This document shows, one piece after another, positions 1 to 64,000 of a stretch of 64,000 nucleotides of DNA. The notes under the pieces were generated by a model, which searched no databases, was not told the origin of the DNA, and saw only the letters and a program-made list of their open reading frames with translations. The position numbers and the translations under genes were made by a program. The first letter of the stretch is position 1. Each line of letters starts with the position of its first letter. Source of the DNA: Agelas oroides (Eukaryota; Porifera; Demospongiae; Agelasida; Agelasidae); NCBI GenBank assembly GCA_949130485.1, contig OX422188.1:1883722-1947721 (forward strand), written 5' to 3'.

Positions 1-15
1 GTAATGAATAGTAAG

Positions 16-160
16 TTAGCTTTGCTCGCTTTCTTCCTCTGGTATTCCCTCCTCCTCAGCGGTACTACTGCAGAAAGTGCTGACTTCCGGTGTTAATATA
101 CTCTCATCATCTAGCCGAACTGTCTGTAGCCGCTTAAGTCCATCTTCCCCCACAACATAT
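16..160 (-). CDS. HINFP: HINFP exon 3 (C-terminal tail, stop)
   Basis: Too short to stand out as an open frame, but it is identified by a TGTGCAG acceptor and the continuation YVVGEDGLKRLQTVRLDD, equivalent to human YKEHEDGYMRLQLVRYES. The tail is acidic (AEEEGIPEEESEQS) and ends at TAA 18-16. The phase matches the AG|A split codon of exon 2. The 3' UTR and polyadenylation site lie beyond the left edge. Confidence 0.87.
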
Positions 161-3100
161 CTGCACACAAGAGACACAAACATTTAGGCTCAGACATGTA
201 TTCACAAACAGTACCAAGAATGCAGTACAGTGGACCCTCACCTATCCGGCTACAACGGACCGGACCATGGCCAGATAAGTGAAATCGCCGGATATGTGAA
301 TCATCATGTAAGTAGGGTCTATAATGTATTATGCCGTTTCTTTTCCTGTCATGTTATCCATCGTTGGTGTAAACAATCGTCATATTTCGGCCTCTTCAGG
401 CTTCGGACGGTCGAAATTCCGGCATCTTCGCGTGTTCAAACAATCAGAGTACAGCTGCTTTGCTCCGTGTGCAGTGTGGGCATTAAATAGTAGAATGCAC
501 AGAGATCGAGGCTGGATAACTGAGTATTCCAGATAACTGAGGGCTGGATAAGTGAGGGTCCACTGTATCAGAAAAACCTAAGTGGCTGAACCATTCACAC
601 CCATCAGTTTAATTTGTAGCACTTCACAATGGAATCTCAATCTGTTAGATAGCCTTGCCCAAAATAGTATAGATGATAGCTTAGAGTAGAAAGTACAATC
701 AAAATAGCACTAACTTAAATCACCTCTCTCACCTAAACCTGCAGTGCCCTGGGGGCAGTTCAAAACCATGGGTGGCCTTCAGATGCATAGTCAGCTTCTT
801 TCCTTCAGAAAATCTCAATTCACAAACATGGCAGCAATATAGCATCTGGTCTGGTAGGTGTGCCTTTTTCATGTGCAGCTGCCAACTCTTCTGAGTCTTT
901 GCATGATATTTGCACCCTGTTACAGTACATGGATATGTATTCTGACGGTGAGACTCCAGATGCTCACTTAATGTGTATGGAGTCTTGAACTTCTTGTGGC
1001 AAAGAGGGCACTCATGTGGTTTGCTCTCCATGTGGCGAAACCGAATGTGACGGAGAAGCTGGGAGGGACTGTTGCATGTAAGTTCACAGTTGGGACACTG
1101 GAGGGTGTTGATGTGTCGCCGGACATGCTCACGAAGGTGTCTCTCATTGGGGTAGCACTTGTGACAGAAGGAGCAGGTAAGGTTGGCATCAGTGGGCTCC
1201 ACCTGGCGGGTGAGATGGTCCTTTAGCTTAGTGTTACTGGCGAACAGACTGCCGCAGGTCGGGCAGGCCACCACTTTCTCATGTGTGTGGGTGCGGGTAT
1301 GCTCAAGAACTTTGGACTTGTCCCGGCCACGAAATGAACAGTCTAAAATAGCAAAAATGGCAAAAATAAGGCATAATGCCAAGCATAGTTTATGCATGGC
1401 CAGTTTTAACAGTAGGTTATGTGGGTCACCACATGGTGATAATTAGTTGAACCATTGGCAGGAAGGAACCCTCCTTCCATTTACTGTAGTCTTGAAAAGG
1501 TGCCCATGGGCAGAGCAGCTTACAAGTCAGTCAAAGAGGAGGGTCGGCACTCTTTGAAGTGTTTCTGCATTTACCCCCAAAAGAGTGCCCATGTCACGTT
1601 TACAGCAACTTGGTGCCCTCAAACCCAATAAATGGACAAACAGTAATATACAATGGAGCCACAGCCATACGGATGGTGGACGGAAATCCGGATACTACGC
1701 CACCATTTTAAGTGGCAAAAATGACCACGGTCTATGGAGCTTAAGTACAGCGGAGCAGATTGTGAGCTCCTTTCTCACCAGTGCAGGAAGTGATTTCACA
1801 TTTACACCCAGAATGCACAAGGTCTCAACAGGACCTAACGCTCACTGAAGTGAATAAGCTTGCCTGCATGCCACGTTGACGCATTGAGCTCACAAAGTGC
1901 TTCGCTCTACTTAAGCTCCATAGACCACGGTCTTCCTTGCCACTCAAAATGGCGGCGTAGTATCCGGATTTTCCTCCTCTGTCCGTTTTACGTTTGGTTA
2001 CGTGAGGCATTGCATAAGGTCTATTTCCAGACAAATGGTAAAACTGAAAATAGGTACTTGTCAAATGCACACACAAGATATAGAGTAACCAATCAATTAT
2101 CGGACACCCCACATTATTGGACGGCTGCATAGCACGAATGGGAGTAACAACGGCCCTTGTTTCTGATCCAGAGGTAGGTTGATGCAACTGCTACATGCAC
2201 CCCAAATTTGAGCTTTATAGATCAGTGAATGTGAACGCTATGCCCCAATAAAGGGCGGTGTCCGATGGTCGCGACCATCGGACGAAACTTCTGATCCACG
2301 GACGACGAAATCCTATAAAGCAAGGGAGGCAGCACTGTCCACCAAACTTGGTTTTCAGCTGCAGCCATCCTTACTCTACCTAACCTCCAATTATCAGCGA
2401 TTCTGTTGTAGAACGGAGAGAAGTGTCGCGTGAAGAAGCGCGCAGGTTCAACCCAGCAATCATCGGACGAGAATGAGCATGCGTGTATGCACATTTTGAC
2501 ATTGAAAAGGCTCGCAGTTAAATACACTGTGGTAGCTAAGTGGAGATCCCCTCACGCGACACTTCTCTCCGTTCTACAACAGAATCACTGATAATTGGAG
2601 GTTAGGTAGAGTAAGGATGGCTGCAGCTGAAAACCAAGTTTGGTGGACAGTGCTGCCTCCCTCGCTTTATAGGACTTTGTCGTCCGTGGATCGGTAGTTT
2701 CGTCCGATGGTCGCGACCATCGGACACCGCCATTTATTAGGGCATAGCGTCAACATTCACGGATCTATAAAGCTCAAATTTGGGGTGCACGTAGCAGTTG
2801 CATCAACTTACCTACTGGATCAAAAACAAGGGCCGTTGTTACTCCCATTCGTGCTATGCAGCCGTCCGATAATGTGGGGTGTCCGATAATTGATTGGTTA
2901 CTCTAGACAACTGAGACTCACCTTTCCATCTACAGCACATACTGCGTTCACTCATGGCATGATTATGTATGTGTGTGTAGAACTCTCCAACACTTTCAAA
3001 CCTTCTACCACACTTGCTTTCTTCCCACTGGCACCTTAGCTCCACCTCTAGCTGAGGAACCACATTCTGCATGTCACCATCCAACTGGCAGGAAGGCAGC

Positions 3101-3387
3101 CCTTTCTTAATCTGCAACTCTGATCCAAGAAGCTTCTGGTAGGAATGGTACGGGTGGAACAAAACATGACACACATATTCATGGGAGTCAGAGCATGAAA
3201 AGTCACAACCAATCCAGCTGCAGCACACCACCTCTTCGTCCTCCCCCTCCTTTTCCCGCAAAGAAATGTGGGTCTTCACATGGGAGGTGAAATAGTGCAT
3301 ATCTGTGAAGCTCAGCCCACACTTCAGTCCAGTTGGAAGAACCCACTCACAGCTGAGTGGCTGCAGCAATTTCAGATATCTGGACAT
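16..3387 (-). CDS. HINFP: Histone H4 transcription factor-like C2H2 zinc-finger protein (HINFP orthologue), 3 exons
   Basis: HINFP is a nuclear multi-zinc-finger protein that in animals activates histone H4 genes at the G1/S transition. Three exons (3387-2922, 1342-733, 160-16) join in phase to give 406 residues and a TAA stop at 18-16. About ten C2H2-type fingers follow one another from residue 15. The diagnostic stretches match vertebrate HINFP: THEKVVACPTCG, the finger ending in DHLTRQ (Q replaces the last His, as in human DHIRRQ), CHVCELRFSEGKKLTMHL, and PPGHCRFR followed by GEDGLKRLQ (human PSGHPRFR ... EDGYMRLQ). Both introns are GT-AG. The start is the Met at 3387-3385, about as far ahead of the first finger as in human HINFP; an in-frame Met at 3411 is the alternative. 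The protein is shorter than the human one (517 residues) because the tail after the last finger is only about 55 residues. Orthology rests on sequence recognition by eye. Confidence 0.9.
161..732 (-). other. HINFP intron 2
   Basis: A 572-bp GT-AG intron between exons 2 and 3. Apart from the 338-bp TA-flanked MITE it is AT-rich sequence in which I see no further gene or motif. Confidence 0.85.
228..565. mobile_element. Tigger/pogo-like MITE in HINFP intron 2
   Basis: A 338-bp element flanked by TA on both sides (226-227 and 566-567). Its terminal inverted repeats begin CAGTGGACCCTCACCTATCC on the left, and the right end mirrors this as GGATAAGTGAGGGTCCACTG. Internal repeats of the GATAA type (GGATAACTGAG, AGATAACTGAG) follow the right terminus. 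TA duplications and CAGT...TATCC termini are typical of the pogo/Tigger branch of Tc1/mariner. No transposase is present, so it is nonautonomous. Small open frames inside it are chance. Confidence 0.85.
733..1342 (-). CDS. HINFP: HINFP exon 2 (central and C-terminal fingers)
   Basis: Encodes about 203 residues covering fingers 4-10, with acceptor TTTTAG|AC and donor TTTAG|GTGAGA. It carries the most conserved blocks (THEKVVACPTCG, HLREHVRRH, LLRHIRFRH, HLESH, CHVCELRF). The upstream part of the open frame (residues beginning MHKLCLAL) is intron read-through and is excluded. Confidence 0.9.
1660..2000. mobile_element. Imperfect foldback MITE in HINFP intron 1
   Basis: Arms 1688-1769 and 1886-1967 are inverted copies. 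CCGGATACTACGCC... ending in GAGCTC on the left is mirrored by GAGCTC... ending in GGCGTAGTATCCGG on the right, at about 85 percent identity by eye, with about 115 bp between them. Weaker similarity runs outward to roughly 1660 and 2000. I could not fix the exact termini or a target duplication, so the superfamily is open. Confidence 0.7.
2083..2903. mobile_element. Long-armed palindromic (foldback) DNA element, TA-flanked
   Basis: An 821-bp element made almost entirely of two inverted arms of about 350 bp (2083-2433 and 2552-2903) around a 118-bp centre. The termini GAGTAACCAATCAATTATCG and its mirror are flanked by TA on each side (2081-2082, 2904-2905). Each arm contains a smaller perfect palindrome built on GTCCGATGGTCG. 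The arms differ at only a few scattered positions, so the insertion or the arm homogenisation is fairly recent. The TA duplication points to a Tc1/mariner/pogo relative. No transposase is encoded. Confidence 0.88.
2922..3387 (-). CDS. HINFP: HINFP exon 1 (N-terminus, first fingers)
   Basis: Encodes about 155 residues with three degenerate CxnC...HxnH fingers (starting CEWVLPTG, CCSWIGCDF and CQWEESKCG) and the first half of the fourth (CRWK). The acidic linker REKEGEDEEVV between fingers 1 and 2 corresponds to the acidic stretch at the same place in human HINFP. The donor reads AAAG|GTGAGT, leaving one base of a split Asp codon (K-D-C-S-F across the junction, human WKGCTCTF). The reading frame runs on into foldback-element sequence in the intron, which is not coding. 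Confidence 0.88.
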
Positions 3388-3659
3388 AGTCACTGATCCA
3401 ATAAATAGCACCCCAGTGGCAAAGGTGAGCGACTATTGCAGAACCGTGATATCTGGCACAAATAAACTGGTAGGTAACGCTACCCAACAGTCAAAAGTGT
3501 TGCCAAATTTGAAATAACTTACAGCTTATGCCGTTTTGATCACCAAGTGGCTGAAACATTCCCGCCTATTTGCTCTCTCGGCGATCCAGATAATTCCGTA
3601 TACCACACAAATAGGCGTGGTTCACCGTATAGCTCTGTATACTACACGAAATCATTGCA

Positions 3660-3717
3660 AGGCCTTCCCACCATTTTGCATACGTGAGCGATCAAAAACT
3701 GGACGGTGGGAAGGCCT
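3660..3717. repeat. Short hairpin with 13-bp perfect arms
   Basis: AGGCCTTCCCACC at 3660-3672 is perfectly inverted at 3705-3717 with a 32-bp loop. It may be the remnant of a small MITE; no flanking duplication was found. Confidence 0.65.
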
Positions 3718-3735
3718 GGGAAGGAGGCTAGATAG

Positions 3736-3786
3736 AGCCAGTCCACTCATGGAGCCAGTCCACTCATACAGCCAGTCCACTCATGC
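3736..3786 (+). repeat. Three-copy 17-bp tandem repeat
   Basis: AGCCAGTCCACTCAT recurs at 3736, 3753 and 3770 with a two-base variable spacer. It sits about 100 bp before the large satellite but has a different sequence. Confidence 0.85.
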
Positions 3787-4013
3787 AGCCGGACTCCATC
3801 GGCTCCAGACTAAATCACTGGGATCCTTGCACATCTACCTCACACCATATAGACCCCTTTCTCATGCATTCTCTGCTTGACTGTACATGACTTTAGAACA
3901 CTCTACCATGGCTGTACTTGACTCTACTGCACTCCACCATGGCTCTACAAGGCTCTACCAAACTCTACTACACTCTACCATGGCTCTACTTGGCTCTACT
4001 AGACCCTACCCAA

Positions 4014-4191
4014 GCGAAGTAGAGCTAACTACAGCCATGGTAGAGTGTAGTAGAGTCAAGTAGAATCGAGTAGAACCATGGTAGAATGTAATAGAGTCAT
4101 GGTGACTCAAGTAGAGCAATGGTAGAATGTAGTAGAGCCAAGCAGAATCAAAGAGATCAAGTAGGAGCCATGGTAGAGACTATGGTAGAAT
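4014..4191 (-). repeat. Inverted satellite block near the left edge
   Basis: About 178 bp in which the satellite runs on the opposite strand (GTAGAGTCAAGTAGA, CCATGGTAGAGTG). It is bounded by plus-oriented units on both sides (ending ACCCAAGC before, starting CTCCGCTACATT after). The copy is degenerate, which fits an array edge. Confidence 0.88.
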
Positions 4192-4485
4192 GGCTCCGCT
4201 ACATTCTACCATGTCTCTACTTGAATCTACATGACTCTACAACATTCTACCATGGCTTTACTTGACCCTACTTCACTCCACTACACTCTACCATGGCTCT
4301 ACGTGACTCTACTTGAGCTCTAGCTACTTTACTCTACTACACTCTACCATGGCTCTACTTGGCTCTACTGCACTCTACCATGGCTCTACTACATTCTACC
4401 CTGGCTCTATACGTGACTTTACTTGACTCTACTACACTTTTCCACGGCTCTACTTGTCTCTACTTGACTCTACTACACTCTACCA

Positions 4486-5570
4486 TGGCTCTACTACATT
4501 CTACCATGGCTCTACGTGACTCTACTTGACTCTACTACACTTTACCATGGCTCTACATGGCTCTTCTTGACTCTAGACTACTACACTCTACTATGGCTCT
4601 ACTTGCCTCCACTTGGCTTTACTACACTCTACCATGGCTCTACTGCATTCTACAAATGCTCTACTTGACTGTGCTACTCTTTACCATGGCTCTACTTGCC
4701 TCTACTTGACTCTACTACACCCTACCATGGCTCTACTTGGCTATACTTTCCTCTCCTACACTCTACCATGGCTCTACACCATTTTACCATGGCTCTACTT
4801 GACTCTAGTTTCCTGTACTACATTTTACAATGGCTCTATACTTGGCTCTCTTTGACTCTACTACATTCTTACATGGCTCTACTTCACTCTTCATTACTCT
4901 ACTACGTTCTACCATGGCTCTACTTGGCTCTACTTGACTCTACTACACTCTACCATGGCTATCCTTGACTCTACTACACTCTACCATGGCTCTACTTGGC
5001 TCTACTTGACTCTACTACACTCTACCATGGCTCTACTACATTCTACCATGGCTCTATGTGACTCTACTTGACTCTACTACACTTTACCATGGCTCTACAT
5101 GGCTCTTCTTGACTCTAGACTACTACACTCTACTATGGCTCTACTTGCCTCCACTTGGCTTTACTACACTCTACCATGGCTCTACTGCATTCTACAAATG
5201 CTCTACTTGACTGTGCTACTCTTTACCATGGCTCTACTTGCCTCTACTTGACTCTACTACACCCTACCATGGCTCTACTTGGCTATACTTTCCTCTCCTA
5301 CACTCTACCATGGCTCTACACCATTTTACCATGGCTCTACTTGACTCTAGTTTCCTGTACTACATTTTACAATGGCTCTATACTTGGCTCTCTTTGACTC
5401 TACTACATTCTTACATGGCTCTACTTCACTCTTCATTACTCTACTACGTTCTACCATGGCTCTACTTGGCTCTACTTGACTCTACTACACTCTACCATGG
5501 CTATCCTTGACTCTACTACACTCTACCATGGCTCTACTTGGCTCTACTTGGCTCTACTACACTCTACCAT
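4486..5570 (+). repeat. 542-bp tandem duplication
   Basis: Copies at about 4486-5027 and 5028-5570 agree base for base over most of their length, including the distinctive CTTCTTGACTCTAGACTACT and TTTCCTGTACTACATTTTAC. A third, partial copy follows at about 5590-5850. Copy borders are approximate because the base repeat blurs them. Confidence 0.88.
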
Positions 5571-6649
5571 GGCTCTACTCCATTCTACCATGACTCTACT
5601 TGACTCTACTACACCCTACCATGGCTCTACTTGGCTATACTTTCCTCTCCTACACTCTACCATGGCTCTACACCATTTTACCATGGCTCTTCTTGACTCT
5701 AGTTTCCTGTACTACATTTTACAATGGCTCTATACTTGGCTCTCTTTCACTCTACTACATTCTTACATGGCTCTACTTCACTCTTCATTACTCTACTACG
5801 TTCTACCATGGCTCTACTTGGCTCTACTTGACTCTACTACACTCTACCATGGCTCTACTCCATTCTACCATGACTCTACTTGACTCTACTTGACTTTCCT
5901 ACGCTCTACCATGGCTCTTCTTGACTCTACTTGGCTCTACTACACTCTACCATAGCTATCGTTGGCTCTTCTTGACTCTACTACACTCTACCATGGCTCT
6001 ACTTGACTTTACATTACTCTACTACGTTCTACCATGGCTCTACTTGGCTCTACTTGGCTCTACTACACTCTACCATGGCTCTACTTGGCTCTACTTAGCT
6101 CTACTTGGCTCTACTACACTCTACCATGGCTCTACTTGGCTCTACTTGGCTCTACTACACTCTACCATGGCTCTACTACATTCTACCACGGCTCTACCTG
6201 ACTCTACACGACTCTACTACATTTTACTATGGCTCCACCTGACTCTACCTGACTCTACTACACTCTTTCCATGGCTATACTTGAATCTACTACACTCTAT
6301 ACCATGGATCAACTTGACTCTACTTGACTTTACTGCACTCTACCATGTCTCTACTTGACTCTACTGGACTTTACCATGTCTCTACTTGGCTATACTTGGC
6401 TCTACTGGACTCTACTGTGTCTCTACTTGGCTATACTTGGCTCTACTACACTCTACCATGGCTCCACTACATTCTACCTTCTCTCTACTTTACTCTACAT
6501 GACTCTACCACATTCTACCATGGCTTTACTTGACCCTAGTTGACTCTACCCTGGCTCTACTTGACTCTACCTGAATATGCTTGACGCTACTACACTCTAC
6601 AATGGCTCTACTTGGCTCTACTTCGCTCTACTACACTCTACCATGGCTG

Positions 6650-7272
6650 ATTAAAATTTTCACTAAACCCTCCTACTGTCCTCATCAATATGCCGCACAG
6701 CGCCTCAGAGATGACGTCTTCATCAGAAACTCGAACCCGTACCCTGAGATACATACTTCGGTCCCGGGGGATTTACATCGATGAACCCGCAATCGCCTCC
6801 CCGGAGATACAGTCTGAGCCTCCCCCGACGCAGGACGACAGCATCAACACCGTACAGGAGACACCGAACAGTAAATTCAGACTGATCCTCCCTGTAACGC
6901 CGTGCATGCCCCATACAAGTAGCTTAGAATATATTAACCATAGCTCTTCCCCCCTACTGTTTAGCCCCACCCCAATCCCAGCCCATGTCCCTACCTCTAA
7001 CTCCCCCCAGGACCACCCACCTCTCCCCCACCTAGCCCCACCAATAGTCCCTGCAATACTAGTTCCCAGCATGAAGAATCCCTACCCGTATCCCCTGAAC
7101 TATTCAGCCCCACCCCCACAAGTACCACAATCCAGAACAAGTGGCCATCACCCCCCCCCTCTTCCTCAACGATCCCCACGCATTAGAAGACACAGGCTAC
7201 ATAATTATGCAAGCCTTGCTTCAACAAATGGGAGCTACGATGTGCGTAGCAGTGTTGGCGCTCCCCCACCTG
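6650..7272 (+). other. Non-satellite island with a proline-rich open frame
   Basis: Unique sequence interrupts the array between CTCTACCATGGC and CCTCTACACCATTC. An open frame starts at ATG 6690 and stays open through the whole island (about 195 codons), then runs into satellite and stops near 7313. Its start is rich in Ser, Thr and Arg (MTSSSETRTRTLRYILRS), the middle is Pro-rich (HPPLPHLAPPIVP, NYSAPPPQVPQ), and a basic patch follows (SPRIRRHRLHN). The plus strand is C-rich and T-poor, so stops are rare and openness is weak evidence for coding. It may be a captured exon or a fragment of a mobile-element protein. I recognise no domain, and no target duplication or terminal repeat is visible. 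Confidence 0.5.
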
Positions 7273-9093
7273 ACACCCCAACCTCTACACCATTCTACCA
7301 TGGCTCTATTTGACTCTCACAATTGCCTCTACTACAGTCTATATTGGCTCTACTGCATTCTACCATGTCTCTGCGTGACTGTACATGACTTTACAACACC
7401 TACAATGACTCCACTTGATTCTACTTGACTCTACTGCACTCCACCATGGCTCTACCACACTCTACTACACTCTATACCATGGCTCTACTTGGCTCTCCTT
7501 GGCTCTACTACACTCTACCATGGCTCTACTTGACTCTACTTTCCTGTACTACATTCTACTATGGCTCTACTTGGCTCTCCTTGACTCTACTACATTCTTC
7601 CATAACTCTACTACTTGACTCTTCATTACTCTACTACGTTCTATCATGGCTCTACTTGGCTCTACTTCACTCTACTACACTCTACCGTGGCTATCCTTGA
7701 CTCTACTACACTCTAACATGGCTCTACTTGGCTCTACGTGGCGCTACTACACTCTACCATGGCTCTACTCCATTCTACGATGGCTCCACTTGACTCTACT
7801 TGACTCTCCTACGCTCTACCATGGGTCTACTTGACTCTACTTGGCTCTTCTACACTCTACCATGGCTGTCGTTGGATCTAGACTCTACTACACTCTACCA
7901 TGGCTCTACTTGGCTCTACTTGACTCTACTACGTTCTACCATGGCTCTATACTTGACTCTACTTCACTCTACTTCACTCTACCATGTCTCTACTTGGCTA
8001 TACTTGGCTCTATACTGCAATCTACCATGGCTCTACTTGGCTCTGCTACACTCTACCATCGCTCCACTACATTCTACCTTCTCTCTACTTTACTCTACAT
8101 GACTCTACCACATTCTACCATGGCTTTACTTGACCCAAGTTGACTCTACTACACTCTACCATGGCTCTATACTTGGCTCTACTTGACTCTACTACACTCT
8201 ACCATGGCTTTACTACATTCTACCATGGCTCTACTTGACTCTACTTGACTCTCCTACACTCTACCATGGCTCTATACTTGACTCTATACTTGACTCTACT
8301 ACACTCTACCATGGCTCTACTTGGTTTTACTTGACTCTACTGCACTGCACCATGGCTCTACCCATGGTTCTACTTGAATCTACTTGACGCTACTACACCC
8401 TACCATGGATCTACTTTATTCTACTTGACTTTATAACACTCTACAATGGCTCTACTTGGCTCTACTTGACTCTATTACACTCTCCCATGGCTCTACTTTG
8501 CTCTACTTGGCTCTACTGCACTCCAACATGGCTCTACATCACTCTACCAGACTCTACTACACTCTACCTTGTCTCTACTTGGCTATACTTGGCTCCTCTA
8601 CACCCTACCATGACTCTACTTGGCTCTACTTGGCTCCTCTACACCCTACCATGGCTCTACTTGGCTCTATTTGGCTCTACTACACCGTGCTCTACCATGG
8701 CTCCACTACATTCTACCTTCTCTCTACTTTACTCTACATGACTCTACCACATTCTACCATGGCTTTACTTGACCCTAGTTGACTCTACTACACTCTACCA
8801 TGGCTCTATACTTGGCTCTATACTTGGCTCTACTTGACTCTACTACATTCTACCATGGCTCTCCTACATTCTACCATGGCTCTACTTTACTCTACTTGAC
8901 TCTCCTACACTCTACCATGGCTCTACCTGGCTCTACTTGGCTCTACTACACTCTACCATGGCTCCACTACATTCTACCTTCTCTCTACTTTACTCTACAT
9001 GACTCTACCACATTCTACCATGGCTTTACTTGACCCTAGTTGACTCTAGTACACTCTACCATGGCTCTACTTGGCTCTACTTGATTCTACTAT

Positions 9094-9304
9094 GGTCAAC
9101 TAGGGTCAAGTAAATCCATGCTAGAACGTGGTAGACTCATGTAGAGTAATGTGTAGCCATATTAAAATGTAGTAGAATAGTGTAGAGTCAGGTAGAGCCA
9201 TGGTAGAATGTAGTAGAGCCATGGTAGAGTGTAGTACAGCCAAGTAGAGTCAAGTATAGAGTGTAGGAGAGTCAAGGAGAGTCATGGTAGAATGTAGTAG
9301 AGCC
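9094..9304 (-). repeat. Inverted satellite block forming a local foldback
   Basis: About 211 bp on the opposite strand. Its reverse complement (ending in TTTACTTGACCCTAGTTGAC) closely resembles the plus-oriented stretch about 50-100 bp to its left (9000-9045, TTTACTTGACCCTAGTTGAC), so the two can pair as a hairpin. The nearby copy differs at several bases, so the inversion is not very recent. Confidence 0.85.
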
Positions 9305-12300
9305 TACTACACTCTACCGTGGCTCTACTTGACTCTACCTGAATCTATACTTGACTTTACTACTCTCTACTTGGCTCTACTACACTCTTCCATGGCTCTA
9401 CTTGACTCTACGTCGCTCTACTACATTCTACCGTTCCTCTACTTGACTCACCATGACTTTACTACATTCTACCATGGTTCTACTAGACTCTACCTGAATC
9501 TACATGACGCTACTACACTCTACCATGGATCTACTTGACTCTACTTGACTTTACTACACTCTACCATGGCTCTACTTGGCTCTACTTGACTCTATTACAC
9601 TCTACCATAGCTCTACTTTGCTGTACTTGACTCTACTACACTCTACCATGGCTCTATTTGGATCTCCTTGGCTCTACTACATTCTACCTTGGCTCTACTG
9701 CATTCTACCATGGCTCTAAGTGACTGTACATGACTTTACAACACTCTACCATGGCTCTACTTGGCTCTACTTGGCTCTTCTACACTCTACCATGGCTCTA
9801 CTTGGCTATACCTGGCTCTACTACACTCTCCTACACTCTACCATGGCTCTACTTTGCACTACTTGGCTCTCCTACACTCTTCCATGGTTCTACTCCATTC
9901 TACCATGGCTTTACCGGACTCTACACGACTCTACTGCATTTTAATATGGCTCCACTTGACTCTACCTGAGTCTGCTACACTCTTCCATGGCTCTACTTGA
10001 CTATACTTGACTCTACTACACTCTACCACGGCTCTACTTCACTCTACTTGAATCTCTTGACGCTACTACACTCTAACATGGATCAACTTGACTCTACTTG
10101 ACTTTACTATACACTCTACCATGGACTCTACTTCACTCTACTTCACTCTACTCCACTCTCCTTTGTCCCTACTTGGCTATACTTCACTCTATACTGCAAC
10201 TTACCATGGCTCTACTTGGCTCTACTTGGCTCTACTGCACTCTACCATGGCTCTATTTGGCTCTACTTGGCTCTATTACATTCTACCTTGGCTCTACTGG
10301 ATTTTACCATGGCTCTAAGTGACTGTACATGACTTTACAACACTCTACCATGTTTCTACTTCACTCTACTTGACTCTACTGCACCATGGCTCTACATGGT
10401 TCTACCAGACTCTACTACACTCTACCATGGCTCTACTTGGCTCTCCTACACTCTACCATGCCTCTACTTGACTCTACTTTCCTGTACTGCATTCTACCAT
10501 GGCTCTACTTGGCTCTCCTTGACTCTACTACATTCTTCCATGGCTCTACATGACTCTTCATTACTCTACTACGTTCTACCATGGCTCTACTTGCATGGCT
10601 CTCCTTGACTCTACTACATTCTTCCATGGCTCTACATGACTCTTCATTACTCTACTACGTTCTACCATGGTTCTACTTGACTCTAATTGACTCTCCTACA
10701 CTCTACCATGGCTCTACTTGAGTCTACTCGGCTCTACTACACTCTAACATGGCTCTACTTGGCTATACTTGGCTCTACTACACTCTCCTACACTCTACCA
10801 TGGCTCTACTTTGCTCTACTTGGCTCTCCTACACTCTACCATGGTTCTACTCCATTCTACCATAGCTTTACCAGACTCTACTTGACTCTACCTGAGTATA
10901 CTACACTTTTCCATGGCTCTACTTGACTATACTTGACTCTACTTCACTCTACCCTGGCTCTACTTCACTCTACTTGGATCTACTTGATGCTACTACACTC
11001 TACCATGGATCAACTTGGCTCTACTTGACTGTACTACACTCTACCATGGCTCTACTTGACTTTACTCCACTCTACTTCACTCTACCTTCACTCTTCTACA
11101 CTCTATCATGGCTCACCTTGGCTCTACTTGGCTCTACTACATTCTACCATGGATCTACCTGAGTCTAGACGACTCTACTACATTTTACTAATGCTCCACT
11201 TGACTCTATCTGAGTCTGCTACACTCTTCCATGGTTCTACTTAGTTCTACTACACTCTACCATGGCTCTACTTGACTCTACTTTTCTGTACTGCATTCTA
11301 CCATGACTCTACTTGGCTCTACTTGACTCTACTACACTCTACCATGGCTTTACTTGGCTCTACTTGACTCTATTACACTCTACCATGGCTCTACTTTGCT
11401 CAATGTCACACTACTTCACTCTACCATGGCTCTATTTAGCTCCACTAGACTCTACTACATTCTACCTTGGCTCTACTGCATTCTACCATGTCTCTAAGTG
11501 ACTGTACATAACTTTACAACACTCTACCATGGCTCTACTTAACTCTACTTCATTCTACTGCACTCCGCCATGGGTTTACATGGCTCTACCAGACTCTACT
11601 ACCCTCTACCATGGCTCTCCTTGACTCTACTTGACTCTCCTACACTCTACCATGCCTCTACTTGACTCTACTGGGCTCTACTACACTCTACCATGGCTCT
11701 CATTGCCTCTACTTGACTCTACTACACTCTATGATGGATCTACTCGGCTCTCCTTGACTCTACTGCATTCCTCCACGGCTCTACTTGAGTCTTCATTACT
11801 CCACTACGTTCTACCATGGTTCTACTTGGCTCTACTTGACTCTACTACACTCCACCATGGCTCTCCTTCTCACTACTACACTCTACCATGGTTCTCCTTG
11901 ACTCTACTTGACTCTCCTACACTCTACCATGGCTCTACTTGACTCAACTGGGCTCTACTACACTCTACCATGGCTCTCGTTCCCTCTACTTGACTCTACT
12001 GCACTCTACCATGGCTCTACTCGGCTCTACTTGACTCTACTATAGTCTACCATGGCTCTACTTCACTTTACATTACTCTACTACGTTCTACCATGCCTCT
12101 ACTTGGCTCTACTCGGCTCTACTACATTCTCCCATGGCTCTACGTGATTCTACTTGACTCTACTATGCTGTACCATGGTTCTACTTGGCTCTACTTGGCT
12201 CTATTACACTCTACCATGACTCTACTCCATTCTACCATGGCTCTACTTCACTCTACTTGACTCTCCTACACTCTACCATGGCTCTCGTTGGCTCTACTTG

Positions 12301-12866
12301 ACTCTACTACACTCTACCATGGCTCTACTTGGCTCTACTTGACTCTACTACACTCTATCATGGCTCCACTACATTCTAACTTCTTTACACATTCTATCAT
12401 GGCTTTACTTGACCCTAGTTGACTCTACTACACTCTACCATGGATCTACTTGGATCTACTTTACTCTAGTACATTCTACAATGGCTGTACTTGACTCACC
12501 ATGACTCTACTACATTCTACCATGGTTCTACTTGACTCTACTACAGTCTACCATAGCTCTACTTGGCTCTATACTACATTCTACCTTGGCTCTACTGCAT
12601 TCTACCATGGCTATGTGACTATGCATTGCTTTACAACACTCTACTATGGCTCTACTTGACTCCACTTGACTCTACTGCACTCCCCCATGGCTCTACATGG
12701 CCATACTAGACTCTCCTACACTCTACCATGGCTCTACTTGGGTCTACTTGGCTCTACTACACTCTACCATGGCTCCACACCATTCTACCATGGCTCTACC
12801 TGACTCTACTTTCCTGTACTGCATTCTACCATGGCTCTACTTGGATCTCCTTGACTCCTGGACTCT

Positions 12867-13004
12867 AGTAGAGCCATGGTAGAGTGTAGTAGAGCCAAGT
12901 AGAACCAAGTAGAGTGAAGTAAAGTCAAGCAGAGTCAAGTAGAGCCATGGTAGAACGTAGTAGAGTAATGAAGAGTCAAGTAGAGCCATGAAAGAAATGT
13001 AGTC
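12867..13004 (-). repeat. Inverted satellite block, family copy 1
   Basis: About 138 bp of reverse-oriented satellite, entered through GACTCCTGGACTCT and left through GAAATGTAGTCCATTC. The same block with the same edges recurs at 33691 and 37561, so it predates the higher-order duplications that carried it. Confidence 0.87.
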
Positions 13005-14429
13005 CATTCTACCATGGCTCTACTTGACTCTACTTGACTCTCCTGCACTCTACCATGGCTCTACTTGACTTTACATTACTCTATACTACGTTCTACCATG
13101 GCTCTACTTGGCTCTACTTGACACTTCTACACACTACCATGGCTCTACTACATTCTACCATGGCTCTACTTAACCATACTTGACTCTCCTACACTGTACC
13201 ATGGTTCTACTCCATTCTACCATGGCTCTACTCCATTCTACCATGGCTCTACTACACTCTATTACACTCTACCGTGGCTCTACTTTGATTCTACTTCACT
13301 CTACCATGCCTCTATTTAGCTGCACCTGACTCTACTACATTCTACCTTGGCTCTACTGCATTCTACCATGGCTCTAAGTGACTGTACATGACTTTACAAC
13401 ACTCTACCATGGCTCTACTTAACTCTACTTGATTCTACTGCACTCCACCATGGGTCTACATGGCTCTACCAGACTCTACTTCACTCTTCTATGGCTCTCC
13501 TTCTCACTACTACACTCTACCATGGTTCTCCTTGACTCTACTTGACTCTCCTACACTCTACCATGGCTCTACTTGACTCTACTGGGCTCTACTACACTCT
13601 ACCATGGCCGGCTCTGGTTGCCTCTACTTGACTCTACTACACTCTACCATGGCTCCACTCGGCTCTACTTGACTCTATACTATAGTCTACCATGGCTCTA
13701 CTTGACTTTACATTACTCTACTACGTTCTACCATGCCTCTACTTGGCTCTACTTGGCTCTACTACATTCTACCATGGTTCTATGTGATTCTACTTGACTC
13801 TCCTACACACTATCATGGCTCTACTTGGCTCTACGTGGCTCTACTACACTCTACCATGGCTCTACTTGACTCTGCTATGCTGTACCATGGTTCTACTTGG
13901 CTATACTTGACTCTACTACACTCTACCATGACTCTACTCCATTCTACCATGGCTCTACTTCACTCTACTTGACTCTCCTACACTCTACCATGGGTCTACT
14001 TGACTCTACTTTGCTCTACTACACTCTACCATGGCTCTCGTTGGGTCTACTTCACTCTACTACACTCTACCATGGTTCTCCTTGACTCTACTTGACTTTC
14101 CTACACTCTACCATGTCTCTACTTGACTCTACTGGGCTCTACTACACTCCACCATGGCTCTCATTGTCTGTACTTGACTCTACTACACTCTAAGATGGAT
14201 CTACTCGGCTTTCCTTGACTCTACTGCATTCCTCCACGGCTCTACTTGAGTCTTCATTACTCCACTACGTTCTACCATGGTTCTACTTGGCTCTACTTGA
14301 CTGTACTACACTCTACCATGGCTATACTTCTCACTACTACACTCTACCATGGTTCTCTACTTGACTCTCCTACTCTCTACCATGGCTCTACTTGCCTCTA
14401 CTAGGCTCTACTACACTCTACCATGGCTC

Positions 14430-15900
14430 TCGTTCCCTCTACTTGACTCCACTACACTCTACCATGGCTCTACTCGGCTCTACTTGACTCTACTATACTC
14501 TACCATGGCTCTACTTGACTTTACATTACTCTACTACGTTCTACCATACCTCTACTTGGCTCTACTTGGCTCTACTACATTCTACCATGCCTCTACGTGA
14601 TTCTACTTGACTCTCCTACACACTATCATGGCTCTACTTGGCTCTACGTGGCTCTACTACACTCTACCATGGCTCTACCTGGCTCTACTTGACTCTACTG
14701 TGCTGTACCATGGCTCTACTTGGCTCTACTACACTCTACCATGACTCTACTCCATTCTACCATGGCTCTACTTGACTCTACTTGACTCTCCTACACTCTA
14801 CCATGGGTCTACTTGACTCTACTTTGCTCTACTACACTCTACCATGGCTCTCGTTGGTTCTACTTGACTCTACTACATTCTACCATGGCTCTACTTCACT
14901 TTACATTACTCTACTACTTTCTACCATGGCTCTACTTGACTCTACTTCACTCTACTCCACTCTACCATGTGTCTACTTGGCTATAATTGGCTCTACTACA
15001 ATCTACCATGGCTCTACATGGCTCTACTTTGCTCTACTACACTCTACCATGGCTCTCGTTGGCTCTACTTGACTCTACTACCCTCTACCATGGATCTACT
15101 TGGCTCTACGTGGCTCTACTGCACTCTACCATGGCTCGACTTGACTCTATCTGAATCTACTTGAGGGTACTACACTCTACCATGGATATACTTGACTCTA
15201 CTTCACTCAACTGCCCTCCACCATGGCTCTACATGCCTATACCTGACTCTATTTCACTGTGCAATGGCTCCACTTAGCTCTACTTGGCTCTACTACACTC
15301 TACCATTGCTCTTCTACATTCTACCGTGCCTCTACGTGACTGTACTTGACTCTACTGCACTTTACAATGGCTCTACTTGGCTTCTCCTTGACTCTACTTT
15401 ACCTTGCCATGGCTGTACTTGGCTCTACTTGACTCTGCTGCACTCTATACCATGGCTCTATACTTGGCTCTACTTTGCTATACTATACTCTACCATGGCT
15501 CTACTACAGTCTACCATGGTTCTACTTGACTCTATTTGACTTTACTACACTCTAGCATGGCTCTACTTGACTCTACCTGAATCTGCTTGACGCTACTACA
15601 CTCTACCATTGATCTATTTGACTCTACTTGACTTTACTACACTCTACAATGGCCCTACTCATCTCTACTTGGCTCTACTACACTCTTCCATGGCTCTATT
15701 TGGTTCTACTGCATTCTACCATTGCTGTACTTGACTCACCGTGACTCTATTACATTCTACCATGGTTCTACTTGATTCTACTTGACTCTATTACACTCTA
15801 CCATGGCTCTACTTTGCTCTACTTGACACTACTACATTCTACCTTGGCTCTACTGCATTCTACCATGGCTCTAAGTGACTGTACATGACTTTACAACACT
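14430..15900 (+). repeat. Higher-order unit, copy at 14.4-15.9 kb
   Basis: This block (marked by CTCTCGTTCCCTCTACTTG, TCTACTTGGCTATAATTGGC and TACTTGAGGGTACTACAC) recurs 4,402 bp downstream from about 18.8 kb and, more diverged, near 39.4-40.8 kb. It carries the undisrupted form (CTCTACCATTGATCTATTTG) of the site that a MITE occupies at 21443-22112. Confidence 0.75.
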
Positions 15901-18861
15901 CTACCATGGCTCTACTTGGCTCTACTTGGCTCTTCTACACTCTACCATGGCTCTACTTGGCTATACCTGGCTTTACTACACTCTCCTACACTCTACCATG
16001 GCTCTACTTTGCTCTACTTGGCTCTCCTACACTCTACCATGGTTCTACTCCATTATACCATGGCTTTACCGGACTCTACATGACTCTACTGCATTTTAAT
16101 ATGGCTCCACTTGACTCTACCTGAGTATACTACACTTTTCCATGGCTCTACTTGACCATACTTGACTCTACTTCACTCTACCCTGCCTCTACTTCACTCT
16201 ACTTGGATCTACTTGACGCTACTACACTCTACCATGGATCAACTTGGCTCTACTTGACTTTACTACACTCTACCATGGCTCTACTTGACTTTACTCCACT
16301 CTACTTCACTCTACCTTCACTCTTCTACACTCTATCATGGCTCACCTTGGCTCTACTTGGCTCTACTACATTCTACCATGGATCTACCTGAGTCTACACG
16401 ACTCTACTACATTTTACTAATGCTCCACTTGACTCTATCTGAGTCTGCTACACTCTTCCATGGCTCTACTTGACTATACTTGACTCTACTACACTCTACC
16501 ACGGCTCTACTTGACTCTACTTGAATCTCTTGACGCTACTACACTCTAACATGGATCAACTTGACTCTACTTGACTTTACTATACACTCTATCATGGCTC
16601 TACTTCACTCTACTCCACTCTCCTATGTCCCTACTTGGCTATACTTCACTCTATACTGCAACTTACCATGGCTCTACTTGGCTCTACTGCACTCTACCAT
16701 GGCTCTATTTGGCTCTACTTGGCTCTACTACATTCTCCCTTGGCTCTACTGGATTTTACCATGGCTCTAAGTGACTGTACATGACTTTACAACACTCTAC
16801 CATGGTTCTCCTCTACTCTACTTGACTCTGCTGCACCATGGCTCTACATGGCTCTACCAGACTCTACTACACTCTACCATGGCTCTACTTAGCTCTACTA
16901 CACTCTACCATGCCTCTACTTGACTCTACTTTCCTGTACTGCATTCTACCATGGCTCTACTTGGCTCTCCTTGACTCTACTACATTCTTCCATGGCTCTA
17001 CATGACTCTTCATTACTCTACTACGTTCTACCATGGTTCTACTTGACTCTAATTGACTCTCCTACACTCTACCATGGCTCTACTTGAGTCTACTCGGCTC
17101 TACTACACTCTACCATGGCTCTACTTGGCTATACTTAGCTCTACTACACTCTCCTACACTCTACCATGGCTCTACTTTGCTCTACCTGGCTCTCCTACAC
17201 TCTACCATGGTTCTACCCCATTCTACCATGGATTTACCAGACTCTACTTGACTCTACCTGAGTATACTACACTTTTCCATGGGTCTACTTGACTACACTT
17301 GACTCCACTTCACTCTACAGTGGCTCTACTTTGATTCTACTTCACTCTACCATGGCTCTATTTAGCTGCACCTGACTCTACTACATTCCACCTTGGCTCT
17401 ACTGCATTCTACCATGGCTCTAAGTGACTGTACATGACTTTACAACACTTTACGATGGCTCTACTTAACTCTAGTTGATTCTACTGCACTCCACCATGGC
17501 TCTACATAGCTCTACCAGACTCTACTACACACTTCCATGGCTCTCCTTGTCACTAATACACTCTACCATGGCTCTACTTGACTCTACTTGACTCTCCTAC
17601 ACTCTACCATGGGTCTACTTGACTCTACTGGGCTCTACTACACTCTACCATGGCTCTCATTCCCTCTACTTGACTCCACTACACTCTACCATGGCTCTAC
17701 TCGGCTCTACTTGACTCTACTATAGTCTACCATGGCTCTCCTTGACTTTACATTACTCTACTACGTTCTACCATTCCTCTACTTGGCTCTACTTGGCTCT
17801 ACTACATTCTCCCATGGCTCTACGTGATTCTACTTGACTCTACTATGCTGTACCATGGTTCTACTTGGCTCTACTTGGCTCTATTACACTCTACCATGAC
17901 TCTACTCCATTCTACCATGGCTCTACTTCACTCTTCTTGACTCTCCTACACTCTACCATGGCTCTCGTTGGCTCTACTTGACTCTACTACACTCTACCAT
18001 GGCTCTACTTGACTCTACTTTCCTGTACTGCATTCTACCATGGCTCTACTTGGCTCTCCTTGACTCTACTACATTCTTCCATGGCTCTACATGACGCTTT
18101 ATTACTCTACTACGTTCTACCATGGCTCTACTTGCATGGCTCTCCTTGACTCTACTACATTCTTCCATGGCTCTACATGACTCTTCATTACTCTACTACG
18201 TTCTACCATGGTTCTACTTGACTCTAATTGACTCTCCTACACTCTACCATGGCTCTACTTGAGTCTACTCGGCTCTACTACACTCTACCATGGCTCTACT
18301 TGGCTATACTTAGCTCTACTACACTCTCCTACACTCTACCATGACTCTACTTTGCTCTACCTGGCTCTCCTACACTCTACCATGGTTCTACCCCAATCTA
18401 CCATGGATTTACCAGACTCTACTTGACTCTACCTGAGTATACTACACTTTTCCATGGGTCTACTTGACTACACTTGACTCCACTTCACTCTACCGTGGCT
18501 CTACTTTGATTCTACTTCACTCTACCATGGCTCTATTTAGCTGCACCTGACTCTACTACATTCTACCTTGGCTCTACTGCATTCTACCATGGCTCTAAGT
18601 GACTGTACATGACTTTACAACACTCTACCATGGCTCTACTTAACTCTACTTGATTCTACTGCACTCCACCATGGCTCTACATAGCTCTACCAGACTCTAC
18701 TACACTCTTCCATGGCTCTCCTTCTCACTAATACACTCTACCATGGCTCTACTTGACTCTACTTGACTCTCCTACACTCTACCATGGATCTACTTGACTC
18801 TACTGGGCTCTACTACACTCTACCATGGCTCTCGTTCCCTCTACTTGACTCCACTACACTC

Positions 18862-21800
18862 TACCATGGCTCTACTCGGCTCTACTTGACTCTACTATAG
18901 TCTACCATGGCTCTACTTGACTTTACATTACTCTACTACGTTCTACCATGCCTCTACTTGGCTCTACTTGGCTCTACTACATTCTACCATGGCTCTACGT
19001 GATTCTACTTGACTCTCCTACACACTATCATGGCTCTACTTGGCTCTACGTGGCTCTACTACACTCTACCATGGCTCTACTTGGCTCTACTTGACTCTAC
19101 TGTGCTGTACCATGGCTCTACTTGGCTCTACTACACTCTACCATGACTCTACTCCATTCTATCATGGCTCTACTTGACTCTACTTGACTCTCCTACACTC
19201 TACCATGGGTCTACTTGACTCTACTTTGCTCTACTACACTCTACCATGGCTCTCGTTGGCTCTACTTGACTCTACTACACTCTACCATGGCTCTACTTCA
19301 CTTTACATTACTCTACTACTTTCTACCATGGCTCTACTTGACTCTACTTCACTCTACTCCACTCTACCATGTGTCTACTTGGCTATAATTGGCTCTACTA
19401 CAATCTACCATGGCTCTACATGGCTCTACTTTGCTCTACTACACTCTACCATGGCTCTCGTTGGCTCTACTTGACTCTACTACCCTCTACCATGGATCTA
19501 CTTGGCTCTACGTGGCTCTACTGCACTCTACCATGGCTCGACTTGACTCTATCTGAATCTACTTGAGGGTACTACACTCTACCATGGATATACTTGACTC
19601 TACTTCACTCAACTGCCCTCCACCATGGCTCTACATGCCTATACCTGACTCTACTTCACTGTGCAATGGCTCCACTTAGCTCTACTTGGCTCTACTACAC
19701 TCTATCATTGCTCTACTACATTCTACCGTGCCTCTACGTGACTGTACTTGACTCTACTACACTTTCCAATGGCTCTACTTGGCTCTCCTTGACTCTACTT
19801 TACCTTACCATGGCTGTACTTGGCTCTACTTGACTCTGCTGCACTCTACCATGGCTCTACTTGGCTCTACTTTGCTATACTATACTCTACCATGGCTCTA
19901 CTACAGTCTACCATGGTTCTACTTGACTCTATTTGACTTTACTACACTCTAGCATGGCTCTACTTGACTCTACCTGAATCTGCTTGACGCTACTACACTC
20001 TACCATTGATCTATTTGACTCTACTTGACTTTACTACACTCTACAATGGCCCTACTCATCTCTACTTGGCTCTACTACACTCTTCCATGGCTCTACTTGG
20101 TTCTACTGCATTCTACCATTGCTGTACTTGACTCACCGTGACTCTATTACATTCTACCATGGTTCTACTTGATTCTACTTGACTCTATTACACTCTATCA
20201 TGGCTCTACTTTGCTCTACTTGACTCTACTACATTCTACCTTGGCTCTACTGCATTCTACCATGGCTCTAAGTGACTGTACATGACTTTACAACACTCTA
20301 CCATGGCTCTACTCGGCTCTACTTGACTCTACTATACTCTACCATGGCTCTACTTGACTTTACATTACTCTACTACGTTCTACCATACTTCTACTTGGCT
20401 CTACATGGCTCTACTACATTCTACCATGCCTCTACATGATTCTACTTGACTCTCCTACACACTATCATGGCTCTACTTGGCTCTACGTGGCTCTACTACA
20501 CTCTACCATGGCTCTACTTGGCTCTACTTGACTCTACTGTGCTGTACCATGGCTCTACTTGGCTCTACTACACTCTACCATGACTCTACTCCATTCTACC
20601 ATGGCTCTACTTGACTCTACTTGACTCTCCTACATTCTACCATGGGTCTACTTGACTCTACTTTGCTCTACTACACTCTACCATGGCTCTCGTTGGCTCT
20701 ACTTGACTCTACTACATTCTACCATGGCTCTACTTCACTTTGCATTACTCTACTACTTTCTACCATGGCTCTACTTGACTCTACTTCACTCTACTCCACT
20801 CTACCATGTGTCTACTTGGCTATAATTGGCTCTACTACAATCTACCATGGCTCTACATGGCTCTACTTTGCTCTACTACACTCTACCATGGCTCTCGTTG
20901 GCTCTACTTGACTTTACTACCCTCTACCATGGATCTACTTGGCTCTACGTGGCTCTACTGCACTCTACCATGGCTCGACTTGACTCTATCTGAATCTACT
21001 TGAGGGTACTACACTCTACCATGGATATACTTGACTCTACTTCACTCAACTGCCCTCCACCATGGCTCTACATGCCTATACCTGACTCTACTTCACTGTG
21101 CAATGGCTCCACTTAGCTCTACTTGGCTCTACTACACTCTACCATTGCTCTACTACATTCTACCGTGCCTCTACGTGACTGTACTTGACTCTACTACACT
21201 TTACAATGGCTCTACTTGGCTCTCCTTGACTCTACTTTACCTTACCATGGCTGTACTTGGCTCTACTTGACTCTGCTGCACTCTACCATGGCTCTACTTG
21301 GGTCTACTTTGCTATACTATACTCTACCATGGCTCTACTACAGTCTACCATGGTTCTACTTGACTCTATTTGACTTTACTACACTCTAGCATGGCTCTAC
21401 TTGACTCTACCTGAATCTGCTTGACACTACTACACTCTACCACAGTGGCGGATTTAGGGGGGGTAAGGGGGGTGCAAATGCACCCCCCTTTGGCGGCTAT
21501 AATGTATTTTGCGTACATAACAGCACGAGTCCATCAAATGATTATGCAGCAGTGGCATGCAGCAACAACAACCAGGCACAGTTACACACTCACGCATCAG
21601 TTCCTTACTGATCTCCAGACATTTGACTAGGCCTAGAGTTGCTTCGAGATATTCAGTTCGGCCCGAGGGGTCCGCCACGCGCGCCTCGGCGTACGAGATT
21701 TGGAAATCCACTGGATTTCACCCGGATTTCGGATTTCAGAGTGGATTTCCGGATTTTACAGTGGACTTCTGGATTTCAGATTGGATTTCTGCCGACAGGT

Positions 21801-22394
21801 TTCTTCTTGTATGTTCTTGGATATTTTAGTTATAGTTCCCAGCTTAGCAAAAAATTTTAGTTAGTTGTAGTTTTGGTTAACAAAAAGGCCATACTAAAAT
21901 GTATTTTTAGCAAAATTATAGTCAACTAAACACTGTCGGGCAGTGTACGAGATTTCTTTTATGACGGATCCCTCGGTTCGGCCTTCCAGCTATATTTTGT
22001 ATGAATGCGTTCACGTGACCGAAAGTGGGTGTGGCAACCCAAAAAATTTTCCGACGCACTTCGCGCGCCAGTGACTGAACCCCCCTTTTTAAATTTCTAG
22101 ATCCCCCACTGTACCATTGATCTATTTGACTCTACTTGACTTTACTACACTCTACAATGGCCCTACTCATCTCTACTTGGCTGTACTACACTCTTCCATG
22201 GCTCTACTTGGTTCTACTGCATTCTACCATTGCTGTACTTGACTCACCGTGACTCTATTACATTCTACCATGGTTCAACTTGATTCTACTGGACTCTATT
22301 ACACTCTACCATGGCTCTACTTTGCTCTACTTGACTCTACTACATTGTACCTTGGCTCTACTGCATTCTACCATGGCTCTAAGTGACTGTACAT
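18862..22394 (+). repeat. 1,437-bp tandem duplication, second copy split by a MITE
   Basis: Copies lie at about 18862-20298 and 20299-22394. Matching marks are 1,437 bp apart (for example 19184 and 20621, 19594 and 21031). Beyond the MITE the offset grows to 2,111-2,112 bp, which equals 1,437 plus the 670-bp element and its 5-bp duplication. The duplication came before the insertion, or the insertion hit one copy only. Confidence 0.85.
21443..22112. mobile_element. 670-bp MITE inside the satellite, 5-bp target duplication
   Basis: Non-satellite DNA with termini CAGTGGCGGATTTAGGGGGG and, mirrored, CAGTGGGGGATCTAGAAATT, flanked by TACCA on both sides (21438-21442 and 22113-22117). The sister satellite copies show the empty site CTCTACCATTGATC near 20.0 kb and 15.6 kb, confirming both ends and the duplication. 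The interior has short repeats of GGATTTC and CGGATTT (about 21699-21790) and no transposase. The termini resemble hAT ends, but a 5-bp duplication is not the usual hAT 8 bp, so the superfamily is uncertain. Small open frames inside are not convincing genes. Confidence 0.87.
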
Positions 22395-23629
22395 GACTTT
22401 ACAACACTCTACCATGGCTCTACTTGGCTATACCTGGCTTTACTACACTCTCCTACACTCTACCATGGCTCTACTTGGCTATACCTGGCTTTACTACACT
22501 CTCCTACACTCTACCATGGCTCTACTTTGCTCTACTTGGCTCTCCTACACTCTACCATGGTTCTACTCCATTATACCATGGCTTTACACGACTCTACTGC
22601 ATTTTAATCTGGCTCCACTTGACTCTACCTGAGTATACTACACTTTTCCATGGCTCTACTTGACTTTACTTGACTCTACTTCACTCTACCCTGGCTCTAC
22701 TTCACTCTACTTGGCTCTACTTGACTTTACTACACTCTACCATGGCTCTACTTGACTTTACTCCACTCTACTTCACTCTACCTTCACTCTTCTACACTCT
22801 ATCATGGCTCACCTTGACTCTACTGGGCTCTACTACACTCTACCATGGCTCTCGTTCCCTCTACTTGACTCCACTACACTCTACCATGGCTCTACTCGGC
22901 TCTACTTGACTCTACTATAGTCTACCATGGCTCTACTTGAGTTTACATTACTCTACTACGTTCTACCATGCCTCTACTTGGCTCTACTTGGCTCTACTAC
23001 ATTCTACCATGGATCTACCTGAGTCTACACGACTCTACTACATTTTACTAATGCTCCACTTGACTCTATCTGAGTCTGCTACACTCTTCCATGGCTCTAC
23101 TTGACTATACTTGACTCTACTACACTCTACCACGGCTCTACTTGACTCTACTTGAATCTCTTGACGCTACTACACTCTAACATGGATCAACTTGACTCTA
23201 CTCCACTCTCCTATGTCCCTACTTGGCTATACTTCACTCTATACTGCAACTTACCATGGCTCTACTTGGCTCTACTGCACTCTACCATGGCTCTATTTGG
23301 CTCTACTTGGCTCTACTACATTCTACCTTGGCTCTACTGGATTTTACCATGGCTCTAAGTGACTGTACATGACTTTACAACAGTCTACCATGGTTCTACT
23401 TCACTCTACTTGACTCTGCTGCATCATGGCTCTACATGGCTCTACCAGACTCTACTACACTCTACCATGGCTCTACTTGGCTCTACTTCACTCTACCATG
23501 CCTCTACTTGACTCTACTTTCCTGTACTGCATTCTACCATGGCTCTACTTGGCTCTCCTTGACTCTACTACATTCTTCCATGGCTCTACATGACTCTTCA
23601 TTACTCTACTACGTTCTACCATGGTTCTA

Positions 23630-26600
23630 CTTGACTCTAATTGACTCTCCTACACTCTACCATGGCTCTACTTGAGTCTACTCGGCTCTACTACACTCTA
23701 CCATGGCTCTACTTGGCTATACTTGGCTCTACTACACTCTCCTACACTCTACCATGGCTCTACTTTGCTCTACCTGGCTCTCCTACACTCTACCATGGTT
23801 CTACCCCATTCTACCATGGATTTACCAGACTCTACTTGACTCTACCTGAGTATACTACACTTTTTCATGGGTCTACTTGACTATACTTGACTCCACTTCA
23901 CTCTACTGTGGCTCTACTTTGATTCTACTTCACTCTACCATGGCTCTATTTAGCTGCACCTGACTCTACTACATTCTACCTTGGCTCTACTGCATTCTTC
24001 CATGGCTCTAAGTGACTGTACATGACTTTACAACACTCTACCATGGCTCTACTTAACTCTACTTGATTCTACTGCACTCCACCATGGCTCTACATGGCTC
24101 TACCAGACTCTACTACACTCTTCCATGGCTCTCCTTCTCACTACTACACTCTACCATGGCTCTACTTGACTCTACTTGACTCTCCTACACTCTACCATGG
24201 GTCTACTTGACTCTACTGGGCTCTACTACACTCTACCATGGCTCTCGTTCCCTCTACTTGACTCCACTACACTCTACCATGGCTCTACTCGGCTCTACTT
24301 GACTCTACTATAGTCTACCATGGCTCTACTTGACTTTACATTACTCTACTACGTTCTACCATGCCTCTACGTGGCTCTACTTGGCTCTACTACATTCTAC
24401 CATGGCTCTACATGATTCTACTTGACTCTCCTACACACTATCATGGCTCTACTTGGCTCTACGTGACTCTACTACACTCTACCGTGACTCTACTCCATTC
24501 TACCATGGCTCTACTTAACTCTACTTGACTCTCCTACACTGTACCATGGGTCTACTTGACTCTACTTTGCTCTACTACACTCTACCATGGCTCTCGTTGG
24601 GTCTACTTGACTCTACTACACTCTACCATGCCTCTACTTGGCTCTACTTGACTCTACTACACTCTACCATGGCTCTACTTCACTTTACATTACTCTACTA
24701 CGTTCTACCATGGCTCTAAGTGACTGTACACTACTTTACAACACTCTACCATGGTTTTCCTTGACTCTACTTGACTGTCCTACACTCTACCATGTCTCTA
24801 CTTGACTCTACTGGGCTCTACTACACTCCACCATGGCTCTCATTGTCTCTCCTTGACTCTACTACACTCTAAGATGGATCTACTCGGCTCTCCTTGACTC
24901 TACTGCATTCCTGCACGGCTCTACTTGAGTCTACATTACTCCACTACATTCTACCATGGTTCTACTTGGCTCTACTTGACTCTACTACACTCTACCATGG
25001 CTATACTTCTCACTACTACACTCTATCATGGTTCTCTACTTGACTCTCCTACCCTCTACCATGGCTCTACTTGACTCTACTAGGCTCTACTACACTCTAC
25101 CGTGGCTCTCGTTCCCTCTACTTGACTCCACTACACTCTACCATGGCTCTACTCGGCTCTACTTGACTCTACTACACTCTACCATGGCTCTACTCGGCTC
25201 TACTTGACTCTACTATAGTCTACCATGGCTCTACTTGACTTTACATTACTCTACTACGTTCTACAATGCCTCTACTTGGCTCTACTTGGCTCTACTACAT
25301 TCTACCATGGCTCTACATGATTCTACTTGACTCTCCTACACACCATCACGGCTCTACTTGGCTCTACGTGGCTCTACTACACTCTACCATGGCTCTACTT
25401 GATTCTGCTATGCTGTACCATGGCTCTACTTGGCTCTACTTGAGTCTACTACACTCTACCATGACTCTACTCCATTCTACCATGGCTCTACTTAACTCTA
25501 CTTGACTCTCCTACACTCTACCATGGGTCTACTTGACTCTACTTTGCTCTACTACACTCTACCATGGCTCTCGTTGGGTCTACTTGACTCTACTACACTC
25601 TACCATGCCTCTACTTGGCTCTACTTGACTCTACTACACTCTACCAAGGCTCTACTTCACTTTACATTACTCTACTACGTTCTACCATGGCTCTAAGTGA
25701 CTGTACACTACTTTACAACACTCTACCATGGTTCTCCTTGACTCTACTTGACTGTCCTACACTCTACCATGTCTCTACTTGACTCTATTGGGCTCTACTA
25801 CACTCCACCATGGCTCTCATTGTCTCTACTTGACTCTACTACACTCTAAGATGGATCTACTCGGCTCTCCTTGACTCTACTGCACTCCTCCACGGCTCTA
25901 CTTGAGTCTACATTACTCCACTACATTCTACCATGGTTCTACTTGGCTCTAATTGACTCTTCTACACTCTACCATGGCTCTACTTGAGTCTACTCGGCTC
26001 TACTACACTCTACCATGGCTCTACTTGGCTATACTTGGCTCTACTACACTCTCCTACACTCTACCATGGCTCTACTTTGCTCTACCTGGCTCTCCTACAC
26101 TCTACCATGGTTCTACCCCATTCTACCATGGATTTACCAGACTCTACTTGACTCTACCTGAGTATACTACACTTTTTCATGGGTCTACTTGACTATACTT
26201 GACTCCACTTCACTCTACTGTGGCTCTACTTTGATTCTACTTCACTCTACCATGGCTCTATTTAGCTGCACCTGACTCTACTACATTCTACCTTGGCTCT
26301 ACTGCATTCTTCCATGGCTCTAAGTGACTGTACATGACTTTACAACACTCTACCATGGCTCTACTTAACTCTACTTGATTCTACTGCACTCCACCATGGC
26401 TCTACATGGCTCTACCAGACTCTACTACACTCTTCCATGGCTCTCCTGCTCACTACTACACTCTACCATGGCTCTACTTGACTCTACTTGACTCTCCTAC
26501 ACTCTACCATGGGTCTACTTGACTCTACTGGGCTCTACTACACTCTACCATGGCTCTCGTTCCCTCTACTTGACTCCACTACACTCTACCATGGCTCTAC

Positions 26601-28253
26601 TCGGCTCTACTTGACTCTACTATAGTCTACCATGGCTCTACTTGACTTTACATTACTCTACTACGTTCTACCATGCCTCTACGTAGCTCTACTTGGCTCT
26701 ACTACATTCTACCATGGCTCTACGTGATTCTACTTGACTCTCCTACACACTATCATGGCTCTACTTGGCTCTACGTGACTCTACTACACTCTACCGTGAC
26801 TCTACTCCATTCTACCATGGCTCTACTTAACTCTACTTGACTCTCCTACACTGTACCATGGGTCTACTTGACTCTACTTTGCTCTACTACACTCTACCAT
26901 GGCTCTCGTTGGGTCTACTTGACTCTACTACACTCTACCATGCCTCTACTTGGCTCTACTTGACTCTACTACACTCTACCATGGCTCTACTTCACTTTAC
27001 ATTACTCTACTACGTTCTACCATGGCTCTAAGTGACTGTACACTACTTTACAACACTCTACCATGGTTCTCCTTGACTCTACTTGACTGTCCTACACTCT
27101 ACCATGTCTCTACTTGACTCTACTGGGCTCTACTACACTCCACCATGGCTCTCATTGTCTCTCCTTGACTCTACTACACTCTAAGATGGATCTACTCGGC
27201 TCTCCTTGACTCTACTGCATTCCTGCACGGCTCTACTTGAGTCTACATTACTCCACTACATTCTACCATGGTTCTACTTGGCTCTACTTGACTCTACTAC
27301 ACTCTACCATGGCTATACTCCTCACTACTACACTCTATCATGGTTCTCTACTTGACTCTCCTACCCTCTACCATGGCTCTACTTGACTCTACTAGGCTCT
27401 ACTACACTCTACCGTGGCTCTCGTTCCCTCTACTTGACTCCACTACACTCTACCATGGCTCTACTCGGCTCTACTTGACTCTACTACACTCTACCATGGC
27501 TCTACTCGGCTCTACTTGACTCTACTATAGTCTACCATGGCTCTACTTGACTTTACATTACTCTACTACGTTCTACAATGCCTCTACTTGGCTCTACTTG
27601 GCTCTACTACATTCTACCATGGCTCTACGTGATTCTACTTGACTCTCCTACACACCATCACGGCTCTACTTGGCTCTACGTGGCTCTACTACACTCTACC
27701 ATGGCTCTACTTGATTCTGCTATGCTGTACCATGGCTCTACTTGGCTCTACTTGAGTCTACTACACTCTACCATGACTCTACTCCATTCTACCATGGCTC
27801 TACTTAACTCTACTTGACTCTCCTACACTCTACCATGGGTCTACTTGACTCTACTTTGCTCTACTACACTCTACCATGGCTCTCGTTGGGTCTACTTGAC
27901 TCTACTACACTCTACCATGCCTCTACTTGGCTCTACTTGACTCTACTACACTCTACCAAGGCTCTACTTCACTTTACATTACTCTACTACGTTCTACCAT
28001 GGCTCTAAGTGACTGTACACTACTTTACAACACTCTACCATGGTTCTCCTTGACTCTACTTGACTGTCCTACACTCTACCATGTCTCTACTTGACTCTAT
28101 TGGGCTCTACTACACTCCACCATGGCTCTCATTGCCTCTACTTGACTCTACTACACTCTAAGATGGATCTACTCGGCTCTCCTTGACTCTACTGCACTCC
28201 TCCACGGCTCTACTTGAGTCTACATTACTCCACTACATTCTACCATGGTTCTA
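23630..28253 (+). repeat. 2,312-bp tandem duplication
   Basis: Copies at about 23630-25941 and 25942-28253. Marks at 23641, 24525, 25266 and 25502 recur at exactly +2,312 (25953, 26837, 27578, 27814) with only scattered base changes (for example CTCATTGTCTCTCC against CTCATTGTCTCTAC). The junction falls in GGTTCTACTTGGCTCTA, consistent with unequal exchange in register. Confidence 0.88.
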
Positions 28254-31200
28254 CTTGGCTCTACTTGACTCTACTACACTCTACCATGGCTATACTTCTC
28301 ACTACTACACTCTACCATGGTTCTCTACTTGACTCTCCTACTCTCTACCATGGCTCTACTTGACTCTACTGGGCTCTACTACACTCTACCATGGCTCTCG
28401 TTCCCTCTACTTGACTCCACTACACTCTACCATGGCTCTACTCGGCTCTACTTGACTCTACTACACTCTACCATGGCTCTACTCGGCTCTACTTGACTCT
28501 ACTGCATTCCTCCACGGCTCTACTTGAGTCTACATTACTCCACTACATTCTACCATGGTTCTACTTGGCTCTACTTGACTCTACTACACTCTACCATGGC
28601 TATACTTCTCACTACTACACTCTATCATGGTTCTCTACTTCACTCTCCTACCCTCTACCATGGCTCTACTTGACTCTACTGGGCTCTACTACACTCTACC
28701 GTGACTCTCGTTCCCTCTACTTGACTCCACACACTCTACCATGGCTCTACTCGGCTCTACTTGACTCTACTACACTCTACCATGGCTCTACTCGGCACTA
28801 CTTGACTCTACTATAGTCTACCATGGCTCTACTTGACTTTACATTACTCTACTACGTTCTACCATGCCTCTACTTGGCTCTACTTGGCTCTACTACATTC
28901 TACCATGGCTCTACGTGATTCTACGTGACTCTCCTACACACTATCACGGCTCTACTTGGCTCTACGTGGCTCTACTACACTCTACCATGGCTCTACTTGA
29001 CTCTACTTGACTCTACTATACTCTACCATGACTCTACTCCATTCTACCATGGCTCTACTTAACTCTACTTGACTCTCCTACACTCTACCAAGGGTCTACT
29101 TGACTCTACTTTGCTCTACTACACTCTACCATGGCTCTCGTTGGGTCTACTTGACTCTACTACACTCTACCATGCCTCTACTTGGCTCTACTTGACTCTA
29201 CTACACTCTACCATGGCTCTACTTCACTTTACATTACACTACTACGTTCTACCATGGCTATAAGTGACCGTACACTACTTTACAACACTCTACCATGGTT
29301 CTCCTTGACTCTACTTGACTGTCCTACACTCTACCATGTCTCTACTTGACTCTACTGGGCTCTACTACACTCCACCATGGCTCTCATTGTCTCTCCTTGA
29401 CTCTACTACACTCTAAGATGGATCTACTCGGCTCTCCTTGACTCTACTGCATTCCTCCATGGCTCTACTTGAGTCTACATTACTCCACTACATTCTACCA
29501 TGGTTCTACTTGGCTCTACTTGACTCTACTACACTCTACCATGGCTATACTTCTCACTACTACACTCTACCTTGGTTCTCTACTTGACTCTCCTACCCTC
29601 TACCATGGCTCTACTTGACTCTACTGGGCTCTACTACACTCTACCATGGCTCTCGTTCCCTCTACTTGACTCCACTACACTCTACCATGGCTCTACTCGG
29701 CTCTACTTGACTCTACTATACTCTACCATGGCTCTACTTGACTTTACATTACTCTACTACGTTCTACCATACCTCTACTTGGCTATACTTGGCTCTACTA
29801 CATTCTACCATGGCTCTACGTGATTCTACGTGACTCTTCTACACACTATCATGGCTCTACTTGGCTCTACGTGGCTCTACTACACTCTACCATGGTTCTA
29901 CTTGACTCTACTGGGCTCTACTACACTCTACCATGGCTCTCGTTCCCTCTACTTGACTCCACTACACTCTACCATGGCTCTACTCGGCTCTACTTGACTC
30001 TACTATACTCTACCATGGCTCTACTTGACTTTACATTACTCTACTAAGTTCTACCATACCTCTACTTGGCTATACTTGGCTCTACTACATTCTACCATGG
30101 CTCTACGTGATTCTACTTGACTCTCCTACACACTATCATGGCTCTACTTGGCTCTACGTGGCTCTACTACACTCTACCATGGCTCTACTTGGCTCTACTT
30201 GGCTCCACTACACTCTACCATGACTGTACTCCATTCTACCATGGCTCTACTTGACTCTAGTTGACTCTCCTACACTCTACCTTGGCTCTACTGGATTTTA
30301 CCATGGCTCTAAGTGACTGTACATGACTTTAAAACACTCTACCATGGTTCTACTTCACTCTACTTGACTCTGCTGCACCATGGCTCTACATGGCTCTACC
30401 AGACTCTACTGCATTCTACCATGGCTCTACTTGGCTCTCCTTGACTCTACTACATTCTTCCATGGCTCTACATGACTCTTCATTACTCTACTACGTTCTA
30501 CCATGGCTCTACTTGCATGGCTCTCCGTGACTCTACTACATTCTTCCATGGCTCTACATGACTCTTCATTACTCTACTACGTTCTACCATGGTTCTACTT
30601 GACTCTAATTGACTCTCCTACACTCTACCATGGCTCTACTTGAGTCTACTCGGCTCTACTACACTCTACCATGGCTCTACTTGGCTATACTTGGCTCTAC
30701 TACACTCTCTTACACTCTACCATGGCTCTACTTTGCTCTACTTGGCTCTCCTACACTCTACCATGGTTCTACTCCATTCTACCATAGCTTTACCAGACTC
30801 TACTTGACTCTACCTGAGTATACTACACTTTTCCATGGCTCTACTTGACTATACTTGACTCTACTTGACTATACTTGACTCTACTTCACTCTACCCTGGC
30901 TCTACTTCACTCTACTTGGATCTACTTGATGCTACTACACTCTACCATGGATCAACTTGGCTCTACTTGACTTTTCTACACTCTACCATGGCTCTACTTG
31001 ACTTTACTCCACTCTACTTCACTCTTCTACACTCTATCATGGCTCACCTTAGCTCTACTTGGCTCTACTACATTCTACCATGGATCTACCTGAGTCTACA
31101 CGACTCTACTACAATTTACTAATGCTCCACTTGACTCTATCTGAGTCTGCTACACTCTTCCATGGCTCTACTTAGCTCTACTACACTCTACCATGGCTCT

Positions 31201-33690
31201 ACTTGACTCTACTTTCCAGTACTGCATTCTGCCATGACTCTACTTGACTCTCCTTGACTCTACTACATTCTACCATGGCTCTACTTGGCTCTACTTGACT
31301 CTACTACACTCTACCATGGCTCTACTTGGCTCTACTTGACTCTATTACACTCTACCATGGCTCTACTTTGCTCAATGTGACACTACTTCACTCTACCATG
31401 GGTCTATTTAGCTCCACTAGACTCTACTACATTCTACCTTGGCTCTACTGCATTCTACCATGTCTCTAAGTGAATGTACATAACTTTACAACACTCTACC
31501 ATGGCTCTACTTAACTCTACTTGATTCTACTGCACTCCACCATGGGTATACATGGCTCTACCAGACTCTACTGCCCTCTACCATGGCTCTCCTTGACTCT
31601 ACTTGACTCTCCTACACTCTACCATGCCTCTACTTGACTCTACTGGGCTCTACTACACTCTACCATGGCTCCCATTGCCTCTACTTGACTCTACTACACT
31701 CTACGATGGATCTACTCGGCTCTCCTTGACTCTACTGCCTTCCTCCACGACTCTACTTGAGTCTTCATTACTCCACTACGTTCTACCATGGTTCTACTTC
31801 GCTCTACTTGACTCTACTACACTCTACCATGGTTCTCCTTGACTCTACTTGACTCTCCTACACTCTACCATGGCTCTACTTGACTCCACTGGTCTCTACT
31901 ACACTCTACCATGGCTCTCGATCCTTCTACTTGACTCTACTGCACTCTACCATGGCTCTCCTCGGCTCTACTTGACTCTACTATAGTCTACCATGGCTCT
32001 ACTTGACTTTACATTACTCTACTACGTTCTACCATGCCTCTGCTTGGCTCCACTTGGCTCTACTACATTCTCCCATGGCTCTACGTGATTCTAATTGACT
32101 CTACTATGCTGTACCATGGTTCTACTTGGCTCTACTTGGCTCTATTACACTCTATCATGACTCTACTCCATTCTACCATGGCTCTACTTCACTCTACTTG
32201 ACTCTCCTACACTCTACCATGGCTCTCGTTGGCTCTACTTGACTCTACTACACTCTACCATGGCTCTCCTTCTCACTACTACACTCTACCATGGTTCTCC
32301 TTGACTCTACTTGACTCTCCTACACTCTACCATAGCTCTACTTGACTCCACTGGGCTCTACTACACTCTACCATGGCTCTCGATCCTTCTACTTGACTCT
32401 ACTGCACTCTACCATGGCTCTCCTCGGCTCTACTTGACTCTACTATAGTCTACCATGGCTCTACTTGACTTTACATTACTCTACTACGTTCTACCATGCC
32501 TCTGCTTGGCTCCACTTGGCTCTACTACATTCTCCCATGGCTCTACGTGATTCTAATTGACTCTACTATGCTGTACCATGGTTCTACTTGGCTCTACTTG
32601 GCTCTATTACACTCTACCATGACTCTACTCCATTCTACCATGGCTCTACTTCACTCTACTTGACTCTCCTACACTCTACCATGGCTCTCGTTGGCTCTAC
32701 TTGACTCTACTACACTCTACCATGGCTCTCCTTCTCACTACTACACTCTACCATGGTTCTCCTTGACTCTACTTGACTCTCCTACACTCTACCATAGCTC
32801 TACTTGACTCCACTGGGCTCTATTACACTCTACCAAGGCTCTCGTTCCCTCTACTTGACCCTACTGCACTCTACCATGGCTCTACTCGGCTCTACTTGAC
32901 TCTACTATAGCCTACCATGACTCTACTTGACTTTACATTACTCTACTACGTTCTACCATGCCTCTACTTGGCTCTACTTGGCTCTACTACATTCTCCCAT
33001 GGCTCTACGTGATTCTACTTGACTCTACTATGCTGTACCATGGTTCTACTTGGCTCTACTTGGCTCTATTACACTCTACCATGACTCTACTCCATTCTAC
33101 CATGGCTCTACTTCACTCTACTTGACTCTCCTACACTCTACCATGGCTCTTGTTGGCTCTACTTGACTCTACTACACTCTATCATGGCTCCACTACATTC
33201 TAACTTCTTTACACATTCTACCATGGCTTTACTTGACCCTAGTTGACTCTACTACACTCTACCATGGATCTACTTGGATCTACTTTACTCTAGTACATTC
33301 TACAATGGCTGTACTTGACTCACCATGACTCTACTACATTCTACCATGGTTCTACTTGACTCTACTACAGTCTACCATAGCTCTACTTGGCTCTATACTA
33401 CATTCTACCTTGGCTCTATTGCATTCTACCATGGCTCTGTGACTATGCATTACTTTACAACACTCTACTATGGCTCTACTTGACTCCACTTGACTCTACT
33501 GCACCCCCCATGGCTCTACATGGCCATACTAGACTCTCCTACACTCTACCATGGCTCTACTTGGGTCTACTTGGCTCTACTACACTCTACCCCATGGCTC
33601 TACACCATTCTACCATGGCTCTACCTGACTCTACTTTCCTGTACTGCATTCTACCATGCTCTACTTGGATCTCCTTGACTCCTGGACTCT

Positions 33691-33828
33691 AGTAGAGCCA
33701 TGGTAGAGTGTAGTAGAGCCAAGTAGAGCGAAGTAGAGTGAAGTAAAGTCAAGCAGAGTCAAGTAGAGCCATGGTAGAAAGTAGTAGAGTAATGAAGAGT
33801 CAAGTAGAACCATGAAAGAAATGTAGTC
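33691..33828 (-). repeat. Inverted satellite block, family copy 2
   Basis: Same edges as the 12867-13004 block (CTGGACTCT before, AATGTAGTCCATTC after) and about the same length, with a few substitutions such as AAGTAGAGCGAAG in place of AAGTAGAACCAAG. Confidence 0.86.
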
Positions 33829-36800
33829 CATTCTACCATGGCTCTACTTGACTCTACTTGACTCTCCTGAACTCTACCATGGCTCTACTTGACTTTACAT
33901 TACTCTATACTACGTTCTACCATGGCTCTACTTGGCTCTACTTGACTCTTCTACACACTACCATGGCTCTACTACATTCTACCATGGCTCTACTTAACCA
34001 TACTTGACTCTCCTACACTCTACCATGGTTCTACTCCATTCTACCATGGCTCTACTCCATTCTACCATGGCTCTACTTGACTCTCCTACACTCTACCGTG
34101 GCTCTCGTATGCTCTACTTGACACTACTACACTCTACCATGTCTCTACTTGACTCTACTTGACTCTACTACACTCTACCATGGCTCTACTCGGCTCTACT
34201 TGACTCTACTATACTCTACCATGGCTCTACTTGACTTTACATTACTGTACTACGTTCTACCATTCCTCTACTTGGCTCTACTTGGCTCTACTACATTCTA
34301 CCATGGCTCTACATGATTCTACTTGACTCTCCTACACACTATCATGGCTCTACTTGGCTCTACGTGGCTCTACTACACTCTACCATGGCTCTACTTGACC
34401 CTGCTATGCTGTACCATGGCTCTACTTGGCTCTACTTGGCTCTACTACACTCTACCATGACTCTACTCCATTCTACCATGGCTCTACTTAACTCTACTTG
34501 ACTCTGCTACACTCTACCATGGGTCTACTTGACTCTACTTTGCTCTACTACATTCTACCATGGCTCTCGATGGCTCTACTTGACTCTACTACCCTCTACC
34601 ATGGCTCTACTTGGCTCTACTTGGCTCTGCTACACTCTACCATGACTGTACTCCATTCTACCATGGCTCTACTTGACTCTAGTTGACTCTCCTACACTCT
34701 ACCTTGGCTCTACTGGATTTTACCATGGCTCTAAGTGACTGTACATGACTTTAAAACACTCTACCATGGTTCTACTTCACTCTACTTGACTCTGCTGCAC
34801 CATGGCTCTACATGGCTCTACCAGACTCTACTGCATTCTACCATGGCTCTACTTGGCTCTCCTTGACTCTACTACATTCTTCCATGGCTCTACATGACTC
34901 TTCATTACTCTACTACGTTCTACCATGGCTCTACTTGCATGGCTCTCCTTGACTCTACTACATTCTTCCATGGCTCTACATGACTCTTCATTACTCTACT
35001 ACGTTCTACCATGGTTCTACTTGACTCTAATTGACTCTCCTACACTCTACCATGGCTCTACTTGAGTCTACTCGGCTCTACTACACTCTAACATGGCTCT
35101 ACTTGGCTATACTTGGCTCTACTACACTCTCTTACACTCTACCATGGCTCTACTTTGCTCTACTTGGCTCTCCTACACTCTACCATGGGTCTACTTGAGT
35201 CTACTCGGCTCTACTACACTCTAACATGGCTCTACTTGACTATACTTGACTCTACTTCACTCTACCCTGGCTCTACTTCACTCTACTTGGATCTACTTGA
35301 TGCTACTACACTCTACCATGGATCAACTTGGCTCTACTTGACTTTTCTACACTCTACCATGGCTCTACTTGACTTTACTCCACTCTACTTCACTCTTCTA
35401 CACTCTATCATGGCTCACCTTAGCTCTACTTGGCTCTACTACATTCTACCATGGATCTACCTGAGTCTACACGACTCTACTACAATTTACTAATGCTCCA
35501 CTTGACTCTATCTGAGTCTGCTACACTCTACCATGGCTCTACTTGACTCTACTTTCCAGTACTGCATTCTACCATGACTCTACTTGACTCTCCTTGACTC
35601 TACTACATTCTACCATGGCTCTACTTGGCTCTACTTGACTCTACTACACTCTACCATGGCTCTACTTGGCTCTACTTGACTCTATTACACTCTACCATGG
35701 CTCTACTTTGCTCAATGTGACACTACTTCACTCTACCATGGGTCTATTTAGCTCCACTAGACTCTACTACATTCTACCTTGGCTCTACTGCATTCTACCA
35801 TGTCTCTAAGTGACTGTACATAACTTTACAACACTCTACCATGGCTCTACTTAACTCTACTTGATTCTACTGCACTCCACCATGGGTATACATGGCTCTA
35901 CCAGACTCTACTGCCCTCTACCATGGCTCTCCTTGACTCTACTTGACTCTCCTACACTCTACCATGCCTCTACTTGACTCTACTGGGCTCTACTACACTC
36001 TACCATGGCTCCCATTGCCTCTACTTGACTCTACTACACTCTACGATGGATCTACTCGGCTCTCCTTGACTCTACTGCCTTCCTCCACGACTCTACTTGA
36101 GTCTTCATTACTCCACTACGTTCTACCATGGTTCTACTTCGCTCTACTTGACTCTACTACACTCTACCATGGTTCTCCTTGACTCTACTTGACTCTCCTA
36201 CACTCTACCATGGCTCTACTTGACTCCACTGGGCTCTACTACACTCTACCATGGCTCTCGATCCTTCTACTTGACTCTACTGCACTCTACCATGGCTCTC
36301 CTCGGCTCTACTTGACTCTACTATAGTCTACCATGGCTCTACTTGACTTTACATTACTCTACTACGTTCTACCATGCCTCTGCTTGGCTCCACTTGGCTC
36401 TACTACATTCTCCCATGGCTCTACGTGATTCTAATTGACTCTACTATGCTGTACCATGGTTCTACTTGGCTCTACTTGGCTCTATTACACTCTACCATGA
36501 CTCTACTCCATTCTACCATGGCTCTACTTCACTCTACTTGACTCTCCTACACTCTACCATGGCTCTCGTTGGCTCTACTTGACTCTACTACACTCTACCA
36601 TGGCTCTCCTTCTCACTACTACACCCTACCATGGTTCTCCTTGACTCTACTTGACTCTCCTACACTCTACCATAGCTCTACTTGACTCCACTGGGCTCTA
36701 CTACACTCTACCATGGCTCTCGTTCCCTCTACTTGACCCTACTGCACTCTACCATGGCTCTACTCGGCTCTACTTGACTCTACTATAGCCTACCATGACT

Positions 36801-37560
36801 CTACTTGACTTTACATTACTCTACTACGTTCTACCATGCCTCTACTTGGCTCTACTTGGCTCTACTACATTCTCCCATGACTCTACGTGATTCTACTTGA
36901 CTCTACTATGCTGTACCATGGTTCTACTTGGCTCTACTTGGCTCTATTACACTCTACCATGACTCTACTCCATTCTACCATGGCTCTACTTCACTCTACT
37001 TGACTCTCCTACACTCTACCATGGCTTTCGTTGGCTCTACTTGACTCTACTACACTCTACCATGGCTCTACTTGGCTCTACTTGACTCTACTACACTCTA
37101 TCATGGCTCCACTACATTCTAACTTCTTTACACATTCTACCATGGCTTTACTTGACCCTAGTTGACTCTACTACACTCTACCATGGATCTACTTGGATCT
37201 ACTTTACTCTAGTACATTCTACAATGGCTGTACTTGACTCACCATGACTCTACTACATTCTACCATGTTTCTACTTGACTCTACTACAGTCTACCATAGC
37301 TCTACTTGTGACTATGCATTACTTTACAACACTCTACTATGGCTCTACTTGACTCCACTTGACTCTACTGCACTCCCCCATGGCTCTACATGGCCATACT
37401 AGAGTCTCCTACACTCTACCATGGCTCTACTTGGGTCTACTAGGCTCTACTACACTCTACCCCATGGCTCTACACCATTCTACCATGGCTCTACCTGACT
37501 CTACTTTCCTGTATTGCATTCTACCATGCTCTACTTGGATCTCCTTGACTCCTGGACTCT

Positions 37561-37657
37561 AGTAGAGCCATGGTAGAGTGTAGTAGAGCCAAGTAGAGCG
37601 AAGTAGAGTGAAGTAAAGTCAAGCAGAGTCAAGTAGAACCATGAAAGAAATGTAGTC
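37561..37657 (-). repeat. Inverted satellite block, family copy 3 (shortened)
   Basis: Same edges as copies 1 and 2, but about 41 bp shorter: one CCATGG-bearing stretch is missing between AAGCAGAGTCAAGTAGA and ACCATGAAAGAAATG. The loss of about one 41-bp unit suits slippage or unequal exchange. Confidence 0.85.
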
Positions 37658-40600
37658 CATTCTACCATGGCTCTACTTGACTCTACTTGACTCTCCTGAA
37701 CTCTACCATGGCTCTACTTGACTTTACATTACTCTATACTACGTTCTACCATGGCTCTACTTGGCTCTACTTGACTCTTCTACACACTACCATGGCTCTA
37801 CTACATTCTACCATGGCTCTACTTAACCATACTTGACTCTCCTACACTCTACCATGGTTCTACTCCATTCTACCATGGCTCTACTCCATTCTACCATGGC
37901 TCTACTTGACTCTCCTACACTCTACCGTGGCTCTCGTATGCTCTACTTGACACTACTACACTCTACCATGTCTCTACTTGACTCTACTTGACTCTACTAC
38001 ACTCTACCATGGATCTATTTGACTTTACATTACTCTACTACGTTCTACGATTCCTCTACTTGGCTCCACTTGGCTCTACTACATTCTACCATGGCTCTAC
38101 ATGATTCTACTTGACTCTCCTACACACTATCATGGCTCTACTTGGCTCTACGTGGCTCTACTACACTCTACCATGGCTCTACTTGACTCTGCTATGCTGT
38201 ACCATGGCTCTACTTGGCTCTACTTGGCTCTACTACACTCTACCATGACTCTACTCCATTCTACCATGGCTCTACTTAACTCTACTTGACTCTGCTACAC
38301 TCTACCATGGGTCTACTTGACTCTACTTTGCTCTACTACATTCTACCATGGCTCTCGATGGCTCTACTTGACTCTACTACACTCTACCATGGCTCTACTT
38401 GGCTCTACTTGACTCTACTACATTCTACCATGGATCTATTTGACTTTACATTACTCTACTACGTTCTACCATTCCTCTACTTGGCTCTACTTGGCTCTAC
38501 TACATTCTACCATGGCTCTACATGATTCTACTTGACTCTCCTACACACTATCATGGCTCTACTTGGCTCTACGTGGCTCTACTACACTCTACCATGGCTC
38601 TAGTTGACTCTGCTATGCTGTACCATGGCTCTACTTGGCTCTACTTGGCTCTACTACACTCTACCATGGCTCTCGTTGGCTCTACTTGACTCTACTACAC
38701 TCTACCATGGCTCTACTTGGCTCTACTTGACTCTACTACACTCTACCATGGATCTATTTGACTTTACATTACTCTACTACGTTCTACCATGCCTGTACTT
38801 GGCTCTACTTGGCTCTACTACATTCTACCATGGCTCTACATGATTCTACTTGACTCTCCTACACACTATCATGGCTCTACTTGGCTCTACGTGGCTCTAC
38901 TACACTCTACCATGACTCTACTCCATTCTACCATGGCTCTACTTAACTCTACTTGACTCTGCTACACTCTACCATGGGTCTACTTGACTCTACTTTGCTC
39001 TACTACACTCTACCATGGCTCTCGTTGGCTCTACTTGACTCTACTACACTCTACCATGGCTCTACTTGGCTCTACTTGACTCTACTACACTCTACCATGG
39101 CTCTATACTTCACTTTACATTACTCTACTACGTTCTACCATGGCTCTAAGTGACTGTACACTACTTTACAACACTCTACCATGGTTCTCCTTGACTCTAC
39201 TTGACTTTCCTACACTCTACCATGTCTCTACTTGACTCTACTGGGCTCTACTACACTCCACCATGGCTCTCATTGTCTGTACTTGACTCTACTACACTCT
39301 AAGATGGATCTACTCGGCTCTCCTTGACTCTACTGCATTCCTCCACGGCTCTACTTCTCACTACTACACTCTACCATGGTTCTCTACTTGACTCTACTAC
39401 ACTGTACCATAGTTCTCTACTTGACTCTCCTACACTCTACCATGGCTCTACTTGCCTCTACTGGGCTCTACTACACTCTACCATGGCTCTCGTTCCCTCT
39501 ACTTGAGTCCACTACACTCTACCATGGCTCTACTCGGCTCTACTTGACTCTACTATACTCTACCATGGCTCTACTTGACTTTACATTACTCTACTACGTT
39601 CTACCATACCTCTAATTGGCTCTACTTGGCTCTACTACATTCTATCATGGCTCTACGTGATTCTACTTGACTCTCCTACACACTATCATGACTCTACTTG
39701 TCTCTACGTGGCTCTACTACACTCTACCATGGCTCTACTTGGCTCTACTTGACTCTACTGTGCTGTACCATGGCTCTACTTGGCTCTACTTGGCTCTACT
39801 ACACTCTACCATGACTCTACTCCATTCTACCATGGCTCTACTTGACTCTACTTGACTCTCCTACACTCTACCATGGGTCTACTTGACTCTACTACACTCT
39901 ACCATGGCTCTCGTTGGTTCTACTTGACTCTACTACATTCTACCATGGCTCTACTTCACTTTACATTACTCTACTACTTTCTACCATGGCTCTACTTGAC
40001 TCTACTTCACTCTACTCCACTCTACTATGTGTCTACTTGGCTATAATTGGCTCTACTACAATCTACCATGGCTCTCGTTGGCTCTACTTGACTCTACTAC
40101 CCTCTACCATGGATCTAATTGGCTCTACGTGGCTCTACTGCACTCTACCATCACGCTACTTGACTCTACCTGAATCTACTTGAGGCTACTACACTCTACC
40201 ATGGATATACTTGACTCTACTTCACTCTACTGCCCTCCACCATGGCTCTACATGCCTATACCTGACTCTACTTCACTGTGCAATGGCTCCACTTAGCTCT
40301 ACTTGGCTCTACTACACTCTACCATTGCTCTACTACATTCTACCGTGCCTCTACGTGACTGTACCTGACTCTACTACACTTTACAATGGTTCTACTTGGC
40401 TCTCCTTGACTCTACTTTACCTTACCATGGCTGTACTTGGCTCTACTTGACTCTGCTGCACTCTACCATGGCTCTACTTGGCTCTACTTTGCTATACTAT
40501 ACTCTACCATGGCTCTACTACAGTCTACCATGGTTCTACTTGACTCTATTTGACTTTACTGCACTCTAGCATGGCTCTACTTGACTCTACCTGAATCTGC

Positions 40601-41374
40601 TTGACGCTACTACACTCTACCATTGATCTATTTGACTCTACTTGACTTTACTACACTCTACAATGGCCCTACTCATCTCTACTATGCTCTACTACACTCT
40701 TCCATGGCTCTACTTGGTTCTACTGCATTCTACCATTGCTCTACTTGACTCACCGTGACTCTATTACATTCTACCATGGTTCTACTTGATTCTACTTGAC
40801 TCTATTACACTCTACCATGGCTCTACTTTGCTCTACTTGACTCTACTACACTCTACCATGGCTGTAGTTGGCTCTACTTGGCTCTACTACATTCTATCTT
40901 GGCTCTACTGAATTCTACCATGGCTCTGCTTGTCTGTAAATGACTTTACAACACTCTACCATGGCTCTACTCGACTCTACTTGACTCTACTGCACTCCAC
41001 CATGGCTCTATATGGCTCTACCATACTCTACTTCACTCTACCCGGCATGGCTCTACTTGGCTCTACCTGCGTCTACTAGACTCTACCATGGCATTCTACC
41101 ATGTCTCTACTTGAATCTACATGACTCTAAAACATTCTACCATGGCATTACTTGACCCTACTTCACTCCACTACCCTCTACCATGGCTCTACGTGACTCT
41201 ATGTGAATCTACTTGTCTCTACTACACTCTGCCATGGATCTACTTGACTCTACTTGACTTTACTACACTCCACCATGGTTCTACATGCATGTCTCTACTT
41301 GGCTGTACTACACTCTTCCATTGGCTCTACTTGGCTCTACTTTGCTCTACTACACTCTACCATGGCTCTCGTTG

Positions 41375-44300
41375 GCTCTACATTGCTCTACTACACTCTA
41401 CCATGGCTCTAAACTCTACCATGGCTCTACTTGACTCTAGTTTTCTGTACCACATTTTATCATGGCTCTATACTTGGCTCTCTTTGACACTACTACATTA
41501 TTTCATGGCTCTACTTGACTCTTTATTAATCTACTACACTCTACCATGGCTCTACTTGGCTCTACTACACTCTAACATGGCTGTACTTGACTTTATAAGT
41601 TACTCTACTACGTTCTACCATGGCTCCACTTGACTTTTCTACACTCTACCATGGCTCTACTTGACTCTACTACACTCTACCATGGCTCTTCTACACTCTA
41701 CCATTGCTCTACTTGACTCTATTACACCCTACCATGTGCTCTAGTTGGCTCTATACTTGGCTGTACACCATTCTACCATGGCTCTACTTGACTCTACTTT
41801 CCTGTACTACATTCTACAATGGCTCTACCTGCGTCTCCTTGACTCTACTACACTCTACCATGGCTCTACTACATTCTACCATTGCTCTACTTGACTCTAT
41901 TTGACTCTCCTACACCCTACCATGGGCTCTAGTTGGCTCTACTTGGCTCTACTACACTCTAACATGGCTTTACTCCATTCTACTATGGCTCTACTGGACT
42001 CTACTTGACTCTCCTACAGTCTAACATGGCTCTACTTGACTCTACTACACTCTACCATGGATCTACGTAGCTCTATCTACTGCACTCTACCATGGCTCCA
42101 CTTAGCTCTACTTTACACTACTACACTCTACCATGGCTCTAGTTGGCTCTATACTGCACTCTACCATGGCTCTACTACATTCTACCATGGCTCTACGTGA
42201 CTCTACTTGACTCGACTACACTTTACCATAGCTCTACTTGGCTCTACTGGACTCTACTACACTCTACCGTGGCTCCACTACATTCTACCATGGTTCTATG
42301 TGACTGTACTTGTCTCTACTACACTTTAGCATGGCTCTACTGGGCTCTACATGACTGTACTACAATCTATTATGGCTCTACTTGGCTCTACTTGGCACTA
42401 CTACACTCTACCATGGATCTACTACATTCTACAATGGCTCTAGTGACTCTACTACACTTAACCATGGCTCCACTTGGCTCTATTACACCCTACCATGTGC
42501 TCTAGTTGGCTCTATACTTGGCTGTACACCATTCTACCATGGCTCTACTTGACACTACTTTCCTGTACTACATTCTACAATGGCTCTACCTGCGTCTCCT
42601 TGACTCTACTACACTCTACCATGGCTCTACTACATTCTACCATTGCTCTACTTGACTCTATTTGACTCTCCTACACCCTACCATGGGCTCTAGTTGGCTC
42701 TACTTGGCTCTACTACACCCTAACATGGCTTTACTCCATTCTACTATGGCTCTACTGGACTCTACTTGACTCTCCTACAGTCTACCATGGCTCTACTTGA
42801 CTCTACTACACTCTACCATGGATCTACTTAGCTCTATCTACTGCACTCTACCATGGCTCCACTTAGCTCTACTTTACACTACTACACTCTACCATGGCTC
42901 TACTTGGCTCTATACTGCACTCTACCATGGGTCTACTACATTCTACCATGGCTCTACGTGACTGTACTTGACTCTACTACACTTTTCCATGGCTCTACGT
43001 GGCTCTACTTGACTCTACTACACTCTACCATGGCTCCACTACATTCTACCATGGCTCTATGTGACTGTACTTGACTCTACTACACTTTAGCATGGCTCTA
43101 CTGGGCTCTACATGACTGTACTACAATCTATTATGGCAATACTTGGCTCTACTTGGCACTACTACACTCTACCATGGATCTACTACATTCTACAATGGCT
43201 CTACGTGACTCTACTACACTTAACCATGGCTCTACTTGGCTCTACTTGACTCTACTACACTCTACCATGGCTCTACTTGGCTCTACTGTGCTCTACTACA
43301 CTCTACCATGGCTCTACTTGACTCTCGTTTCCTGTACTACATTTTACCATGGTTCTACTTGGCTCTCTTTGACTCTACTACATTCTTCCATGGCTCTTCA
43401 TTACTCTACTACATTCTACTATGGCTCTACCTGCCTCTACTTGACTCTACTACACTCTACCATGGCACTAGTTGGCTCTACTTGACTCTAGCTACTACAC
43501 TCTACCATGGCTCTACTTGACTTTACTTTGCTCTACTACACCCTACCAAGGCTCTCGTTGGCTCTTCTTGACTCTACTACACTCTACCATGGCACTACAT
43601 GGCTCTATTTGTCTCTACTCTATATACACTCTACCATGGCTCTACGTGAACTTACATTACTCTTCTACGTTCTACCATGGCTCTACTTGGCTCTACTTGA
43701 CTCTTCTACACTATACCATGGCTCTGCTTGGCTCTACTACACTTTACCATGGCTCTACTTGGCTCTACTTGACTCTACTACACTCTACCATGGCTCTACT
43801 TGGCTCTACTTTGCTCTACTATACACTCTACCATGGCTCTACACCATTCTACCATGGCTCTACTTGACTCTAGTTTCCTGTACTACATTTTACCATGGTT
43901 CTAGTTGGCTCTCTTTGACTCTATTACATTCTTCCATGGCTCTTCATTACTCTACTACGTTCTACCATGGCTCTAGTTGGCTCTACTTGCCTTTACTACA
44001 CTCTTCCATGGCTCTACTCATTTCTACCATGGATCTACTTGACTCTACTTGTCTCTCCTACACTCTACCATGGCTCTACTTGACTTTACTTTGCTCTACT
44101 ACACTCTACCATGGCTCTACATCATTCTACCATTGCTCTATACTTGACTCACCATGACTCTACTACATTCTACCATGGTTCTACTGGAATCTACTTTACT
44201 CTATTACACTCTACCATGGCTCTACTTTGCTCTACTTGACTCTACTACACTCTACCATGGCTCTACTTGGCTGTACTTGTCTCTACTGCATTCCACTATG

Positions 44301-47300
44301 GTTCTATATGGCTCTACCAGACTGTACTACAGTCTACCATGGTTGTACTTGGCTCTAGCTACTTGGCTCTACTACACTCTACCATGGCTCTATACCATTC
44401 TACTATGGATCTACTTGTCTCTACTTGGCTCTACTGCATTCTACCATGTCTCTACATGACTGTACATGACTTTACAACAGTCTACCATGACTCTACTTGA
44501 TTCTACTTGACTCTACTGCACTCCACCATGGCTCTACCACACTCTACTACACTCTATACCATGGCTCTCCTTGATACTACTACATTCTTCCATGGCTCTA
44601 CTTGGCTTTTCATTAATCTACTACGTCCTACCATGGCTCTACTTGCCTCTACTTGACTCTACTATACACTCTACCATGGCTCTACTTGACTCTACTACAC
44701 TCTACCATGTCTCTACTTGGCTCTACTACACTCTACCATGGCTCTACTACATTCTATACCATCGCTCTACTTGACTCTATTTGACTCTCTTACACTCTAC
44801 CAAGGCTCTACTTGGCTCTACTTGACTCTACTACACTCTACCGTGGCTCTAGTTGGCTCTACTTGGCTCTACACCATTCTACCATGGCTCTACTTGAGTC
44901 TACTTTCCTGTACTACATTCTACTATGGCTCTACTTGCCTCTCCTTGACTCTACTACATTCATCCATGGCTCTACTTGACTCTTCATTACTCTACTATGT
45001 TCTACCATGGCTCTACTTGGCTATACTTGACTCTACTATACTCTAACATGGCTCTATGTGGCTCTACTTGGCTCTACTACACTCTAACATGGCTTTACTC
45101 CATTCGACTATGGCTCTACTGCACTCTACTTGACTCTCCTACAGTTTACCATGGCTCTACTTGACTCTACTACACTTTACCATGGCTCTACTTGACTCTA
45201 CTTGATTCTACTACTCTCTACCATGGCTCTACTTGGCTCTACATTGCTCTACTACACTCTACCATGGCTCTAAACTCTACCATGGCTCTACTTGACTCTA
45301 GTTTTCTGTACCACATTTTATCATGGCTCTATACTTGGCTCTCTTTGACACTACTACATTATTTCATGGCTCTACTTGACTCTTTATTAATCTACTACAC
45401 TCTACCATGGCTCTACTTGGCTCTACTACACTCTAACATGGCTGTACTTGACTTTATAAGTTACTCTACTACGTTCTACCATGGCTCCACTTGACTTTTC
45501 TACACTCTACCATGGCTCTACTTGACTCTACTACACTCTACCATGGCTCTTCTACACTCTACCATTGCTCTACTTGACTCTATTACACCCTACCATGTGC
45601 TCTAGTTGGCTCTATACTTGGCTGTACACCATTCTACCATGGCTCTACTTGACTCTACTTTCCTGTACTACATTCTACAATGGCTCTACCTGCGTCTCCT
45701 TGACTCTACTACACTCTACCATGGCTCTACTACATTCTACCATTGCTCTACTTGACTCTATTTGACTCTCCTACACCCTACCATGGGCTCTAGTTGGCTC
45801 TACTTGGCTCTACTACACTCTAACATGGCTTTACTCCATTCTACTATGGCTCTACTGGACTCTACTTGACTCTCCTACAGTCTAACATGGCTCTACTTGA
45901 CTCTACTACACTCTACCATGGATCTACGTAGCTCTATCTACTGCACTCTACCATGGCTCCACTTAGCTCTACTTTACACTACTACACTCTACCATGGCTC
46001 TAGTTGGCTCTATACTGCACTCTACCATGGCTCTACTACATTCTACCATGGCTCTACGTGACTCTACTTGACTCGACTACACTTTACCATAGCTCTACTT
46101 GGCTCTACTGGACTCTACTACACTCTACCGTGGCTCCACTACATTCTACCATGGTTCTATGTGACTGTACTTGTCTCTACTACACTTTAGCATGGCTCTA
46201 CTGGGCTCTACATGACTGTACTACAATCTATTATGGCTCTACTTGGCTCTACTTGGCACTACTACACTCTACCATGGATCTACTACATTCTACAATGGCT
46301 CTAGTGACTCTACTACACTTAACCATGGCTCCACTTGGCTCTATTACACCCTACCATGTGCTCTAGTTGGCTCTATACTTGGCTGTACACCATTCTACCA
46401 TGGCTCTACTTGACACTACTTTCCTGTACTACATTCTACAATGGCTCTACCTGCGTCTCCTTGACTCTACTACACTCTACCATGGCTCTACTACATTCTA
46501 CCATTGCTCTACTTGACTCTATTTGACTCTCCTACACCCTACCATGGGCTCTAGTTGGCTCTACTTGGCTCTACTACACCCTAACATGGCTTTACTCCAT
46601 TCTACTATGGCTCTACTGGACTCTACTTGACTCTCCTACAGTCTACCATGGCTCTACTTGACTCTACTACACTCTACCATGGATCTACTTAGCTCTATCT
46701 ACTGCACTCTACCATGGCTCCACTTAGCTCTACTTTACACTACTACACTCTACCATGGCTCTACTTGGCTCTATACTGCACTCTACCATGGGTCTACTAC
46801 ATTCTACCATGGCTCTACGTGACTGTACTTGACTCTACTACACTTTTCCATGGCTCTACGTGGCTCTACTTGACTCTACTACACTCTACCATGGCTCCAC
46901 TACATTCTACCATGGCTCTATGTGACTGTACTTGACTCTACTACACTTTAGCATGGCTCTACTGGGCTCTACATGACTGTACTACAATCTATTATGGCAA
47001 TACTTGGCTCTACTTGGCACTACTACACTCTACCATGGATCTACTACATTCTACAATGGCTCTACGTGACTCTACTACACTTAACCATGGCTCTACTTGG
47101 CTCTACTTGACTCTACTACACTCTACCATGGCTCTACTTGGCTCTACTGTGCTCTACTACACTCTACCATGGCTCTACTTGACTCTCGTTTCCTGTACTA
47201 CATTTTACCATGGTTCTACTTGGCTCTCTTTGACTCTACTACATTCTTCCATGGCTCTTCATTACTCTACTACATTCTACTATGGCTCTACCTGCCTCTA

Positions 47301-49096
47301 CTTGACTCTACTACACTCTACCATGGCACTAGTTGGCTCTACTTGACTCTAGCTACTACACTCTACCATGGCTCTACTTGACTTTACTTTGCTCTACTAC
47401 ACCCTACCAAGGCTCTCGTTGGCTCTTCTTGACTCTACTACACTCTACCATGGCACTACATGGCTCTATTTGTCTCTACTCTATATACACTCTACCATGG
47501 CTCTACGTGAACTTACATTACTCTTCTACGTTCTACCATGGCTCTACTTGGCTCTACTTGACTCTTCTACACTATACCATGGCTCTGCTTGGCTCTACTA
47601 CACTTTACCATGGCTCTACTTGGCTCTACTTGACTCTACTACACTCTACCATGGCTCTACTTGGCTCTACTTTGCTCTACTATACACTCTACCATGGCTC
47701 TACACCATTCTACCATGGCTCTACTTGACTCTAGTTTCCTGTACTACATTTTACCATGGTTCTAGTTGGCTCTCTTTGACTCTATTACATTCTTCCATGG
47801 CTCTTCATTACTCTACTACGTTCTACCATGGCTCTAGTTGGCTCTACTTGCCTTTACTACACTCTTCCATGGCTCTACTCATTTCTACCATGGATCTACT
47901 TGACTCTACTTGTCTCTCCTACACTCTACCATGGCTCTACTTGACTTTACTTTGCTCTACTACACTCTACCATGGCTCTACATCATTCTACCATTGCTCT
48001 ATACTTGACTCACCATGACTCTACTACATTCTACCATGGTTCTACTGGAATCTACTTTACTCTATTACACTCTACCATGGCTCTACTTTGCTCTACTTGA
48101 CTCTACTACACTCTACCATGGCTCTACTTGGCTGTACTTGTCTCTACTGCATTCCACTATGGTTCTATATGGCTCTACCAGACTGTACTACAGTCTACCA
48201 TGGTTGTACTTGGCTCTAGCTACTTGGCTCTACTACACTCTACCATGGCTCTATACCATTCTACTATGGATCTACTTGTCTCTACTTGGCTCTACTGCAT
48301 TCTACCATGTCTCTACATGACTGTACATGACTTTACAACAGTCTACCATGACTCTACTTGATTCTACTTGACTCTACTGCACTCCACCATGGCTCTACCA
48401 CACTCTACTACACTCTATACCATGGCTCTCCTTGATACTACTACATTCTTCCATGGCTCTACTTGGCTTTTCATTAATCTACTACGTCCTACCATGGCTC
48501 TACTTGCCTCTACTTGACTCTACTATACACTCTACCATGGCTCTACTTGACTCTACTACACTCTACCATGTCTCTACTTGGCTCTACTACACTCTACCAT
48601 GGCTCTACTACATTCTATACCATCGCTCTACTTGACTCTATTTGACTCTCTTACACTCTACCAAGGCTCTACTTGGCTCTACTTGACTCTACTACACTCT
48701 ACCGTGGCTCTAGTTGGCTCTACTTGGCTCTACACCATTCTACCATGGCTCTACTTGAGTCTACTTTCCTGTACTACATTCTACTATGGCTCTACTTGCC
48801 TCTCCTTGACTCTACTACATTCATCCATGGCTCTACTTGACTCTTCATTACTCTACTATGTTCTACCATGGCTCTACTTGGCTATACTTGACTCTACTAT
48901 ACTCTAACATGGCTCTATGTGGCTCTACTTGGCTCTACTACACTCTAACATGGCTTTACTCCATTCGACTATGGCTCTACTGCACTCTACTTGACTCTCC
49001 TACAGTTTACCATGGCTCTACTTGACTCTACTACACTTTACCATGGCTCTACTTGACTCTACTTGATTCTACTACTCTCTACCATGGCTCTACTTG
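41375..49096 (+). repeat. Near-identical 3,861-bp tandem duplication
   Basis: Copies at about 41375-45235 and 45236-49096. Every mark checked recurs at exactly +3,861 (41406/45267, 41704/45565, 42143/46004, 43507/47368, 44717/48578, 44976/48837), and the derived open frames are identical throughout. I saw no difference by eye. From about 49097 a related but clearly diverged, partly deleted third copy continues to about 52.4 kb. Confidence 0.92.
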
Positions 49097-50682
49097 GCTC
49101 TACATTGCTCTACTACACTCTACCATGGCTCTACACCATTCTACCATGGCTCTACTTGACTCTAGTTTCCTGTACTACATTTTACCATGGCTCTACTTGG
49201 CTCTCTTTGACACTACTACATTATTTCATGGCTCTACTTGACTCTTTATTAATCTACTACACTCTATACCATGGCTCTACTTGGCTCTACTACACACTAA
49301 CATGGCTGTACTTGACTTTATAAGTTACTCTACTACGTTCTACCATGGCTCCACTTGACTCTTCTACACTCTACCATGGCTCTACTTGACTCTACTACAC
49401 TCTACCATGGCTCTACTACACTCTACCATTGCTCTACTTGACTCTATTACACCCTACCATGGGCTCTAGTTGGCTCTATACTTGGCTCTACACCATTCTA
49501 CCATGGCTCTACATGACTCTATACTTTCCTGTACTACATTCTACAATGGCTCTACCTGCGTCTCCTTGACTCTACTACACTCTACCATGGCTCTACTTGG
49601 CTCTACTACACTCTACCATGGCTCTACTACATTCTACCATTGCTCTACTTGACTCTATTTGACTCTCCTACACCCTACCATGGGCTCTAGTTGGCTCTAT
49701 ACTACACTCTAACATGGCTTTACTCCATTCTACTATGGCTCTACTGGACTCTACTTGACTCTCCTACAGTCTACCATGGCTCTACTTGACTCTACTACAC
49801 TCTACCATGGATCTACGTAGCTCTATCTACTGCACTCTACCATGGCTCCACTTAGCTCTACTTTACACTACTACACTCTACCATGGCTCTACTTGGCTCT
49901 ATACTGCACTCTACCATGGCTCTACTACATTCTACCATGGCTCTACGTGACTCTACTACACTTTTCCATGGCTCTACGTGGCTCTACTTGACTCTACTAC
50001 ACTCTACCATGGCTCTACACCATTCTACCATGGCTCTACGTGACTCTAGTTTCCTGTACTACATTTTACCATGGTTCTACTTGGCTCTCTTTGACTCTAC
50101 TACATTCTTCCATGGCTCTTCATTATACTACGTTCTACTATGGCTCTACTTGGCTCTACTTGACTCTACTACACTCTACCATGGCTATACTTGACTCTAC
50201 TACACTCTACCATGGCTCTAGTTGGCTCTACTTGCCTTTACTACACTCTTCCATGGCTCTACTCAATTCTACCATGGATCTACTTGACTCTAGTACTTGT
50301 CTCTCCTATACTCTACCATGGCTCTACTTGACTTTACTTTGCTCTACTACACTCTACCATGGCTGTCGTTGGCTCTTCTTGACTCTACTACACTCTACCA
50401 TGGCACTACGTGGCTCTACTTGACTCTACTACACTCTACCATGGCACTACGTGGCTCTATTTAACTCTACTATATCACTCTAACATGGCTCTACGTGACT
50501 TTACATTGCTCTTCTATGTTCTACCATGACTCTACTTGGCTCTACTTGACTCTTCTACACTATACTATGGCTCTGCTTGGGTCTACTGCACTCTACCATG
50601 GGTCTACTACACTCTACCATGGCTCTACTACATTCTAACATGGCTCTGCTTGACTCTACTTGACTCTCCTACACTCTACCTT

Positions 50683-50755
50683 GTCTCGTTCCCAGACCAC
50701 ATTTTTCGCGCGCGCCCGCTTTCCCGCTCGGTGAAAAGTTGTCTGGGCACGAGAC
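50683..50755. mobile_element. 73-bp hairpin mini-element inside the satellite
   Basis: Non-satellite DNA with ends GTCTCGTTCCCAGAC and GTCTGGGCACGAGAC, inverted repeats matching at 14 of 15 positions, around a GC-rich centre (TTCGCGCGCGCCCG). TACACTCTACC occurs on both flanks, but the satellite itself could supply that, so the target duplication cannot be fixed. The termini resemble those of the hairpin at 59137-59192. Confidence 0.8.
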
Positions 50756-50967
50756 TACACTCTACCATTGCTCTACTTGGCTCTACTTGGCTCTACTTGG
50801 CTCTACTTGGCTCTACTACACTCTACTTGGCTCTATATACTTGACTGTACTACGCTGTATCATGGCTCTACTACACTCTACCATGGCTCTACTAGATTCT
50901 ACCATGCCTCTACCTGACTCTACTACACTCTTCCACGGCTATACGTCACTCTACCATGACTCTATCA

Positions 50968-50992
50968 TAGAGCCATGGTAGAGTAAAGTTGA
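50968..50992 (-). repeat. Very short inverted satellite fragment
   Basis: One reverse-oriented piece (AGAGCCATGGTAGAGT) sits between plus-oriented units, next to CTCTATCAT, and forms a small hairpin. Confidence 0.6.
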
Positions 50993-53900
50993 CTCGACTT
51001 GAATCTACTTGACGCTACTACACTCTTCAATGGATCAACTTGACTCTACTTGACTTTACTACACTCTACCATGGCTCTACTTGACTCTACTCGACTCTAC
51101 CATGTCTCTACTTGGCTATACTTGGCTCTACTACAATCTACCATGGCTTTACCTCACCCTAGTTGACTCTACTATACTCTACCATGGCTCTACTTGACTC
51201 TACATGAATCTACTTGATGCTAGTACACTCTACAATGGCTCTACTTGGCTCTACTTGGCTCTACTTGGCTCTACTACATTCTACCATTGCTCTACTTGAC
51301 TCACCATGACTCTACTACATTCTACCATGGTTCTACTTGACTCTACTTTACTCTATTACTCTCTACCATGGCTCTACTTTGCTCTACTTGACTCTATACT
51401 ACACTCTACCATGGCTCTACTTGGCTGTACTTGTCTCTACTGCATTACGACACTCTACCATTCCTCTAGCATGGCTCTACTTGACTCTACGTTCCTGTAC
51501 TACATTCTACTATGGCTCTACTTGGCTCTCCTTGATACGCTCTACTTGACCCTAACATGGCTTTACTCCATTCTACTATGGCTCTACTGGACTCTACTTG
51601 ACTCTCCTATAGTCTACCATGGCTCTACTTGACTCTACTACACTCTGCCATGGATCTACGTAGCTCTATCTACTGCACTCTACCATGGCTCCACTTAGCT
51701 CTAATTTACACTACTACACTCTACCATGGCTCTACTTGGCTCTATACTGCATTCTACCATGGCTCTACTACATTCTACCATGGCTCTATGTGACTGTACT
51801 TGACTCTACTACACATTAATCTACTACGTCCTACCATGGCTCTACTTGGCTCTACTTGACTCTACTACACTCTACCATGGCTCTAGTTGGCTCTACTTGG
51901 CTCTACACCATTCTACCATGGCTCTACTTGAGTCTACTTTCCTGTACTACTTTCTACCATGGCTCTACTTGCTTCTCCTTGACTCTATACTACATTCATC
52001 CATGGCTCTACTTGACTCTTCATTACTGTACTATGTTCTACTATGTTCTACCATGGCTCTACTTGGCTATACTTGACTCTACTATACTCTACCATGGCTC
52101 TACGTGGCTCTACTTGGCTCTACTACACTCTAACATGGCTTTACTCCATTCTACTATGGCTCTACTGGACTCTACTTGTCTCTCCTATAGTCTACCATGG
52201 CTCTACTTGACTCTACTACACTCTACCATGGATCTACGTAGCTCTATCTACTGCACTCTACCATGGCTCCACTTAGCTCTAATTTACACTACTACACTCT
52301 ACCATGGCTCTACTTGGCTCTATACTGCACTCTACCATGGCTCTACCACATTCTACCATGGCTCTATGTGACTGTACTTGACTCTACTACACTTTAGCAT
52401 GGCTCTACTGGGCTCTACATGACTCTACTACAATCTACTATGGCTCTACTTGGCTCTCTTTGACTCTACTACACTCTACCATGGCTCTACTTGGCTCTAC
52501 TTGACTCTTCTACATTATACCATGGCTGTGCTTGGGTCTACTACACTCTACCATGGCTCTACTACATTCTACCATGCATGGCTCTGCTTGACTCTACTTG
52601 ACTCTCCTACACTCTATACCATGGCTCTACTTGGCTCTACTTGGCTCTATACTACACTCTACCATGGCTCTACTAGATTCTACCACGGCTCTACTTGCCT
52701 CTACACGACTCTACTACATTTTACTATGGCTCTACTTGACTCTAGCTGACTCTACTACACTCTTCCACGCCTATACTTCACTCTACCATGGTTCTATTTG
52801 ACTCGACTTGAATCTATACTTGACGCTACTACACTCTACAATGGATCAACTTGACTCTACTACACTCTACCATGGCTCTACTTGACTCTACTGGACTCTA
52901 CCATGTCTCTACTTGGCTATACTTCGCTCTACTACAATCTACCATGGCTTTACTTGACCCTAGTTGACTCTACTACACTCTATCATGGCTCTACTTGACT
53001 CTACATGAATCTACTTGATGCTAGTACACTCTACAATGGCTGTACTTGGCTCTACTACATTCTTCCGTGGCTCTACTTTGCTCTACTTGACTCTACTACA
53101 CTCTACCATGGCTCTACTTGTCTCTACTGCACTCCACCATGGTTCTATATGGCTCTACCAGACTCTACTACACTCTAGCATGGTTGTACTTGGCTCTACT
53201 TGGCTCTACTACACACTACCATGGCTCTACACCATTCTACCATGGATCTACTTGTCTCTACTTGGCTCCACTACAGTCTACCTTGGCTTTACTGCATTCT
53301 ACCATGTCTCTACATGACTGTACATAACTTTACAACAGTCTACCATGACTCTACTTGATTCTACTTGACTCTACTGCACTCCACCATGGCTCTACCACAC
53401 TCTACTACACTCTATACCATGGCTCTACTTGACTCTACTACACTCTACCATTGCTCTAGCATGGCTCTACTTGACTCTACGTTCCTGTACTACATTCTAC
53501 TATGGCTCTACTTGGCTCTCCTTGACTCTACTACATTCTTCCATGGCTCTACTTGGCTCTTCATTAATCTACTACGTCCTACCATGGATCTACTTGGCTC
53601 TACTTGGCTCTACTACACTCTACCATGGCTCTACTTGACTCTACTACACTCTACCATGGCTCTGCTTGGCTGTACTTTGCTCTACTACACTCTACCATGG
53701 CTCAACTTGACTCTACTTCACTGTACTTCACCCTGCCGTGTCTCTACTTGGCTCTACTACACTATACCATGGCTCTACTACATTCTACCATCGCTCTACT
53801 TAACTCTATTTGACTCTCCTACACTCTACCATGGCTCTACTTGGCTCTACTTGACTCTACTACACTCTACCGTGGCTCTAGTTAGCCCTACTTGGCTCTA

Positions 53901-55961
53901 CACCATTCTACCATGGCTCTAATTGAGTCTACTTTCCTGTTCTACATTCTACCATGGCTCTACTTGCCTCTTCATTACTCTACTATGTTCTACCATGGCT
54001 CTACTTGGCTCTACTTGCCTCTACTACACTCTACCATGGCTCTACTTGGCTCTACTTGGCTCTACTACACTCTACCATGGCTATACACTATTCTACCATG
54101 ACTCCACTTGACTCAATTTTCCTGTACTACATTCTACCATGGCTCTACTTGCCTCTCCTTGACTCTACTACGTCCTACCATGGCTCTACTTTGCTCTACT
54201 TGACTCTACTTCACTCTACCATGGCTCTACTTGACTCTACTACACTCTACCATGGCTCTACTTGACTCTACTACACTCAACCATGGCTCTACCTGGCTCT
54301 ACTACACTCTACCATGGCTCTACTTGACTCTACTTCACTGTACTTCACTCTACCATGTCTCTACTTGGCTCTACTACACTCTACCATGGCTCTACTACAT
54401 TCTACCAACGCTCTACTTGACTCTATTTGACTCTCCTACACTCTACCATGGCTCTACTTGGCTCTACGTGACTCTACTACACTCTACCTTGGCTCTACAC
54501 CATTCTACCATGGCTCTACTTGAGTCTACTTTCCTGTACTACATTCTACCATGGCTCTATTTGCCTCTCCTTGACTCTACTACTCTACGTGACTCTTCAT
54601 TACTCTACTATGTTCTACCATGGCTCTACGTGGCTCTACTTGCCTCTACTACACTCTACCATGGCTCTACTTGGCTCTACTTGGCTCTACTACACTCTAC
54701 CATGGCTATACACTATTCTACCATGACTCCACTTGACTAAACTTTCCTGTACTACATTCTACCATGGCTCTATTTGCCTCTCCTTGACTCTACTAGATTC
54801 TTCCATGGCTCTACTTGACTCTTCATTACTCTACTACGTTCTACCATGGCTCTACGTGGCTCTACTTGACTCTACTACACTCTACCATGGATCTACTTGA
54901 CTCTACTTGACTTTACTACACTCCACCATGGTTCTACATGTCTCTACTTTGTTCTATTTGGCTCTACTATACACTCCACTATAGCTCCACTATATTCTGT
55001 GGCATGTCTCTACTTGACTATATATGTCACTCTACTACATTCTACCATGCATGGCTCTACTTGGGTCTACTTGAATCTACTTGACTCTACTACACTCTAC
55101 CATTGATGTACGTGACTCTACTTTACCACACTCTACCATGGCTCTACGTGACTCTACTTGACTCTCCTACACTCTACCATGGCTCTACTTGGCTCTACTA
55201 CGCTGTACCATGAATCTACTTGGCTCTGCTTAGCTCTACTACACTATACCATGGCTTTACTACATTCTACCATGGCTCTACCTGACTCTACTACATTTTG
55301 CAGTGGCTCCACTTTACTCTACATGAGTCTACCACATTCTACCATAGATTTACTTGACCCTAGTTGACTCTACTACACTCTACCATGACTCTACTTGACT
55401 CTACCTGAATCTACTTGACGCTACTACACTCTACCATGAATCTACAAGACTCAACTTGACTTTACCACACCCTAGAATGGCTCTACTTTGCTCTACTTGG
55501 CGCTACTACATTCTACCTTGGCTCTACTACATTCTACCATGGCTCTACTTGACTGTACTTGACTTTACAACACTCTACCATGGCTCTACTTGACTCTACT
55601 TCACTCTACTGCACTCCACCATGGCTCTACATGCCTATACCTGACCAGTCTACTTCACTCTATCATGGCTCCACTTAGCTCTACTTTACTCTACTACACT
55701 TTACCATGGCTCTACTTGGCTGTACTTTGCTCTACTACACTGTTCCCAGGGCCGCGGATAGAGGACGGGGGGCCCGTGGGAAGGATTTCACGCACAAAGC
55801 CCGAACTGATTTTTCGTTGTAGGCGTGGCAATTAATTAACGGTGTAGGTTCCACGCGTTTACATGTGTCTAAGTATTTTTCTACACTAACCATGAAAGTG
55901 CCACTGATTATTCTACCCAAGCGTTCATTCATTGAGCCCAGACGGGAGCATCTCTCCGCCC

Positions 55962-55987
55962 CCCCCCCCCCCCCCCCCCCTCCCCCA
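55962..55987 (+). repeat. Poly-C tract
   Basis: A run of more than 20 C with one T break. The minus strand could form G-quadruplex structures, and its true length may be uncertain in any assembly. Confidence 0.85.
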
Positions 55988-56003
55988 CTCTCGGTGGGCC
56001 TGC

Positions 56004-57022
56004 CTTTCTGAGCATTCCGTTCCCATGGTATTACGTCATATTGGAGGTCATATGAAACTCAGAAGTTCAGTGAAAAAATGGGGTATTATATAGTAAAACC
56101 CGGACCGGAACGGAACGGAACGGAACAGAACGAGCGGAACGAACAGAACGCTCGGGAAAAATTTACGCACCGTTGTGTGACTGCTAATGTCTGTGTTCTA
56201 ACTGTGTGTAGCACTCATACTGTGCCCTATAAGTTACAAAAATCGTCGATGGGTAGCCAGGAAAGTAGTTTGTAAACTTAATGACTGCATCCTGGGCAGA
56301 AAGTCAAGTGTGAGGCAACGCAGACGCGCGCCGGTAGCTAAACGCGTACCACGTCGACTAATTTTGCTAAACTGTTCTCTTGCTACTTGATTTGCTGCTG
56401 GAGTCCACAGTAAATTATAACTGCTCGAGGTATTAAAGCTTTAAAATTTAAATAAGCCTTCGTATCCGCTAATGTATTCCTACCGTTTCTGCTCCAAGTC
56501 GAGCGTCTGTTAATCTACAGCTCCGTGGTGCAGTGCTCAGCACCGAGCTTACCCTCAATATGATTACTATCGTCTTAGACAGGAGTGCCAGCAACTATGT
56601 CCCTTCTAGGGAAACGCCGTTGCAAGAGAGAAGCCACAAAATGCCGCTACGTCAAAAGCGCGACGCTAAGGCACAAACGAGCTACTGGAGAGGGGCATAC
56701 GGTAAAATGCGTGTGCGCTAGAGGCCAGAATCAAACACAACACCTTGGAGAGTGCTTTTGTGATACTAAAAAGCAGAAAGCAGGGTCGTACCTTGCTCTT
56801 AGCTACGTTCCGTTCGTTCCGCTCGTTCCGTTCCGTTCCGAGTTTTACTAATACCCTGAAAAAATGTCAATAAGTTGCGTATACTGCTCCCTGTCTGGCT
56901 TTTCCAAAAATTGCTGTACAATGCATGTTCATGTCACCCACATCCGCATGAGTACTGACCTCTATAGTTAGTACTCGACCTCCAATATGATGTAATACCA
57001 TGGGAACGGAATGCTCAGAAAG
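56004..57022. mobile_element. Inverted-repeat pair of about 46 bp enclosing a nested element
   Basis: CTTTCTGAGCATTCCGTTCC at 56004 onward (to 56049) is mirrored at 56977-57022 (ending GGAACGGAATGCTCAGAAAG), with one or two mismatches. The arms enclose a 776-bp inserted element and about 130 bp of their own sequence, so the host structure was originally a roughly 230-bp foldback. Exact outer ends are unclear. Confidence 0.72.
56081..56856. mobile_element. MULE-like nonautonomous element with 10-bp target duplication
   Basis: A 776-bp element beginning GGGTATTATATAGTAAAAC and ending in the mirror GTTTTACTAATACCC (written ...AGTTTTACTAATACCC). It is flanked by perfect copies of TGAAAAAATG (56071-56080 and 56857-56866). 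Just inside both ends are repeated GGAAC/GTTCC pentamers (56101-56150 and 56805-56840), also inverted. A 9-10-bp duplication suits Mutator-like elements. No transposase is visible; the interior has two overlapping open frames of 62 and 88 codons without recognised domains. Confidence 0.85.
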
Positions 57023-57547
57023 TGGTCTATAGCTACTTGGGATGTTTCCAAATTTGCTAGCGATATCTGTGTGAGGAAAGAGATATAGGATAAAGTGTTT
57101 GAAGGACACGTTCCTCTGAATAGTGTAGTACCATTTGTTGCGTCATCATATTTCAAGTGTGGCACCAAGAGCACCATCATTTCCATTGTTGCTCATCATA
57201 ATTGTTCTCCTGCAAAAGCTAGTGATTTCCTCACTGATTGATTGGTCAGCAAATTCTTGCAGTCAAGTTGGATAATCTTGTATATCCCCAGAAGTGTATT
57301 TACAGTTGACATTAAACGCAGATGGTCACTGGGTGCTCTCACACAGCAAGGTAATATAAGCTATTGCATTAGGGAAATGTGTATGGGGGAACATGTAATA
57401 CCAGGGGAATACATATCACTATATCACCATACAACTAGCTAGCCCTGAGTCTACTTTGTTCTAGTTCTTATGCCGTACAAGTATAACATGCAAGTTGACA
57501 CAATATAGTACTGTCATCCATTTGACTGCAACTGCATGTGCATGTGA

Positions 57548-57571
57548 GGGGGGGGGGGGGGGGGGGGGGGG
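57548..57571 (+). repeat. Poly-G tract
   Basis: An uninterrupted run of about 24 G, able to form G-quadruplexes on the plus strand. It is followed at once by GGGGGTCA/TTCCTAGG repeats. Confidence 0.85.
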
Positions 57572-57722
57572 TCATTTTTTCCAGGGGTGGGTCTCTAGTT
57601 CCTAGGAGTTAGTGACTCAGGGGGTCAAATATTCCTAGGCAGGAATGACTGGGGGTCATTCATTCCTAGGAATATTTGACCGGGGGGTCATTAAAATGGG
57701 GGGTCACCCATTCCTGCGACAT
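57572..57722 (+). repeat. G-rich TTCCTAGG short repeats
   Basis: The motifs TTCCTAGG and GGGGGTCA alternate several times. GTCAAATATTCCTAGG and CCTAGGAATATTTGAC form an inverted pair about 20 bp apart. The origin of the repeat is not clear. Confidence 0.65.
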
Positions 57723-57724
57723 CT

Positions 57725-57963
57725 GTGCACTTTTCCGGAAGTGGTAAATTCCAAAAAATGGCACGTGACCAAAAATAGTTGGCCGTAACCGTTCCTAGAC
57801 CATATGTAGACCACTGACCACTGCCAGCGAGGCTACTTTAAACATGGCAGTGAGTTATACATTAGGTCTGTGAGGGTAAAGTTTTGAGGGAGATAACTAG
57901 GCCCATGGCTTGATATTGGTCACGTACCATTTTGCGGGACTTACCATTTCCGGAAAAGTGCAC
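57725..57963. mobile_element. 239-bp foldback element (48-bp arms)
   Basis: Arms 57725-57772 (GTGCACTTTTCCGGAAGTGG...) and 57916-57963 (...CCATTTCCGGAAAAGTGCAC) are inverted copies with about seven mismatches. No flanking duplication was evident, so these may be internal rather than terminal ends. Confidence 0.72.
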
Positions 57964-58096
57964 TGTTTCCGAATAAAATTGACATTCGAACCCGATCCTT
58001 CTGTGGTTTCTTTCTTACCTGGGTTGGCTCTTATAAAAACCACTGTTTTGGAATCAATGCGCACACTTTCATATTTCAGGTTGGATACCCTAGTAT

Positions 58097-58469
58097 AGAG
58101 GTTCTGCAGTGACGTCATCACCAATTTAAAATTCATAATTAGCCATTCCAAACATTTGCAGGTAATACTGATGGTCCAGCTAACTCAAATCTAAAATATG
58201 AAGGCCTAACTCCTTTCCATTGATTTTATATAAATTCGTAAAGTCAAACATTTTGCATAGGATTTGGCAAAATTTGCCACTCGCCATACAAGTTAATGCT
58301 AAAAGATCAAACTTTGACAATTTATATAAAATCAACTACCATTAATTTAGAATTTTCACTTGAGATTTAAGCTATTTAGACCTTCCTTATTGCCTAGAAA
58401 AATTGGCAAGACTATTAAATTAAAATTAATAAATTTAACCCTTTTGATGACATCACATGCAGAACCTCT
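58097..58469. mobile_element. 373-bp AT-rich MITE just upstream of the GABA-B-like gene
   Basis: Termini AGAGGTTCTGCAGTGACGTC and, mirrored, AGAGGTTCTGCATGTGATGT form imperfect inverted repeats of about 25 bp, and TTTATATAAA-centred stretches also mirror each other inside. The right end lies 77 bp before the receptor start codon. No clear target duplication. Confidence 0.72.
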
Positions 58470-58546
58470 TACGACACGCCAGTTTGCGTAATTCAGTCCC
58501 TGCGTATGTTCAACGCGCTGACGTTCCTAGCTATTGCTGATCAAAA

Positions 58547-58786
58547 ATGAGGAGCGTTCACAAAACTGCCGCGTGTGTACTTGCACTTGCAATCGCCATC
58601 GCACGTGTGCAAATGGTTTCCACCAGAGAAACACCTCTTACTTTCTCACTGATTGTTTCCTATGGACGTTTTGGATATAATTCTTCACCCAGCATCCCCG
58701 CCATTGATTTGGCTCTGGAGCATATTCACAGTTCCGGCGTCCTCGGCGAGTATAAGCTGCAGTACTCTACAGTGAAAGATTCAGAG
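58547..58786 (+). CDS. GABA-B-like receptor exon 1 (signal peptide, first flytrap strand)
   Basis: 80 codons from ATG in CAAAAATGAGG to the donor AGAG|GTAACT. It includes the hydrophobic signal segment and the flytrap opening PLTFSLIVSYGRFGYN, with the DLALEHIHSS helix. The ATG is the first in frame and directly precedes the signal peptide. Confidence 0.85.
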
Positions 58787-58817
58787 GTAACTGAAACAAG
58801 CTCTTCACGGTAAATTA

Positions 58818-58862
<45 letters not shown>

Positions 58863-61800
58863 TTTCAGTTTATCACACAGACTATGGCTTAGAAGAATAT
58901 GTATGAACAATCAACGAATGCACGCAATTCTAACTTGAACCACAATGCTGTGCTTTACATTCAGCATTACATTATACTTATGCATTGTGTGTACCTGCTA
59001 TAGCAATTAGTGGTGTTGCAACAGAAACTGGTATCAGGTATACTTAATTATATATTAATATGAGTTATGTAAAACGCCATTTTGAGTAAAGTAGGTATTC
59101 ATGCAAATGCCCCTGATCACTAATGCTACAACACAGTAGCCTCGTTCCCAGGCTCTCCCCTCCTTAGCGGGGAGAGCCTGGGAATGAGGCTAACAACACA
59201 GTGAGTTAGATTTATAAGACCATGGTGTTAATCGCGTGTTCTACATGTACATCTAATCATAGCACCTGTACACACCAATTTTTCCTACAATGTGGCACCA
59301 TGTCCTTCTTCTTGTTTCATTTCTTTTTGCAGTGCTCTCGTACAAAATCTTTGGACATCTTCTTTGATGAATTTCTGCTACAACCTGATCTGGTGAAAAT
59401 AGCAATAATTGGGTGTGGATGCTCAGTGGCTACTGAGCCTGTAGCTGAGATCAGCCATAAGTGGAACATATCGCAGGTAGTTTCACAGTCTCTTCACATT
59501 CTCCCTCTGTTTAAGTGCTTGATAGGGTGCACTGAATGAATCTCACTTACCTGTTGGTAGTGATGCTTCCTGCATGTATTATGTTACCTAACTGCATTAG
59601 CTATATGTGTAGCTAGTAAGACAAGTGTATGTTTGGTATGACTGGTAAATATTGCAGATTAGACATACATTCCTGTCTTGATCTCATTATTTGCAGATCT
59701 CCTTTGCTTCAGCAGTTTCAACTCTCAGTGACAGAACACGTTTCAAAAACTTTTTTCGAACCTACCCAAACTTTGAGAACTTTGTGCCAGCCCTTCTTTC
59801 AGTTTTGAACCACTATGGCTGGAATCGAATTGTATTTCTTACCCAAAACGTGAACGTTTTCAACAAGGTACATAAAATTAATACTTATGTTTGGTACAGC
59901 ATACATTAGGTACAGTTTCGGTGTCACTGAAGTTCATGACCTTTTACATCCTGATCAGTTTCACTTCACTTAAAAGTTTATATTATTTCAATGTTTTATC
60001 ACTACCATCACCACCACCACTAAAGATTCAATGACTATAACTATATACAGCCACAGAAATTGACAAAGTTTACTTCATAACAATACAGCATGGAAAAAAT
60101 AGAGCACTTTTGTGTCCCTTATTACTGACAAACATGCACCAAAACATCACACATAATGGTACAAGAGCACATTTTGATCTTTGGATTTCTGATGACCAGT
60201 GCTAAATTACTCTTGTTCCACAGTTATTTGCAGACTTCCAGACCTTGTTGGAGAACTTGAAAGCCAATACCACCAGTACCTGTTGTTTCAGTAGCACCAA
60301 CATCACTGTTATCAACCGGCTCTTCTCCACCAATGCAGACCCTATTCCTGCCATTATTAACATCTTTGTGAGTTATCTATCTCAGTGTTCGAGTTTATTT
60401 CACAATACTGAAGTTTATGTAAGCTTGTGATCTGTATTAGGTAGCGGCCAAGATCTTACTGGGATGAAATTTGCCTATCTATAGCTAACTAACCATGTAA
60501 GTCCCAGAAGAGCAATTTTATTCATCATGGTGACACTAAGCAGTCCATGTAACCTAACTTCCGATTTGCAGCAGCTGTTCCAAAATGAATAGTATCATAA
60601 TAGAGATCATGGTAGCAACAACAGATAAGCACATCTTGTAAAAAGCAACATTAGAATGATGTACCATTATAATACATGTATACGATTGCATACTATCCAA
60701 GAGTTTCCAAATAGGTTCTGCAGCTTTGGAAACTTTCAGTTGTTTATGGGAATCTGGAGTTTTACTCTCAATTGTATACTTTAACATTGCCTTCACTTTC
60801 CAAAGCACATTAGTAAATTTTGCAAACTACCTTAAGTGCAATATGTAAACTATACACTGAGAATACACTAGCAGCTTTTTAGTTACACATCTGTAATGTC
60901 ACAGCAGTTCAGACTACATGAGGAAACCACGTTTTCGTTTCCAATGCTTTCCACAAGAGATTTACTGTGTTCATTTATGGCTTAATACCTAAGTGAACAA
61001 GTCATATAAACATGTTGACATTATGAGTATAAACTTGTTTTAGTACACTGTGCAAAGATGATAAAACTTCCCCACTCACTATGTGCTCCTTGAATTATCA
61101 TGTCATTCTTGCATACTATTGCTTGAGAATAAATTATCATTTTAGCACAATGCATGAGATGAAATTTCCAAAACATATTTTGTTAATCAACAACCCAGGA
61201 GGAAGATGAGGACTTCAGGATCTTTTTTGTAAACTCATACTCAAGATTGGCCAGAACTGTAATTTGTGAGGTGAGTGTAGGTACCTTGTGCACCGGTTTT
61301 CTGTATGAGTTAATTCAGGTATAAATTTCTATCTGAGGACCCTAATATGTGTCACTCGTATTAAATTTGTCTTTTAGCAGGATCTAAGCTGGTTGAGGAG
61401 TAGCAATGTGTACAGTTTCTATATTAGCTAGTCTGTAACTCTACACTCTTTTCAACAGAAGCTTGTACAAAACACATGTTATTACTTAGTTCTTTTCCTA
61501 GACCTTTCATTCAGCACTACCATTTTCAGCGTAACGAAAACTACACTTATAGTAAAAGCTATTTTGTGCTAGGGGTGGTTATGACCTGGTACTGAAACTA
61601 GTTGTAGCTAGTTAAAGGTAGAACATTTCATAACTGTAGACACTTCAGATATGGGAAGTTATTTTTGGAGTATAATTTTTCAGTGAGTGTTTCAGCACAA
61701 CGTTTTCCCTTCTTAATTAGTCTATGAACTGTCTACTTATATATTTTCCATTTTGTACTTGAGAAGTAGCTACTTTTTATCTTACTGGCTTGGTTCAATG

Positions 61801-64000
61801 TGTTTTATAGGCTGCCAAGCGAAATCTGATCTACCCACGCTATGCTTGGATTACATTTGGCTGGTACCCAGATGGCTGGTGGACAAAACCAGTGTCAAAG
61901 AATAATGTTTCTTGCAGTGATCAACAGCTGACAGACTTTATTGAGAAATCTAGAATGTTACAAATCCGACAGATTCCCACCCCTGACGATGTTGATGGAA
62001 TCACCATTGCTAGAATTGTAAGGTTGAGTTAGAAGTACGATATGACTAGCTTAATGATACAACTTCTGTCAATACATTTCACCCTTCATAATTTAGTGTA
62101 GTTATACTGGCAAATTATAATTTCCGCCGTAGCAAGTGCATTTCCTTTCTATACCTGAACAGACACCAAGAGAGTATGATACATTGTATGAAAACAAGAG
62201 TATCCAGTTGGGGTATACCCCTGGTATGGTGAGAGGACTTTCCTATGATGCTGTGTGGGCCCTAGCACTGGCACTGAACAAAACCCAGGAGATGTTCCTC
62301 ACCAATTACAATGTTACCAAGACTGGATGTGATGAGCTAGATGGAGGTTTGGTTCCACTGGAGCAGTTTAACTATTCCAATGGAGTGATGGGGTGTGTTG
62401 TACGCTGGAACCTGGAGCAGACTAACTTCTCTGGAGTATCTGTAAGTTTGTAACCTTGTTCTCTGTATCAAATTCTGTTAACTTATGGGGTTCTCACAGC
62501 CATACCATTAGAGATAACTTTGCATGGCTATTAACATTATATTAGACATAGTCTAACAAGTTTAAATCAGACTCCAAGATGCATCCAGTGAACTGTGAGT
62601 TCATTACACTAGCTAAAAGGCTTGCTGACTTACCCTCAAGGTTCAAAGAGAAGGAGTCAGACGTGGGTTCACCACAATTCATAGGCGGCAAAACAGGGGG
62701 GGACTGGTGGCACATAAAAATTTTATGTGGGGAGTCAGTGCCCCAACAAAAACTTACAGCAGCTGGCTCATAATTCAGGTGTTCATGATCATTAAATCAA
62801 TGGCCTTTAATAGTTATGTGGTCTATGGACACTTGAGACTGGGGAAGCACATGACTACAGCCATGCTGCAGCTAAGGAGGCCTGGTGGCCCCTTTTTGGA
62901 CCAAAATTTGCAACTACTGTGGCAAGAACATCTTCACAGCACTAGTTCATACCATGCTTGATGGCTTGGTTTGCCAGGCTCCTTTCTTTCATCCTTGCTC
63001 ACTTCGGCAATATTTTACTGTCTGAGACTAGACTAAAGACAACGACACTCACTCATTTTGAGTTCACTTCAGTGTGAACTTAAAGAATCTGACTAGGCCA
63101 CGTTAACGTTGCCTCTTTCTTGTACAATGATCTAAAGGAAGCCCATGAAAGTTACACTACATGTTGTCATTCTAATACAGGGTAGGGTGAGGTTTGATGA
63201 AGATGGTACTGCATTTCAAGACAGGATCAAGCTTCTACAATACAGGAAATACTTGGATGGTGAGGAACAAAACAGTTAAGGTTTACAAAATGTGGTTGTA
63301 CCATAGAAATTATGTGATTTGTATGAAAACTTTAATGGGGGAATAGTAAAATCGATTTGCAGCACCTGATGTTACTTGTGTGGTTGAGCTCATAGCTGCT
63401 ACAACTGAGAGTCACCCTAGACATGCTCAAACAACCACAACATCAGTTGGTGTTGAGAAGTATGAATAAGGCCATACACATTGCAATTATTATTTGTATC
63501 ACAGGGATTGAGAGGATATATTTTGGATATGTTGACAGAACAACTGATTCTGTGTTAACTTACAAGGAGAGCGAGAGTGACCTTACAGTATTTCCAGGTA
63601 AGAAGACCTTGCACACAAAGACTACAATAGCATGCAGTCAGCATCCAGTAGGCTTCTATCTATATTGTGATTTCTGTTCAAGCCTATAATTTGTATGTAT
63701 ACTGTCTGCAATGGCTACAGTTAGATGCTTTAGGAGAAAGAAACATGTATGCTATGTTGTAAATTATGAAAATTTTGCATTATGCAAGCTGTGGCTATGT
63801 GTTACTAATACCACAGATGGTGCACCACCAGATGGTACTCCACAGAACACCATTCAAACCGTTAACCTTTGGCTGGTTGTAGTCTACTACTTTCTGGTGT
63901 TGTTGGGGATCGTCTTCAGTATGGTCTGCCTGGTATTCAACTTTGTGTTTAGAAACAGAAGGTTAGTTAATTCTCAGCGCCGTTCAACATTGTGTTTAGA
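58547..64000 (+). CDS. GABA-B-like class C G-protein-coupled receptor, 5' part (10 exons in the window)
   Basis: A metabotropic receptor of the GABA-B family: an extracellular Venus flytrap ligand domain followed by seven transmembrane helices that signal through G proteins. Ten exons give 537 codons before the window ends. Residues 1 to about 24 are a signal peptide (ACVLALAIAIARVQM). Family marks in order are GCSVATEPVAE (human GABBR1 GCSSVSTLVAE), RFKNFFRTYP (RFPTFFRTHP), AWITFGWYPDGWW (VWFLIGWYADNWF), [16 protein letters not shown] ([16 protein letters not shown]), GRVRFDEDG (GHVVFDASG), and the first transmembrane helix LVVVYYFLVLLGIVFSMVCL followed by FNFVFRNRR (FNIYNSHVR). No cysteine-rich domain lies between flytrap and membrane, which separates GABA-B from mGlu types. 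The first seven introns are phase 0. The remaining six helices and the tail lie beyond the right edge. Confidence 0.9.
58824..58858 (+). repeat. (TA)n microsatellite
   Basis: About 17 TA dinucleotides in intron 1 of the receptor gene. Confidence 0.9.
59137..59192. mobile_element. 56-bp hairpin mini-MITE with 9-bp target duplication
   Basis: TAGCCTCGTTCCCAGGCTCT (arm 59137-59160) pairs with 59169-59192 at all but one of 24 positions, with an 8-bp loop. Perfect ACAACACAG copies flank it (59128-59136 and 59193-59201). It lies in intron 1 of the receptor gene. Confidence 0.87.
59333..59476 (+). CDS. GABA-B-like receptor exon 2
   Basis: 48 codons, acceptor TTTTTGCAG, donor CGCAG|GTAGTT. DSE from exon 1 joins CSRTKSLDIFF, equivalent to GABBR1 DSKCDPGQATKYLYELL. 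The exon ends AEISHKWNISQ. Confidence 0.85.
59697..59867 (+). CDS. GABA-B-like receptor exon 3
   Basis: 57 codons, acceptor ATTTGCAG, donor AACAAG|GTACAT. It carries ISFASAVSTLSDRTRFKNFF, equivalent to GABBR1 [20 protein letters not shown], then HYGWNRIVFLTQN. Confidence 0.87.
59868..60223 (+). other. Receptor intron 3
   Basis: A 356-bp intron with no recognised feature beyond a short CACCAC-rich run near 60005. Confidence 0.78.
60224..60367 (+). CDS. GABA-B-like receptor exon 4
   Basis: 48 codons, acceptor GTTCCACAG, donor ATCTTT|GTGAGT. It encodes LFADFQTLLENLKANTTS up to FSTNADPIPAIINIF (GABBR1 SFFSDPAVPVKNL). Confidence 0.85.
60368..61198 (+). other. Receptor intron 4
   Basis: An 831-bp GT-AG intron of AT-rich sequence. 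An 84-codon open frame on the minus strand (60554-60808) shows no domain; I see nothing else in it. Confidence 0.75.
61199..61270 (+). CDS. GABA-B-like receptor exon 5 (24 codons)
   Basis: A short exon, acceptor CAACCCAG, donor TGTGAG|GTGAGT. EEDEDFRIFFVNSYSRLART matches GABBR1 RQDARIIVGLFYETEARK. The Tyr of NSY lines up with the binding-site Tyr366 of GABBR1. Confidence 0.82.
61271..61810 (+). other. Receptor intron 5
   Basis: A 540-bp AT-rich intron with no feature I can support. Confidence 0.75.
61811..62017 (+). CDS. GABA-B-like receptor exon 6
   Basis: 69 codons, acceptor GTTTTATAG, donor AGAATT|GTAAGG. It carries YAWITFGWYPDGWW, the best-conserved lobe-2 motif of the family, then a Cys-containing loop (NNVSCSDQQLTDFIE). 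Confidence 0.88.
62163..62441 (+). CDS. GABA-B-like receptor exon 7
   Basis: 93 codons, acceptor CTGAACAG, donor GTATCT|GTAAGT. It contains [18 protein letters not shown] and FNYSNGVMG, and ends NFSGVS, equivalent to GABBR1 SSFEGVS. The open frame extends upstream to an ATG at 62136 that I treat as intronic. Confidence 0.88.
62442..63180 (+). other. Receptor intron 7
   Basis: A 739-bp intron. A more GC-rich patch at 62640-62960 with AAACAGGGGGGGACTGGTGG and two short open frames could be an old mobile-element remnant, but no ends are visible. Confidence 0.65.
63181..63259 (+). CDS. GABA-B-like receptor exon 8
   Basis: 79 bp, acceptor CTAATACAG, donor GGATG|GTGAGG, phase 1. It encodes GRVRFDEDGTAFQDRIKLLQ, the end of the flytrap domain. 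Confidence 0.84.
63505..63597 (+). CDS. GABA-B-like receptor exon 9
   Basis: 93 bp, acceptor TATCACAG, donor TCCAG|GTAAGA. It encodes GIERIYFGYVDRTTDSVLTY, the linker strand equivalent to GABBR1 KKIGYYDSTKDDLSW. Confidence 0.83.
63817..64000 (+). CDS. GABA-B-like receptor exon 10 (TM1), cut by the window edge
   Basis: Acceptor ACCACAG. It encodes DGAPPDGTPQNTIQTVNLW, then the first transmembrane helix and FNFVFRNRRLVNSQ. I extend it through AGAAGGTTAG because RLVNSQRR fits GABBR1 RYIQNSQP; a donor at AG|GTTAGT (63962) is a weaker alternative. Confidence 0.8.

Follow-up and report, generated by a model that had tools for sequence, protein, structure and literature searches.

A ~52-kb satellite of degenerate words, each consisting of CTCTAC followed by 4 or 5 bases, occupies positions 3878-55741 of the window, by which we mean the whole 64,000-nucleotide stretch of Agelas oroides DNA that was analysed. 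Very probably, it is an interstitial satellite that expanded in situ, from a decamer and its 11-bp form to composites and from composites to blocks, with its helical phase kept without selection. Non-array DNA lies on both sides, with a zinc-finger gene to the left of it and one for a GABA-B-like receptor to the right. The DNA has a eukaryotic exon-intron look, and the gene pair and intron style suggest an animal. A preliminary description had the array running over about 52 kb; the extent holds, but the array is not continuous, being broken by two stretches in inverted orientation and by three pieces of other DNA. From left to right, the features are as follows.

729 to 3432, minus strand: zinc-finger gene, left neighbour (frames 729-1442 and 2854-3432)
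3878 to 4009, plus strand: left end of the word array, by sequence, with tandem repeats starting at 3878
~4010 to 4200, minus strand: inverted array stretch, words in the form GTAGAG (approximate limits, judged by eye)
4201 to 6648, plus strand: word array
6649 to 7282, plus strand: non-array piece of ~0.6 kb with an open proline-rich frame (6651-7313; 220 aa, rich in proline and serine) for which a Pfam scan gave no match
7283 to 9088, plus strand: word array
~9089 to 9303, minus strand: inverted array stretch (limits approximate, by eye)
9304 to 21442, plus strand: word array
21443 to 22111: transposon-like insert of 669 bp with ends CAGTGG.../...CCACTG and TACCA on both sides
22112 to 50682, plus strand: word array with near-identical duplications
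50683 to 50755: foldback-like piece of 73 bp, its ends inverted, within the array
50756 to 55741, plus strand: word array up to its right end
58541 to 64000, plus strand: GABA-B-like receptor gene, right neighbour, split across exons by our reading of the sequence

Segmentation of five plus-oriented stretches yielded 4814 words: 3373 of 10 bp, 1278 of 11 bp and 163 of other lengths. Words of 10 or 11 bp therefore make up 96.6% of the total (4651/4814), an upper estimate since the segmentation penalises other lengths, and the mean is 10.30 bp (words of 9-12 bp), in agreement with the ~10.3 bp proposed earlier. The accompanying claim that almost every word starts with CTCTAC was too strong: the exact core is present in 51.9% of words, although TA occupies its place in 84.6%. 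The commonest linkers are CATGG (898 of the 4814 words), TTGA (807), TACA (806) and TTGG (435). Successive CATGG linkers are most often 41 bp apart (422 cases), followed by spacings of 82 bp (81), 62 bp (57), 31 bp (53) and 21 bp (49). Both of the composite units described previously are thus present, but those of 41 bp far outnumber those of 31 bp. Overall, this is a long, non-coding, head-to-tail array of the kind that defines a satellite. The observed/expected ratio of CpG is 0.20 in the array (22113-55741) compared with 0.56 at 1-3870 and 0.35 at 57701-64000, and either methylation of CpG by the host or simply the word content may lie behind this.

The words give the array a marked helical periodicity. 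TA autocorrelation (22113-55741) was 3.9 times expectation at lags 10 and 31 and 5.2 times at lag 41, and TA power in 147-bp windows peaked at 10.3 bp, at 7.5 times white noise (at most 1.0 for TA in the right flank). Phase coherence of TA at 10.3 bp was 0.63 in windows of this size, compared with 0.27 when bases were shuffled. These results bear out the proposal that TA recurs every 10-11 bp, and place the array, with a dinucleotide period of 10.3 bp above its shuffled control, among ~10-bp-periodic satellites. Shuffling the order of words lowered TA coherence from 0.629 to 0.575 (sd 0.005); the real order holds phase better because the 41-bp unit is regular. The mean TA-to-TA distance, 8.8-9.1 bp, is shorter than a word because there are extra TA steps, for example in the TACA linker. 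Peaks at 10.15-10.3 bp were, however, seen for 13 of the 16 dinucleotides (the exceptions being AA, GT and TT). TC had more power than TA (8.8 in 147-bp windows), and coherence at 10.3 bp was higher than that of TA for TC (0.72), TG (0.80), GC (0.82) and GG (0.90); among the seven dinucleotides tested, it was lower only for CT (0.38) and CA (0.59). The periodic signal belongs to the whole word, not to TA alone. A nucleosome repeat length was not singled out at 22113-50660, where the best lags were 41, 82, 10, 31, 72 and 123 bp and their sums.

How, then, is phase kept? The array has been homogenised by internal duplication, as is characteristic of satellites: 41346-45272 and 45207-49133 are 99.92% identical over 3927 bp at an offset of 3861, a further duplication spans 2442 bp (99.1%, offset 2312), and near-identical copies occur at many offsets. 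We compared recent copies using 21 of 214 pairs, picked to avoid re-use and covering 17,838 aligned bp, and counted 9 indels of 1-2 bp against 242 substitutions, of which 146 fall in the core. The ratio of core substitutions to small indels in these recent pairs (146:9, or 16:1) is close to that for old changes, with 2940 core differences against 163 words that are not 10 or 11 bp long (18:1; 4814 words), and therefore phase-shifting changes have not been lost over time. Likewise, the ratio of old to recent changes was 17.6 for TA positions (776/44) and 21.2 for other core positions (2164/102), revealing no extra conservation of TA relative to the rest of the core (Fisher p 0.34). Nor was there compensation of slips by 11-bp words around words of 12-16 bp: their share was 29.6% in the next four words (n 490) and 28.9% before (n 488), with 27.5% overall. 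Finally, where collinear near-identical pieces jump between diagonals, 30 of 36 jumps were the size of words or composites (10-12, 20, 31, 41-43, 50-51 and 72 bp) and 6 were of 2 or 8 bp, in a count in which one event may recur, for example among the seven jumps of 72 bp or the seven of 31 bp. Thus, three tests (recent versus old changes, compensation and indel size) gave no sign of selection on phase and, since length changes involve mostly whole words or composites, in-register exchange suffices for phase to last. The count of small indels in the recent copies is nevertheless low (9 over the 17,838 bp that hold 242 substitutions). Elsewhere in the window a single further pair is available, the arms of a palindrome at 2081-2905, which differ by 15 mismatches and 1 gap. 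Small indels may be rarer in the array than in the host's other DNA, via constraint.

From these comparisons we infer a history in which a decamer (CTCTAC plus 4 bases) and an 11-bp form (CTCTAC plus CATGG) would have multiplied into composites of n x 10 + 1 bp, mostly 41 bp, which slippage or in-register unequal exchange would then have expanded to blocks as long as ~4 kb. TA and the other steps of the word would stay near 10.3 bp without selection because gains and losses are mostly of whole words. Helical phasing can accordingly arise without selection in decamer-word satellites that change by whole words, and any claim of selection for nucleosome binding in periodic satellites requires a null model of this whole-word kind.

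The preliminary description had gone further, proposing that the array acts as an extreme nucleosome-positioning domain. The helical period is ~10.2 bp for nucleosomal DNA and 10.4-10.5 bp for free DNA, and that of the array, 10.3 bp, falls between the two. Relative to TA, GG/GC steps lie at -4.8 bp, half a turn away, with a coherence of 0.96, and all SS steps at 5.0 bp (0.90). A GG/GC step half a turn from TA is the textbook nucleosome arrangement, and this antiphase is a point that speaks against a view based on growth only. Other steps, with CC at +1.1 bp and AT and TT at +3.3 to +3.4 bp from TA, blur the textbook pattern. Runs of at least 4 A or T occur at 1.05 per kb in the array, compared with 8.3 and 13.5 in the flanks. 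The words, the duplications, the length changes, mostly in word units, and the TA/GC antiphase can all be read directly from the array. Given this arrangement, array DNA is likely to accept nucleosomes with a preferred rotational setting; we infer that such behaviour would be a by-product of growth, with TA facing inward, GG/GC facing outward and many translational positions near-equal. The array, being long, varied in sequence and fairly constant in phase, is a good natural test substrate.

We scored this tendency as the best dyad per 200 bp, counting WW at inward minor grooves and SS at inward major grooves. Two parts of the array, of 142 and 60 blocks, had WW+SS scores of 19.2 and 18.8. Shuffling gave 16.6 (bases) and 17.9 (words), the flanks gave 16.2 and 14.6, and the best single block came from shuffled bases (28.1, compared with 26.4 in the array). 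A score based on TA only was 10.7 in both parts, 4.3 after shuffling, and 3.3 and 4.6 in the flanks. TA near every 10 bp, with G/C-rich steps half a turn off, is likewise the pattern of Widom 601 and of the Shrader-Crothers TG repeat, (TATAAACGCC)n. The TG repeat scored 65.3 for WW+SS against 19.2 for the array, on a crude scale where even Widom 601, with 14.5 across the 15 registers it allows, is not conspicuous.

We then simulated 300 arrays, keeping the lengths of the first 900 words and drawing their letters at random. The observed TA power was reached by 17% of them (45% among those with TA in the core), and the observed WW power, SS power and WW+SS score by 74%, 74% and 80%, respectively. 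By these 300 simulations the pattern is not stronger than that of arrays made of random decamer words, and, given such words, the array is not unusual. Of the original proposal, a favourable rotational setting survives as likely, on the basis of the 10.3-bp period, the GG/GC antiphase and the scarcity of A-tracts, but the qualification 'extreme' does not. The latter is opposed both by the simulations and by the greater power of TC and the greater coherence of GG, GC, TG and TC than of TA.

The same data bear on the idea that this is selected rotational-positioning DNA, in which selection would hold word length and TA/GC phasing for the sake of nucleosome organisation, in heterochromatin or a structural domain. 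The period of 10.3 bp, the half-turn offset of GG/GC, the few A-tracts and a TA coherence of 0.63 across 147 bp are what such selection might produce. However, the pattern is no stronger than in random-word arrays (17% reach the TA power and 80% the WW+SS score, n=300), TA is no better conserved than its neighbours, slips go uncompensated and other steps are equally or more periodic, and we consider this explanation unlikely. A more specific version, in which selection holds word length at one helical turn and ~52 kb of nucleosomes share one rotational setting with shifts of 10 bp, forming a chromatin block or insulator, is quite unlikely. Were it true that selection holds this C/T-rich, A-tract-poor satellite between two genes, the array would be a natural counterpart of the TG repeat.

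The notion of nucleosome phasing by satellites is itself known, and is applied here to a new repeat. A 10-bp periodicity of satellites has already been proposed to favour rotational phasing and stable nucleosomes, with Drosophila 10-mers as a main case (PMC5844345, PMC8997354). Like the array, the 10-mers Prodsat (AATAACATAG) and AATAGAATTG present 10-bp words once per helical turn; unlike it, they are AT-rich and centromeric or pericentromeric, whereas the array is C/T-rich and lies between genes (PMC5844345, PMC8122249). The array also differs from them in its degenerate words, its 41-bp composites and its average of 10.3 bp, and there is no sequence relation. As perfect arrays, the D. simulans 10-mer AATAGAATTG scored 11.8 for TA and 0.7 for WW+SS (TA 10.7 for the sponge array), and Prodsat scored 0.6 and 14.2. 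With 10-bp WW-periodic satellites in general, the array shares the periodicity and its proposed effect, but these are discussed for centromeres (PMC8997354), while the pattern here is carried by TA and GG/GC, and CC and the remaining WW steps do not fully fit it. The chicken CNM repeat of 41-42 bp resembles the array in having a unit of about four helical turns, but it lies on microchromosomes and carries A3-5/T3-5 runs 6-7 bp apart, of which the array has few (PMC6435179). Tandem repeats in Bacillus similarly combine constant size with variable sequence; they are bacterial, with units of 52 or 20-21 nt (PMC8161180), and the array bears no sign of selection on length. Among the open-literature matches listed, none described the array repeat, and no paper in the open literature was found for 'TATA tetrads' together with 'nucleosome'. 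The exact 20-mer CTCTACCATGGCTCTACTTG had no match in viral, bacterial and archaeal contigs, a search that says little about animals.

Alternatively, the words could form an array of protein-binding sites, for example with the CCATGG in 11-bp words as the target, by analogy with the binding of Prod to Prodsat. CATGG is indeed the most frequent linker (898/4814), and the C, A, T, G and G of 11-bp words are kept at 87-95%. Since conservation in the core of these words is similar (90-96%, but 64% for the first C), the box does not stand out, and we regard binding sites as very unlikely to explain the array. A coding or transcribed repeat is highly improbable: strand skew is constant, with a GC skew mostly of -0.39 to -0.49 over the array, and open frames reach 221 aa, but none of the unit lengths 10, 11, 31 and 41 is divisible by 3, and a Pfam scan of a single array frame (43492-44157, 221 aa) gave no match. 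No Rfam family at gathering threshold was found within the window, which argues against a transcribed repeat. A structured RNA was rejected on the same result.

An intrinsically curved satellite domain, also suggested earlier, is scarcely credible: in a wedge-angle model of 147-bp segments, the predicted ratio of end-to-end distance to contour length was 0.90 for the array, slightly more bent than shuffled sequence (0.94) and the flanks (0.94 and 0.93) but far from the phased A-tract control (0.29), and the flanks have roughly ten times as many A/T runs of at least 4. The prediction is thus of a slight excess of bending and no strongly curved domain; in this model, neither phased A-tracts nor strong predicted curvature, the marks of a curved satellite, were found.

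Turning to the surroundings of the array, a centromeric satellite is less likely, given gene-like DNA within ~0.5-3 kb on both sides. In the left neighbour, frame 729-1442 matches zf-C2H2 (E 5.7e-16), and frame 2854-3432 does so weakly and below the cut-off (E 0.024). In the right neighbour, frame 62133-62453 matches GABA-B subunit 2 (E 1.7e-05) and, below its cut-off, Pfam ANF_receptor (E 0.00078); a sequence search with the putative exon 58541-58813 returned no match. The large palindrome at 2081-2905, whose arms (2081-2433 and 2552-2905) are ~95% alike, probably represents a foldback transposon adjoining the array. Further left, at 226-567, inverted 25-bp ends (TACAGTGGACCCTCACCTATCCGGC) lie ~340 bp apart in what we take to have the look of a Tigger/pogo-type non-autonomous element. 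Immediately to the right of the array, 56004-57022 has inverted 46-bp ends (98%) around CGGAA-type short repeats, likewise inverted, and is likely to be a transposon. Long C and G runs (at least 22) at 55959-55982 and 57546-57571 flank this element.
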